Shown here: in pieces, positions 1 through 64,000 of the stretch | Layout of the letters: each line of letters starts with the position of its first letter | Numbering within the stretch: position 1 is the first letter of the stretch | NCBI GenBank assembly: GCA_033064195.1 | Contig: JARBJD010000308.1 | Coordinates: 22,675 to 86,674, forward strand | Origin: Blattamonas nauphoetae | Lineage: Eukaryota; Preaxostyla; Oxymonadida | Direction of reading: 5' to 3' | Length of the DNA stretch: 64,000 nucleotides | Position numbers and translations under genes: made by a program | Notes under the pieces: model-generated | Database searches by the model: none | Seen by the model: the letters and a program-made list of their open reading frames with translations, nothing else | What the model was told of the DNA's origin: nothing

Positions 1-2181
1 ATCTAGCAATCTGTGCCCTTACAGAAATTGTGACTCTGATCAACAACACAGAATATACACTGGATTCAAAAGAGAAATGGCAGCAAATCACAAAAGTCAA
101 GCCGTCGGTTGATCCCAACCGAATCCTTGACATTGCTGGAGCTTGGCTGGCTGAATGCTGTGTTACCGACAAGCCCGTATGGTTTTTTAGATCTATACTT
201 GCTTATTCCAGGGTTTCGAAGGTGGACGCGCCGAAGCTATCAAATGCTACTTCATACATTTCTCATCATTGTCAGTGACCACATTTTCGTCTACATACCT
301 CGGCGCGTTCACAGCTGTTCTTTGCATTTGTCTTTAATCGCTGAGATCCCTCGTATGAACCCCTTCCCGAATGATGTTCCCGGAACACGGGCACTGTCAT
401 CGCTGATCTTTCCTTTCCTCAAGTTTGTCCTCTCAGAGGTCTGCAAGCCCCTCCCCTCATTCCCCAGCCCCATCCCAACGCGGCCATCCGACGAGACGCG
501 CTGACCATCCTCACCTCGCTCTATCCGTTCCGAAACAACTTTGGCGACCTGGCCAACCCTTCCTTCCCCGATGCCGTGTACACCGACGTTCCCGTTCCCC
601 TCCAGCGACAGGTCGAGCACGAAGACAACAAGCGCTTCCACATTCCCATTCCGGAGTTCTTCTTGGATTGGGACAGCTGCGCCAACAATCCGTCGAAGGC
701 AGAGGAACAGCCAGAAGCGGTGAAAGAATTCAAGGCACACTACACTTTTGTATCCCCTTTCCTCTCTCACTCTCTGCAGGAAGCCCATCCGCACAATTTC
801 CGCGACTTGTCCTCAGCCATTTTCTTGCTCCTGATGACACTTCTGAAGAACGGCGAAGAGCCTGACTTCAGTTGCTTCTCTCGACTGATGTGGACACTCA
901 CCAATGTCATCCACCACGAAACCAGCAACGCCCAGGAGCTCGACGCAAGACCTTCAGACCCGTTCGCACAGCACCATCCAAGCCATCTTCAACTATTTCC
1001 AGAGTCTGTGCATCATGACCATGGTCGGCGGAGACAATCGATCGTCTGATGGATCGAACGATCCCGAGATTCTCGACTCGGATCGGCACATTGTCTGCCT
1101 CGACAGCGTCCACACCGTCGGATGTCTGCTCAACTTCCTCTCCACGCGTCATCACACAATCTTCTTCGACTGCATCTCCAGCCTCATCGCAACAACTCAA
1201 TCGATTGTAATCTCCACACAACGTCAGATCTCGTTCGGAAGCAGCAAAGCGGACGAAGAAGCTGTGTCGTACTCCCTCCTTGTTTTGACAGATCTCTGTT
1301 GTTATTGTGCAGAGACCCTTCTTGACCCTGCACACAGTTCCCTCCACGAATCACTCTTCGTCCTCATTCAACTCTGCCTCCAATCTCAAAGCCACTCACC
1401 ACACACCCTGCCCGACTCCCCTCAAGTTCACTCCGCTCTCCACCTCGGATGCACTCTCCTCAGAAAAAAAGGCATGTCCCCCCTCCCACACGACACAATA
1501 TCCTCCTCACATGCCCATCTGGACTTCTACACGCAGAAGTCTGTGACTGAGTGGACCGCGCAGGCGGAGAAGGTTCGATTTCAGACGAAACATCATCGCC
1601 ACTCCCGTTCTTCGCAGGTTGCGCTCATTCTGATCCTCCGAATCACTTTGGACCGCCGACAGTCTCCAGCTTCTTCCTCCAGAACAACGACTCTCTGAGA
1701 ATGACGTTGGAGTCGCCTCCCGATCCCTCGTCGGAAGACGTGGAAGCTGCCCAAGTTCCTTTCACTCGTCTTTTCGTCAGTGCTCCTCTCGCAGACAGTG
1801 CTTGGGAGTGTCATGTGCTGGAGAAAGACCGACAGAACTGGGAATTGTTCAATTCGGAAGACGACGACCCGCTGTGCATCATGCTGAGGAAGCATCTTGG
1901 AGAGGACCAGACCGTCTTCAGCATTCCCACCGAAGTTGTGATCGACGACCAGCTTCCTCTCTTCCGCACGTCGTGGTCTGACACACCCACAGTGATTCCA
2001 CGAGACGCCGTTTATGCCTCGTCGACACAACCAGCAGTCACGTCAACTCGTCTCTCAGCTGGGCCTTGTCAACACAGCGTCAGCTGCAGACACATCCATC
2101 CACTTCCTTCAATTCTTCCTCACCACATTTCGTCACAAAACCATGTCGTCTCGAGCAGTTCTTCGTTGTGTCGTTGATTAG
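1..2181 (+). CDS. Unknown intron-rich protein, 5' partial
   Basis: No family recognised. The sequence first looks frameshifted, but seven GT-AG introns restore one continuous frame to a TAG stop at 2179-2181: 177-211 (35 nt), 317-345 (29), 439-467 (29), 750-779 (30), 906-957 (52), 1573-1682 (110) and 2010-2058 (49). Every junction keeps phase, which is hard to obtain by chance. The product is rich in leucine and helical segments (for example around AIFNYFQSLCIMTMV), suggesting a helical-repeat or scaffold protein, but that is inference. The start lies left of the window. The gene is GC-richer than the DNA beyond 2200 and seems to lie inside the transposon that ends at 2431, so it may be cargo. 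Intron calls are by eye; the 110-nt one is the least certain. Confidence 0.55.
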
Positions 2182-2321
2182 ACTTGATCAACCCAGGATC
2201 CTTTGGTCAGATCCCAACATTGAATGGAATAATGTAGTGAAGTGGTTTCAAAAGCCAAAAAACATGATGTGATGTCTGTATATAGGTTGTAGAAGAATAA
2301 AATGTGATAATAAGTCGAAAA

Positions 2322-2420
2322 TACAGGGATAATGACAGATCTGCCTGTAGACCAAGAGATCTGCGCCTAGACCGATCTGCAGATCTGCGTCTAGACTTTT
2401 TCGGATCTGAGTCTAGACCT
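2322..2420. repeat. Degenerate tandem GTCTAGACGCAGATC repeats
   Basis: Three to four imperfect units built from GTCTAGAC plus GCAGATCTGC, each containing short palindromes (AGATCT, TCTAGA). They abut the proposed CP0 terminus and may be transposase-binding sites. Seen directly; the role is inferred. Confidence 0.6.
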
Positions 2421-2431
2421 ACCCTGTTCTG

Positions 2432-3390
2432 ACCAGGTTTTTTCTCAGCAGTGTACAGATATCCATCCATGTTGTGCATCATTGCTCCTTTGGGTGACGT
2501 GGAGGCTCCCGATGTGAAGAATCTTTGATGCTCGGCAGCGTCAAGCACGCCAATCACTGAAAATTGGAAGAAAAATGATGACAATGGATTGTCAGACTGA
2601 TGTCAAGCGGTTCATTTTTGATGGACAGACGATGGATGCCTTTCGAGACAGATTGTGTGAAACAACCAGCCCGACCAACAGAAGAAACTCGAGTAACAGT
2701 CGATCCATTCACTTTGTAGCGCTCTCGCCTGAATGCAACAATGCACTTGCTTGCTCCAATCCTTCCTGCGCTCATGTCAAGTTGATCTCTCATTCCTTCC
2801 GTTGTTTGCTTCATTTCAATCAGTCTCTTGTCGCTCTCACCACGAATTCTCTCGATTTCTCGTTGAATCTGCTCCTTCTCTCGCTGGAGAGATTGGATTG
2901 TTGAGAGATGTGTTGCTTTCTCGTTTTCAAGTTGGGAGTTCTTTCGTTCTGATTCGCTCAGCTTCGATTGGAGTTGTTCATGTTCCTTTTCAAGTTGGGA
3001 GTTCTTTCGTTCTGATTCGCTCAGCTTCGATTGGAGTTGTTCATGTTCCTTTTCAAGTTGGGAGTTCTTTCGTTCTGATTCGCTCAGCTTCGATTGGAGT
3101 TGTTCATGTTCCTTTTCAAGTTGGGAGTTCTTTCGTTCTGATTCGCTCAGCTTCGATTGGAGTTGTTCATGTTCCTTTTCAAGTTGGGAGTTCTTTCGTT
3201 CTGATTCGCTCAGCTTCGATTGGAGTTGTTCATGTTCCTTTTCAAGTTGGGAGTTCTTTCGTTCTGATTCGCTCAGCTTCGCCCGAAGATTTTCCTCTTC
3301 ATCGTCGATTTGTGAGATATTCTGCAATTTTTGGAAAAAAACGAGATGGATATGGAATAAAAGATGGATTGTGAAGGAGAGCTGAAACAT
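2432..3390 (-). CDS. Coiled-coil protein with SPRY-like C-terminus, 3' truncated
   Basis: The N-terminal half is a coiled coil made of near-identical 21-residue units of the type LSESERKNSQLEKEHEQLQSK (three heptads each), followed by more coil. The C-terminal part has the pattern KVNGSTVTRVSSVGRAGCF, then a stretch ending in GVLDAAEHQRFF and SPKGAMMHNMDGYLY. This resembles the SPRY-like domains common in metamonad proteins, though that identification is tentative. A 26-nt GT-AG intron (2557-2582) joins the two parts in phase (ending ...SLTIH, then LIGVLD). The ATG at 3390 may not be the true start: an intron acceptor (TTGCAG) lies just downstream and the DIRS end at 3443 is only 53 bp upstream, so 5' exons may be lost. 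The C-terminus is cut at 2432 by the CP0 end. Confidence 0.5.
2557..2582 (-). other. Candidate 26-nt spliceosomal intron
   Basis: GTCATC...TTTTCAG on the minus strand. Removal fuses the coiled-coil/SPRY reading frames in phase. It is at the lower limit for known introns and needs transcript support. Confidence 0.45.
2926..3285 (-). repeat. 63-bp tandem repeat, about 5.6 copies
   Basis: Copies start at 2926, 2989, 3052, 3115, 3178 and 3241, nearly identical at the DNA level. They encode 21-aa coiled-coil units of exactly three heptads. Identity in silent positions implies recent expansion or gene conversion. Confidence 0.95.
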
Positions 3391-3479
3391 CACACTTGTT
3401 GAGGTTCCGGTAACATTGGTGAGTGGAGTGATCTTGCCACAATCACTCTTCAGTGATTGTGGACTAATGGCTTTATCTC

Positions 3480-3600
3480 GAAGAGATGAAGAAAGTTTGA
3501 GTATAATTCCCTTGAAATGTATTAAATACGTCTAAATAATGAATAATCTTCCGCTCTTCACTTACCTTTGTTCACGTGACGTGATCTTCCCTTTGTTACT
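3480..3600 (-). repeat. DIRS left inverted terminal repeat
   Basis: Reverse complement of 14843-14961, including AAGATCACGTCACGTGAAC and TAAATAATGAATAATC. The outermost tip (3443-3480) holds a hairpin CAATCAC-TCTTCA-GTGATTG. Confidence 0.9.
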
Positions 3601-3627
3601 CCTAGAAATTATTAAAATACGTCAACA

Positions 3628-3777
3628 ATGGACAAGGGACAAGATGAGAAGGTGGAGACTCAAACTCCTCGGGACATAGCGAAAGATCTTGAAGCGATAT
3701 TCGCAATGAAGAACGAATTTGGCAAGATGTTGCAAGCTCTAAATGACAACAGCGACGACTACTTCAAGCAATATGAT
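3628..3777 (+). pseudogene. gag: DIRS gag, 5' part (50 codons)
   Basis: ATG at 3628 begins MDKGQDEKVETQTPRD and runs to QYD, where element T1 starts at 3778. The frame resumes at GAC 10779 (DFLIPCN...) after T2. Ignoring the two inserts and the duplicated target bases, gag would be about 387 codons. DIRS Gag forms the retroelement particle and binds RNA. This part is acidic and helical with no zinc knuckle. The interruption means this copy cannot make intact Gag. Confidence 0.8.
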
Positions 3778-4106
3778 TATACATGGGTGACTTGGAGAAA
3801 AGCCATGTCAGTAGTCAGTGACTTTTTTCGATTCTCACTTTGGGTCTGATCAATTTATCCAATTTTTCTAACAACTCTCGATATCCCTAGTATGCATTTC
3901 TCTTGTCCTTGCTGTCTGTTAATCCTTAATCTCTTCGTTTTACGTTCATAGATGGCCCGATCATGCTCAATTTGGATGTCTTGAATTTCAGTCGGGATCA
4001 GGTCACTAAATGTTAAAATTTTGCCTAACTCTTGTTTGTACACTCTTTTTAACACAATTCTCTTCTATGACTGTTCATAGACGGCTCGATCATGCTCAAT
4101 TGTGAC

Positions 4107-5671
4107 ATGATGAATACTTCTTCCAATTCTGCTGATCCGCCTTCCAGATTTGCTGATGATGAAGATTCCAGTCCAATTGGAGATGCAGATGATCATTTTC
4201 CGCCGCCTCTCATCATTTTAAATGCAACTCATTACTAGTCACATCGAACCCTCCCAAAAGTGTTCCAGACCCTCCTCATCATGTTTTTTGTGCTAATTCT
4301 TCCTATTTGACACAATATTGACAGCAAACTTCGATTCAATGGACTACTACTTCAAGATCCAGTCGAGCAACGAGTGGAAGTGTGGGAAGCGATGAACGTG
4401 ACAACCGAACAGCACAGCTGTGCAATTTACAACGCATTCTTCGACGAGAACGGGAAGGAGCAAAGGAAAGAGACAAAAAAGGTTAAGGCGGGAATGAACA
4501 AGCACACGTAGAAGAGACACCACAAAAGACGACGTCATGACAACACGACCGAATCCTCTTCAGAATCGTCGTCGGGAGAGACGGAGGAAAGTGACGAGCC
4601 TGAGACTGTTGCTCCTCGCCGGTTGAAGCGGAAGACGCATCAAACAGAGATGGTAATTGCTCTGCAACACGTTGTTGAGGTACTACGGAAGAAGGAAGAA
4701 GAGCTGGAGCGACACAGTGCACGAGTCAGGCAAGCTGAGCTCGAACAGCAAATGGAGGAGAAGGAGATTAAGCAGGAGCGGCAGGAGAAGCTCAGACAGG
4801 GCACTATCGAACAGCAGCTCGAACTGCCTCAGTTGCAAAACGTGCAGGCGTCTCCTCCCCTTCCCAAGCACCACCTTGACACGGACAAACCGCAGAAGGA
4901 TTCAATATTCCACACCTTGGGCAGCATCCTCTCTGACGAACCAATTGAGGAGCCTCAAGAGGAAAGCACGCGGCGAGAAGAAAAGAAGGAGATCAGACCA
5001 TCGAAGATGAAGGGCTTCGTCAACAAACTGCGCGATGACGAGCCGCCCTCTGCCAGCCACGCCAGCCAGTCGAAGAAAGCCCACAGCGCAGAAGACCAGG
5101 AGGAAGAGCGAAAAGTGGGGGAGATGCTTGCTCAGAAGTTTGGGGGCCAAGAGCCGAACAAGTCGGGCGGTGTTGGCGGGAGTGGAGGGTGGATGGAACG
5201 GACGTTGGGAGCGGCAGTACAAACGCCAACAGCGGAGTGGGTGGCGTGACGGGTGTGATCAGCAGCGGAGTAATTGGAAGCAGTGTCAGACAGAGTTCAG
5301 TTCCACAACCAATCACTTTTGCTGCCTCTGACCGCTGGGAGACGTCTGACACCCAATCACTGCGGTATACCAACTGGGACAGTCCACCCACTCCAAAGCG
5401 ACAGAAGAAGTGGGAGAGTTCACCCAACACGAGCGACTCATGTGGCTCCGACTGGATCAGCTATGTGGAGGGGAAGAGGAATGCAGGGGAGAGGAGGCAC
5501 TCTGCGGGGGACCACAAACGGACTGGGAGTGACGAGTCTCACTCAATCAGAATGGCCAGTGTCGACTGCATCCACGACAGTGGAACCTGCACTGACGGTG
5601 TTGGTGAGGGGAAGATGAGGTCAGCATTCTCGTGGGTAAACGACCATTTTAGTAACGCTGATTTGGACTGA
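4107..5671 (+). CDS. Unknown charged coiled-coil protein (cargo of T1)
   Basis: Four exons (4107-4237, 4325-4481, 4512-5203, 5233-5671) with GT-AG introns of 87, 30 and 29 nt give exactly 473 codons from MMNTSSNSADPP to TGA. Removing the introns deletes an in-frame TAG (4509-4511) and a frame change near 5200, so the gene appears intact rather than decayed. The protein has an acidic N-terminus, a basic KRHHKRRRHD patch followed by a Ser/Glu-rich run, a Gln/Glu coiled coil (about residues 140-230), then a disordered Gly/Ser/Pro-rich tail. I recognise no family; a nuclear or RNA-associated role is only a guess from the basic and acidic patches. The whole gene lies between the T1 ends, in an otherwise AT-rich element. 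Confidence 0.65.
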
Positions 5672-6504
5672 TTTAGTGTTGTTTTTGTTTCTTTGCTCAA
5701 ATCTCGATTGGTTCAGATTATTATTCAACTTTCAACCTTTTGTTTGTTATGAAGAGATCCCTGTCACCCCATCATTTTCAAAGAAGCTGTTTGTGTCATC
5801 AAAGGTCGATGGAGACTTTTTCGATTATGTATTCGTTCATGGACGTCGCGCTATTTAAGGTATTCTCACCAATTTTCGCCTTGCAGGTTTCATTTGTCGT
5901 TTCATCTCTCTCTGTGTGTTGTGCACACTTTTGTTTCTCAATATCGCACTCTTGCTTGTGGCAAGCAAGCCACTTCAGACTGGCACATTTTTCTTGTAGA
6001 TTTTCGCATTCTTTTATTCTACAAACGATATTACTCCTCAAAAATCACACCTTCATTCTTCACGTTTTCTGTCACATTTTCTCACTTAGATTGGCTCATT
6101 AGCAAAGTTAGTCATTCATCTCTCCTCTCACACATCACGGATGGTTTAATCTCAGAATTTTCATTCATTTTTTCCATTCCTTCTCATTCAAATGCTTGTT
6201 TTCATCCTTTCACTCTCAGTTGTTGGATTTACGACAGATAAAGGCATGGACCACTGCGCCATTATCAACTCTTTTTATGTTATTTTTGGATCTACCATCT
6301 ACTGTCGATTTAATGCAACAGTTAGACCACTTTTAACGTGTCGTTTTCATCCTCTCACTATTTTCTCAAATCTCAAGATATTCGTTTTTTTCAAAGTTAT
6401 TGTTCAAAAACACATTATCGGGAAGTGGTTGGAGAAAGGAGAGAAGGAAAGAACGGCCCCTTCGGGAAAAATACTGCAAAATCACTGAATTGAAAAAACT
6501 CCTA

Positions 6505-7081
6505 TTTCTCGCGATTGAGGTGCTTTAATGAGAAAAGCGAGAAAATTCATGTACAATGAGCGTGAATGAAGTGTATGAATGAATAATATTAAGTTGAAAA
6601 GTGATCAATAAAGTTACACATAACTGACAAAGTCAAGTCACTGACTGTTCCCAAAAAACACTGACACGAGCCTTTTTCTCGACAACTATAGTGAATTATG
6701 ACTGGCTTGTTGTGACCACACATTCTTCTCACTTCTCTCCATGATATTTTTCAACTTTTAGTTTCCAAAACGTCTTATATATCGAGAAAAACGCTCATGT
6801 CAGTGATTATCCGACTGACAGTCACTGACTGAACCTGGATCTCCCCTTAGAATTTCTCAAAATTGTCAAAATCGCTTAATTTCAGTTTTTGTGTCTTAAA
6901 ACAGTTGTTGGAATTGTTTTGACCGACAATAGTTCTCTTTTTCATTCATAGATCGAATATCCCGATCATCGGCAAAACTTTAATTTCTCCGAGATCCGAC
7001 CCATAATTAAAAATCTCAAGTCAGTGACTGTCAGTCGGATTTCTCGATTTTCGTGATTTCCGGTCAGGTCACCCATGTATA
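6505..7081. repeat. Right subterminal region shared by T1 and T2
   Basis: Closely matches 10190-10773. It contains AATAAAGTTACACATAACTG, TGACACGAGCCTTTTTCTCG and an inverted pair CCGACTGACAGTCACTGACT (6811-6830) / its complement (7019-7038). No coding signal; probably cis sequences needed for mobilisation. Confidence 0.85.
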
Positions 7082-7450
7082 ATATGATGACTATACATGG
7101 GTGACTTGGAGAAAAGCCGTGTCAGTAGTCAGTCCCTTTTTTGACTTCTCACTTTGGGTCTGATCAATCCATCATGATGTGTTCCATCACTTGTGTTTCA
7201 CTGTATGTATCACTCTTGTTTTCACACTCTTTTTCATCTATCTCTTTTCGTTTTACGTCTCATGATCTCTTGATAGCTCATTGAAAAGGTTGCAAAGAAA
7301 GATTGAATAGTCATTTGCTATGTGTGGAGTAAAGGAGTAGAAAAGAAGAGAGTATCATTCAGAATTGGTAGTTGTTGTATATGAAACAAGCCAGATAGTG
7401 GAGTCGTGATCTTGGTCTGCCTTTTTCCGTTGGATTTGCAGTGATGCAAT

Positions 7451-9970
7451 TTATCCTGTCCGATTGAGTTTGTTAATCGTTTGTGCACCTCCTCCGACTG
7501 TAATTGTGCTTGGAAATGACCCTGACTGTATTAGGATGCGAAATTGAGATGGATATAGGGTGGAAATCTGTGTTGTGTTTGTGCCAGGAGGCATGGAGGC
7601 TGAGAGATCTATCTGATTCCTCCTCGGTCCAACATCGTTGTCATTGGTTGTCTGAGCCTGCCTGACTGTCACTCCTTGTGTGAACGTCATGGAAAGCAGA
7701 GGTCCATCCTTGGCTGAAGTGCGTCGTGTTTTAGCCTTTGCTTTCGTCCAATCGGTAAGAATGGCAGCTTGGAAATGATCAATTGACGTATCTGTGTTTG
7801 ACAGTGCTTCATTTAAAATATTACTTCCTCTGGAAGCAGCAGACTTCTCTCTGTTTGATCTGGATGTGAGGGAACCGGATTGTTGGATATGGTCGACTTC
7901 TCCCTCCTTGTGAATAAACGCCATTGCGAGTGTTGTCATATTTGAAGTCCGTCCTTCTTCCTAATCTGCTCTGCTTCCATCTGCGCTCAGTTCCTATTCA
8001 TGATCGTCAGCATCAGACTCCATGGCAACCGCTGACGATCATACTGTCGGCTGCTCATTCTCATCATCCTCATTTGCGAATGGTTGAATGGTAATCCCAA
8101 ACATAGTTGTCGATCGAGATGTTTTGGTGGACGACGGTTGGACGTCGGGTTCTGTGATGAATTGGGTAAGCTCTGTTTCCAAAACAGTGTTTCTGATTTG
8201 CTTTGCTCCAACTTTCGCTCTTTTCCTCTCTTCTTCTCGCTTGAGCTTGAGTTCCTTGTGCTTCTTCTTCTTCTCTTCAGTTTCTGCTTTCTTCCTCAAA
8301 ATGCACAGAAATGTTGTCTCTCGTCGGATCTGAAGCATAATGGGAAAGCGAAGATGGTCTCCAATGATGTACATCCCAGCTATATCGATCACAATCATGA
8401 CAATATCCATTATTGAGAGAAGTATTGGTTGATTCCTGAAAACAAAAAGAGCAGCTGATGGAAGATGCTGCACCCATTCATATTTGACGTAATAAATATA
8501 CTTTCCAGAGGAGAAGAGGAATTGGCAGGCATCTGAGTAGTCCCATCAAAATAGGTAAAACTGGGATCAATTGATGTCAGTGCCTAAATTTGGACTGAGA
8601 TCAAATTTCAACTCTTTTCCTTTGAGATTTTCTCATTATCACTTCATTAATCATGTTCAATTCACTTCTTGTTTTCACATAATGCTCTTCAATATTTCAG
8701 ACAGCTCTTATTTCCCAAAAACACGCACGATCACAATCACCAACACTTCTTTTTTCGATGTATTCCCTTCATTGACTTTAGTCAGTGAGAAAAAACCATC
8801 AAAGAAGACATAATAACGCATTATCGACTTGTTTTTATAATTATTGTTGTAGAACAAACTGAAACAGCAGCACCCAAAGTTTGCATTTTCATGATCTATG
8901 AAGTGACCATTTTCCTTTTTACTTTTTTTTCCATTCAAATATCATATATAAGAAGACTTTTTTGAAATGAAAGAAACGAAATGGTATTGTAGGTATTTAG
9001 TGGGATCAGATCCGACTGGGATCACTGGGATCAAATCAGAAGCCTGGGAATTGGAGCATAATCATGACTTGGAGTGTGAAGAACGGCTTGTGGTTCGATT
9101 TTCCAATGCAATTATTGACCCATGGGCAGTGGTGATCAAATCCGGAAGTACCTTTGATGCATAGTCGAGAGTGACGGCTGGATTGAAGGCTGAGAAGTGA
9201 GAAAAATGAGAGTGTTGGAGAGATGGTGATCAAGGCAGAAAAAGAGGTCTAGAAAATGAGCAAGAGGAAAACGAACACATATCAAGCTTCAAATCGAATA
9301 ATTTGTCTTGATCGTACCCTCAGACAAACACTACTTTCGAGCACATTCCAGAGAAACTCTTGGGAAGATTTGTGAGTTTCTGCGGAGTCGAATCATCTTC
9401 GGAATCAAGAATATGAATGAAGGGATCAGCTAGATTGGTCCACGCAACATAAAAAAGGAGGAAGAACGCACCCAAGAAGACAAGCGCTGTAGCCTTGGAT
9501 AACAAGATGAATAGCAAGAAAAACAGACCGAAGTTGAAATGATGAAAGAAAGAATCGATGTTCAACCAGAAATGAAGACACACGAAAGGATAAACTTGAC
9601 TGGGAGGAGGATCCAGGATAAATCCGAGGACCAGCGAGTGGAGCGAAGACATTTCGGTTTAATAAATTCAGGGTTTGAAGAAGGAGTTTTGTTACATGCA
9701 CAGGGAGCACATGGTGTCTGATGAGAGCAGAGTATGAATATGAGCGTTGAACAGGCTGCAAAATGCTTGAACAACACAGAGAAATTACACCGTTGCAAAA
9801 ACCACAGATGATAGAATGGATTGGACGATATTGGAAAGGGTGAGGAGAACAAGCGAGACGAAGGTGAAGTTAGACGAGCTGTGAGAGAGATGGAAGATGG
9901 AGAGATGATTAAACAGTAGGTACAGAAAATGGAGAATGAAAAGACCGGATAAACGATGTGGAACCATCCG
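7451..9970 (-). CDS. DHHC palmitoyltransferase-like gene, interrupted by CP1
   Basis: DHHC proteins transfer palmitate to cysteines of target proteins at endomembranes. Here the motif FDHHCPWVNNCIGKSNHKPF (about 9080-9140) is followed by TM segments, with an upstream double-TM region (LFFLLFILLSKATALVFLGA). Downstream come a TM segment (SIMDIVMIVIDIAGMYIIG), a basic KKKKHKELK tail and a long C-terminus. The frame crosses CP1 perfectly once CP1 and one target copy are ignored (MLQ, then FLFSSGKYIYYVKYEW). An 84-nt intron (about 7960-8043) removes three stops near the C-terminus, and further short introns are needed near 9240-9330 and at the 5' end. The cysteine-rich domain is degenerate: two expected zinc cysteines before DHHC are Ser and Gly. 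Exon limits at the 5' end are uncertain. Confidence 0.6.
8526..9046 (-). mobile_element. CP1: 521-bp non-autonomous hAT element in the DHHC gene
   Basis: Ends CAGGCATCTGA and (inverse) CAGGCTTCTGA, flanked by a perfect 8-bp duplication GGAATTGG (8518-8525 and 9047-9054). A 22-bp near-palindrome (8560-8581; half-site ACTGGGATCAA) begins 34 bp from the left end; the other end has direct half-sites TGATCCCAG. Both ends match those of CP4 for 45-75 bp, so CP1 is an internal-deletion derivative of the CP4 subfamily. No ORF of note inside. Confidence 0.9.
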
Positions 9971-10189
9971 GGTTCGACATACTAGCAATCGAGGAGCTCG
10001 ATCTTGACAAGGGTGTGAGTCTCCACCTCTCTGAGATCATCAACTGGAATTGAGTGAAAATGAGCATAGTACTCGATTCATCCATGCTGTGTGATCAAAA
10101 GGAAATGAACAAGAAGTCGAATGTGAAGGAAGAGAAGGAAAGGAGCTCTCCATGTTTCCTTTGATCCATAAAAATGTCCGAATGGTAAA

Positions 10190-10773
10190 ACGCCTATTTC
10201 TCAGGATTGAGACAGCATTGTGAAAAAAGAGGCAAAATTCAGGTAAAGTGAGTGTGTATGAAGTGTACGAAGGAATAATGTGAAGTTGAAAAGCGATCAA
10301 TAAAGTTACACATAACTGACAAAGTCAAGTCACTGACTGTTCCCAAAAAACACTGACACGAGCCTTTTTCTCGACAACTATAGTGAATTATGACCGCATT
10401 TTTGTGACCTAACATGCTTCACACTTCACTCTACAATATTTTTCAACTTTTAGTTTCAAAAACGTCCTATATATTGAGAAAAACGCTCATGTCAGTGAAA
10501 AACCGACTGACAGTCACTGACTGAACCTGGATCTCCCCTTAGAATTTCTCAGAATCTTCAAAAATGTGAAATTTCATTTAATAGTCGTGAAAACTGTTGG
10601 AAAAGTCTTTTAGAACATGCAATATATCACATTTTTGGACAGGCATGGAGATCTCGATCTTCGGCAAAACTTCTATTTCTCCGAGATCCGACCCATAATT
10701 AAAAATCTCAAGTCAGTGACTGTCAGTCGGATTTCTCGATTTTCGTGATTTCCAGTCAGGTCACCCATGTATA
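10190..10773. repeat. Right subterminal region of T2, homologous to T1
   Basis: Matches 6505-7081, including the inverted pair at 10502-10521 and 10711-10730. Confidence 0.85.
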
Positions 10774-10778
10774 ATGAT

Positions 10779-11792
10779 GACTTTCTAATTCCGTGTAACT
10801 TGAATAGGGCAGCCTCGGGGCTATTTTACATGATGAGGGAAGTTTCAAAACACATTGATCACGTAGCAGGAACGGATCCTGAGGCTTGGTTGAGTTTGCT
10901 CCCCCCGACTGATCAATGGAAGTCAGCACGTTTATTACAGCAACCCAGCATTCCTTCTGGGGGACAAATGGAACAAGGACAAGATACAACAATGGAGGTT
11001 CCTAGATCGGTCACACCAGCAATTTTCCAGAACCCCGACGTGGGGTCACAGACTTGGAATACGATTAATGGAAACATTCCGACAATCATGTTCGGTGCAC
11101 CCTTAGTCGCAAATCAGGCCGAGCGAGCTGAAGATCTGAAGGATACTGGACGATTGCTGCCCCACTTTGAGTGGGAGGATGAAGAGGTGGAGGAGCTCAA
11201 GACGAAGATGGGACAAGCTCCATCTGACGTAAAAATGTATCCTGACGCAATTAGTAGGAGGCCGTGGAATAGAGAATATCTGGGGAACCTGAATAGATCG
11301 CTTTATTCTCTAGAGACAGAATCGTTTCACCTCTTCAAATTGGGCACATCTGCCCTGACCAATTCAACTTCAACAGAAGATTTGGCGCGAGGTATCGAAC
11401 TGATGACCTTAAAGAGTGCAGAACTTGTGAAACGTGTTAACGATACCAGGATTGAGCATATTTTGAAGATTCCAGTGGATGGAGTGGGAAGTGCCGCAAA
11501 GATGGAGTCGCTGACAAAACAGAACGAAAGGATCGACGCAGCGATGGTAGAAGCCCAGAAACGAAGAGGACAGCGAAGAAGAACTCAGAGAATCGACCCG
11601 TTGTTTTTTCGGGATGGCCCCGACAGGGGGCATTTTCAACCACAGTCGCCCCAGCATTCCCGTCCTTCCTCTCAGAGAAGTACGTACCACCAACGGCAGG
11701 GGCAGACACACAAATTCCAGCCTCGTCGGACACAAACCCCACCCAGGCAGACCCACCAACCATTTTTTCGGAAAGGGAATCAGCAGTATTAG
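10779..11792 (+). pseudogene. gag: DIRS gag, 3' part
   Basis: Continues the gag frame from codon GAC 10779 (DFLIPCNLNRAASG) to the TAG-equivalent stop ending at 11792. The body is helical. The C-terminus is strongly basic and Gln/Arg-rich (RRGQRRRTQRIDP, HSRPSSQRSTYHQRQGQ), as expected for nucleic-acid binding without a zinc knuckle. It overlaps the start of the frame that later encodes the recombinase. Separated from its first 50 codons by T1 and T2 (about 7 kb). Confidence 0.75.
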
Positions 11793-11809
11793 AAGATCGG
11801 CTCGCCGAC

Positions 11810-13750
11810 GTGGACAACGGACGTGTCGTGAAGGCCGAGAGGGGAGATGGGATTGGGGGAAGAGTTGGGAGGTTTTGGAGGGCGTGGGGAGAGTTCGGAC
11901 TATTGGATGTAATGAGAGAAGGGGTGAGGATCGATTGGAACGAACTGGGACCTCCGCGCACTGCGGGACACCCATTCGAACTCAATTTACCAGAAAAAGA
12001 AAGAACAGGAATGAACGAGACGATCGAGGAGGACTTGAAGCAAGGGGTGATAAGGGAAGTTTGCAAAGAGGAGGTCAAGTGTTGGAATGCAGTTTTCGTG
12101 GTGGCGAAGCAGGACGGAACATGGAGGCGTATCCTGGACTGCCGGAGGGTCAACATTCACGTGATTCAAGACCACTTCAAAATGGACGGGGTGTCCACGG
12201 TCGCAGCAACCGTCACGCAGGGCGCGTGGATGGTTGCAGTAGACCTGTCCCAGGCCTACACACACATCCCGTTGCACCCACAAGACCAGCCATTCTTCGG
12301 GTTCCTGTGCGGAGGCAGGGCGTTCATGCAGCAAACTCTTTGTTTTGGTCTCACGTCCGCACCTCGGCTTTTCACGAAGATTCTGCGCCCAGTCGTGGGA
12401 AGGTTCAGACCCAGTTTTCCTCTGGTCGTTTACCTCGACGACTTTTTGGTTCTTGGAGCAACTGCAAACGAGGCAGAGCTGAACGGATCATCGCTTCGAA
12501 TACAGCTGGAGAAACTTGGGTTTACGGTCAACAGAGACAAGTCCACCGAGGTCGCTTCTCAACGAATACATTTTTTGGGTCTGGAATGGGATTCGGAACT
12601 TATGAGAGTCGAGGTGGGGGAGAAGAAGCGGAAGTCAGTGAGGGAGGCTGTAAAAGAGAGACTGAAACGAGCGAGGAAGGGGGAGAACGTGAGGGTGAAG
12701 ACAGTTGCATCGTTAGTGGGCAAGATGCAAGCCCTGGCATTTGCAGACAATCTGGCACACTTCCAAACTCGGAGGTTGATTGCTTGGAAAGAGGGGGTTG
12801 TCCAGGGGGAGGGCTGGGGAGGAGTCGGGGTGCTTGGAGGGGGAGAGATAGAAGATCTGGAATGGTGGTATCAGAGACTGGCAAAAACGATGGGCCGGTC
12901 CATCAGGCAGTTCGAGCAGAGTGTCGTCCTAAATACGGATGCGAGCGAGTGGGGAGTGGGCGTAATTTGGGAACGAGATGGGAAGAGAGTGAGCTGGCAA
13001 CAGGAATTTCAAGAAGAAGAAGGTTGTTGGTCGAGCAACAAGCGAGAGGCGACAGCAGTGGTAAAGGGATTCGCAGAAGGTGTCGAAAGGGGGATGATTC
13101 GGGAGGGAGACGATGTGTTAGTTCTGTCCGACAACATGGTCTGCGTCGCAAACATCAACCGACGATCAACAGCACTCTCACTCCTCCCACAATTCAGACA
13201 GTTATTCGCCATAGCAGATCAGGTGAAGTGCAGGTTGTGGTCGGAGCATATCTCGGGAGAGGACAACGAGGTGGCAGATCGGTTTTCACGAATTCGAGAC
13301 TCAACGGATTACAAACTCAATCATCAGGTATTCCAGCAGATCGTAGAGGATTTCAAGTGCAGCCCGAGTGTGGATGCCTTTGCATCAAAAAACAACAGAC
13401 AGACCAAAAGATATTGGTCACTCGTCAACGAAATGGAGTCGAGCGGAACGAACGGCCTGTTGCAGGATTGGCGAAAAGAGTCGTGCGTTTTTGCACACCC
13501 ACCGATCCCTCTAGTTCAGAGGGTCCTACAGAAGTGGATGCAAAGCGAAACAATGATGATCCTCGTCGTCCCGGACTGGACGACTCTACCAGGGAGAGAC
13601 ACGATCGAGAAGTATGCGGAACGATCACTACTATTGGGGAGGACGGAGGAAGTGACGGAGGAAGGGAGCGGGATGACAGCGGCGGGGAGCGGCCGCCCAC
13701 CCGGCTTGCTCCGAGCATACTTGATGGGGAAATTTGGGAGGGACTTGTAA
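11810..13750 (+). CDS. pol: DIRS reverse transcriptase-RNase H
   Basis: 646-aa ORF with an RT domain: AKQDGTWRRILDCRRVN, VDLSQAYTHIPLHP, FGLTSAPRLFTKIL and the catalytic VVYLDDFLVLG. RNase H follows (LNTDASEWGVGVIW ... KREATAV ... LSDNMVCVANINRR). The C-terminal segment SVDAFASKNNRQTKRYWS ... PPIPLVQRVLQKW is the methyltransferase-like module typical of DIRS elements. The enzyme copies element RNA into DNA. The frame is intact. It lies 17 bp after gag in a different frame and is overlapped by the recombinase frame, the usual DIRS arrangement; translation would need re-initiation or separate transcripts. Confidence 0.93.
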   Translation: MDNGRVVKAERGDGIGGRVGRFWRAWGEFGLLDVMREGVRIDWNELGPPRTAGHPFELNLPEKERTGMNETIEEDLKQGVIREVCKEEVKCWNAVFVVAKQDGTWRRILDCRRVNIHVIQDHFKMDGVSTVAATVTQGAWMVAVDLSQAYTHIPLHPQDQPFFGFLCGGRAFMQQTLCFGLTSAPRLFTKILRPVVGRFRPSFPLVVYLDDFLVLGATANEAELNGSSLRIQLEKLGFTVNRDKSTEVASQRIHFLGLEWDSELMRVEVGEKKRKSVREAVKERLKRARKGENVRVKTVASLVGKMQALAFADNLAHFQTRRLIAWKEGVVQGEGWGGVGVLGGGEIEDLEWWYQRLAKTMGRSIRQFEQSVVLNTDASEWGVGVIWERDGKRVSWQQEFQEEEGCWSSNKREATAVVKGFAEGVERGMIREGDDVLVLSDNMVCVANINRRSTALSLLPQFRQLFAIADQVKCRLWSEHISGEDNEVADRFSRIRDSTDYKLNHQVFQQIVEDFKCSPSVDAFASKNNRQTKRYWSLVNEMESSGTNGLLQDWRKESCVFAHPPIPLVQRVLQKWMQSETMMILVVPDWTTLPGRDTIEKYAERSLLLGRTEEVTEEGSGMTAAGSGRPPGLLRAYLMGKFGRDL

Positions 13751-13776
13751 GTGAACTAGAGATTGAGGAGGACTCG

Positions 13777-14883
13777 ATGCTGTGGATTTTGGCAAGTTAT
13801 AGCGAAGCTACAGTGCGACAATATGCCGGGGCCATCCGGAGGTGGATAGAGGAGGAAGCAGGGGCAGGCAGGGATTGGAAGGACGTGGAGCAGTTGAAGG
13901 TAGTCAATTTTTTGTCACGATGGTTTAAAAGGACGGGATCAGCGAATACTACAGCTTCAGCAAGGAGCGCATTGTCTTTTCTGGCGCAGCTTCTGGGAAT
14001 GGGACCTGTCGGAGAGTCCCTCGCGGTGAAGGCCACAATGAGAGGTATACGGAAAGTTCATCCTTCAACGCCGAAGTATACAGACACGTGGGACGCTGAC
14101 GTCATGGAAGGAGAAATTTTGAAGGGATGGGTTAGGCGGAAGACGATGCGTGAAAGAGAACTGGTTTTGCATCTATCGGCCATCCTCTCGCTTCAACACG
14201 CACTCAGGTTCACGGAGATGGCGAGGATTAGAGGGGAATCGGTTGTGGTTGATAAGGAGAATCACTCGATCAGTTTCAAAACAAGGCTGAAGACTGGCGA
14301 AAGCGAGGAGACGATAACATTAGAGGAGGGGAAGATATTTCAAGGGCTGAGAGCTGTGGACTGGGTATTGGAACTAGATCGAGTAAGAGGACAAGATCGG
14401 ACGGGACAGCTGTTGAGATTGGAGGGCAGAGATCAGGATGCAGGGGATATCGCGAGGCATATTAAGGAACTAATGGCGAGAGCGGGAGTGAACACGGACA
14501 AGTATGGACCGTATACTCTCAAACATGCTGGGCGATCAAAGCTAAAAGAGAAGGGAATTACATACGCGGAGATTGCCAAACGAGCTAGATTATCGACGAC
14601 TTCCAAGACGCTGCAACGCTACTACATCAAACCCATTTCTGCTCCCAACGAGCTCAAACTTTCTTCATCTCTTCGAGATAAAGCCATTAGTCCACAATCA
14701 CTGAAGAGTGATTCTGACAATGGTTTAGAAAGAAGAGATGAAGAAAGTTTCAAACCTCCACCCGCCCCAGCAACTCGAAGATCAGATAGACTTATACAGC
14801 AAAAAGGAAATTCATCTCTTCTTTCTAAAGCTCCCAACAGAGTAACAAAGGGAAGATCACGTCACGTGAACAAAGGTAAGTGA
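13777..14883 (+). CDS. DIRS tyrosine recombinase
   Basis: The tyrosine recombinase integrates circular DIRS DNA. The N-terminal SAM-like DNA-binding segment (YSEATVRQYAGAIRRW) precedes the catalytic domain: Arg I in QHALRFTEMARIR, the H-x-x-R box in TLKHAGRSKLKEKG, and the nucleophile Tyr in KTLQRYYIKP. I start at the ATG 13777 (MLWILASY), but the same frame is open back to 11614 across the entire RT ORF, so the true start could be upstream. The C-terminal 80 codons run through the internal complementary region and end at TGA 14883 within the right terminal repeat. Confidence 0.88.
   Translation: MLWILASYSEATVRQYAGAIRRWIEEEAGAGRDWKDVEQLKVVNFLSRWFKRTGSANTTASARSALSFLAQLLGMGPVGESLAVKATMRGIRKVHPSTPKYTDTWDADVMEGEILKGWVRRKTMRERELVLHLSAILSLQHALRFTEMARIRGESVVVDKENHSISFKTRLKTGESEETITLEEGKIFQGLRAVDWVLELDRVRGQDRTGQLLRLEGRDQDAGDIARHIKELMARAGVNTDKYGPYTLKHAGRSKLKEKGITYAEIAKRARLSTTSKTLQRYYIKPISAPNELKLSSSLRDKAISPQSLKSDSDNGLERRDEESFKPPPAPATRRSDRLIQQKGNSSLLSKAPNRVTKGRSRHVNKGK
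14654..14754. repeat. DIRS internal complementary region
   Basis: The left half (14654-14712) is the reverse complement of the left element tip (3443-3501). The right half (14713-14754) is the reverse complement of the right tip (about 14938-14979). The two halves meet at GAGTGATT/CTGACAATGG, which fixes the element ends. It lies inside the recombinase ORF. Confidence 0.9.
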
Positions 14884-14979
14884 AGAGCGGAAGATTATTC
14901 ATTATTTAGACGTATTTAATACATTTCAAGGGAATTATACTCAAACTTTCTTCATCTCTTCTTTCTAAACCATTGTCAG
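14843..14979 (+). repeat. DIRS right terminal repeat and tip
   Basis: Inverse of 3480-3600, then the unique tip CTTTCTAAACCATTGTCAG complementary to the right half of the internal region. Confidence 0.9.
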
Positions 14980-14989
14980 AACAAATTAT

Positions 14990-16388
14990 TACAGTCGGTC
15001 GGACTGTTGAGTAATTTGTAACTCGTCACATCAAACGTGCCACTGTAGAATTCTTTGTTTTCACGAAAATGAAAAAAGTGTCAAACCTCCGTCTAAGTCG
15101 TGTGTCGGTATTCGATGTTCTTTCAAAAAGATCATTCAGAATTTCATAGAACATTTCATACATCGTTGTTTTGCTCATTCATCACCTGTCTTTGTCATCG
15201 TGCTCTGAGAGAATGAGGAGAGTACTCAATTGGAAAAAATGAGACAATATTGGACGATACCGTGTCAACGTATTGTTGACCTATTGTGCTGTGCGCATTC
15301 AATGGTCTCATGCAATCAGCTTGCGAAAAACGACGAATCAGTCGAGGAGGAGAAAAATGGTCTACTTTCGTTGAATCTGAAACTGGAGTGCTAGACACGA
15401 TAAAAGAGGACTAGATAAGAGATATATCCTGAAATCAAACCTAAATTGTTGATAGAGAGTCTACAATAGCACATCGTTTGACGATCCAATCAACACACTG
15501 ATATTCATTAGCAAGGTTGAAATCTCAAGGTATCCCTCTCTTTGTCAGCTTTCCTGTGTAACTTTCTCAACCTGAGGCCTATATATTGGTGTTATCCCAT
15601 CCACTAGTTAGAACGGGATTTGAATCACAACTCTTTGTCAACTCCTGTTTGACTACGAGGACGATGTCTTTTATCATCCAAATAACAGATTTAGTTTGAG
15701 ACTTTAAACAATTTACTAATTCGACATACAATTTGAAAGTGTAGATTCCAAGATTGAGACAAGGAGTGAAATCAAAATTAGTGGATATTGGACAGATTCA
15801 TCACACTTTAACAAACAATCATTGAAGAACTCTCAATTCGGATGATCAGCATTGAATCGAGTCTCAGGAAATCAGATGATTGTGTTGATTGAATCGTCAA
15901 ACGATGTGCTATTGTAGACTCTCTATCAACAATTTAGGTTTGATTTCAGGATATATCTCTTATCTAGTCCTCTTTTATCGTGTCTAGCACTCCAGTTTCA
16001 GATTCAACGAAAGTAGACCATTTTTCTCCTCCTCGACTGATTCGTCGTTTTTCGCAAGCTGATTGCATGAGACCATTGAATGCGCACAGCACAATAGGTC
16101 AACAATACGTTGACACGGTATCGTCCAATATTGTCTCATTTTTTCCAATTGAGTACTCTCCTCATTCTCTCAGAGCACGATGACAAAGACAGGTGATGAA
16201 TGAGCAAAACAACGATGTATGAAATGTTCTATGAAATTCTGAATGATCTTTTTGAAAGAACATCGAATACCGACACACGACTTAGACGGAGGTTTGACAC
16301 TTTTTTCATTTTCGTGAAAACAAAGAATTCTACAGTGGCACGTTTGATGTGACGAGTTACAAATTACTCAACAGTCCGACCGACTGTA
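14990..16388. mobile_element. Fold-back element 1 (508-bp inverted arms, TA target)
   Basis: Arms 14990-15497 and 15881-16388 are inverted and almost identical (one difference noted near 15486); the spacer is 15498-15880. The tips are CAGTCGGTCGGACTG preceded and followed by TA, fitting a Tc1/mariner-like TA duplication. Each arm carries the same 67-codon ORF (15195-15398 minus, 15980-16183 plus) with no recognisable domain. No transposase. It sits 10 bp beyond the DIRS end. Confidence 0.85.
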
Positions 16389-16700
16389 TGACACCTACGA
16401 ACACGAAACGACAAACGAAACCGAGTCGCGTTTATTGAAAAAGAAAGAGTGTAATTCGGTTTTTTTCATCTCTAAAAGTATCCCAGACCCACATTACTTC
16501 CAAAAAAAACCAATTGTGTTTACGATTCAGACTGGGGACTCTCTTTCGATTTGGTTGTAACTGACTTTCCCATCGACACTCGAATTGGATTGAATGACGC
16601 CTTTGTGCCAGTCGGTGACGAAGCAAAGAGAAGCACGGCGAGCGGGTTGTTCTCTGGAGACTGGTCGGAGATGGTCGGAGTGCGATTGAGAACTGAATGA
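16389..16700. other. Intergenic, no gene seen
   Basis: Between the fold-back element and the stop of the LRR gene. Short ORFs only; it may hold the 3' UTR of the gene on the minus strand. Confidence 0.5.
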
Positions 16701-19700
16701 TCAGAAGGGGGAATGAAGAGGAGAATGAAGAGAGATGAACGAGGAAGGAGGAGAAAGAAGAATGAAGAGGAGAAAGAAGAATGAGGAATGAATCATGAAC
16801 ACACCCTGGAGTTCCAGCTGTCGTTTCGGCTTTGGTGTCACTGGCTTCTCTCCTTTCTCTTCCCCAATCCCTTTTGGGCGATGCTCATCTTCGTCCTTCG
16901 TTCCTCTTTCCTTCTTTTGCGAGTCGATTCCAGACCAATCAGAAAGAACCGAATACGCTGTCACTGTGCTCCCAGCCGACCCATCCGACTGAATCACTCG
17001 TTCCACCCCCAACTCCTCCCTCCGACTCTTCCTCCTTCTCCCCCTTCTGCCTGTCGGGAGGACGAACGAAGTGGAAGGATGTGAAGCTGTCCCAGTCGAC
17101 GAATATTCCGAGTTCGATTCAGTTCCATCGCTGCAGTCTGTCTCGCCCGAGTGTGGTTCGTGTTTGTCTCCGCCGTCTTCCTCATCGTCTTCCTCCTTTT
17201 TCTCTCCGCGTGGTCCATCTGACACTGTTCGAGATTCTGCGACAGTCTCGCTGAGATCGAGTGAGGTGTCGAATGTGTTGAGCGACATCAATTCCCGCTC
17301 TGTCCGTTTCTCCTCCCGACCTGCTTTCTTCGACTCAGAAGCGACAACAACGCTCTGTTTCTCTTCGTCGACCTCGATCTCTTCCTCTTGCTCGTCGTGT
17401 TCCTCTTCAGCTGTCTCGCCAACTTGGATTGTCGTGCTGCCTTCTTCGCTTGTTAGACTGTCGAGCGATTCGTGTTTGTTCATCTTCGTCCTCCCTTCGC
17501 GTTCAGCACTTTCTGCTCCTTCCATCTCAACCATCCTTTCTTTGTAGCTTCGTCCAGCTCGTGTCTTGTGCAGCCAGTCCGAAAGAGACAGTGTGTTGGT
17601 GAAAAACGATGAAAACTGGTCTTGTTGCTGAACAGGGACGTAACTGGCAGCAGCATCGTTCTTTTCGATCGGCTGGAAGTGCTGTTCTCCAAACGTGTCT
17701 CGCTGGGGAGGTGTCTGGTGTGGATGGAGTGAGTGCTGAGTCGGTGGGTGTGTGAGGTGTTGATTGAGCTGCCTCGAAACGTGTGTCGATGGAAGAGACA
17801 GACGCGCAAGCTGTTCGGAAATCGTCTCGCGTGCATCAAAATGTGGCTGTGGATGCTCGTTGTGGGTGTGGAACGGAGGATGGTTCTGCTGTCGCTGAAC
17901 CACCGACGAGACGGTCTGTGCGAGTGTTGTCTTCAGTTTGGTGATGACAGTGTCGAGCAGGACGTCGATTTCCGAGTCGTCGTCATCGTTAGATGTGTCT
18001 CTTTCCTTCTCATCGTGCTTGGCCTGAACGGATTTGTTGTGTTCTCGCATTCCATCAGAGACTCTCTCCCATCTCGTTTGATGTTCGTGCTGCGGAGAGA
18101 AGTGGACAGGAAGGGAATCGAAAGTGGACGATGACGAATCAAAACCAGCAGAATCTGTCTGGTCTGTCCAGTTCTCCTCTTCGATAATGTCGTCCTCGTT
18201 CTTTGTTCCGCCTGGCAGAGTGACTGGATGGGATCGATGCCCGATTGCGGTGATCGTGTCATCAGAAGGCCTGTCGCCGTTGAAAGATGTGTTCTGCTCG
18301 AACAGACTCTCGTCCTGCGAGGAGTCTTCGTTGTTCAGCTCGCTCAGCGTCGATTCTTGTCCGCCTGTCCATCTTTCGGGTCGTCTCCAAACGCGGTTCT
18401 TCCAACTTTGTTCATTTTCTCCTTTCGACTTTTTGTTTCGTTCCTTTCGTTTCTCAAAAGGTGTGTTTGCGTTTTCATCGTCCAACACAAACGAGAGACG
18501 CGAGGGTCTGGTTGGAGTTGAAGTGGAACGAGATGATTGTTCCCTTTCTGTCTTCTTCAGCACAGAATCGGGGGCGGGATTCGTTCGTCGTTTCTTTCTG
18601 AGGGTGTCAAGAATTCGGTCAATCGGTGAGCGGATGGGAGAGGCGTAGTGTGGAGTGCTGGTTGATCTGATGTGCCGTTTGAGAGGGGATTTGGAGGATG
18701 TGGGTGTGGATTTCGGCGGTTGGTGAGAATCGACAAAAAAGACATGTGGAGACGATGGAGAGAGGTGTATTGGGGATTTTGGGGAGATTTGTGAGATAGT
18801 GTAGTCATCAGAGGAAGTGGAAGGGATTTTGATCGGCAGGGAGAGAGGAGGACGAGGCTGTTTCTGACTCGGTTGAATTACGTGTTCAACGATGTTTTGA
18901 GATGAATCATCACTTGAATCACTTGAAAGGAATGATGAAAGAGTTTCTCGTGGGATAGGAAGTCCAGTAAGACGGTTCTTCGGTTTAGGATCAGTCGGTG
19001 TTTGTGAATGTTGATGATTAGATGAGGAGTGTGGGATCAAGGGAGGAGATGAGGTCTGACTTTGTATTTCATTCAAAAATTTGAATGACGGCGTAGAAAA
19101 ATCAGGATATCGGATGGAATTGAAGATTGGGCGAGTCTGATTCACGGGTGGCTGGAGATTCGGTTTGGCGGCAGAAGGAGGAGGAAGAATCGAGGAGAAG
19201 ACAGGAACCGACGGGGTAGTTGTGGGTGAAATCATTTTTGGTGTTTGATAAGTCATAGGTCGTTCCAATGGGCGAGTTGTTTCGGAAGGAAGTTGTGTGG
19301 GAGGCTGCATCTCATTTCCCGCCTCAACATGACGAGACAAGGAGTTACTGTCCGCAGGAGCTCGATATATTCGGAGTGGGTGAGGAAATTCCTGGAAATC
19401 GGAAGGAATCAGGACGACACATCCGAGATCGAGACAACAGTGTGGATGGGCTTGACAAAACGTAGAAATCAGATCAACGTCAGATGGGAGCAAGAGTGGC
19501 CAACAATCTTGTGATAGCAGTGAGATTCCAAAGTAAGAGAGGGAGAGGTTCGACGTCGAGAGTTTAGAAAGAACAGCCTTCAAGCATGACCGATTCAATG
19601 AGAGTGAAGACATGTCCAAGAACGACAAAGAGTGGCACGAACAGAGAAAGTCAACAAATGAAGTGAGTGATGATGGAGAGAACGAGTTTGGCATTGATTT

Positions 19701-20246
19701 GAGGATCGGTCGGACTGTTTTCAAATGTGGGTTGTTTGTGAGGAATGACGAAGGGGAAAACGAGTGTGAAGTTGATTTTTGTGACGGATAGGAAGAGGAA
19801 ATTGGTAATCTAATGCTTGGAGATTGAGATATGGACTGGAAAAAGTTGGTGAACCGATCAGCTTTTCCTGATTGATGAGAGGAATCTTTCTGGCCTTGAT
19901 GTTGATCAGGGATCTTATTTGGATGATGTAAAGATGAAAACATAAGAAAATTACGAAGTGGTGCACCATGTCGCTGGATTGACGATGATGTCTTTGGTTT
20001 CTTCGTTAATGAATCGAGCGAAGAGAATAATGCCAAAATTGTCGACGAACATATTTTCTTCTGGTCATTTTGTTCAGGAAATGTCGTGTTTAGGAGTTTC
20101 TCATTGCCAATTTTCAAACCCAGGAGAGAATGGTGTCGTGACAGAAGTTGTCGTAAAGTCTGAAGATCCAAGGATGACAACCCACAGGAGGAAACATCAA
20201 CCATATTAGTCAATCTTGGGACTGCAAGGCCATGTAGGCATGACAT
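16701..20246 (-). CDS. LRR-containing, mostly disordered 1181-aa protein
   Basis: The N-terminal 300 residues show ribonuclease-inhibitor-like leucine-rich repeat patterns (SSCGLSSLDLQTLRQLL; SLSFLDMSSLSLNRSCLKAVL; LSLSYFGISLL), a protein-interaction fold. The remaining about 850 residues are Ser/Pro/Thr-rich and then Glu/Lys/Asp-rich, with acidic runs (EEEHDEQEEEIEVDEE), and predicted disordered. The last 35 residues are hydrophobic (FFFLLFILLSPPSSFISL), possibly a tail anchor, or read-through into an unspliced 3' end. The first ATG at 20246 is uncertain because open sequence continues upstream to about 20455. No enzyme motif. Likely a scaffold or adaptor; the function is unknown. Confidence 0.7.
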   Translation of the reverse strand: MSCLHGLAVPRLTNMVDVSSCGLSSLDLQTLRQLLSRHHSLLGLKIGNEKLLNTTFPEQNDQKKICSSTILALFSSLDSLTKKPKTSSSIQRHGAPLRNFLMFSSLHHPNKIPDQHQGQKDSSHQSGKADRFTNFFQSISQSPSIRLPISSSYPSQKSTSHSFSPSSFLTNNPHLKTVRPILKSMPNSFSPSSLTSFVDFLCSCHSLSFLDMSSLSLNRSCLKAVLSKLSTSNLSLSYFGISLLSQDCWPLLLPSDVDLISTFCQAHPHCCLDLGCVVLIPSDFQEFPHPLRIYRAPADSNSLSRHVEAGNEMQPPTQLPSETTRPLERPMTYQTPKMISPTTTPSVPVFSSILPPPSAAKPNLQPPVNQTRPIFNSIRYPDFSTPSFKFLNEIQSQTSSPPLIPHSSSNHQHSQTPTDPKPKNRLTGLPIPRETLSSFLSSDSSDDSSQNIVEHVIQPSQKQPRPPLSLPIKIPSTSSDDYTISQISPKSPIHLSPSSPHVFFVDSHQPPKSTPTSSKSPLKRHIRSTSTPHYASPIRSPIDRILDTLRKKRRTNPAPDSVLKKTEREQSSRSTSTPTRPSRLSFVLDDENANTPFEKRKERNKKSKGENEQSWKNRVWRRPERWTGGQESTLSELNNEDSSQDESLFEQNTSFNGDRPSDDTITAIGHRSHPVTLPGGTKNEDDIIEEENWTDQTDSAGFDSSSSTFDSLPVHFSPQHEHQTRWERVSDGMREHNKSVQAKHDEKERDTSNDDDDSEIDVLLDTVITKLKTTLAQTVSSVVQRQQNHPPFHTHNEHPQPHFDARETISEQLARLSLPSTHVSRQLNQHLTHPPTQHSLHPHQTPPQRDTFGEQHFQPIEKNDAAASYVPVQQQDQFSSFFTNTLSLSDWLHKTRAGRSYKERMVEMEGAESAEREGRTKMNKHESLDSLTSEEGSTTIQVGETAEEEHDEQEEEIEVDEEKQSVVVASESKKAGREEKRTERELMSLNTFDTSLDLSETVAESRTVSDGPRGEKKEEDDEEDGGDKHEPHSGETDCSDGTESNSEYSSTGTASHPSTSFVLPTGRRGRRRKSRREELGVERVIQSDGSAGSTVTAYSVLSDWSGIDSQKKERGTKDEDEHRPKGIGEEKGEKPVTPKPKRQLELQGVFMIHSSFFFLLFILLSPPSSFISLHSPLHSPF

Positions 20247-20451
20247 TTGGTTGATATGTAAAGTGTCATGCCGATCACGCCCACCGAGTCAGGGGATCTC
20301 GACAATTCAAGTGAAGGAAGTAAGATACAACCGCAACCATGTCTCATCAGAGGATTGAAGAACAAAACATAGAAGATGTCTGATGTCCTCTTGAAAATGA
20401 TAGAAGTGGAAAAAAACGTTCTTCTCAAACTATATTGACAGATGAAGTGTT

Positions 20452-21369
20452 TCATTCAAGCGGATCAAATCCCCTCTGCTTCTTTCGGCAAGGGGTGAAG
20501 AGGCACTTGACACCCTCCATCACCATCCGTGGAATTCCGACCCAGAAATAAACGAATGGAATGATCTCAATTCCAGACTTCTTCCGAGCAAACTTGTTGA
20601 TGGGGATACCAATGGCAAATAAGAGAACCAGCGCAGCCAAAAGAATAATGTTGAAAACCCAGCCCCAGCCCATTCCGCCACCTGACGGGCAGCCCCACTT
20701 TCCGCGGGCGTTGACTGTGATTGAGAGAGATGTTCTGGCAATAGAGATGAAAAGAGGTTATAAGAAAAGAAGGATGGGAGGTGATTGGCGAGAGGGGCAG
20801 ACGAGTCCACATTTTCCGCGGTGACTGTTTCTTGAGTTTTGTCACAATAAATATTCCATCGGACGGTGAAAGGGCTTGTAAACATTTTGTACTCATCTGG
20901 ATGGAAATGGGAGTGTTGGGGGGAGGAGATGAACGAGATGGGAATGAAGACGTGAATGTTTGGAACAAAAATAGGTGAGAAATGGTGAAGGGAAAAATGT
21001 ATCAATCACCGCAAAGAAGGAAAAACAGGTGACATACAGTTGAACCAGATTCCCATCGAATCAGGAAGCTCATCGCAGGTTTCATTCGTGAAGTCACCTC
21101 GACATTCACAAGTCCATTGATTAATGCGATAGAAGTTGCAGTCCGCAGTTGTGCAAGTACCATTCATCTCAAGTGCTTTTCGAAAGTTTGCACGCCAGGT
21201 ATGCATGCCATCGACACCTGAATATTCACCACTAAAAGATTATGAAAAGGAAGTTGATTGAGAATCTGATATACTCTGTTTTTGTGAGGCTTTTGAGATT
21301 TTTGTACTGTTTAAGGAGTTTTTCGTCGCACGCACAAATGGAAAGTGAAACGATGAAATGGAGGAGCAT
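20452..21369 (-). CDS. Mannose-6-phosphate-receptor/ATG27-like type I membrane protein
   Basis: Four exons (21369-21275, 21231-21038, 20896-20803, 20734-20452) with GT-AG introns of 43, 141 and 68 nt give exactly 222 codons. Signal peptide MLLHFIVSLSICAC. The lumenal Cys-rich region (CTTADCNFYRINQWTCECRG ... CDELPDSMGIW ... WNIYCDKTQE ... KWGCPSGGG) precedes one TM helix (GWVFNIILLAALVLLFAIGI). The cytosolic motif GIEIIPFVYFWVGIPRMVMEG matches the E-x-IP-x3-FW-x2-P-x4-DG pattern typical of cation-dependent M6P receptor and ATG27 tails. Such proteins sort cargo between Golgi and endosomes or lysosomes. The family call rests on topology and this tail motif. Upstream, 21370-21592 is a short divergent intergenic region shared with the NlpC gene. 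Confidence 0.7.
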
Positions 21370-21592
21370 TTGAAAGTGGAGAGGGGGATAGTGAGAAGAC
21401 AATAATACGCCGATCAAGGGGGGCATGATCGTTTCTAGGACTTATCTTTCTGATAAGACCGAAAATCAAACATCCTCTATTCCTTCAAGTCGAATCGGAT
21501 TCAAGAAAAGAAGAGAGCATTTTTCCGTACAGCATTCCCATTCTACCCACTTTTTAAGTCGCGAACAAAGGGTGTGATCAAACAAATTGCTC

Positions 21593-22039
21593 ATGTTATT
21601 TTTCACTGTCTCATTAATCTCGGCCACCCAGTTCGTTCCATTCGAGAATGCCACAAATGGCTGTGTTGAAACTGCTGTCGGCTATGCCACCAAACAAAAC
21701 GGGAAGGGATATTCTCAGAACCAATGCACTGGACGTGCTGGTGAATGCTGCCGTCTCGGTCCCAACTGTTTCGATTGCTCTGGACTCGTGTACATGGCAT
21801 ACAAGCAAGCCGGTAAATCTGTCCCCACAACCACTCGCGGATACCCTGGCGGACTCAAGAGTGTTGGAGTGGGCAACGCCAAGCCAGGTGATATCCTCTG
21901 GAGATCAGGCCATGTCGGTCTCGTTATCAACAACAACCAGGTGGTCCATGCTGCCAACCCAACCCGCGGAGTGTACATCTTGAGCCTCTCTAGCTTCAAG
22001 CAGTACAACAACCCAACAGCTGCCTACCGTGTTTGCTAA
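21593..22039 (+). CDS. Secreted NlpC/P60 cysteine hydrolase
   Basis: 148-aa protein with a signal peptide (MLFFTVSLISATQF) and an NlpC/P60 domain: catalytic Cys in PNCFDCSGLVYMAYKQAGK, His in GDILWRSGHVGLVI, and third residue His in VVHAANP. The family cleaves D-gamma-glutamyl-meso-DAP bonds in bacterial peptidoglycan. Gut protists acquired such genes from bacteria and use them against bacterial prey or competitors. Single exon, consistent with a bacterial origin. The ATG 21593 is chosen because the hydrophobic segment begins there. A diverged second copy follows at 22841-27754 in the same orientation, with matching 5' and 3' flanks, so this is a tandem duplication. Confidence 0.93.
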   Translation: MLFFTVSLISATQFVPFENATNGCVETAVGYATKQNGKGYSQNQCTGRAGECCRLGPNCFDCSGLVYMAYKQAGKSVPTTTRGYPGGLKSVGVGNAKPGDILWRSGHVGLVINNNQVVHAANPTRGVYILSLSSFKQYNNPTAAYRVC

Positions 22040-22840
22040 ACTAACCTGTCCAACTAATGTCTCCAGTCGCATTTTTTGCATACTTATTCACTCTTCCTTA
22101 AATTCAAACAGAATGAGTTCAGCCATTTTTACAATCTGTTGAGAATGTTGTCAGGGGTTTTAGAGATTGTCTCAATCCAGTCAGATCCGGTCTTCGACAT
22201 CTCTGTTTTCAGATCACAAAAATGGAGATCTTGACAAAGTTTGCCAAAAATTCGCCCAAAATGTGATTCTCACAACGTTTCCGTCATTCTTCCTTTATGT
22301 GTGACACACATGACAATGCCGATCTCACACAATGAATTGGACGAAGTCCACATGATTTGTGGAGTTTTTTTCGTTCTCCTATGTTGAGATTCAGTCGTGT
22401 TTCGAGACTCTCAGATCAGCCAAAATCAACCACAAACAATCTGAATAATCGCGCAATCGGATGTTGTAGCTTGTTTTCGCTCACCTCCCTCCCTATTGAC
22501 AACAATTTCGCGTGGACCACTGTATCAGTGCACACAGACTTTTCGAACGTCCTCCATCTGCTGGAACCCTCCTAAAAGACACTTTTCATAATCCAAATCA
22601 TCGCATACCATATCACTCGGATTCTTGCTGTCATTTTAACGACACAATACATGAAGCTGAAAGATCATGTCCAGTTCGCCTTTTTTCGTCTTTTTCTCCA
22701 ATGGATGTATTTATCTCTGTTTTTTCACACAGAATTTGCTGTTGACGGTTGTGTATAGTCTTCGTAAATCTTTGGACCGGTTTTATCACCAAAAGTGAGA
22801 AGATTTGTCCAAAACAAAACAAAGGGTATGATCAAACAAC
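22040..22840. other. Spacer between NlpC copies
   Basis: The first about 140 bp match the 3' flank of copy 2 (27755-27890). The last about 50 bp match the promoter-proximal flank of copy 1 (ACAAAGGGTGTGATCAAACAA against ...GGGTATGATCAAACAA). No other gene recognised. Confidence 0.6.
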
Positions 22841-23339
22841 TTACTCATATTATTTTTCGCTGTCTCATTAGTCTCAGCCACCCAGTTCGTTCCATTCAAC
22901 AATGCCCAGACCTTTGACACTGATCTCATCGATCTCAGCTTTTTTGATCTCAGAAAATAACTAGTGTTCAAATTCTCATAAAACTCGAAATAACGAAGTA
23001 AAAGACCCGCTATCCGTGTTGAATTTTGTTTATAAGCACTTTCATTGAAATATCTAGATGAATCGTCCCACAATAATTCTTCATCTCGATCTGATTGAAG
23101 AACTGGATGAATCACGCTTGTTTATCAAATAATTTATTAATTCCACCGCGACAGATCTCCTTTACCATGTCTCGACGATTATTTCTCTCTTCGAGTGATT
23201 TAGTCAGCAGGTTAACATTCGTTGTTCAATTGTATATTAGTCTTCGAGATTTCTACTCTTTATCACGATCCTCAGTCCTATTTTGACTTGGTTAATCTAT
23301 ACTTTCCATTATTTATCTCTTTATTTCCATCTCTCCCAG

Positions 23340-24006
23340 ATAATCTGTCAGTGACCAGTGAGATCACAAATGACACGTCAAAGCCGCCTCTCGAATGACC
23401 CCTACTCGTTTCTGCGGACTCTCCTCGTATGTTTGGAATTCCCTGATTGCTGGTGCAGGCGAACAGATTCTGCAATCACCTCCGATCGTCCAGAAATGGT
23501 TTGCTGTTTTGGGTTGGTCGTTCTCTACGCGGCTGTCTTTGACTGTCGCATCGTCAACCGTCCTCTCTCCAAACTATTCCTTGCGTCCCTGAACGATGCA
23601 TTGTTACCAGATTATCTTTCCCATTCTCGACTTTTGAACATCTCCAAAACAATTCTCGTTTATCTCGTCGAAATGGGATGTGCCCCGCATTCTCACCCTC
23701 CACAGCCACCTCCGATCTGTTTCAGGATCATCCAGTCCGTTGACTGTCATCTGAGTCTTAAATCTCGTTCCTGCAACCGAGCCACAAACAGCCATCCGAA
23801 ATCGAAGAATCCAAACACTCTTGAAGAGAGTGTTGGTCCACATAGCGACAACTCTGCATGATACATTGTCAGGGATGAATCAACTTGTTCAACAGCCGGC
23901 TGCGGCCGTTCAACTGCGAGCTACCGGTCCGAAGCGAAAAGGAGTGTCAATACATCCCGCAAATTCCGCTCCAATATCAATTATGAATACTGCCCAAGTT
24001 GGATAG
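23340..24006 (+). CDS. Intron-rich coding region, possibly HECT-like (CP2 cargo)
   Basis: Several open segments in different frames are joined by plausible tiny introns, for example GTATGTTTGG...GGTGCAG at about 23429-23460 after NDPYSFLRTLL. One segment reads CCFGLVVLYAAVFDCRIVNR then PLSKLFLASL, resembling the part of HECT ubiquitin-ligase domains with the pattern LG-x2-I-x-A-x-FD-x-R-x-(V/L)-x-x-PLS-x-x-F. That match is short and tentative; no catalytic Cys region was found. The last segment (TTLHDTLSGMNQLVQQPA) ends at TAG 24006. The exon structure is unresolved. It could be part of the same gene as the next feature. Confidence 0.35.
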
Positions 24007-24099
24007 TCAATGACCGGAAAGGAAAGGATCAGCGAAACCCACGAGGTGCTATTCAGATGACGCTTTTGGAAGGCTGAATGATCCCTCCGATTTTTCGCC

Positions 24100-25709
24100 C
24101 TTTGGACTGAGCACGCGTTGAATCGCTTTTCAGACGATGAGGAACTCTATCTCGCCACCACTCCTCCAAACGAGCTCTCTTCTCAACACTGTCGTCACCC
24201 TCCTCAGATCGCCGTCCAAGCAGCTCAGCGACGAAGTTCCAACCGAGTTCTTTCAGAATCAGCATTTCAAGAACAGTATGGACAAGGTGGATGAGGTCGA
24301 CTGGAACTTGGCAAACGAAACACTCGTCGAGCGGTGTCATCCAACCAGACTTCGTTGTGCATCAGCCAGTTGCTGTTGGGATGCGACGAGGAGGGGAGAG
24401 CAAGAAGAAGATCTTGGAGATGGAGAAGCAGAGACAGTCAGACGCCTTGCGGACTGTGGAATGGAGAGCGAGAACAGTGCAGACGAAACACCGAGATTTT
24501 TCAGACCAAATGCGAGCAACATCCACTCCCACGTCGTCCTCACTCCACACACAACAACAATCCCAGTCGACTCTCTCTCCCACCCTCACCCACACTCCCT
24601 CCCCAAAACCCTCTCCCAACCCCTCTCGAATGAACTCGTCCTTCTCCGTCTCGCCGAAGCCTCGAAGTGCCAGTGCTGATCGGAGTTCACCACCGTCTCG
24701 CCCCGCATCCAGCTCACCCGAACGCGCTTCGCCTTTTCCTCGCTACTCGCGCCCCACTTCCGTGTACGGACACAAATACAAGAACTTCGACGACCTCCTC
24801 CTGTCCTGACTTGGAACCCGGCCGACGAAACACTCCACCCGCTTGTGCAGAGGAAGCTGCTTCGGAAGGTCGAGGAGGATGCCGAAGAGGAGGAGGAAGA
24901 AGACTGGGACACGCTTTTCGACAGCACCGAGCCAATCCATCCGTCTCTTCAGCCAGCACGAAGCACATCGCCCAAAGCAACACACGAAAGGAAAACACCA
25001 CCCGCACAGATATTCACGTCACACACGCTCGTCGCAAACCCAAACCAGGCAGAGAACGACACACTCAAGCGATAGATCGAAAACGACGCCATTTCCTTCA
25101 CAACAGAAGGATCGTACACAGATGATCCCCCTCTCTCTCCACACTTGCAGTTGGAGTCGTATAATCCAAACTTCGAGCTGTGGCAGAGTCTCAATGACAA
25201 CGTCGACAAAGGGGCGAGGGCAGCTGAAGAGAACCGGCGACATATCGAAACCGAAGTGCTCGACGAACTCGCAGTCGACGCTGTCGACACATCTGTCACC
25301 TACGAGCAGCAACTGCGGGAGAGCTCCTTGCGAGACGTGGTGCGGAAGATGAAGCCGTTTCTGAAGCAGTCGTCGATTCTCATACCGACACTCCCCAAAA
25401 GCGACGCTCTCGTCAACCACCAATCTGGAGAAGACACTCCCGCAGAAGAGTGCAACCACAACGAGGCCGACCACAGCGATCGAAGCCGCAGTTCCTGCAG
25501 ACGATGGAAGACAGGCCGAGAAACAGACCAGCGACTCACACGAAAAGCTGAAGCAGAGCTAGCAAACGCAGAAATTGCGCAAAGAGGAAGTCAAGTTAGT
25601 GGAACATGCGAATGATGTCGAGAGCGAGTACTGGGAGATGGAACAGGAAGATGAGGAGGAGAGGCTGCACGGAATCGACGAACACCATCTGATGAACAAC
25701 AGGAATTAA
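24100..25709 (+). CDS. Unknown disordered/coiled-coil protein (CP2 cargo)
   Basis: Frames change repeatedly, but GT-AG introns restore them: for example a 45-nt intron ending at 25075 removes a TAG before IENDAISFTTEG, and a 34-nt intron at about 25411-25444 joins PKSDAL to KSATTTRPTT. The conceptual protein has a Ser/Pro-rich segment (SPKPRSASADRSSPPSRPAS), an acidic run (EEDAEEEEEEDWDTLFD), then helical and coiled-coil sequence ending HGIDEHHLMNNRN and TAA at 25707. No family recognised. GC-rich like the T1 cargo gene. The start and several 5' exons are unresolved. Confidence 0.45.
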
Positions 25710-26367
25710 GCAACGATGCAGAGGAAGGCCGAGATCATGACGTAGCGTTGGCCAACACGACAGACAATCTAAAGCAAAAGTTGAGTGGGTTTTCCTCTTT
25801 TCTGTGTTTATTCAATCACACTACAACCATTTCGCTTTTTCAAGATTCTTATTTTGACCAATTGACACAACAATGAGACAAATATAGATACGCCTAATTA
25901 AGTCATTGATCTCAGTCCCAAAAACCGGAACTGAGATCGATCGATCTCAGTTTCTGCTTGATTGATCTCATGTATCAAAGGTCTGTCAATGCCTCAAATG
26001 GCTGTGTTGATATTGCTATCGACTATGCCTTCGCCCAGGAAGGGAAACCGTATTCAGACCTCCCATGCTATAACCGTACAGGTGAATGCTGCCGTTTCGG
26101 TCCCAACTGCTTCGATTCCGCTGGACTCATATATGTGGCATACAGGCAAGCCCGTCAAAAAGTCCCCCCAACCCATCAAGGATACCCTGGCGGACTCAAG
26201 AGTGTTGGAGTGGGCAACGCCAAGCCAGGCGATATCCTCTGGAGATCAGGCCATGTCGGCCTCCTTGGAAAAAACGACAAGGTGGTCCATCTTTCCAACC
26301 CAAACCGCGGAGTGTACATCTTGAGCCTCTCAAACTTCAAGCAGTTCCAAAGACCAACAGAAGCCTA

Positions 26368-27740
26368 CCATGCGGATCTAACCCGACCACATGGATCTAA
26401 CCCGACCACAAAAGACACTTTTTTCGACTCAAATCTCAATCCATCCCAGATTTCTCCAAACCCACATTTGAGTGAGTCCAACCCATTTGGAGATTGGATT
26501 CCTCCCTCCCCCATGAATCATCGAGGGAGAAATCGAACTTCCAAAATAGGATTCCAGGGCTGGGGCGCCTATTTCGGAGTCAGGGTATCGACCCTTTTTT
26601 GGCTCCAAAATAGGAGGTCCTTAACATTTAAGCTTAGGGAATCCAAACTTCAGAACCACTTTTCTCCACGCCTGTTCAAGATTTTTCTTTTCGTTTCATT
26701 TCTGGTGGTTTGGGATGGTTTTCTCTCGAAATGACAATTTTTCGAAAAATGAAAAATTCTGGGGGACCTGGGTGGAAATTTAGGGTCAAATACTGATTTC
26801 CCTGTATAACAAGCTTAGGATCTTGAAAACTTGTTTTGATCATATCTCCACAACCAGACATAGTTCGGACATGAAGTTTTCACCAATATGGATCTTTTGT
26901 TGAGAATTATTTTTTCTGAAAATTTTGAAAATTTCGATGACTTCCTATTTTGGCGTTTTTGGGACTTTTCCGTCAGTTACTCCAGTCCCGTTCAAGAATT
27001 TACATGAATATTAAGTTTTGTTGTAAAATTATTGTTTGAATTCATTCGAACCTGGGTTGACATCGATTTAATTGAATTTGATGTCAAATTGAAAACATAA
27101 AGCAGAGTTAGTTCAGAAAGACCATATTGTCGAAAAATCAGCAAATATTTATCTCAACTGCCGCAAGGGGATTTTTTCAAAATTTTCAGAAAAAAATAAT
27201 TCTCAACAAAAGATCCATATTGGTGAAAACTTCATGTCCGAACTATGTCTGGTTGTGGAGATATGATCAAAACAAGTTTTCAAGATCCTAAGCTTGTTAT
27301 ACAGGGAAATCAGTATTTGACCCTAAATTTCCACCCAGGTCCCCCCAGAATTTTTCATTTTTCGAAAAATTGTCATTTCGAGAGAAAACCATCCCAAACC
27401 ACCAGAAATGAAACGAAAAAGAAAAATCTTGAACAGGCGTGGAGAAAAGTGGTTCTGAAGTTTGGATTCCCTAAGCTTAAATGTTAAGGACCTCCTATTT
27501 TGGAGCCAAAAAAGGGTCGATACCCTGACTCCGAAATAGGCGCCCCAGCCCTGGAATCCTATTTTGGAAGTTCGATTTCTCCCTCGATGATTCATGGGGG
27601 AGGGAGGAATCCAATCTCCAAATGGGTTGGACTCACTCAAATGTGGGTTTGGAGAAATCTGGGATGGATTGAGATTTGAGTCGAAAAAAGTGTCTTTTGT
27701 GGTCGGGTTAGATCCATGTGGTCGGGTTAGATCCGCATGG
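26368..27740. mobile_element. Fold-back element 2 (about 566-bp arms, TA target)
   Basis: Tips CCATGCGGATCTAACCC flanked by TA on both sides (26366-26367, 27741-27742); removal restores the NlpC 3' end exactly. The arms 26368-26933 and 27174-27740 are inverted and near-identical; each starts with two copies of GGATCTAACCCGACCACA. No coding capacity beyond mirrored ORFs. A TA duplication fits Tc1/mariner-like mobilisation, as for the first fold-back, but the tips differ. Confidence 0.88.
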
Positions 27741-27754
27741 TACCGTGTTTGCTA

Positions 27755-28298
27755 AACCAACCCGTTCGCCTGATGTCTTCAGTGGCATTTGTTGCTTACG
27801 AATTAATTCTTCCTGAACTTCCGACTGACTGTTTTCAGCGATTTGTTCAATCTGTTGGGAATGTTCTGGTCGTATTGGATCAATAAAAAGCAAATTGTCG
27901 AAGTGGAATCATAATTGAACACAAATCTTGTTGACTTAAATGAACAAAGACGGAAAAGATATTTGAGAATCCAGTGAACGATATCGGGGAGATGGAACTC
28001 GATCGAATACAATACATAAAATAGAAATAAATAGTGGAATCAAATAATGACAAAACAAGGCATATATTTGTGAATTGCGGCAGCAGGACGATGTCGCATC
28101 AAAAGGTGTCATAGAGGTGGAGAGCGTGGGTAGAAGCCTCACCAAAGGCCGAAAGACACAACAAGACTATTCAGCACTTTGAGAAAATGAAGAGACGCGG
28201 CGCGGTGGGACAGATTTCGGTGCTGAGAAGGCTGACAGTTTTGTTTGCCCAAGAGAAGCTCTGATGGAGAGAGAAGGTGAAAAAGGATGAAAGAGAAT
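27755..28298. other. Intergenic region between NlpC copy 2 and the pseudophosphatase gene
   Basis: The first 140 bp are homologous to the 3' flank of NlpC copy 1. The rest shows no convincing ORF; it contains the convergent 3' ends of the two genes. Confidence 0.5.
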
Positions 28299-31200
28299 CT
28301 AACGGGCACACCCTACTCTTTTTGCTCCTCCTCTTCCCCCCATCCCGAAGCTGGGTCTGAAAGACGACGAGATTGACGAAAGCGACGGCGGCGAATTCAG
28401 CGCGGCCAGAGACGAACTTGGGAGGGTGGAACGAAGATGGGAAGATGACGGGATTGGAAGTGAAGTGAGGGGGGCCGCTTTGTTTCCGTTGTCCTTCGTT
28501 CTGTTCTTCTCATCGTCCCACCTCTCCCCTGTCTGAATCACTGGCGCGGCCGTCGCTGGTGATGTGAGCTGGGCTGTGTGCGTTGTTCGACGAGGAATGC
28601 GCGGTCGGGTGAGAGTTGATCCTCCCGTCGGACGAGTCATTCCTTCCTTCGACTTTCGCTCTTCACTTTCGTATCGTCGCTTTTGCCAAGGCTTCTGGTA
28701 TCGCTCCCAAATCGGTTGTTCGAAGTTCACTCGAGGAGCTACGGAATATGGCTGGTTTGTTCCGACAACAGGGCGTCGTCCACGAGTTTGAGGCGGATCA
28801 GCGTCGTTGTTGTTCTGTGTGCTTGAAAGAAGTGTTGGGAGAGAGATAGCTGTGGAAAGAGACTGTGATTGTTCTTTCCGCGGATGGCTTGCGAGAGAGA
28901 AGCGAGTGGAGTACGAAGACGAACGGTTCATCGACGACGACCTGACGGGAGGGTGAACGAGGGTCCGCTCTGGCTTTGTTTCGATTGGAGTGGTGACAGA
29001 CTTGACTGGGGGACTTGGCTTGTCCTCGACAGGGTTCGGGACTTCTTTCTTCTCTTCTTGTTTTGGGTCCTCCTTCTTGACGGATTCTTTGTCTGAATCG
29101 TCCTTCTTCTTCTCGTCTTCATTTCCGGAATTGTTGTCGTTCGTTAAATGCACTGCAACGAGTGTCCCCTTCTTTTCTGTCTCCTTTTTGGGCTCGATGC
29201 GCACTTCGTCTTCCATCGGTTTCTCCATTGTCCTTTTCTCCTCCTCCTTCTTCTCTTCATCTTCTTTCTTCTTCACCTCCGCGGCCTCGTCCAGAGTGCT
29301 GAGAGTAATCACGTTGAACGGGAATTTTGGTGTTGTCGTCGAAGCTGAAGCATTTGTTGTGGGTAGGAATGTTGCGGGAAATTTAGTTGGTGTGTTCGAA
29401 AGCTGAGAAGGAGGAAAGGGCGATGATGCCAGTGGATTGGAAGGGTTAACACGAGGTGAGGAGACCTGCGGCCGGTGATGTGGAGGGAAGGAGAGAGCAG
29501 GCGAAATAATCTGTGGGGCAAAGTCAAATAATGAGTCGGGTTTCTCGGTCTTAGGAGTATCAGGAAGCGAAGGGAGGTGAGGGAGGACGAGCGGGATTGT
29601 TGCAGTCACAGGCTGACGGACGATGAGAAGAAAGAGAAGAACAGACTGTAACAGAAACAGGGGCGATAACGGACTCCATGGACTCCATTGTGGGCGGAGA
29701 TTGGACAGGATTTGCAGGAACCTGGATGGACATCGTTGGAGGGGAAGAGAGTGGATTGATTCTGGAAAGATGAAAGAGTGTGATAGAATACGTCTTCTTG
29801 TCTTCCTTTTTTTCATTTTTGGCAACCACTCGATCATTTTCTTGTGATGTTGGTTTCTTGTCCTGATTAGCTGGTTTTTCTGGTTTGGGTTGGGCTGATT
29901 TAGATTTTGGCACTGGCGCTGGTGATTGTGTCTCATCAGGCGGTGAAACTGTTGTGGATGTCTTCTTTTGAGTCGTGGTCTTCGTTTTTTGCGATGCTGC
30001 TGTCGCCTTTTTCTTTGGCTGAGGATTGTTCGGTGGTGGTTCTGAATCAGATGAAACTTCCTTGTTCTTGGCCACTGTGTCTTTGGCAACAACATTGGGC
30101 TGTCGTTCCGCAACTGTCTCAACAATGTTTGCCTTTTTCTGTGGTTCGGACTTTTTCCTTTTGGAGGGGAACAGATCGTAGAAATCCTGTTCCGCTCTTT
30201 CGGCCACCTTCTTCCTTTCATCACTCTCCTTCACAAAGTTTTTCTCTCCTTGACAGACAGTGTGGTGAAGATCTGCTTGGAGTGTCAGAAGGTGCATCCA
30301 TTCATATATTGGGAGTGATCGACATTGGGAGAGGAGTTCGATGGGAGGAGCGATGATCATGGGTGGTGAGTCCAACGTACTTTGTATTTTCAGCACCTTT
30401 CGTGTTTTCAGTGAAGGTGGGAGCACTTCGGAATTTGCACTGTCAGCGGTTGGATTTGTTGGTGATGGGTGTGATAAAGAAACTTGGCCTCCAATAACTG
30501 TCGGAAGCAACTTAAACTTAACCTTCGTGTTGGTGAGTGGCTTAGCAGGGGTCTGAGGCATTGATATTGTCTTGTTGAAGAACGTGTTTCGAATAACGAA
30601 TTCCTCTTCGTACAGTTCAGGAGTCCACGTCACAGACGGAACCATGTCTTCGTAACGGTAGAGCTGATCCTGAAATGACTGTCGCATGTGGGCCTTTCGA
30701 CACGACAGCATAATCTCAATTGTAAAGGCTGCGTCCCACTCGAACTTTCGCATCAGGTAAGCTGCTGTCACAAGAGGGGCACGGTTTTGGCCCCAAAAAG
30801 AATGAATTAGGACTCCACCGAATGCACTATGGGCTTCACAAATAAAGTGGTAGACAGATTCTGCTGTCTGGCCATCTGAAGAGATGTAATCTGCAGTGTC
30901 GTCGTCGTCAATTTGGATGTTCAGGTATTGAACCCCAATCCGCACAAATCGGTTCGGGACAGCTGACCGGGTACAGTTGACAATGTGGGTTATTTTGTTG
31001 TTTAGGATGAACTGAAACCGAACGGACAAAGAGATATGAGGAAGAAGATGGAGGGAACATCAAAAAGAAAAAGAGAAAGAAAAAAAGATGGAGAGAGGGT
31101 AGGAATATTTGGTTGACTCATTTAGTTCCATGATTGGGTAAAAAATGAGCGATTTAGAATTGAAGAGAAAATGTTGAAAACCTGTTCACTTGAAGCAGCT

Positions 31201-31421
31201 TCAGATCCTCCAACATAGATTCCATCTCGTAATTTCGAGACTGGAGTCAAATCAGGATTTCTCATCGACGAAGAAAGTGTTGAGATTGGAGTGGATTTTC
31301 GTTTCGCGATTTGGACTGTTGATGAACGATCAGGAGAAGAGACAACTGGAGAAGTGCTACCTGCCCCTTGAAGTGCTGGAAATGGAGGCTTGGTCGACGA
31401 TTTGGCCCTCGATGGAGGCAT
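28299..31421 (-). CDS. Dual-specificity-phosphatase-like pseudophosphatase with long disordered tail
   Basis: Exons 31421-31182, 31011-29792, 29761-29647 and 29612-28299, with introns of 170, 30 and 34 nt, total exactly 963 codons (962 aa). The N-terminal DSP fold runs from KLRDGIYVGG through NNKITHIVNCTRS and YLNIQIDDDDTADY. The active-site loop is IHSFWGQNRAP, against the canonical HC-x5-R: the nucleophilic Cys is Ser while His, Gly and Arg stay. It should therefore bind phospho-residues without hydrolysing them, like STYX proteins. After about residue 240 it is Lys/Glu/Pro/Ser-rich and disordered to the C-terminus GGRGGAKRVG. Without the 34-nt intron the two halves lie in different frames, which strongly supports that intron. 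Confidence 0.82.
29613..29646 (-). other. 34-nt intron
   Basis: GTCTGTTCTTC...CCGTCAG. It joins ...APVSVT to PVTATIPLVLPH in phase and changes frame, so it is required for the tail. Confidence 0.75.
29762..29791 (-). other. 30-nt intron
   Basis: GTATTCTATC...TTTCCAG. Frame-neutral; called from the strong donor and the polypyrimidine/CAG acceptor. Confidence 0.6.
31012..31181 (-). other. 170-nt intron in the pseudophosphatase gene
   Basis: GTTTTCAAC...GGTTTCAG. Splices GGSEAASSEQ to FILNNKITHIVNC in phase 0, completing the DSP fold. Confidence 0.8.
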
Positions 31422-31655
31422 GACGGAGAAAAAACGAAATTAAGGGATCTCTTTTGAAAAAGTGGGGATAATGGAGAATACCTCGAATCTTCTGCATAAA
31501 GAATGAAACATGAATGAAAAAAACAGAAATTAAGAACTCAGAACAGCTAGGAGCATCAAAAAAACTCAAGATGTGATGAACAGCTTCAATTGAATGGCGA
31601 AAGCATTAAGAATCAAAAATATTTGAGAATGACACTTTTCGCATAGCTGTCTCCC
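31422..31655. other. Intergenic, no gene seen
   Basis: AT-rich gap between two minus-strand genes; probably the promoter of the pseudophosphatase gene and the 3' UTR of the coiled-coil gene. Confidence 0.5.
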
Positions 31656-33198
31656 TCAATTTGACGAGGGGGAGGAATCAATAATGTTGACTGACGAATT
31701 CTTTCGACTCAGCCCATTGGGAGTGGTTGTCTCCAAATTCGTGTTTTTATCTTCTTTGACCTGGCTGACGGAGACGGGACGTGATATCACCTCACTGCGT
31801 GTTCGGTTGAGTCCTTTCCGTGGTTGTTTGTCCTTTCGGCTGTGATGTTGGGCTGCAAGTTGTGACTGGTGTAATGCGACATCACTCATCAGTTCTTCCA
31901 ATTCAGCAACCTTCTGGATTCGGTCGATCAATTCGGAGACGGTTTGCCGTTCGCGTCGTTCGCATTCTGCTTTTGCTTCACAAACCTGCTGATATCGAGT
32001 TTGTAGTTCTTTCAGTTGGGTATCATGAGATTGCTGCAATTGGGCGATCTCTTGTTGTGCTTTAGACAGCGCGAGATTCCACTCTGCTTCCTTTTTGGAG
32101 TGATGTGACACTGATCGGATCAGCTTAGAAATTATGAGAGTATGAGACTGAGAGTCGGAAGCGTGGGTTGCACAAGCATTTTCTAACTGAGATAACGACG
32201 TAGAGAGAGTGGAACATTCCTGTTCGGCCGCCTTGAGTTGAGTGAGAGTGGTTTGAAGTTCCTCTGCATGCTGTGTTTTCAGTCCATCAATCAGATTGTC
32301 CTTCTCTTGCAATTCCTCTGTTAAACTCCGTCGTGTCTCGGAAAGTTCCGTCTGGAGCGATTTCACAAGTGTTTCTTGTTCCATTCTGGATCGCTCTTGT
32401 TCCTCCGCATGCTGTGTTTTCAGTCCATCAATCAGATTGTCCTTCTCTTGCAATTCCTCTGTTAAACTCCGTCGTGTCTCGGAAAGTTCCGTCTGGAGCG
32501 ATTTCACAAGTGTTTCTTGTTCCATTCTGGATCGCTCTTGTTCCTCCGCATGCTGTGTTTTCAGTCCATCAATCAGATTGTCCTTCTCTTGCAATTCCTC
32601 TGTTAAACTCCGTCGTGTCTCGGAAAGTTCCGTCTGGAGCGATTTCACAAGTGTTTCTTGTTCCATTCTGGATCGCTCTTGTTCCTCCGCATGCTGTGTT
32701 TTCAGTCCATCAATCAGATTGTCCTTCTCTTGCAATTCCTCTGTTAAACTCCGTCGTGTCTCGGAAAGTTCCGTCTGGAGCGATTTCACAAGTGTTTCCT
32801 GTTCGATTTTGAATTGTTCATGTTCCTCCGCTCGCCTGATCAAATCTTGTTTTATTTTCCGTTTTTCCTCTTCCTTCTGCTTCAACTCCTGATCTTTCTC
32901 CTGAACCATTCGCTGGAAGTGATCCCGCTCAGCCTGAACCATCGACAAATTTGTCGAGAGTTGATTGATTTCTTCTTGAAACATAAGATATTCCTGGTGA
33001 TTGTCTGAAGCAGTTAGATCCTGTTCGCCATACTCCAAATCATCTGTTCCATATTCTTCATTATCGTCCTCAGTAGTGAGATCTCCCTCATTTTCCTCAA
33101 AATTGACGTTATTGGGCGTAGAGAGTTGGTCATCGGGTGGAAGTTCGTCAGATATCTGTGAAAAATGAATGCTGACAAATCGGGGAGCAACACACCAT
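31656..33198 (-). CDS. Long coiled-coil protein with 47-aa tandem repeats
   Basis: An almost continuous coiled coil of about 500 residues. Its core has four near-identical 47-residue units containing TLVKSLQTELSETRRSLTEE and LQEKDNLIDGLKTQHAEEQE. C-terminal coil (SELIDRIQKVAELEELMSD) and a basic Ser-rich tail (RKDKQPRKGLNRTRSEV). The N-terminal acidic segment (ISDELPPDDQLSTPNN ... EDDNEEYGTDDLEYGEQ) is reached through a 40-nt intron (33156-33195). I place the start at ATG 33198, immediately before that intron, but the open frame extends further upstream (SNDAVSFDEWIAPITSC), so more exons are possible. Probably a structural or tethering protein. It follows the kinase gene on the same strand, only about 150 bp away. 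Confidence 0.7.
32262..32823 (-). repeat. 141-bp tandem repeat, 4 copies
   Basis: Copies begin near 32262, 32403, 32544 and 32685, almost identical including silent positions; each encodes 47 aa of coiled coil. Recent expansion or homogenisation. Confidence 0.95.
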
Positions 33199-33348
33199 TG
33201 GGGAGATGTCTGAGCATGACGTTATGGGTGCAATCCATTCATCAAAGCTAACCGCGTCATTTGAGACAAAAGACGAAATAAAGGAAATATAGAATGTGAG
33301 AATAAAACAACGTATCAACCTGACATAGCAGAGAGAGGATTCAGGAAG

Positions 33349-36300
33349 TTAATCAGTCAAAACAAGGATTACACTAAGCGCCGCAACATGAGCAAGCGAA
33401 ATGGGCACAAGCGGTTGTGGAGGGTACCCATAGCGAAGAAAAAACGCCTCCGGATCGTCCAGAGCCTGTGCATAGAAATCAGACTCAAATGACAGAGGAG
33501 GAGAGGGCGGGGATGGGGGAAGGAGAGGCGGAGCGGAGTCAACTGGGACAGGTGAAGAGTATGGCGTGAGGAGAGGCTGGTCTCGGCTTGAAATGGCGAA
33601 AGTGTCGAGTTGATCCGCTAGGCTGGCCATTGGGAAGGAGGGGGAGGGAAGAAAGAAAGATGGGTGCGGTGGGGGCTGAGACGGTTTGATTGGAGTGAAC
33701 GTGAGACGCTTGAAAGTGGTCTCGACCTCCAACACGTCTCCGCCCCGACGACCACTCGCCGTGACACGACTGGAAGGCGATGAGGTGATGACAGCTTGCG
33801 TGGGGGAGGGCATTGTGTGGTGGGAGGGTGTTGGCAAACGAAAATCTCGCTCGCTCTGTCGACGGGACAGAGTTTGGGGAGTTGTGATGAGAACAGAAAG
33901 AGCGTCAGTGGGAGCGCTGCCTCTTCGACGAGGGGTGTGGGTTTGGAAGGACGAGGAGAGAGACAGGGAGGGGTTCGAGTTTGGGGAGGATGGGATCTCG
34001 AATGTCCGTTCGTCGTTCGTTCCTGACGAGATGCTGTCAAAATGGAGAACCGGATCCATCGTGTTTGGATTCGTCGCGGGACGAGAAAGAAAGAGGTTCG
34101 ATTCGAGATTGTTCAGCGATGCAGACGGGAGTGGGGAATGGAAAGAGGCAGACGAACGCTTCGAGTCGGCTGCAAGGATGGTGGGTGTGTTGATGAGAGA
34201 CGAGGACGACGTGGAGTGCGCGCGTTGGATGGTGAACCCGGCAAAATGGTCTCGGAAGAAGGAGACCAATACAAGTGCTGCGAATTGGCCAGCCAGCTGC
34301 GAAGTGAGAGTGGTGTCGCGAGGTGATGTGTCGGCTGTTCCATTCGCTCCTCTTCCATCCTGCACGTCCCGCTGTGGACGAGGACGGAAAGAGTTGGTGA
34401 AGAGGCGGACAGCAGACACGACAGTGAAGATGGAAGTGATGAGCTTGACGTGGGTGTCGATTGGGAGCGGGGCGAGAATGGAAACGAGGGCTGGCTGTGT
34501 GACCAGACTGAACACACGCAAGATGTCCAGAGCAGGAAGGACAGTGTCGGTCTCACCCACATTTTGGTTTCGGGATGGTGGTCGATCATTGTGAAAGGTT
34601 GGCGATGGGAAGGAAGGGAGAGGATGATGGAAATGAAACGACTCGTCGTCGGCAACAGTTGTGGTGAGATGTGGCGATTCGGAGATGACTGTGAAGAACG
34701 TCGTGTCGTCGTCTCCAGACACGAATGTGGGCTCGTCTTCGTCTGTGTGCATCGTCAGTGTCATCCCAGCGACCCGCTCCCCGTTCGACCTGCTTTTCAA
34801 GATCGGAGGGCGAGAGAGAAGCGGAGGAGGCGGGACAGGTGGTTGGCGACCAGTGCCTGCGAACGACCCAATGCCCTTCCCTCTCCAAATCGACGTTGGG
34901 GAGAGTGTGATGGCCGACGAGATCGTCTCCTTCAGTCCATCCTGATCGCCATCTGTCGCTCTGCCGAGTGTGAGCTGTCCGTATCCAACAGCCGGTGAGA
35001 ACGGAGTCTTCGATTGGCGAGTGTGTGGGCCTGGAAGTGTCTGTGCGCGTGGGGCGTCATTTTTGGGAGTGAAGTGGGTTGTGAGAATAGGATCCTTCAT
35101 CGCACTCTGAAGCTGCGTCTGGTTTGTCGGCGAGACTGAAGTGTTGCGTCGTTTCGAATGCGATGTGAACGGATTGACAAGAAGACTCTGTTTTGGGTTG
35201 GCGTTGACCTGCGCTGAGGAAGTGCGCGGGAGAGAGATGGGCAGCATGAGTGAATTTTTGGCGACAATCGGCTCGTCCCATTCTGTCGTTTCTGGAGAGA
35301 AGCACATTGTGGAGAGAGACGACGGCGTTTCAGTGCTTTCGAATGAGGTCCCAGCGACAGACTTTCCGTGTCTGTCCATTCGCTGGATCTTCCGTGTGGA
35401 GGTCGGCGGGGAGGAGAGAAGATGGGGCGAACGAAGAGCGACACGGCCGAGTGCAGAAATGCCGTCGGTACGCTCTGTCGTTGTTGTCGAGATGGAGTCT
35501 CTCAAATTGGACTTCTCTGAGGCAGGCGCGGCGAAGGAAGGCGACTGGAGAGGATGGTGGACAGACTTGGAGCGTGCTGTGAGTTCCTGCTGAAGATCGC
35601 CAGACGTGACAAAGAACGAGCGAGAACCGCTTTGGTCGAGATCGTCTGTTTCTAGTTCCGTCAGACTGTCGATTGCAGATGCTTTTGGTGTTGTGTTTTG
35701 CGTTGGAGTGCGCGAGGAGACGGAGATTGCTTGGAGAGGAGGCGAGCGAGATGGATAATTAAGGAATGGGCCAGCGTGAGAATTGGAGCGAGAAACAGGA
35801 GCAATTTGATTTTGGAGGATGGTTGCAGGCGAATTGAACGAAAAAGAGAATGCTGAGGGCATCCCAGAATCCGATTCGAATGAGTGGGAGCGCATGGACG
35901 GTGCTTCTGCCGGGAAGTGGGCAAAGTGCATGGGGTGGTGGATTGGAGTGTTTATTGAAGCTTTCGGTTGCATTGGAGAAACAGAAGTGGATGGAAAACT
36001 GAGTTGTGGGAGACTTGGCGACGTCGTCCCGAACAACCCAGGTGAACCACGGGGAGTGAACGGACCTCGTCCAACAAGAACAAAAGAAGGATGGTTGGTC
36101 AAACGTGATGGACTATCGTCAGGAACACTTCCCAAAAGGTGTGGTGACGGGGTGGTGTGAGAATAAACGCGAGGAGGGAGATTCGGGTGTAGGGAGGGGG
36201 TTCGAAAAGAAGAATACGGAGATAGACCAGTGGGTGACGACAGTGGCGATTGAGATGAGAGGTGACTGCTTGTAGCACGCACACTGATCGGAGACAGGAT

Positions 36301-37848
36301 GGAACAAAGCGCGGGGGGAAGTGAAGGTATTGAATGGGACCCCAAAGGTGTGGATGGTGAAAGAAGTGGGTTTTGGGGAGTTGTTTGATCAACATTCACC
36401 GTCATGCCGTTGGAGTGATGAGGAGTGGTGATGAATGCTGGTGACACAAACCTTCGGTCTTCCGTCTCGTCAGTTGGTGGAGATAGTGAATCTAATTGGC
36501 GCCAAAGTCCTCCATCGTCCAGATATGGCTTAGCTTGGAGTTGGAGTTCTTCGTGGGTGGTGAGAACGGCGATGAGTGAGGTGAGTTGGGCAGTCTTGGC
36601 CTCGAAGATCCGAGGATCAGGAGGGATGAGATACGATGGGAGAGCCATTAAATTATTTGTTTGAGCAGATTTGGTCCGATGTGAGTCGTGTTGTGATAGA
36701 TTATAGAACAGTCGCCAAAAAAGAGAGACGATGTGACTTAATCGCCGGAAAATAACTGTGGAAATTCGAATTTGTGGCCATCCGCGAGTTCGGAGGATTT
36801 GGGAGACCTGTGGGAGTTGGAGAATTTCGTCTGGAGTTGGTCGAGAGATAGGGTCAGAGGCTAACATGCGATGGACAATATTGGTGAATGCTTCTGACCT
36901 CCCTTCAAGAGCAGGAGGATTTTCCCGTAATCGATGCCAGAGTGATCCATTTGTTGGCATTTCCACTCGTTCGCTAGCTTCGAAGAGCGTCGCACCAAGA
37001 CTGAAGATATCTGCTGCTGTAGTGGGTGGGTGCTTCAGAATTTCTGGAGCTAGGTAGCGAGAATCTCCGACAGCCGATGATCTTGTCCAATCAGTGATGT
37101 GACTGAGTCCAAAATCTCCGAGTTTGAAATGACCATTATCCATCCTGAAGATGTTGTCTGGTTTTACATCCAGATGAATCACTTGTTGGTCTTGTAATTG
37201 CTTAATTGCGAGGGTGATGTCAACTAATATGGTCCATAATTCAGATTCTTCGAGAAAATCTCGAGTCTCGATGTGGTTCATGAGATCTCCTCCTTCACAC
37301 AGTTCTGTTAAAGTAAACATATGTCCATCTTGCTCCCATGCCTTGTGGAACCCAACAATATGTGGGTGTGGATGAATGTAGGCGAATGTGAAGAGTTCGA
37401 GCATGGCTGCATGTCTGTCAGCTTGTCCCCGATGTGGCTTGTTTGTCCATTTTGCAGCATATAGTTGATTCGTGAGTTTGTCTCTAATTTTGTAGACGTC
37501 ACCAAAGGAGCCACTTCCAATAAAGTGGAGAACTTGGAACGGTTCGCCAATGGCTTCTGAGAACATCTCAATTTTTGTATGAGGTTTCGTTGAATGTGAT
37601 GCTTTTGAAAAAATGCGATTGTTCTTGACAGGCGTAATTGGTCGGACTTGGATAGCTCGTTCCTTTGCGGGAGGCTTTTTGATGAAATGAGTCTCATCAA
37701 AAACAGATGGGTGTGGGATAGGTTTCATTTTTGGACAGAAAACAGAAGCAAAAGAGAGGGTGGAGGTTTGGAGATGGCCGAAAGGAACCGTATGGAGTGA
37801 TTTGTCAAAATGAAGATTCGAATTGTGGGCAACGGGTAAATTGGGCAT
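33349..37848 (-). CDS. Wee1/Myt1-like protein kinase with very long C-terminal tail (1499 aa)
   Basis: The kinase domain (about residues 100-360) has glycine loop IGSGSFGDVYKI, VAIK-type Lys in YAAKWT, HLDVKPDNIF catalytic loop, GDFGLSH (DFG) and the activation segment SSAVGDSRYLAPEIL. The GDSRYLAPE sequence and HLDVKP loop are hallmarks of the Wee1/Myt1 family, which phosphorylates and inhibits cyclin-dependent kinase before mitosis. The rest (about 1100 residues) is Ser/Thr/Pro-rich and disordered with many SP/TP sites, so heavily phospho-regulated. Near the C-terminus is a hydrophobic stretch (LAHVAALSVILVL). A 51-nt intron starting GTAATCC after AALS would instead give a longer hydrophobic tail (DTLFYSHILYFLYFVFCL), suggesting a Myt1-like membrane anchor; this alternative is unproven. 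ATG at 37848. Confidence 0.88.
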   Translation of the reverse strand: MPNLPVAHNSNLHFDKSLHTVPFGHLQTSTLSFASVFCPKMKPIPHPSVFDETHFIKKPPAKERAIQVRPITPVKNNRIFSKASHSTKPHTKIEMFSEAIGEPFQVLHFIGSGSFGDVYKIRDKLTNQLYAAKWTNKPHRGQADRHAAMLELFTFAYIHPHPHIVGFHKAWEQDGHMFTLTELCEGGDLMNHIETRDFLEESELWTILVDITLAIKQLQDQQVIHLDVKPDNIFRMDNGHFKLGDFGLSHITDWTRSSAVGDSRYLAPEILKHPPTTAADIFSLGATLFEASERVEMPTNGSLWHRLRENPPALEGRSEAFTNIVHRMLASDPISRPTPDEILQLPQVSQILRTRGWPQIRISTVIFRRLSHIVSLFWRLFYNLSQHDSHRTKSAQTNNLMALPSYLIPPDPRIFEAKTAQLTSLIAVLTTHEELQLQAKPYLDDGGLWRQLDSLSPPTDETEDRRFVSPAFITTPHHSNGMTVNVDQTTPQNPLLSPSTPLGSHSIPSLPPALCSILSPISVRATSSHLSSQSPLSSPTGLSPYSSFRTPSLHPNLPPRVYSHTTPSPHLLGSVPDDSPSRLTNHPSFVLVGRGPFTPRGSPGLFGTTSPSLPQLSFPSTSVSPMQPKASINTPIHHPMHFAHFPAEAPSMRSHSFESDSGMPSAFSFSFNSPATILQNQIAPVSRSNSHAGPFLNYPSRSPPLQAISVSSRTPTQNTTPKASAIDSLTELETDDLDQSGSRSFFVTSGDLQQELTARSKSVHHPLQSPSFAAPASEKSNLRDSISTTTTERTDGISALGRVALRSPHLLSSPPTSTRKIQRMDRHGKSVAGTSFESTETPSSLSTMCFSPETTEWDEPIVAKNSLMLPISLPRTSSAQVNANPKQSLLVNPFTSHSKRRNTSVSPTNQTQLQSAMKDPILTTHFTPKNDAPRAQTLPGPHTRQSKTPFSPAVGYGQLTLGRATDGDQDGLKETISSAITLSPTSIWRGKGIGSFAGTGRQPPVPPPPLLSRPPILKSRSNGERVAGMTLTMHTDEDEPTFVSGDDDTTFFTVISESPHLTTTVADDESFHFHHPLPSFPSPTFHNDRPPSRNQNVGETDTVLPALDILRVFSLVTQPALVSILAPLPIDTHVKLITSIFTVVSAVRLFTNSFRPRPQRDVQDGRGANGTADTSPRDTTLTSQLAGQFAALVLVSFFRDHFAGFTIQRAHSTSSSSLINTPTILAADSKRSSASFHSPLPSASLNNLESNLFLSRPATNPNTMDPVLHFDSISSGTNDERTFEIPSSPNSNPSLSLSSSFQTHTPRRRGSAPTDALSVLITTPQTLSRRQSERDFRLPTPSHHTMPSPTQAVITSSPSSRVTASGRRGGDVLEVETTFKRLTFTPIKPSQPPPHPSFFLPSPSFPMASLADQLDTFAISSRDQPLLTPYSSPVPVDSAPPLLPPSPPSPPLSFESDFYAQALDDPEAFFLRYGYPPQPLVPISLAHVAALSVILVLTD

Positions 37849-38072
37849 GTGACAAGAAAAAACAGGAAATGCTCAAGTGATATTAAGAGCACCTGAATAC
37901 TCTTCGACGAAGAGATGACACCAGGGATGAACATATAAATCAACATTTTCCACGAATTGTGAGAATTGTGTCGAGCTTGGGGATTCAGACGTGAAAAACA
38001 GGCGAAAGAGTAAGAAGGGAAAGGGGACAGCCTGTGGGTGGTGTATGAAGGAACCTGAAAAATGCCGAAAGC
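37849..38072. other. Short intergenic gap, kinase promoter / eIF5A 3' flank
   Basis: 224 bp between the minus-strand kinase start and the eIF5A stop. AT-rich, no ORF supported. Confidence 0.5.
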
Positions 38073-38126
38073 TTATTTTTCTTCTTTCATCGACATGATT
38101 GCTTCGATGCCCATCGCCTTCATGGT

Positions 38127-39747
38127 CAGGGGTTTGATTCGTCAGCACATTTTAGTGCATTCGTCGGATCAAATGATCCGACGGGCACTTTTTTGGCGTC
38201 AGATCATCGCCTATTTGGGAGCTTCGAGTTTTCTTTCTTTTTCTCGTTTTCCACACTTTTCAGCTGTTCATTTCACCTCTCAATTGAAAAAAATCACTTT
38301 GCTGTCTTCATAATACAAAAGAAAGGAGTTTGTGTTCGAATTAAAGACACGTTGGGTGAAGTGGACGGATCTGTCCCTTTGTGATCCCGCCACTTTCTGA
38401 GAAATCATCGATTTCGAAAAGAATTCCCAGTTAATTCTCACAACTTTCGATCATGATATGTTCATCCTACTCTCAAATTGTGTCTATCCCTGTACACATG
38501 ACTTTAGTTTTGGAATCAACCCGGACCCATTGGTTCGAAGCAAGTATTGAGAAATTTCTTTTTTCACTTCATTTCAACTTTTTTGTTCGATTAAACACAG
38601 TTTTTGAACAAACAAAGGCGATATAATCATTTTATGATAGATGTGGGACACAAAAGATTTTGGAGACATATTTCACATTTCATCATAAATACGTAACAAG
38701 GACAGTTGTAGAGTGAAGGAGAGATTGCAGGAAGCTTATTACACCACCTAAAGGAGTGTGAACTCAATTGGAGATGCTCGGGAATCTCATTTCTTTTCTC
38801 ATTTGTTATGGGTTGATCTCGATTCTCAAATTGACGATTTCCACACGGTATCGAAAAAATCATCAATAAAAACTGAATGAAAACACGTGTGAAATGGATG
38901 AAGTCGACATGAACGTGATCCGTCCTTCAATTGGAGAGATCTCTTTCTGCGTCCATAATCGGAGTAGGACGACATGTTATCTCTGTGCTTGCCTAAATTT
39001 GTGAAGAGAATGAAAAATAAGGAATGAGAAAGAGAGCAAACGTGCAAAACACAGAAAAGAGGCTGGATCGGTTCGGATTTGTGGAGTGACGAACCTGTTC
39101 GTCTAATTTGTTGAATCAACAAAGTTGGATGGATAAACACTGAAAAATGTGAAAACGAGAAGGAAATTGAGTGATGAAGGAAATAGGGAGATATTGGCAA
39201 GAAAAGTGATGAAACAATTGTTGTGGATAAAAATTGAACAATTGAGTTTTGTATGATGGAAAACACACCCGAATCGCATTTCAGCGAACATCAGGTCATT
39301 GTCCGTGAGTGGGTTAATCTTGAACACAGGATCCTTGAACGGGGATTTTTGGGCGGGCAAGAGGGGATTTCGGCTTTTGATCACATCCATTATTGGGTTT
39401 CTCAATTTTTCGGATTCTTCTGATTAGGTTTTCGCCATGTCATCTGAGACATGGAAGGCGAAACGGATTGTGATATGACTTTTTCCGGAAAACGGATATC
39501 TTGTCACATTGATTGCGGGATGATCAGACCTTGATCCTCCTTTCTCCACTTCAAGACCATTTTACCTTTCCGTTGACTTTTGTAGTGTAAACCGATTAGT
39601 TCACGAATCATTTTCACAAATATGAGATCTTAATTGTCTATAGATCGCTCAAAGAGGGAATTATGTCCCGAAAAAGAATTATGTCCCATGTCTATGAAGT
39701 GTCGGATCAAAAGTGGTCCGATCAGTCGGATCCTAATCAGAAGCCTG
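38127..39747 (-). mobile_element. CP3: 1621-bp hAT-type element inserted in eIF5A
   Basis: Ends CAGGGGTTTGATTCGTCAGC and (inverse) CAGGCTTCTGATTAGG; perfect 8-bp target duplication TTCATGGT (38119-38126, 39748-39755). A 22-bp palindrome-like site (38162-38183; half-site CGTCGGATCA around an AA centre) starts 35 bp from the left end; the right end carries direct half-sites TGATCCGAC. No transposase. It carries a small three-exon gene. Confidence 0.93.
38826..39390 (-). CDS. Small unknown protein, three exons (CP3 cargo)
   Basis: Exons 39390-39269, 39102-39053 and 38992-38826 with GT-AG introns of 166 and 60 nt give exactly 113 codons (112 aa). The protein begins MDVIKSRNPLLPAQKSPFKD, continues INPLTDNDLMFAEMRFG, and has a Tyr/Arg/Ser-rich middle (KHRDNMSSYSDYGRRKRS) and Cys/His-containing end. 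No family recognised. It lies wholly inside CP3 and is transcribed in the same direction as the host eIF5A gene. Both junctions keep phase, so it looks like a normal gene carried by the element rather than random ORFs. Confidence 0.5.
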
Positions 39748-40175
39748 TTCATGGTGCACACAATCAAGTCCTTGCCCTCTGCAAAGGCGGCTCTGACCTC
39801 ATCTCCGAAGTCGTCTGCGGGGATCTGGAGATCCTCACGCATTATCCCGTCCTCGCCCATCAACGAGCAGAAACCGTCGTCGTCGACATCCGTCAACTGG
39901 TAGTCCGCACGAATGACATCGGGCTGGGGGATTGTACGGGAAGTCTGATAGATGGCTTCGTACTTCTTCCCGTTGAAGAGATCAATCGAGGTGATCTTCA
40001 TTTTCGCAGAACCATGCTTTCCTGGTTTCGAGATTTTGGTCTCGACAACTTTTGAAGGGCGGTCACGCATCGCGACCACTGTTCCAATGCGCACGTCGTT
40101 CACGGCAAGAGGGCGACATTGGGACGACGAATCGTCAACTCCCTCGAACTCCTCCCCAGAGAAATCATCAGACAT

Positions 40176-40841
40176 ATGCTAAATGGCACATAAAGAGAAA
40201 TAGAGAACATGAAGAACAAGGCTTGATGACGGACCTCCAGGTGAAATTCAATTATGGTTCGATCACAGAAAAAAAACTAGAATGGGTCTCGTCCCCTTTT
40301 TTATGGAAGCATACTCCAAAAATGATATGAAGTTGATGGAATAAAACACCCTAGACATGTTTTGAGTGGGATGGGACGCAAAAAAGTGGGATTTCTGGTG
40401 GGATTTTTCCCCATTTTTTTTCTTAAACTCGATTTACGATTTATTAATTGCTAAAACGACGTTGAATTGTACCACGTTTTCAGATATGACCTGGCAAATG
40501 TCAGAAATTGTGAATTCAGTTCACAGAGACGATCACACCCACGATCCGTTCTAAAACCACATCATTCATGAAGGACAGTCTCATTCCACTTCTCGTTCTC
40601 TTTTGAATGATTGTACTGATATCTTATTCTCTTCTGGTGACTCGATGTCGCAGATGGTGCATTCATGGTATGTCTGGCCAGTGATGCGTCTTTCACTATT
40701 TACATTTATTCATCGACTACGTTCTTCAAGCTCTACACGTGTTGTCATCAACTGTTTCTGTGTCTTTGTTCATCTTCTCTCCATTGTCGATTCTTTCTTG
40801 TTCAGGACCTATTCAACACATCAATTCGCACTTTTTCGTCC
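40176..40841. other. Divergent intergenic region
   Basis: Between eIF5A (minus) and the next plus-strand gene. AT-rich, with G-runs (GTGGGATTTCTGGTGGGATT). No gene supported; probably contains both promoters. Confidence 0.5.
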
Positions 40842-42496
40842 ATGTCCTCAAATGAGCATCAAGACACTCCAACTACTGGTATACAGTCCAATATGCTCCT
40901 TCACTCGGAAATCGGTGATCATATCTCTTCCAACTCGATATGGTCTCTCCAAATCCAGGCAATCTGAAAGAGCATCATACTCCTCAAAGAAGACATCCAT
41001 TATACCCCAAACGTCACAGGATTTGAACAATCTCTTTATCTTTCGCTGGACACTGATCCGGTTGTTCGAAATGTGGATGATTCAGACAATCAGAAGACGT
41101 ACATCTCCCAAGCTCCCACACTCGATGACCTGGCCATTGAATGCTACATCAACCTCTGTTTTTTGCAGTCTCTCTGGCACATATGAAGGAGGAGGAAGGA
41201 AAGTTTATCGAAACTCTGGAAGGGATCCGAGAAACAGTGGATCAACTCGACATCACAGATTGGATTCCTCTTGTCACTTTTTCACGAGCTGCCTCAGTCC
41301 TCTTGCCACTCACACGTGTTGGAACAAGTCGCAGCAGTGATACTGGTGACGAGACGGCGTTTCACGACTAGAACGATTGAGCAAACGACTGTCTGGATTT
41401 TGAACTCAGTGCCACAAATAGATGCAGTGAGGATGAATATATGGAAGAAGAAAACCTTAACATGCCATTGGTCGACTTTGAGCGGATTTCACGAGGTAAT
41501 CACGCGGGCACAACATCGAACCTGTGTGAAGGCCACGAAAGTGGAATTAACGAAATCAACAACCACCTGCACGACGGGTTGATCCCTCCCACATATTGCT
41601 GGGTTGTGGTGCTTTTTGGCAACGGCAGTGTGAACGAAGGAATTCACGACACGAACGAGATCGGCGCAGTTGTAAAGCGATATCGTCAATCGAATCAGAC
41701 GCATCTTATCACTCCAAACACACGACAGAATCTTTTTCCATTTTCTTCCCCGTTTCAGCCGCCATCCAACTATCCATATTCGAAATCGGTCTCATTTGTG
41801 ATCTCAACTGTGGGTGACGGGATGCAGACTGCGGAGGAAGAAAACGTGCTTCGGACGGGAACACTTCGTGGTGGAGGTGAGTTTACTTGGGCGGCGTCAA
41901 CGGCAGACGTAGAACTTCGGGATGTGATCCTGAATTCTGTGATGAGCTGGAAAGTCCGAACAACTCGCCATTTCCGAGTCTCTCTCGTCGGAACGGTTAC
42001 TCTCGACAATACCCTGCCGACACCAAACATTTCATGCAAATCGGAAAAGGCGCCAATTGTTGGAACCCACACTGGACTTATCCGAATGGAGACGTCGCAT
42101 CTTGTCGACCTGATCAATTACAACAACGTAGAGGTGATCTTAGAATCGACATTCACGTTTGAATCAACAGCGGAGCAACTCAGAGCTTTTCATGCGGAGA
42201 CGCGGCACAACCCGAACAAGCACAAGGAAATGGTGAAGATCAGGACTCTGAACACGGCTGACCTTGTGAGCGGGGAGGAGAGGCAGCTGTTGATCAACTT
42301 CAAGTTGTGGAAACCATCTTCGCCGACGTCGGATGGAACAGGGTTTGTTCCGGCGATGGATCGACAGAAGCTGAACGAGGTGAAGGAATTTGGTGTCATT
42401 CTTGTGACATATCGCTATTTCAACTCGTTGGACACGGACGCAGTGTTCATTCCTATCACAACACGATTGTGGTGGAGTCAGGAAGGCGGGATTTGA
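40842..42496 (+). CDS. Unknown protein, intron-containing
   Basis: Starts MSSNEHQDTPTT at 40842. A 114-nt intron (40879-40992, GTATACAG...AAAGAAG) leads to DIHYTPNVTGFEQSLYLSLD; a 36-nt intron (41346-41381) removes TAG and TGA and joins SRSSDT to ANDCLDFELSATNR. One change of frame near 41160 (between NLCFLQSLW and HMKEEEGKFIETLEG) I could not explain by an intron. The long final segment (41385-42496) contains mixed alpha/beta sequence such as VTLDNTLPTPNISCKSE and FGVILVTYRYFNSLDTDAVF, and ends TGA. No family recognised. Could continue into the downstream frame by further splicing. Confidence 0.5.
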
Positions 42497-42525
42497 AAGA
42501 TCCCTTGCGCTCGACTCTTCTGATC

Positions 42526-42966
42526 ATGGCAGCTCAACAGATTTCCGATTTCCAGCTATACACGTCCGTTGGAGTTGGGAGTCACTCGGCGACATCGATG
42601 ACAGAACGAGGGAACTCGCTTCAGAAACTAGTGCGAGCGGTGTGGAAGGAGGGTGGAGTGGTGAAGGTGTCGAGTGGATTGGGAGAAGGCAAGAGGGAAG
42701 TGTTGGTGGATGAAGGATCAGAGCCGCAGAGTGCGAGTGACGTGAGCTCGTCGTATTCGGGAGGGGTGGAGGAGAAGGGGGAGTGTGGAAGGGAAGGAGG
42801 AGAGAGTGGAAGGGGACAGAGGGATTTGTGTTCAGCGAGGGAGACTCTGAGCGGAAGGAGAGAAGAAGATAGCGAGGATTTGGGTTTGGGGGTCGAGGGA
42901 GAGAAGGTGATGAGGGGAGTGAGTGTCGGAGTGGGAGCGAGAGAGAGATGTCGACTCGATTGTTGA
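42526..42966 (+). CDS. Unknown Gly/Ser/Glu-rich protein or 3' exon
   Basis: ATG 42526 begins MAAQQISDFQLYTSVGVGSH and runs 146 aa to TGA. The first 60 residues look structured (LQKLVRAVWKEGGVVKVSSG), then a low-complexity Gly/Glu/Ser/Arg tail. It may be the last exon of the preceding gene (open frame extends upstream past 42490) or a separate gene. No domain recognised. Confidence 0.35.
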   Translation: MAAQQISDFQLYTSVGVGSHSATSMTERGNSLQKLVRAVWKEGGVVKVSSGLGEGKREVLVDEGSEPQSASDVSSSYSGGVEEKGECGREGGESGRGQRDLCSARETLSGRREEDSEDLGLGVEGEKVMRGVSVGVGARERCRLDC

Positions 42967-43307
42967 AGAAAGGGAAGCTGGGAGGGGTTGGAAGTGATGG
43001 GGGAAGAGAAGTAGGGTTCACAGGACGAGAAGAGGAGAGGGGAGGATGAGGAGAAGAGCAAGGAGTGAAGAAGATTGGATGAATGAGAGATGGAGAAAGA
43101 GGAGGACACGAAGAAGACCCTGAAAGACAAGACCGACATCAGACCGTCTTCAAAGTTGTGTTGACCTCATGTCAAGTGAATTACTTGTTTTCTTGCCTCT
43201 TTTCATCAAAATGACAACACAAAAACTCCATGAATGGTCAAAACTGTGTGGTGATGAGAATAAAGAGATTGATAGATTCTTGTAGGCTTGAGTCAGCAAG
43301 TCGAAAA
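42967..43307. other. Intergenic, purine-rich then AT-rich
   Basis: 42967-43130 is a GA-rich stretch (GGAAGGAGGAGAG-like); the rest is AT-rich. No gene. Confidence 0.5.
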
Positions 43308-43921
43308 TCATTGTTGTCCTTGTCCTGGGCCAGGCCCTTTCTTAGCTTGCAACTGCGTCTCTTCCATGGCAGCTTTCTGAGATACGCGCAACAGACTTTC
43401 GAGAGTTTCTGGGTGAAGGTGATACCTTCTTTTTCCCACAATCCTTTTCATCGTTGAGATAGCTCTCTCACACGATGCCTCAGTTGCAACTGTCGAGAGT
43501 GCGCGAGTAGCATACATCGACAAGAGGGTGAAAGGCGAGTATCGCCAGTCGAGCTGATGATGTGTTTGAGCATTCGCCTCCCAGAAAATTCTCGAGCCAG
43601 AATGGAGATGATGCACATTCGGTAAATTGCGAGAGAAATTGATCCAATTCGAGAATGATGAAACAGCTTGCATTCTGATCTCGAAAGGAACAGTTGGAAA
43701 TGAACGAGCAAGGTAGAAATCGAGGGTTAGTTCCAAATGGTGAAACCAATCATGATCAATCGTGGGTTGAAGAGAGGGACAGAATCGAGGACTGGCTGAA
43801 TCCATTGCATCATTATCTCTCAGCATTCCGCTTATTTCTTCGATGTCGCGTCCATCCTCATCCAATCGACCCAATGGCTCATTATCATCGTCAACAACGA
43901 TCACAGTCCTGGATGTCATTC

Positions 43922-45371
43922 CAGTCACGGACAAAAGTAAGTGGCCAGTCGATATCTGACTATATAGAGCTAAACTTTGGAAAAACAGATAACCTATGAT
44001 TCATCGGACTGAGAGAGTGTATATTTCATTTGACTTATTTGACTTAGTGTCTTGATTCTGTGAAAGGTGACGAAAGAAGTTTTGTTGTGGGATCAAGTGC
44101 GTGTCAGTACCTTCATATTCTGTTCAAAACTTCAATAATTCGCTTTCTTGCTTTTTTACGTTAATTCTAATAAGTGAGCATGGATTTGGCAACAAGAGGT
44201 GCGGCTATTGCCTTCAAACGAACAGGCATCTCAGAACGCGAAATTGGACGACGGCTTGAGGTGCCGCACTCAACCATCCAAAAATTCTTCAGTGTACACA
44301 GGCATAGTCCTCTTTCTAATGCCGCCCTGAAAGATCGGCCACGTTCTGGTCGTCCGCGATGCACAACAGCGAGACAAGACAGATTCATCGTTCGATCCAT
44401 CGTCAACGATCCCAACACCGATGCTTCGTCTGTTGCGGCGGACCTCCCAACTCATGATGGGAGGTCAGTTTCTGAAAGGACTATACGGAGACGAGCCGCA
44501 GAAGCCGGTCTGTACCATCGAGTGAAGAGGAGCGCCCCACATCTGACAGCGGCTCATCGTCATGCTCGTCTTCAATTCGCGGAAGCGCACGCAGACTGGA
44601 CAGTGGATGATTGGCGGAAAGTCATGTTCTCTGATGAATCGTCAGTTGAATGCGGTCAAAACCATGGGCAACAGTGGGTCTGGAGGAAGAAAGGCGAGGA
44701 GTGGAGAGGAGAGAATAGAAAGCTTACCGTCAAATTCGCAGGCCATGTCTCCTTCTGGTGCACTATGGCAGCTGGAGGACCGGGATCGTTCCATGTGCTG
44801 AACGGAACGCTTGACAGTGCTCGGTACTTGAATGTCGTCCGGCGACATGTCCAGCGGGATGGAATTCGGCTGTGTGGCGAGCACTTCATCTTCCAGCAGG
44901 ACAATCACAGCGCCCACACCGCCGACGAAGTCCTTGACTATATGGAGAGGAAAGGGATCCAGACCTTAAATTGGCCGGCAAACAGTCCGGACTTGTCCCC
45001 AATAGAAAATATGTATGCGTGCCTGAAACGGAATGTGACCGAGCGGAACCCCTCAAATCAGAACCGACTTCGGGAGATAGCCCAGGAGGAGTGGAATTTG
45101 TTCACTCCTGCCTACACAAACGCACTCATCTCCTCTATTCCACACAGATTCCAGGAAGTCATTGAAAGACGTGGCGGTTCAACTTCATACTAACCCATTC
45201 TTTTCTAACATTTTACTAATTCTTCTCTAATTTCACTTCAACATACTTTTTCGCTTAATCTTTTCGGAAATAGCAATCACCTAAAGTGATGAAGTGAATG
45301 GTAAACTTGGTATGATAGAGTCGAGTTACATGAGGAGATCTGAAGTGGCCACTTACTTTTGTCCGTGACTG
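43922..45371 (+). mobile_element. Tc1/mariner-family element, complete
   Basis: 1450 bp. Terminal inverted repeats begin CAGTCACGGACAAAAGTAAG then TGGCCA. Host-frame reconstruction of the hAT gene shows that the duplicated target is TTC (43919-43921, 45372-45374), not TA as usual for the superfamily. Contains one intact transposase gene. The tips are close to identical for about 26 bp, so a recent insertion is likely. Confidence 0.88.
44180..45193 (+). CDS. Tc1-like DDE transposase
   Basis: 337 aa, full family length. N-terminal paired helix-turn-helix domains (GAAIAFKRTGISEREIGRRL, VPHSTIQKFF; then SVSERTIRRRAAEAGL). Catalytic triad: D in VMFSDESSVECG, D in FIFQQDNHSAHTAD and E in NSPDLSPIENMYACLKR, spacing DD34E. 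Ends GGSTSY and TAA. It cuts and pastes the element by its terminal repeats. No frame lesion, so it may be active. Start at ATG 44180; an upstream GTG at 44174 is in frame but less likely. Confidence 0.95.
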   Translation: MDLATRGAAIAFKRTGISEREIGRRLEVPHSTIQKFFSVHRHSPLSNAALKDRPRSGRPRCTTARQDRFIVRSIVNDPNTDASSVAADLPTHDGRSVSERTIRRRAAEAGLYHRVKRSAPHLTAAHRHARLQFAEAHADWTVDDWRKVMFSDESSVECGQNHGQQWVWRKKGEEWRGENRKLTVKFAGHVSFWCTMAAGGPGSFHVLNGTLDSARYLNVVRRHVQRDGIRLCGEHFIFQQDNHSAHTADEVLDYMERKGIQTLNWPANSPDLSPIENMYACLKRNVTERNPSNQNRLREIAQEEWNLFTPAYTNALISSIPHRFQEVIERRGGSTSY

Positions 45372-45915
45372 TTCGTTGGAGATGAGTGTCTGATAATTCG
45401 GCTTCTCATTCTCGTCGTTGTGTTTGATACCTGGTTTCAATCGTCCGATTCGAAAGTTCATCATCCATTTCATCCAGTACATCCTCCTCAAGTTCAAAAT
45501 CGTCGTCGTCCAAATCGATTGGTTCGTACTCCAGTGTGTCGTCATTGTCTCCGTTCTCAACGACACTCGAATCATCTGCCATAGCTTGTCCATCGTTTTC
45601 CGTGTGATTTCGAAAATCAAGCGGTTTGTACGACGAGGCACATTGATACGGAGGCAACTGAGGAAAGGGGAATCGATGTGTCTGAAGAGTATGTCGACCA
45701 AGTCGAGTAAAAGAGAAAGCAAGTGCGAATAAGTGTCCTGTATCGCCTGAGAGAAGGCGAAATCGGAGTTTGGCGATGAGAGAGTCAATGAGTTCGGCAT
45801 ACTCTGGTTGTGAGTGATGAACACTGAAATATTGATCATTCAATGCATGAACGCATTGAATTGCCATTGGGAACACCATCCCTGCTGTCGTAGAATCCGA
45901 TTCGAGTTGAGTCAC

Positions 45916-46226
45916 AAGCGTGTCAGTAGTGGTATAAGCGAAATGGGAACCAAACTGGCATAGGTGATACTCCTAGGAGAATTGGAACGAGAAATCATTT
46001 TGAATCTCAGAGCCAATTGATTTTTTTTAATATGACTCATTCTAATTTCCGTCTCACTTACTACTGAAAATATTGACATTTCAGAGTAGTCAATATTTGG
46101 CCGTAAATTCAAAAATAAAGGCGAAAAACGGACCTCTTGAAAAGTGTCTTTTTTGAAGCAAATTTTGAGTACTTTTAGAAAACAACGTCGATTTCTTTTT
46201 TTATTCAATTTTTTATTTTGTATAAA
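45916..46226. other. AT-rich intergenic region
   Basis: No gene seen. It ends in a T-rich tract and TATAAAATG, where the next ATG follows a TATA-like box directly. Confidence 0.5.
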
Positions 46227-46820
46227 ATGAGCAGCGTCTTGACACCAACACAACTACTGGAAATTTTGGACAAAGAAGATTTGAAAATGAAATCACCTCC
46301 AACTCTCAATCGACAAGGAACAACATATCTCACAGGAAGCACTTTCGAATACTATCTCGAAGATAAACCAGATGAAACTTATCAAGTGTACGTCAATAGT
46401 TTCGTCAAAGGATACAGACCACATCTGAATCGCCAGAAATATCTTCGACCAGCAAATCGTTGCACAAAAGAGAAGCTCATTGAATCAATGAAAAATGAGA
46501 ATTGTGAACTCATTTCTGAATACACTCATTCTAGTACCCCAGTAACATATCGACACGAAGGAATCGAATGGATAGTAATCCCATCAAAATGGATGAAAGG
46601 ATTCAGAACTCATCAGAACAAACGAAAACGATACACACAATCGTTTGTTGAAAATGAATTGAAAAAAGAGAATTGTGAACTCATTGGAACATACACAAAG
46701 GTACTTGAGCCATTCAAATATCGCGATTTACGAACAAAGAATGAGTATTACGTTCGCTTGGACAATTGGTTGTATTTTGGAGTCCGTCCTCACTTGAGAA
46801 AGTACCACGAAAGGTCATGA
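46227..46820 (+). CDS. Small protein with three ~55-residue repeats, family unknown
   Basis: 197 aa, single exon, AT-rich compared with nearby genes. Three repeats share the pattern (N)-x-T/CELI-x-x-Y ... P-x-x-Y ... Y/W-x-V-x-x-x-x-(W/F)-x-x-G-(Y/F/V)-R-x-H: first ending FVKGYRPHLNRQK, second NENCELISEYTHSSTPVTYR ... WMKGFRTHQNKRK, third ENCELIGTYTKVLEPFKYR ... LYFGVRPHLRK. The layout resembles small nucleic-acid-binding repeat domains of phage and large DNA viruses that carry zinc-ribbon-like units, but the cysteines are mostly missing, so I do not assign a family. Strongly basic. Confidence 0.65.
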   Translation: MSSVLTPTQLLEILDKEDLKMKSPPTLNRQGTTYLTGSTFEYYLEDKPDETYQVYVNSFVKGYRPHLNRQKYLRPANRCTKEKLIESMKNENCELISEYTHSSTPVTYRHEGIEWIVIPSKWMKGFRTHQNKRKRYTQSFVENELKKENCELIGTYTKVLEPFKYRDLRTKNEYYVRLDNWLYFGVRPHLRKYHERS

Positions 46821-48434
46821 AAATACTGAAAATCTATTTTTGACCACAAATCAATGAAATCCAATGTGAGAACCATTTCGAAAAATTCTGCAAAAAATTC
46901 TAAAATCTCGGGGACACTGTCGGTCCTCGATCAAGACAATCCTGATGAAAATCGGTTGAGAATTCGTCGAACTGTGTACCGAACTTAGGTCGAAAAAGTG
47001 ACGAAAAAGTCGATGTTCCGATTTTGCTACTATGAACACCTTTATGTCTCAAATTGTGTTCAAACACGTTTGATTGTGACGGAAATCATTTTGAAAGGTA
47101 GGATTTTCGATAAAAAGCACTTCTGAGATTTTTGGTTTGATCCGACCCATTGAGGTTTTTTCGCGTTTTTTGAGATTTTTTCAGAAAAGGTATGGACGTT
47201 CGGGACTATGTCCTTTTGATCACTTTTCGTCGTCTAATGGTGTTTTTGGGTGTGAAAACGCTAGTTGGCGTCTTTTTGTGTCATTCATCTCTGAAAACTT
47301 TTTACACCTCTACATTCGGACACTTTTTCATGAATTTTCACATTTCACTACTTTCACTTCATTTACTCCGTTATTACATCATTTTAACGAACATAAGTCA
47401 ACGCGAGACGTATAGCGCATTTCCTTAGTTTCATTTTGTCGGTTCTTCGATCACACCTCTGACGACACTCTTGCACCACCATTTTGACACTATAGATTTT
47501 TTGATCCGATTTTCACTGCAAATCCTTCTTTCTCGCGGTATGAGTAAGGTGTGCTCAAATTTTGAGGAGATTTTGTCGGATAGTTCTCTCATAAAGTCAC
47601 TTTTTCATGTTTTCACTTCTCAACTTTTGACCGTTTTTGTCACTTCAAAACCGACTGTAGTCCCTTTCATTTCATCACTTTCTCTCCCCATTTCACATCT
47701 GATCTCTTCACCATTCCTCTTCATTTTGCTCATATCACTTCCATTTTGTGGGTCGTTCTCACTTCACTAGCACATCATTTTAGTCGAGTTTTCATCACTT
47801 TTTTCACAAAAACAGAGTAAATGAAAGCGAAACAACCAACAATGAAACGGGCAAGTATGAAACTGAGAGGGAAATTGACGAACGTGAAAATGACGTGAAA
47901 TGTGACACTAATAGTGAAAATTAGGTCTGTGTTCCGGTTTTTCTCTCTTAAAAACAACAAAAATGATTCAAAAATGTTCGTGAAATGTTGGATTTTCCGG
48001 AAAAATACCGAGATGTGAAGTGAGCCGTTGAATGGCGGATCTCTGCAAAAGTCCGGAAAACTCAGTAAACGGGAATTAGTGTGTTGTATTCGAGAAAAAG
48101 TTACAGTGAAAGAAACATGAATGAAGTGGTTAAAAACAGTAAACAACGAAAAAACGAGGACTGAAGTGAGGTCAAAAATGAGATGGTAACGAATGAGAAT
48201 GAAGTGAAAGTTCGATCAAAAACAGAGAAAACCAAGCTGAAATAAGAAGAAAATGAGGTTGAAATGATGAAGAATGCATACTTTTACCGAGATCTGGACC
48301 CGGTCGTGAAACCTCAAATATCTCTGCAAAAGTCCGAAATCTTCAAAAAACGGAGCATACCACGATGATCCTGGACATCAGAGGAATCCAAAACGCACAG
48401 AATCGGAACGAAACTATCACTTGTGAGAGATGAG
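46821..48434. other. 1.6-kb non-coding region with strand composition switch
   Basis: From about 47130 to 47770 the plus strand is pyrimidine-rich with recurring TTTCACTT/TTTCATCA words. From about 47775 to 48290 it becomes purine-rich with GAAGTGAAA/AATGAGAATGAAG words, as if two related blocks were inverted about 47772. CTCTGCAAAAGTCCG recurs (48041, 48321). No supported gene. Confidence 0.5.
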
Positions 48435-49204
48435 CAGGCTTCTGATTTGATCCCAGTGATCCCAGTCGGATCTGATCCCAGTTAAAATCTACAATACCGT
48501 TTCGTTTCTTTTCACAATTTTCCTTCTTCAAATATATGATCTCTGAATAGAAAAAAGAGATGAAATGAAAATGTTCAGTAGATCGAACAAAAACGAGAGT
48601 CTTTTGTCTCTCTTCTGTTTCGGCGGATATGAATAAAATATCAAAGTTTCTAATCGTAATCCGAAGAACACACAGTGATTTCTTCATGGCGTTGCACTTA
48701 AAGTTGAAAAGATGTCCAAAACAAGTGAGATGAGTGAGAATTACAAAGTAATGGGGACACATTCTCCAGACGGAATCAACTGAAGATCCAAATGATATGA
48801 ACACAACAAGCACCGATTTCGCTCGAGTTTGGTTGGTGATTGGGTCATCTCTCGCATCATAATCCTCATCTGAGCGGTATTTCATTTGATCTTTCATAAG
48901 ATATTGTCTCTGTTCTCAGCTTGTTGTCAGTGCTGCGACAAGGACTCCGTTCATCTCATCATTCCGGATGGCAGTCGAATTCTTGAATTTGTAATGCACA
49001 TATAATATTCAGTCCAACTCATCTTGCAATATCAAACTTTTGAATGATTCATTCAAAATTGAACGTTCATCCCATCTTATCACCTCAAATGAGCATGCAG
49101 TCCACATGATTACCTCTAAAGAACATCCACCTCATCTGATCACCTCTAAAGAACATCTTTCTCATCTGATCATCTCGAAAGAAAATCCAACCCATCTATT
49201 CACC

Positions 49205-49995
49205 GAAATAGTACAGCCATCCCACCAACTCGCCTCGAATGCCCATCCTTCCCACCAACTCGCCTCGAATGGGCATCCATCCCCCCAACTCGCCTCGAAT
49301 GGGCATCCATCCCCCCAACTCGCCACGAATGGGCATCCTTCCCCCCAACTCGCCTCGAATGGGCATCCATCCCACCAACTCGCCTCGAATGGGCATCCTT
49401 CCCACCAACTCGCCTCGAATGGGCATCCTTCCCACCAACTCGCCTCGAATGGGCATCCTTCCCACCAACTCGCCTCGAATGGGCATCTGTCCCCCAACTC
49501 GCCTCGAATGGGCATCCTTCCCCCAACTCGCCTCGAATGGGCATCCTTCCCCCCAACTCGCCTCGAATGGGCATCCTTCCCCCCAACTCGCCTCGAATGG
49601 GCATCCTTCCCCCCAACTCGCCTCGAATGGGCATCCTTCCCACCAACTCGCCTCGAATGGGCATCCTTCCCCCCAACTCGCCTCGAATGGGCATCCTTCC
49701 TCCCAACTCGCCTCGGATGGCCATCCTTCCCCCCAACTCGCCTCGAATGGGCATCCATCCCCCCAACTCGCCTCGAATGGGCATCCTTCCCACCAACTCG
49801 CCTCGAATGGCCATCCTTCCCCCAACTCGCCTCGAATGGGCATCCTTCCCCCCAACTCGCCTCGAATGGGCATCCTTCCCCCAACTCGCCTCGAATGGGC
49901 ATCCTTCCCCAACTCGCCTCGAATGGCCATCCTTCCCCCCAACTCGCCTCCAATGGGCATCCTTCCCCCCAACTCGCCTCGAATGACCATCCTTC
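49205..49995 (+). repeat. 30-bp minisatellite, left outer array (~26 copies)
   Basis: Unit CTCGCCTCGAATGGGCATCC plus TTCCCCCCAA, with occasional 29-bp and variant units. The array at 53555-54355 is the same unit in inverted orientation. All six frames are open because the unit is 30 bp and lacks stops, so the ORFs here are artefacts. Confidence 0.97.
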
Positions 49996-50615
49996 CGCTC
50001 ACTCTCCCCCTCCGCCACCTCCTTCCGCACACTCTCCCTCCGCCACCTCCTTCCGCACACTCTCTCCCTCTGCCACCTCCTTCCGCACACTCTCCCCTCT
50101 GCCACCTCCTTCCGCACACTCTCTCCCTCCGCCACCTCCTTCCACACACTCTCTCCCTCTGCCACCTCCTTCCGCACACTCTCCCCCTCTGCCACCTCCT
50201 TCCGCACACTCTCCCCCTCTGCCACCTCCTTCCGCACACTCTCTCCCTCCGCCACCTCCTTCAGCACACTCTCTCCCTCTGCCACCTCCTTCCGCACACT
50301 CTCCCCCTCTGCCACCTCCTTCCGCACACTCTCTCCCTCTGCCACCTCCTTCCGCACACTCTCCCTCTGCCACCTCCTTCCGCACACTCTCCCTCTGCCA
50401 CCTCCTTCCGCACACTCTCCCTCTGCCACCTCCTTCCGCACACTCTCTCCCTCTGCCTCCTCCTTCCGCACACTCTTCCCTCCGCCACCTCCTTCCGCAC
50501 ACTCTCTCCCTCTGCCACCTCCTTCCGCACACTCTCTCCCTCTGCCACCTCCTTCCGCTCACTCTCCCCCTCCGCCACCTCCTTCCGCACACTCTCCCCC
50601 TCCGCCAACTCTTCG
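49996..50615 (+). repeat. ~30-bp minisatellite, left inner array (~21 copies)
   Basis: Unit CCACCTCCTTCCGCACACTC plus TCTCCCTCTG, varying 27-30 bp. Related in composition, when inverted, to the array at 53128-53520. Confidence 0.97.
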
Positions 50616-50941
50616 ACCGCTTCCGATTTTCAACAGCTCTACTTATAGCCATTTTCTATTTTACCTGTTCTGGGACATGTTCCTCTCTCTCACACTTCTT
50701 ATCCTTTCGATAGTGCTTTTGTTTTCCCAAATCGGAGTAAATTTCGAAAACTGTGGGCAATTGTTGAACGCCCATCTCCAAGTTCATGTCGCTTCCTGTC
50801 CAACGTCATCTGACCCAACCTACATTGTCTCAATTTGATAGTCACATCAAACTGAAGACTCAGACTCCACAACTCCTCCCTTTCGAAATCACGAAAGACA
50901 TGTCTCATCGGACCTGATTTCTCCACTGATACCAGAAACCA

Positions 50942-52965
50942 TTGATGATAATCGGAATGACCGAACAGAGGCGGTTCGCACTCAAACGAAAGGGAAAAAA
51001 ACAGAAAGGCAAACTGTTTCAGAAATGGATGTCAAGGGAAGAGTGTCTTTTTCAAGATGATCAATCAGTCTTTATCCGCCAAGGAGAGGGAATAATCTGC
51101 CGGATCTGCAATCATCACAAGAGCAATGTCGGAGCACACAGAGGTGAATATGTCCGAGAACCCAGCTGTCCTAGTTATCCCGGTAGCCTGCTGGACCATT
51201 TGAAGACAAAAACACACAAAAGGGCGGTTTCTAGGTGGTTGCACGATATGGATGTGAGAGACGAGGCTCGCCAAGTCGAAGATCAACCTTCAAGACACAA
51301 ACACGTAAAGAACCAATTCAGAGCAGTGAATCAGATTAGCCATCGACACTGCTCTGTAAACGATTTCAAATCCTTAACAAATCTTCTAAATAGTGTTGAC
51401 AACGTGAAATCAGTTTCAAACGCAGATTCTTCGGACTACGTCAGATTTTGGCAACTCGCATCAATTCTTGACCAAAAGTACCTGGCAGATTGGCTCTCTC
51501 AAATTTCATCCAAAACTCCTTTTTCACTTTCTCTTGATATCTCAACTGATATCTCGTCAATCTCGGTTCTGTGCGTGAATCTTCGCTTTCTAAACCAATC
51601 ACTTCAACCAGAAACATGCCTTCTTGGCTTGGCCGAAATGAATGCCGGAACAAAAGGCTCCCAAATATATGCTGCATTCAAGGAGACACTGCGTGAGAAC
51701 GGAATCTCGGTGAATCAGGTTGTATCAGTGGCGACCGATGGGGACCCTGCTATGTCAGGTCCCCATTCGGGTTTCAAGGCATGTCTTGAAAATGATCACC
51801 GTCATGTGTTGTATCACAATTGTGATGCTCATAGCTTTCAACTCGCCCTCAAATCAACTTTTCAAAAACCTGAAGACTCTGTCTCGGCAATCCTCATCAA
51901 AAACGCAGCATCCATCATCAACATGATCACAAAGAATCCCTCTCGCAAGAAACAATTTGCTCGAGCTCAACAGTCACGACACAAAAAAAAGTTCAGAAAT
52001 TATCACGACCTCTTCAAATTCGATGGTCAACCTGTTTCAAGGCCGTAACGCAGGTTTTTGAATATGCGGACTGTGTTCAGGACGTTCTAAAAGAGGCTGG
52101 AGAGACTCAGGCTCTTCATCTCGTGCAGTTGCTTTCAGATCCGTTTGTACTCCTACGATTGTGTGGACTTGGGTTTCTCCTCTCTTGGGCGGAAGAAGCA
52201 AACAAAGAGCTTCAAAGCAATGCAATGACATTGATGAGGTCTGAAGAATGCATCAATCGGCTCATCGATCGATGTGACAATGTGACAATCGATGAACTGA
52301 ACGAACACCTTTGCTCGCAAATCAGTAAACACGAATATCTTCAATGTCTTCCTTATGTTGAGCAATGTGCGCAAGAATGTGGCGAAATGGCACGGAGTCT
52401 ATCGGTGGCTCTGCGAACAAGGTTTTCTTCTCGAACGCAGGATTCAATCTTGTCACTGTTCTCGCACGATTCCCTGATGGCTCCAAATTCGATAGAACAA
52501 GATCAAAAGGTCAATGCCCTTGCTTCTCGGTTTGGTCATTTCATTTTACCAATCGTCAAACAGCACACCATCGTGCATTGGCGACAAACTAAATCCACAT
52601 ATCAGCTCGAATTCGCTGATATTCCTTTCACTGAGGCAGGAATTGTCGACACAATTCTGACTCATCCTCTGTTTGCTGGGCAATCAGCAATCTTACCTTT
52701 ACTACGAATTCTGAAAACAATCTTCGCCACGACAGTTGCAACCGAACGAGAATTTAGTCTAATCCATTACATCAAACGCAAAGAAAGAAGTCAGCTTCAA
52801 ACGAGCCATCTGGAGCTCTTGGCACGCATCTCTCACAACTCTCCTCTCCTCATCCCCGACGCTGATTTGGATGACCTTGTTGAAACTTCTCTTCGCCTCA
52901 CAATTCGAAAAACCAAGAGAGCGCATTCGACACCATCTGATGACGATTCTTCAACAGACGAATGA
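50942..52965 (+). CDS. hAT transposase of CP4, with one -1 frame break
   Basis: N-terminal zinc finger of TTF/BED type (GIICRICNHHKSNVGAHRGE ... HLKTKTHKRAVS). Catalytic first Asp in SLDISTDISSISVLCV; second in ATDGDPAMSGPHSGF; the C/DxxH box CDAHSFQLAL. The third acidic residue and hATC domain are in TTVATEREFSLIHYIKRKER. The reading frame shifts by -1 within a run of eight A (about 51980-51987): upstream it reads RHKKKFRNYHD; downstream the conserved-looking KVQKLSRPLQIRWSTCFKAV is one frame back. A-AAA-AAG is also a classic slippery heptamer. Otherwise intact, ending DDDSSTDE and TGA. Most likely the source of activity for the CP family. Confidence 0.85.
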
Positions 52966-53127
52966 CGAAAGATCCTCATCTGTTGGCGTCCCTAAAAAGC
53001 TGTAAACAACTCAATTCACTCTCATTTTGTTCTTAGATATCAAATTCAAGAAAAAGTCGCATTAAGGATTGATGTTTAAAAAAGATGGGACTTGAAATTC
53101 GAGAATGAGAAAAAACTCATTTCAAAG

Positions 53128-53520
53128 GAATGAAGTGGGAGATGGTGCGGGAGGTGTTGGCGGATGGAGAGAGTGAGCATGAGGTGTTGGCGGAGGGGGA
53201 GAGTGAGCATGAGGCGTTGGCGGAGAGGGAGAGTGAGCATGAGGCGTTGGCGGAGAGGGAGAGTGAGCATGAGGTGTTGGCGGAGAGGGAGAGAGAGCAT
53301 GAGGTGTTGGCGGAGAGGGAAAGTGAGCATGAGGCGTTGGCGGAGAGGGAGAGTGAGCATGAGGTGTTGGCGGAGAGGGAAAGTGAGCATGAGGCGTTGG
53401 CGGAGAGGGAGAGTGAGCATGAGGTGTTGGCGGAGAGGGAGCGTGAGCATGATGTGTTGGCGGAGAGGGAGAGTGAGCATGAGGTGTTGGCGGAGAGGGA
53501 AAGTGAGGAGGATACCCTTT
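53128..53520 (-). repeat. 30-bp minisatellite, right inner array (~13 copies)
   Basis: Unit GAGAGTGAGCATGAGGTGTT plus GGCGGAGAGG, very regular. Inverse orientation counterpart, diverged, of 49996-50615. Confidence 0.97.
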
Positions 53521-53554
53521 CGAGGTGAATCGGTGGGAAAGATGACCATTCAAA

Positions 53555-54355
53555 GTTAGTTATTGGGAAGGATGCCCATGCGAGGCGAGTTGGGGGGAAG
53601 GATGCCCATTCGAGGCGAGTTGGGGGAAGGATGCCCATTCGAGGCGAGTTGGGGGGAAGGATGCCCATTCGAGGCGAGTTGGGGGGAAGGATGCCCATTC
53701 GAGGCGAGTTGGGGGGAAGGATGGCCATCCGAGGCGAGTTGGGAGGAAGGATGCCCATTCGAGGCGAGTTGGGGGGAAGGATGCCCATTCGAGGCGAGTT
53801 GGTGGGAAGGATGCCCATTCGAGGCGAGTTGGTGGGAAGGATGCCCATTCGAGGCGAGTTGGGGGGAAGGATGCCCATTCGAGGCGAGTTGATGGGAAGG
53901 ATGGCCATTCGAGGCGAGTTGGGGGGAAGGATGGCCATTCGAGGCGAGTTGGGGGGAAGGATGCCCATTCGAGGCGAGTTGGGGGGAAGGATGCCCATTC
54001 GAGGCGAGTTGGGGGAAGGATGCCCATTCGAGGCGAGTTGGTGGGAAGGATGCCCATTCGAGGCGAGTTGGTGGGAAGGATGCCCATTCGAGGCGAGTTG
54101 GGGGGAAGGATGCCCATTCGAGGCGAGTTGGGGGGAAGGATGCCCATTCGAGGCGAGTTGATGGGAAGGATGGCCATTCGAGGCGAGTTGGGGGGAAGGA
54201 TGGCCATCCGAGGCGAGTTGGGGGGAAGGATGCCCATTCGAGGCGAGTTGGGGGGATGGATGGCCATTCGAGGCGAGTTGGTGGGAAGGATGGCCATTCG
54301 AGGCGAGTTGGGGGGATGGATGCCCATTCGAGGCGAGTTGGGGGGGAGGATCGCA
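53555..54355 (-). repeat. 30-bp minisatellite, right outer array (~26 copies)
   Basis: Unit GATGCCCATTCGAGGCGAGT plus TGGGGGGAAG, the reverse complement of the left outer unit, similar array length (about 0.8 kb). Confidence 0.97.
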
Positions 54356-54767
54356 ATTGCGGTGATAAGATGAGATGGCTGTTCAATTGAGCTGATCGAA
54401 CATGGCAACTCGCGACTGCTTAACATGAATACGTGAGAACACACTCATCAAACCTGACTCATCAACTCGGGAGTCCAACTGACCATGATTACTGGTTCTG
54501 AATTGTCTTGTTTTTATCTTTCCAAAATTTCTTCCGATCTGTGCATTGTTATCTCTCACCCATTCAACTAATGAATACCAATTTCTAATCTAAATTCAGG
54601 AGATTCAAGACTAGAGAGTTTTTCCGAGAAAGTGGGAAATGGAGTTTGAAATTGAATGAGGAAAATCTCGAAACTCCTATTTAAGAAAGTGTGGTCAGTC
54701 AAAAAATGGGGACTGGGATCAATTGATCCCAGTTTTACCTGTTTTGATCCCACCACTCAAATGCCTG

Positions 54768-57700
54768 GTGATGCGGAATCGGTGAGTGCAATTTGTCCAT
54801 CAGCGAGGATTCTGAGGGTAGATGAACCACTGTTGGTAAGTGTCCAGGCTCTTGGGAGAGATGTCAGTTTGGTCGAGAGATCGATGTTCGTGTCGATCAT
54901 CAATGTGTCAGCCGATTGGATCTTGCTCAGAGAGTCGGGGAGGGTCTGGCAAGGAAGAGCTTCTTTTCCACAAAGCGAGTGAGCGTGCCCAGTTGTGTGA
55001 GTATGCATCGTCGTGTCGTCTGAGCTGAAGGGATACCAGTAGAACAGCAGTGACCCTTCCGAGCTCGATGATTCAAATCCATAAAACTCGTTCAGAATCA
55101 CATCAGTCTCGGTCTTGGTCTTCAGTTCTGCTTTGATCGAATCCAGAGGGCCAGTTCCTTCATTTGATGAGAGGAACGAGATCAGGTTCGGTCGAGAGAG
55201 ATACAATTTCGACCCTTTCCCACTTGCTGAGCATGAGGAGAACGTCGTTGCACCAGTGATTGAGAAGAGAGCGGATGCTGACAGACTCACGAAAAGCGCT
55301 CCTCCATTTCCACCTGAACATGAACACGACGTGAATGATGTTGAGACAATCGAAAGTTTGTCTGTGCTTGTGGCGAGTGTCGCGTAGATTACACTTCCAT
55401 CGCCAGTTGTTCTGCTGACGTTCTCAATCTTCATGTTCGAGATCGTGAATGATCCTTTCGATTGAGTCACCAGCGCCGATGAAGCGAGTGTCAGTTTCTG
55501 TGTTGTTAACAGTTTTGATCCATCCAGAGCAACTGTCCCTCCGTTCACTGACAGAAGTGAACTTGTGTGCGATATTGTCGTTGGATTCGTCAGAGTGACT
55601 GTCGGCTTCACATCCAATGTTCCTCCTGACACAACAAACAGAGCCTGAGACAGAACTGAAGGCAGCTCCAATGTCAGTGACTCCAATCTCAGCCTTCCGA
55701 TCCCGATTTCGAATTGAGAGGCGCTTTCTGCTGTCATTGTCTTTTCAGATGACGATTTGATGATCGATCCTGATGATTTCGAGACAATCGTGCCTGTCAA
55801 CTTTACGTCTGAAAGGAAATCCACAATTTGGTCTGCTTCGTTCACTTTCGAGTGAGCCATTTCAAGAGTCTTGCACGGAAGTGTAGACAGTCCACAGAAC
55901 ACATGATCCCAGAACGAAACATCCACACTCACTGTTCCTGTCGAGTGGCGGTAGAGCAGATACGACAGGGGACCAGACATCGAAGCGTCCGACGTGTCTT
56001 CCCCAAAGAACTGCTTCATCTTGGCCACCGTCTGATCTGCCTGCGATCCAAGTGTCGATCCAAAGTTCGACGATGTCACTGTCAATGGGAGTGATGGTCC
56101 TTTCAAAAACACTTCGTGATCTCCAGTGCTTCCTTCACTCAAAATCTGAATGTTTGTCATCACAACACTCGACGACACGAATGGTGTTGTTGATTCAATC
56201 GCAATACTTCGTCCTTTCTTTCCCGATCCACAATTGTTCCCACTCAGTGAAACTGATTTCAGAGAGATCGTTCCAGACGATGTTGAGTGAAGAACTGAGC
56301 CAACTCCATCCGTCGAGCAGCCAGAAAACGTCACAGATGCCACATTTAAACTTCCTGTTCCCGACACTTGCAACATGCTTCCAGAGTTCGAGAAGGAGAG
56401 CGAGGGGAAGGTGACAGATGTGAGACTGATTGAACCACCTGTTACTACACAGAACGAAGATGTGCGGGCTGCGCCTGCTTTGTTTGTCGACAGTGTCAGT
56501 TGTGTCATCGACAGAGAACCAGACGTGACAGAGAGGAGTGGAGAGGAGACTAATCTAGTGTGGGAAAGAATCGAGCCATCTTGCGTTGTCCCCTTCATCG
56601 TCAGCTGCAGATTGTTCGAAATCGAGATCGCCGAATCTCCAACTGTCTCTTCTTTCAGCGTCGTGTTCCATTTCACACGGTGATCTACATGTGACAGAAG
56701 TGAGGTGATCGAAGGACAGCCAACACTTGTCCAGCAGAATTCTTCATCTGATCCAGAAGTTCCATCCACCAACAGCGATGGGCGAGTCAGCAAAGTGTCT
56801 GAGACAACTCCATTGATCGACGATGATGGTGAGCGAGAAGCACTGAACGACTCCTCCAGAGATGATGGCAGAGAGACCGATGGCGAGTTGGTGACGAAGA
56901 TGTCTGACGCACTCTTTCCGATGCATCGTTCAAACAGAAGCGACGAAAGTGTCAAACTTGTGCAGCTCGCAATGTCAATCGCTGCTTCCTGCTCATCTGA
57001 CTCCACATTCGCCAACTGCATTCCTGTCATTGACACTGTCTTCACATTCGAGATCTGGATCCCTCCAACTTTCTGTCCTTTCTCAACAACAATCCGATTC
57101 CCATCCATCGTCACTGAACCTGATCCTGCGCTTGTTCGGCTGAAAATAATCATCGATCGTGCTTTTCCTCCAATTGAAACAAACTCGCTCTGCGAGATTG
57201 TCACTTCTGTCGTTGTTCCAACACATTCCACGCAGCTTCCTCCATTCAATCGAAGTCCAACAAACGAGACTCCACTCAGAGATACCTTTCCTGCTGTCGC
57301 CTTCACTGCAGACGTCTGCATCTCCACATTCGCATCATCCGAAGCGACGAACGAGCAGTCTGCAAACTCCAGTCCTCCATTTCCGTTTTGGAGAACGAGA
57401 TGCGACGACTGTGAGGGAATAAATGAAAGATACACAAATTGGACCGTCCCTGTCCCTTTTGTGATGAATGGCGTTGATTCTCCCGAATAGCTAACAATCG
57501 GGCTGATATCCCCGAATGACGTGAATTTGACCGATTTTGTGGTCAGATCGAACGCGGTTGTTTCTTCGTAGTGTCCAGCCTCAATCAGCACCTCTCCACT
57601 TGTTTGGGCAACGCGATTTATTCCTGCGAATGCTATTGTTCCACACTTGTTGCTGTAATCGGTTCCACAGCCGTTGACGTCTTTTCCTTCTTGTTCGTTG

Positions 57701-58645
57701 ACGATAACGGCAGGTGCTGGAAGATGGATGTCAAGTTCGGTGTCGTTGTTCGAATCGTAATATTCAAATGTGAGGATGAGCGGCTTTGATTCCAATGCAA
57801 CCTTTGGGGCTTTTGAAGTACTGAAGCAGTTGACGAATGTTGATTGGGATTTGAGTAATGAGAGCCATGGTTCAGAATTATTAAAACGAACATCGCTTGG
57901 ATACGGGGATCCTGCGACTTTCTCTCCTGTTGAGGTGTTGTTGAAGAAGGTACAACTGAAAAATTGGATAACAGAGCTTGCATTTTGTACATCAGAGAAA
58001 ATGACATTTCCTCTCCCTGTTAGGCTATTTGCGATGAAAATGTTTGAAAATGTGATGCTCCCAGTCATATTCGAGCAATCAATCGCTCCTCCAGAACCTT
58101 GTGTGTTACATGCATCGAAGCGGAGATTCGAGACGATGGCTCCAGAAGGAAGGTATGCCACCATCAATCCTCCACCGAATGACAAGACGGAGTTGGAATA
58201 TATAACACATGTTCCATTTGTAAGGTTGGATAGTTGGAAGAGGAACGCCCCAGCGAATTGCGAAGAAACAGAACCACCAATGTTGGCTAAGTTGTGTTCG
58301 AAGAGGGACGTGGTGATTTGGAGGCTTCCGATGGAATTACCGTGAAAATGGACGGCTCCCCCGACGGCTAACTTACGGGAAGTGTCGTGTTCGGTGGCTT
58401 CACATTTGTTGAGGCGGAAGATACACTTTGTCACATTCAAACTCGAACCGCCTCGGCATCTGAGGGCTCCACCTGCTGTATCGAATGCTGTGCAAGATGT
58501 AAAATTGCAGGAAACATATGAAAGGTCCGAAAGCACGTTAACAGCTTCTTTTCTTCCAGTAAAAGTATCTCCTGTGGTCTCTCCATTTGTGACTCCACGG
58601 AGGAACGTGTTGTTCACGGCTCGGAAGGTCGTCTGGTCTTCCACG
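54768..58645 (-). pseudogene. Pmp-like beta-helix surface protein, truncated at both ends
   Basis: About 1290 codons open. Repeated GG-A/G-x-(I/L/V) and F-x-x-N motifs: GGALRCRGGSSLNVTKCIF, GGAVHFHGNSIGSLQ, LFEHN, GSGGAIDCSNMTGSITF, GNGGALFVSLSASALF. These are the signature of chlamydial polymorphic membrane protein repeats and of large surface proteins of trichomonads and oxymonads. They form right-handed parallel beta-helices, typically adhesins. Ser/Thr-rich throughout. The 5' end is replaced at 58645 by telomere-like repeats plus a LINE, so the apparent N-terminus (NPNPNP...) is not real. The 3' end is cut by the CP4 terminus; a C-terminal TM anchor is absent. In its present state it is not functional. 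Confidence 0.8.
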
Positions 58646-58681
58646 TTAGGGTTAGGGTTAGGGTTAGGGTTAGGGTTAGGG
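58646..58681 (+). repeat. Interstitial telomere-like repeat (TTAGGG)6
   Basis: Six perfect hexamers followed by TTTAACGGCGG. They sit exactly between the Pmp-like gene fragment and the 3' end of the LINE (LINE sense strand: ...CCGTTAAACCCTAACCC). Confidence 0.98.
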
Positions 58682-58744
58682 TTTAACGGCGGATGCTGAA
58701 GTGCTGAATCAGTAACGAAAAGTGAAAAAACAAAACAATAAAAG

Positions 58745-61700
58745 TTACTCGCCCTTGGAGGGGCCGTTGAGTCTGCCCGCACCAGTTTCTCTTACCACTG
58801 GTCGGGACCCATCTGGGGGCTGCCGCTTCCTTGCACCAGCTTTGGGCTGTGTCTTGGGTCGTCCACGGCACTTGGGTGGGGGGTCCATTCGGGGGCTGTC
58901 GGGAGCCCATGTGGGGTCATCTTCCTGGGAGAGAGAGTCGTCACAAGAAGATGAGAAAGAGGAAGAGGGAGTCGATTTCTTCCTTCGTCCTGTTCGCGGG
59001 ACTTGCTTCTTGTATCTAGCCCGCTTTGGTCTGGCAAAGTTCGGAGCTATTGACTTGTCATCTTGTTTTGGATTGGGTAGCTTGCGTTTCGGTCTGAGAG
59101 TCCTTGGTGGGAAGTTGCCCTTGGAGGGGCACTTGTGTGAAGTGACTTCCTCATCAATTGTCAAGTCAACGAAAGTTTTCCTTTTTGAGCCATTTTGGGG
59201 CTGGCCAAGGTCGTTGTGGTCGTCGTCGGAATCCAACTCAATCAGAACAGCCGCGGGCGGTATTTGAGTTTGGGGTGTTCTGGTGGGCTGTGAGGAGCCC
59301 GGAATTGGGTTGAGTGAAATTGAAGGTGGAGGGGTAAAGGAGATCGGAAGAGTGTCTGAGCCAAAAGTGATTTGCTCCAGAGAGGGCTCAATGTCAATGT
59401 CGATATCAGTGAGGGTCAGCCCAGGAGGGGGCATCTGGCTGACTTCGGCATCCTGTGTGGTCGACCCAGGAATGGGCAAGAGACCGACTTCGGCATCACT
59501 TGGAGTCAGCCCTGGGGCGGGCTCTTGATCAACATTGACATCGGTTGGGGGCAACCCGAAGATGATATCTTGAATGACTTCGGCATCGTTGGGAGGGAGT
59601 TCAACAATCATCTCCTGACCAACATCGGCATCTTTTTGAGTCGACCCTTGGAGGGGCAGTTGGGAGGTGTCGACATCAGTTTGAGTTGGCCCAAAATAGG
59701 GTTGAATGGAAAAATCACAGACAGGTGGATTGTCTTCCGAAAAGAGTTCCTCGAATGATATTTCGGGTTTCTCGTCAGTCCTTCGCTCTGACAACTCCCT
59801 GTGTGAAAAGTTGGTTGAATCAGGTTCACGGCGGGTACTGGTCAAAGACTGAGGATTTTCGAGATTGGGCCCCGAAATGGGCAAATCACTGTCGGAACGA
59901 TCAACTTCCATTCCTGCATCGAGGAGATCATTGTCCCCGGATTGGGTCAATTCGTGTTCGGAACTGTCCCTTTCCATGGTCTCGACAATGTGCTCTTCTG
60001 GCGACGTGGAGGTCATGATGACCATTGAGCCCTCAGAAGGGTCAAGAGTTGGAAGTTGATAGGGAGACTCTGAAGGTGAAGTTGGAGCCACGGAGGGTGG
60101 TTGAAAAACTTTATGTTCAGAGTTGGGTTGTGGAACATAATAAAAACGAGGAGTGAAAATGTTGGAGGTTGGCCGGGTGAGGGCGGGAGTGTGTTTTTCA
60201 ACTGATTGGTTATTTGCCGGGAGGTTGAGCGTAAGTTGATGATTTGAAGAATTTCGAGATGGCCCTGAGCGGGGCACTTGAGGTGGTCCAGAGGGAGGTG
60301 AAGAAGAAGGTGAGGTTGAGGGTGGGCCCTGAGAGGGCGAAGCAAGATTCGGCCCCAGAGAGGGCAAAGCAAGATTCGGTTGTTGAGAATGAAGATTCAC
60401 CGCACTGAGTAAATATGTTGTGTTTGGTGAGGGTTGGATGTTGAGCCCATTTTGGGCATCTTGTTGAACTGAAAAATTTTGAAGACTCCATGTGAGTTTT
60501 TGACAGACACGACGTTCCATGATGCATCTGCTCTGTTCCAAGACAAGAGAGGTCATTTGGAGGAAGTGGTAGACTTGGGCTGATTTGTGCCCATCTCGGG
60601 CCACCTTCTTCATGAAGTCCAAAAACAGTTCCATGTTGTTCCCAAGTTGACCGTTCTCACTGATCCCAATGCCAATCACCTTGTGTTCTTGTCCAAGTTT
60701 CTTGTAGTGTTTGGACTTGCCCTCTTCAGCCTGGTTGACAGCTGTTCGAGGGTCAGGGAGGAGACCCCGGTGGAGGGCATTTGGGATGTCTTGGGCGATT
60801 GTCAAGTCGAGCCCAAAGGTGAGTGTGTTCCCTGAGCGGTCACCACCCTGGAGGAGGTTAGTGACGAATTTGTGGTTGCTCACTTGGGTTGTGATGGTGA
60901 CTCGGATGTCAGCAATGGCCCCAGCCGGTCTGGGCTTTGTGCCCAAATTGATCCCATCCATCCAAACTGGTTTTTCCAACTCAGTGACCACATTGGGTAT
61001 CTGTTGAAGAAGACGGTTCAACCAAAGTTTGATCGTGGTGTGCCGGGCTGTCCTTGCGGAGCCATTGAGTTGACAGCATGAGGCATGGTCGACCCGAAAT
61101 TGGACTGAACAAATTGGGCAAGGGACAGAATAGTTCAGGTTCCTTCCTTGTTTATCCAGCAGTGTTTTCCCCAATTCGTACGATGTGGGCTCTTTGAGCA
61201 TTCTGTAGTTGAGCGAGTTCAGGATGGTGTCGTTGTCCAAAACATGGAATTTGTCCACAGGCATCATGGTGACCCAAAAATGGGCTCGACTTGCACAGAT
61301 CGTGGCATGTCGATTTTTCGCCCAATCTGGCAGAGGGTCCCTCCATTGGACCAATTTGTCCTTTTCCAGCAGACGAACCATCTTCCCCTGCCCGCGTCTG
61401 GCTTTTTCAAATTGGTCAAGATTCAGCATGCTGATGACTGAAATGACCATCTGAAGGGGGCTGAATGTTGATGATGGTGGTTCTTGCCCGATTTGGAACG
61501 GAGCCCCAGATGGGTTGGGGTTGGCTTGCCATAAGAAGGGCCGTCTTGATGTCATGGCATGAACCAGGGAAGGAATGTTTGAACCCGCGAAAGAGCTGAA
61601 ACCAAGTCCACCATCTTCAACGTTGGCATGGATCAGAATTGAGTTCGATTGTGGGAGATGGAAGAAAGTGAGGAGATGCGTGATGAGAAGAGCATCAGCC

Positions 61701-62098
61701 TGGCGAAGGACGTGCCCCGAAATGGGCAGAGTTCGAAGGAGGTGAAGAGGTCGAACATTGATACACTGTCTCAGAAGGAGCAGATGTGCTTGATGTGACA
61801 ACAGCCCCAGGAAGGGTAGTAAGCCATCAGATTTTTGGACTTTGTCAAGAAACATTTGATCACGTTCATTTTGGTCCAGGGTGAGAAGTGTCCCCAGAAG
61901 GTGCATTGAAGTCGTTGGGGTAATTGTTGAACCCATGAGCCCAAATGGGGCAGTTGAGATTTGCCCGTCCAGAATGGAGACAGCCACGGTCTTGGCTGGG
62001 TTGAGTTGAAGCCCATGCTCACTGAGAGACTTGTGAAGGCGGACCATGGAGGATGTGAGAGATCCAAGTGAGGACGCCACAATGACCAAGTCATCCAA
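58745..62098 (-). CDS. LINE polyprotein, RT C-terminal half to endonuclease and tail
   Basis: The frame opens just after the RT YLDD box (GYLDDLVIVASS read across a frame break at about 62100) and continues with RT thumb, then a Cys/His knuckle (CPICSVQFRVDHASCCQLNG). The restriction-like endonuclease segment RPAGAIADIRVTI ... GLDLTIAQD ... KHYKKLGQEHKVIGIGIS follows, where the usual (R)PD-x-DVT core is recognisable but degenerate. The last 500 residues are unusual: a Pro/Ser-rich linker, about six 19-20-residue repeats of the type PGLTPSDAEVGLLPIPGSTT, and a basic AT-hook-like end (KCRGRPKTQPKAGARKR). It would nick the target and prime reverse transcription. Confidence 0.82.
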   Translation of the reverse strand: MDDLVIVASSLGSLTSSMVRLHKSLSEHGLQLNPAKTVAVSILDGQISTAPFGLMGSTITPTTSMHLLGTLLTLDQNERDQMFLDKVQKSDGLLPFLGLLSHQAHLLLLRQCINVRPLHLLRTLPISGHVLRQADALLITHLLTFFHLPQSNSILIHANVEDGGLGFSSFAGSNIPSLVHAMTSRRPFLWQANPNPSGAPFQIGQEPPSSTFSPLQMVISVISMLNLDQFEKARRGQGKMVRLLEKDKLVQWRDPLPDWAKNRHATICASRAHFWVTMMPVDKFHVLDNDTILNSLNYRMLKEPTSYELGKTLLDKQGRNLNYSVPCPICSVQFRVDHASCCQLNGSARTARHTTIKLWLNRLLQQIPNVVTELEKPVWMDGINLGTKPRPAGAIADIRVTITTQVSNHKFVTNLLQGGDRSGNTLTFGLDLTIAQDIPNALHRGLLPDPRTAVNQAEEGKSKHYKKLGQEHKVIGIGISENGQLGNNMELFLDFMKKVARDGHKSAQVYHFLQMTSLVLEQSRCIMERRVCQKLTWSLQNFSVQQDAQNGLNIQPSPNTTYLLSAVNLHSQQPNLALPSLGPNLASPSQGPPSTSPSSSPPSGPPQVPRSGPSRNSSNHQLTLNLPANNQSVEKHTPALTRPTSNIFTPRFYYVPQPNSEHKVFQPPSVAPTSPSESPYQLPTLDPSEGSMVIMTSTSPEEHIVETMERDSSEHELTQSGDNDLLDAGMEVDRSDSDLPISGPNLENPQSLTSTRREPDSTNFSHRELSERRTDEKPEISFEELFSEDNPPVCDFSIQPYFGPTQTDVDTSQLPLQGSTQKDADVGQEMIVELPPNDAEVIQDIIFGLPPTDVNVDQEPAPGLTPSDAEVGLLPIPGSTTQDAEVSQMPPPGLTLTDIDIDIEPSLEQITFGSDTLPISFTPPPSISLNPIPGSSQPTRTPQTQIPPAAVLIELDSDDDHNDLGQPQNGSKRKTFVDLTIDEEVTSHKCPSKGNFPPRTLRPKRKLPNPKQDDKSIAPNFARPKRARYKKQVPRTGRRKKSTPSSSFSSSCDDSLSQEDDPTWAPDSPRMDPPPKCRGRPKTQPKAGARKRQPPDGSRPVVRETGAGRLNGPSKGE

Positions 62099-64000
62099 AT
62101 AGCCCCAAACTTGAACAGCCCCATCAGGGTTTCAGCTTCAGACATGCATCTGGTGAGGTACAGAGCAAAGAGGGCAGGCGACAACGGGCACCCTTGTTGA
62201 ACACCCCTGGTGTTGTGAATGACGGCTCTCTGACCATGACTGTCCAACACCAACTTTTCCTTTGAAAATGCTTGTGCCAGAAATTGGACCAGCTGGGGGT
62301 CATGGTGATCCAGCTGCACAATTTTGTCAATGAGGAGCTGTCTTCGGACACATTGGTACGCATTGGACATATCGAGGGCAGCAACGACCAAATTGGTTTT
62401 CTGAGCAATAGCCCCATCCAGGGCATCTCCAACTGCGAAAACGATCTCTTCAATTCCATTGGGATGACCCACCCCTCGTTGTCTGGGGTGGATCCGATCG
62501 AGAAACCATTGACGGTTGCGCTGGAGAAGGACACGGGCCATGAGCTTTTCAGAGAATGTTGGACCGAAATGGGACGAACACCACCTTTGGCCTTTGGAAT
62601 GCCTACCATCCTGACCAAACACCATGCCGTGGGCACGAAGCCTTTTGGAGACACTCAGCAATCACAGCCCCAATGAGGGCAGAAACGGGTTTCAGATGAA
62701 TTGCTGCCCGTTTCAGGAGTTCTGCTGTGATTCCATCAAGAGACGCCGTTGAGTTCGAATTGAGTCGTTGAAGCTGAATTTCGACATTTTCACGTTCAAG
62801 GTCCCACCCTTCCCGGGGGCTCACCAAGATCATGAAGAGTCAATTGGCGAGGGTCATCAGCGTTGTGAAGGGTTTGAATGATTCGGACCATGTCTTCGAA
62901 AGGAATCTCCGGAACGGGGTGAATGACTTTGGAAAGTTCTTTGAGAGCCCTGGATGGTTTTCCTTTTGCCACGAGTGTTTCAATCTTTTCTTCTCAGCCC
63001 AATCTCTGACACATCTTCAGCTGGTGGCTCCATTGAAGGTTCTTTAAGCTCTTTTCGCCTTTGGTCTTCAGATAAAGGGTGGCAGTAGAGAGCCTCCAAA
63101 CAGCATTGTCCACATTTCCGAAGCTCACATCTCTTTCTGCCAAAAGTTGGGCTATTTTGGCAAAATGATGTTTGAGGAGCTGACTGGCCGCATTCAGATG
63201 CTTTGTCGTGTCATCTTCATCCCAGAACACACATCCAAGGTCTTCAGAATATTGGACCCCATCAAGGGCCAAAACATCAATTTTCTTGTTGGAGATGGTT
63301 CTGAAGTGGTGGCGGGAGAAGATGTCGTTCAACAGTTGGAAGGGCTGTTTGTCCTTTGAGGTTTGCCAGGATAAGGTTGGTGTCGATCTTGTCGAGATGG
63401 CATTTGGGTTCCTGCCATCGAAGGTGTGATCGATGGGGGCCCATCCGTGGGCTGTCCTCTTTTCGACTTTGGAAGAGGGCCACGTGTTCCAACCGTTGAC
63501 CCTCTGGGGGCCTTTTGAGTCTGTCCAGGCTGTTTGGATGGAGGTGGAAGACTGAAGATTGTTTCTTGGCTTTGAACCCATTCTGGTCTTAGTGTCTGAT
63601 TCTTGACAAAGGGTTGTTAATTCCTCATCAGAGATGGACATGATGGATGATGTCGGAAAAGAGAGTGAAAGCCCCTCTTGGGGCACTTGTCCAATTCTGG
63701 AGAGGCCGAAAACGGGCAAAGACGACTCTCTCCAACTTTTGATGGAATTTGAGAGGAAATGAGTTGAGATGAACTGGGTCTCTGACTGTTTTTGACCCTT
63801 GTTTCAGAATTCGATGAAGTTGCTCATTGTTCAGTCTGGAAGCCACTTCCAAGCTTCTTGTCCAATGCATTGGCGGCCACGTCAATCGCCCCAATTTGGA
63901 TTGATTCAGAAGGATCGGAGTCCGATGACTCTTCTGCGGGACATTCTTCAGATGAATCATCAAGACTAATCGTGAATCGAGGTTGCTTTGGACGAGGTGG
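62099..64000 (-). pseudogene. LINE polyprotein, N-terminal and RT palm part, frame-broken
   Basis: RT motifs lie in three frames: VGIPKAKGGVRPISVQ (62590), LDMSNAYQCVRRQLL (62350) and GVQQGCPLSPALFALYL (62190). The segment upstream (LNSNSTASLDGITAELLKRA) is the usual pre-RT motif. N-terminal of that is a poorly conserved region (SISDEELTTLCQESDTK; IDVLALDGVQYSEDLGCVFW) without clear domains. Breaks fall at about 62110 (G-run), 62570 and 62645 (A-run). The 5' end runs off the window. Confidence 0.7.

What the first reader, a model, noticed from the sequence alone, without database searches (positions are those of the whole stretch)
8526..54767. hAT (CP) family with a 22-bp GATC-containing palindrome at a fixed 34-35 bp from one end
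Four independent elements share one layout: CAG tips, 8-bp target duplications, and a 22-bp palindrome whose near edge is 34, 34, 35 and 34 bp from the terminus (CP1 8560-8581, CP2 25930-25951, CP3 38162-38183, CP4 54712-54733). The opposite end of each has direct copies of the half-site. The half-site spelling differs by subfamily (ACTGGGATCAA in CP1/CP4, ACTGAGATCGA in CP2, CGTCGGATCA in CP3), and the direct copies at the other end change with it. This suggests matched transposase/DNA-site specificities, with one end bound as a dimeric head-to-head site and the other as tandem monomer sites. I know of no described hAT group with this fixed asymmetric architecture.
Basis: partly seen in the sequence, partly recalled or inferred. 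Interest (0 to 1): 0.9.

Follow-up and report, generated by a model that had tools for sequence, protein, structure and literature searches.

The report
Matched DNA landing pads of hAT transposons
A family of jumping genes in an unnamed eukaryote carries, at a fixed distance from one end, a mirror-image docking site and, at the other end, three evenly spaced single sites; the site spelling changes together with the DNA-reading part of the enzyme that moves them, much as in the well-studied house-fly element Hermes.

Summary
CP1-CP4 are hAT-type elements with CAG tips. A 22-bp palindrome starts 34/35 bp from one tip (P end); the other end (D end) holds three same-facing half-sites. In the 88.3-Mb host genome the tip lies at 34/35 bp in 15 of 15 plus 39 of 40 fetched copies, and in 17 of 19 subfamily P ends the best palindrome sits there (some of these ends were found by looking for it). 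Also regular: single sites outside and inside the palindrome, D-end sites at about 14, 23 and 37-39 bp, and targets centred on AT (59 of 63). Palindrome spelling covaries with D-end spelling over 11 subfamilies (permutation p 2.5e-5) and with the finger residues equivalent to the DNA-reading residues of the Hermes BED domain (Mantel p 0.0018), not with the rest of the finger. The matched-specificity reading holds. The claim that no such architecture is known does not: Hermes has a quasi-palindrome at a rigid distance on its left end, bound cooperatively by two BED domains. This is a new variant of a known kind; its value is a natural panel of finger/site pairs and an AT-centred target preference, unlike Buster (TA).

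The parts
8526..9046 (+). CP1, 521-bp non-autonomous element, P end on the left
   Evidence: CAG/CTG tips, exact TSD GGAATTGG
8560..8581 (.). CP1 palindrome ACTGGGATCAATTGATGTCAGT (imperfect, 8 of 10 pairs), 34 bp from tip
8595..8603 (+). CP1 inner single site CTGAGATCA
9000..9033 (-). CP1 D end: three same-facing sites (9000-9008, 9016-9024, 9025-9033)
22907..25985 (-). CP2, 3079-bp element, P end on the right; sits beside a duplicated NlpC/P60-like gene copy
   Evidence: tips, TSD 7 of 8, empty paralogous site at 21564-21800
25930..25951 (.). CP2 palindrome ACTGAGATCGATCGATCTCAGT, 34 bp from tip
25907..25915 (-). CP2 inner single site CTGAGATCA
25963..25972 (-). CP2 outer single site CATGAGATCA
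22921..22953 (+). CP2 D end: three same-facing sites (22921-22929, 22930-22938, 22945-22953)
38127..39747 (+). CP3, 1621-bp element, P end on the left
   Evidence: tips, exact TSD TTCATGGT
38162..38183 (.). CP3 palindrome CGTCGGATCAAATGATCCGACG, 35 bp from tip
38198..38206 (+). CP3 inner single site GTCAGATCA
39701..39733 (-). CP3 D end: three same-facing sites (39701-39709, 39716-39724, 39725-39733)
48435..54767 (.). CP4, 6333-bp element, P end on the right; carries the transposase and two inverted 30-bp tandem arrays
   Evidence: tips, TSD 6 of 8; near-identical genome copy L017/L094 has an exact TSD
54712..54733 (.). CP4 palindrome ACTGGGATCAATTGATCCCAGT, 34 bp from tip
54745..54754 (-). 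CP4 outer single site GGTGGGATCA
54690..54698 (-). CP4 inner site, degenerate (CTGACCACA)
48448..48481 (+). CP4 D end: three same-facing sites (48448-48456, 48457-48465, 48473-48481)
50930..52048 (+). CP4 transposase, first open frame (zinc finger, first two catalytic Asp)
   Evidence: P0001; 112 matches in the genome
51874..52965 (+). CP4 transposase, second open frame (RW, ERxFS); the window copy is split by a frameshift and was not mended
   Evidence: P0002

Best explanation
CP1-CP4 belong to one diverse lineage of cut-and-paste hAT-type transposons. Each subfamily's transposase has one N-terminal BED-like zinc finger that reads a 9-bp site (four specific bases, then GATC or GGTC, then one base). 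On the P end two sites lie head to head 34/35 bp from the tip and are most likely bound together by two fingers; further single sites lie near 14 bp and at 69-71 bp in most P ends. On the D end three sites face the same way at about 14, 23 and 37-39 bp. The rigid phasing most likely reflects the fixed positions of the fingers in a multimeric transposase, as shown for the Hermes octamer: the P end is captured first through the palindrome, then the D end is synapsed, cut, and both are inserted at 8-bp targets centred on AT. When the helix residues of the finger change, the sites at both ends change with them. Shown here: the phasing, the co-variation of the sites, the association with the finger residues, the TSDs. 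Inferred: binding, oligomeric state and order of events.
For: Fixed distance in 15 of 15 and 39 of 40 fetched copies and 17 of 19 P ends. Ends located by TSD alone (L024, L025, L029, L040, L045) have the same plan, though the palindrome of L024/L025 is weak. For six P ends the D end was looked for by its TSD: 4 were found with exact TSDs, and all 4 carried three sites at 13/14, 22/23 and 37-39. Palindrome arms match the own D end better than those of other subfamilies (3.21 against 2.32 of 4 bases, 11 subfamilies, p 2.5e-5; 9 collapsed subfamilies p 2e-4; control flank p 0.78). The 9 residues before the zinc His track site spelling (Mantel r 0.43, p 0.0006; r 0.44 given the rest of the finger) while the rest does not (r -0.03). 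The four columns equivalent to Hermes Q64, S66, N67, R70: r 0.42, p 0.0018; 0.06% of random four-column sets do as well. Residue next to His: D with C/T as first base 5 of 5, G with G 7 of 7. TSD AT at positions 4-5 in 59 of 63. CP1 and CP3, in which the transposase search found no match, keep the arrangement.
Against: No binding was measured. Pfam hits to the hAT dimerisation domain and the finger stay below the curated cut-offs, and no PDB chain matched the alignment. On the tree only 3 independent D/G pairs exist, all concordant but p 0.25. L028 and L023 have no significant palindrome at 34/35 and L024's is weak. Thirteen of the 20 loci gave no P end that I used. L116 and L117 (about 25% identical) have none at 34/35 but an imperfect one about 59 bp from their tip. 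One candidate D end with no matching TSD (L033) has its sites about 12 bp further in. Some P ends were found by looking for the palindrome itself.
Confidence: 0.85

Rival explanations
1. Common descent alone: all copies inherited one ancestral end, and the palindrome and spacing have no function.
For: Within a subfamily the copies are nearly identical, so fixed spacing there says nothing on its own.
Against: Both arms and the D-end sites change together between subfamilies while the control flank does not; CP3 relatives with GTCAGATCA in both arms keep symmetry while the outer flank has drifted.
Confidence: 0.05
2. The palindrome is an operator or promoter element of the transposase gene rather than a transposition site.
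For: In the subfamilies other than CP4's in which both gene and P end were read, the P end lies upstream of the gene.
Against: In the CP4 family the gene is inverted and the P end lies downstream; CP1, CP2 and CP3 of the window, without a transposase match, keep the palindrome; the D end carries the same sites.
Confidence: 0.07
3. The GATC core is a host DNA-methylation or host-factor site, and the palindrome matters for that.
For: GATC is in nearly all sites.
Against: Two subfamilies use GGTC (L031/L033, L105), and the bases that vary most sit outside GATC and follow the transposase finger.
Confidence: 0.04

Closest known systems
Hermes (hAT, house fly), left end with STR1-STR2 quasi-palindrome and BED zinc finger (PMC10368747; passages, section 7, part of section 17 read)
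   Same: One end has a head-to-head pair of finger sites at a rigid distance from the tip, plus a third site; the other end has same-facing repeats; finger helix residues just before the zinc His read the bases; 8-bp TSD.
   Different: Here a 22-bp near-perfect palindrome at 34/35 bp instead of a quasi-palindrome within bp 11-27; 9-bp GATC/GGTC site instead of AAGT; an outer site as well; three conserved phased sites on the second end, where the Hermes right end binds no BED domain; CxxC...H...H finger instead of CCHC; TSD centre AT.
Herves (hAT, Anopheles) subterminal motif CG/AATTCAT (PMC3143072, abstract read)
   Same: Short transposase-binding motif at both ends with unequal use of the two tips.
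   Different: No fixed palindrome in the abstract; unrelated motif.
Kat1 (domesticated hAT, Kluyveromyces) (PMC4763223, passages read)
   Same: BED finger, CxxH, subterminal hexamers whose polarity differs between ends.
   Different: The word palindrome does not occur in the paper; single domesticated enzyme.
Buster family of hAT (TSD nnnTAnnn; PMC3517528, passages read)
   Same: 8-bp TSD with a central two-base preference.
   Different: TA there, AT here; TA occurs in 0 of 63.

Membership tests
hAT superfamily | 8-bp target duplication and CAG-type short inverted tips | tested here: met
   Exact 8-bp TSDs for CP1, CP3 and for L017, L024, L025, L029, L035, L040, L045, L100, L101, L102, L112
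hAT superfamily | D, D, CxxH, RW and E (ERxFS) motifs in the transposase (motif list recalled; CxxH also named in PMC4763223) | tested here: met
   Alignment A1: D257/D261, D324, C352-H355, R418-W419 invariant in 12 of 12; TER(E/T)FS in 7 of 12, the others being truncated or divergent at the C-terminus
hAT superfamily | Match to the Pfam hAT dimerisation domain over its cut-off | tested here: inconclusive
   E 7e-4 to 0.3 in 4 of 7 proteins, all below 21.4 bits
Buster family of hAT | TSD nnnTAnnn | tested here: not met
   No T at position 4 in any of 63 TSDs; AT at 4-5 in 59
Ac family of hAT | TSD nTnnnnAn (recalled) | tested here: not met
   T at position 2 in 19 of 63, A at position 7 in 21 of 63
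Hermes-type end architecture | Head-to-head site pair at a rigid distance from one tip, plus a third site on that end | tested here: met
   Pair in 17 of 19 P ends; inner site at 69-71 bp in 15 of 19 by the scan
Hermes-type end architecture | Octameric ring, cooperative BED binding, second end not bound by BED | not testable with these tools
   Needs protein work; the three phased D-end sites suggest a difference

The most novel reading that the evidence does not exclude
A hAT lineage with its own target class (nnnATnnn) in which one zinc finger's DNA code has been rewritten several times inside a single genome, each time with matched changes at about seven phased sites per element, so that the genome itself records a finger-to-site recognition code for transposons.
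Probability: 0.5. Interest if true: 0.7.

Novelty: new variant of a known kind. Interest (0 to 1): 0.5.

Why it matters
Hermes gave one structure of how a hAT enzyme finds its ends. This lineage supplies many natural variants of the same problem: sites at exact phases, two unequal ends, and fingers whose helix residues differ where the sites differ. It makes two open questions testable: whether the rigid palindrome anchor is general to hAT elements, and how related transposons in one genome avoid moving each other's copies.

Tried and rejected
GATC methylation reading: disfavoured because L031/L033 and L105 use GGTC. Gene-operator reading: disfavoured by the inverted CP4 gene and by window elements without a transposase match. 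Pure descent: disfavoured by co-variation. PDB profile search with the transposase alignment gave nothing. Viral contigs gave no relative. Host naming failed: no match to the Zn_clus, zf-C4 or Elicitin families (the control genomes did not ring either, so absence is not shown), and a paper search by assembly size gave only unrelated papers. Paper searches for nnnATnnn with hAT and for C17orf113 with hAT gave nothing on hAT. Distant clades: L115 and L118 showed no palindrome; L116/L117 have none at 34/35 but an imperfect one (8 of 9) about 59 bp from their tip, and their flanks TCGACAGA and GTAAGGGG lack the central AT; L119/L130 has another palindrome about 32 bp from a CAG, but both copies lie in one duplication, so the tip is unproved; L131/L132 share no palindrome. 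Candidate P ends not used: L109 (36 bp, 7 of 10), L113 and L115 (7 of 10, no supporting sites), and L103, L104, L106-L108, L111, L116-L119 with none. A candidate D end of L033 without a matching TSD was left out. Structure prediction was not run: the longer proteins come from loci that its rule does not list. One search joined pieces in the wrong order for minus-strand loci (they are not turned by the tool); corrected from then on, and L020 was turned wrongly until. In one search L028 was read at 35 instead of 34 bp (2.97 against 2.17, p 1.3e-4); one search repeats the test at 34. The helix segment was chosen after seeing the alignment; the four Hermes-equivalent columns were set from the paper's residue numbers.
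Full report
What was checked. The window is part of contig C233 of an unnamed 88.3-Mb eukaryotic genome. CP1 and CP3 have exact 8-bp duplications; CP2 matches in 7 of 8 and CP4 in 6 of 8 positions. CP2's insertion is shown independently by an unoccupied paralogous stretch in the same window (21564-21800, 190 of 237 aligned bases identical and no gap at the junction).

Chance. The CP4, CP3 and CP2 palindromes occur 308, 33/38 and 114 times per strand with up to three mismatches, against 0 for each pattern read backwards. I read the flanks of 15 of the 31 exact CP4 sites: 15 of 15 have the tip at 34 bp. I read 40 more sites chosen from the listings (20 of the CP3 pattern, 10 CP2, 10 CP1-type): 39 of 40 have CTG at 34 or 35 bp; L062 has none, and L069, counted among the 39, has one on both sides. 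These 55 are a sample of all sites. Within a subfamily this only shows inheritance, so the test is between subfamilies.

Other subfamilies. The CP4 transposase has 112 matches in the genome. P ends were found by exact TSDs alone (L024, L025, L029, L040, L045), by the break of identity between copies (L031, L033), and by a palindrome scan (I used 7 of the 20 loci). In 17 of 19 P ends the best 10+2+10 palindrome in the first 110 nt starts at 34 or 35 (L024 and L112 tied with another place); L028 and L023 fail. The 19 are not all independent: CP1/CP4, CP3/CP3b/L114 and L100/L042 are groups. The seven ends were found with the palindrome at 33-37 bp as a criterion, so they do not test spacing by themselves. 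For six P ends (L100, L101, L102, L112, L105, L042) I looked for the other end by its TSD: four had it exactly, L105 and L042 did not in the stretch read.

Full plan of the ends. P end: usually a single site near 14 bp, the head-to-head pair at 34/35, and a single site at 69-71 (15 of 19 by the scan; the inner site of window CP4 and L017 is degenerate). D end: three sites facing the tip at 13/14, 22/23 (9 bp after the first) and 37-39, in 15 of 15 D ends. Some of these ends had been picked by their GATC content, but the four found by TSD were not; a candidate D end of L033 without a matching TSD, with sites about 12 bp further in, was left out. CP2's longer partners are L034/L081 and L035/L095, about 9 and 11 kb with TSDs GGAATGAG and GGGATGAT at both ends and a 746-aa open frame. 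CP4's relative L017 has an exact TSD and a 722-aa frame that is open over the D, D, CxxH, RW and ERxFS motifs, though its last residues differ from the window copy.

Co-variation. Comparing the four bases before GATC in the palindrome arms with those in the D end over 11 subfamilies (L028 included, whose TSD matches in 7 of 8 and whose tip is CAC) gives 3.21 of 4 for own and 2.32 for others (p 2.5e-5; dropping any one p at most 3e-4; nine collapsed subfamilies p 2e-4). Before the L028 register was corrected it was 2.97 against 2.17, p 1.3e-4, and a control flank gave p 0.78. The two arms follow each other (p 5e-6, 19 ends, related ends included).

Finger and site. Over 16 transposases with known sites, similarity of the nine residues before the first zinc His follows site similarity (Mantel r 0.43, p 0.0006; partial r 0.44, p 0.0008), the rest of the finger does not (r -0.03). 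In Hermes the side-chain base contacts are made by Q64, S66, N67 and R70 in front of H71 (PMC10368747, section 7). The four equivalent columns give r 0.42, p 0.0018; 0.06% of random sets of four of the 76 variable columns do as well. The residue next to His is D where the first base is C or T (5 of 5) and G where it is G (7 of 7); N and S are mixed. On a tree of the catalytic part (17 rows), D/G changed at least three times and the base went the same way in 3 of 3 independent pairs, too few for significance (p 0.25). L105 (CTGAGGTC...SLLDH) and L031 (GTGAGGTC...SVLGH) are sisters with good support.

Target. Read outward from the P end, 59 of 63 target sites have AT at positions 4-5 (AT dinucleotides make up 6.7% of the window) and 35 of 63 have G at position 6 (L062 and L069 were dropped; most of the 63 were read on the P side only). 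Of six further elements with both TSDs read, five agree (L017, L035, L100, L101, L112) and L102 (CCAACCAC) does not. Of ends read on one side or with a mismatched TSD, L031, L043 and L110 agree and L028, L033 and L105 do not. Buster elements prefer nnnTAnnn (PMC3517528, passages); the Ac form nTnnnnAn is recalled. A search of the held library for nnnATnnn with hAT gave no paper on hAT.

What it is. The transposases carry D, D, CxxH, RW and ERxFS in hAT order, with weak, sub-threshold Pfam support. They form a divergent hAT-type lineage with a CxxC...H...H finger that weakly resembles zf-C17orf113. In Hermes two BED domains bind the left-end quasi-palindrome cooperatively, three left-end sites are held by protomers of three dimers of an octamer, a shift of one base pair severely impairs cleavage, and the right end binds no BED domain (passages, section 7 and the first part of section 17). 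The present ends follow the same logic on a larger scale. What is new here is the site, its place, the phased sites on both ends, the AT-centred target and the matched diversification.

Limits. No binding data; host unnamed; the palindrome is degenerate in part of the group and not seen at 34/35 in the about 25%-identical loci examined. NlpC/P60 genes and long open frames without introns hint at a protist such as a parabasalid; that is inference.

Noticed in passing
window 48435-54767; L017, L018: In the CP4 family the transposase gene runs from the D end to the P end, opposite to the other subfamilies read; it is flanked by inverted 30-bp tandem arrays (about 49034-50641 and 53074-54372), so an inversion between the arrays is likely.
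   Followed up: partly
L031 and L033, P end near position 1124 of the gene-oriented sequence: The 4-bp spacer between the palindrome arms is flipped between two copies (TGTC against GACA), as if a hairpin or recombination between the arms had inverted it.
   Followed up: no
window 21578-22039 and 25910-26734: NlpC/P60-family (peptidoglycan-hydrolase-like) genes in a eukaryote (E 7.5e-11 and, below the cut-off, 4.4e-4); CP2 sits at the start of the second copy.
   Followed up: partly
window 14990-15502 / 15876-16388 and 26366-26691 / 27417-27742: Long nearly perfect inverted repeats (513 bp, 99%; 326 bp, 100%) around 373 and 725 bp, perhaps other elements.
   Followed up: no
window 11551-14883: 1110-aa open frame with a tyrosine-recombinase N-terminal domain hit (Phage_int_SAM_1, 2.9e-5).
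   Followed up: no
window 33349-37872: 1507-aa open frame with a kinase domain closest to Myt1/Wee1 kinases in the PDB.
   Followed up: no
window 44174-45193: Tc1/mariner-like transposase (HTH_Tnp_Tc3_2 plus DDE_3).
   Followed up: no
L119 / L130: A 24%-identical hAT-like locus has a different palindrome (ATCGAATTG-gc-CAATTGGAT) about 32 bp from a CAG; both copies lie in one duplicated stretch, so the tip is not proved.
   Followed up: partly
L116 / L117: Another distant hAT-like pair with tip CAGGGG and an imperfect GATC-containing palindrome about 59 bp from the tip.
   Followed up: no
63 target sites: G at position 6 of the target read outward from the P end in 35 of 63, against C at the mirror position in 21 of 63: insertion may be oriented.
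   Followed up: no
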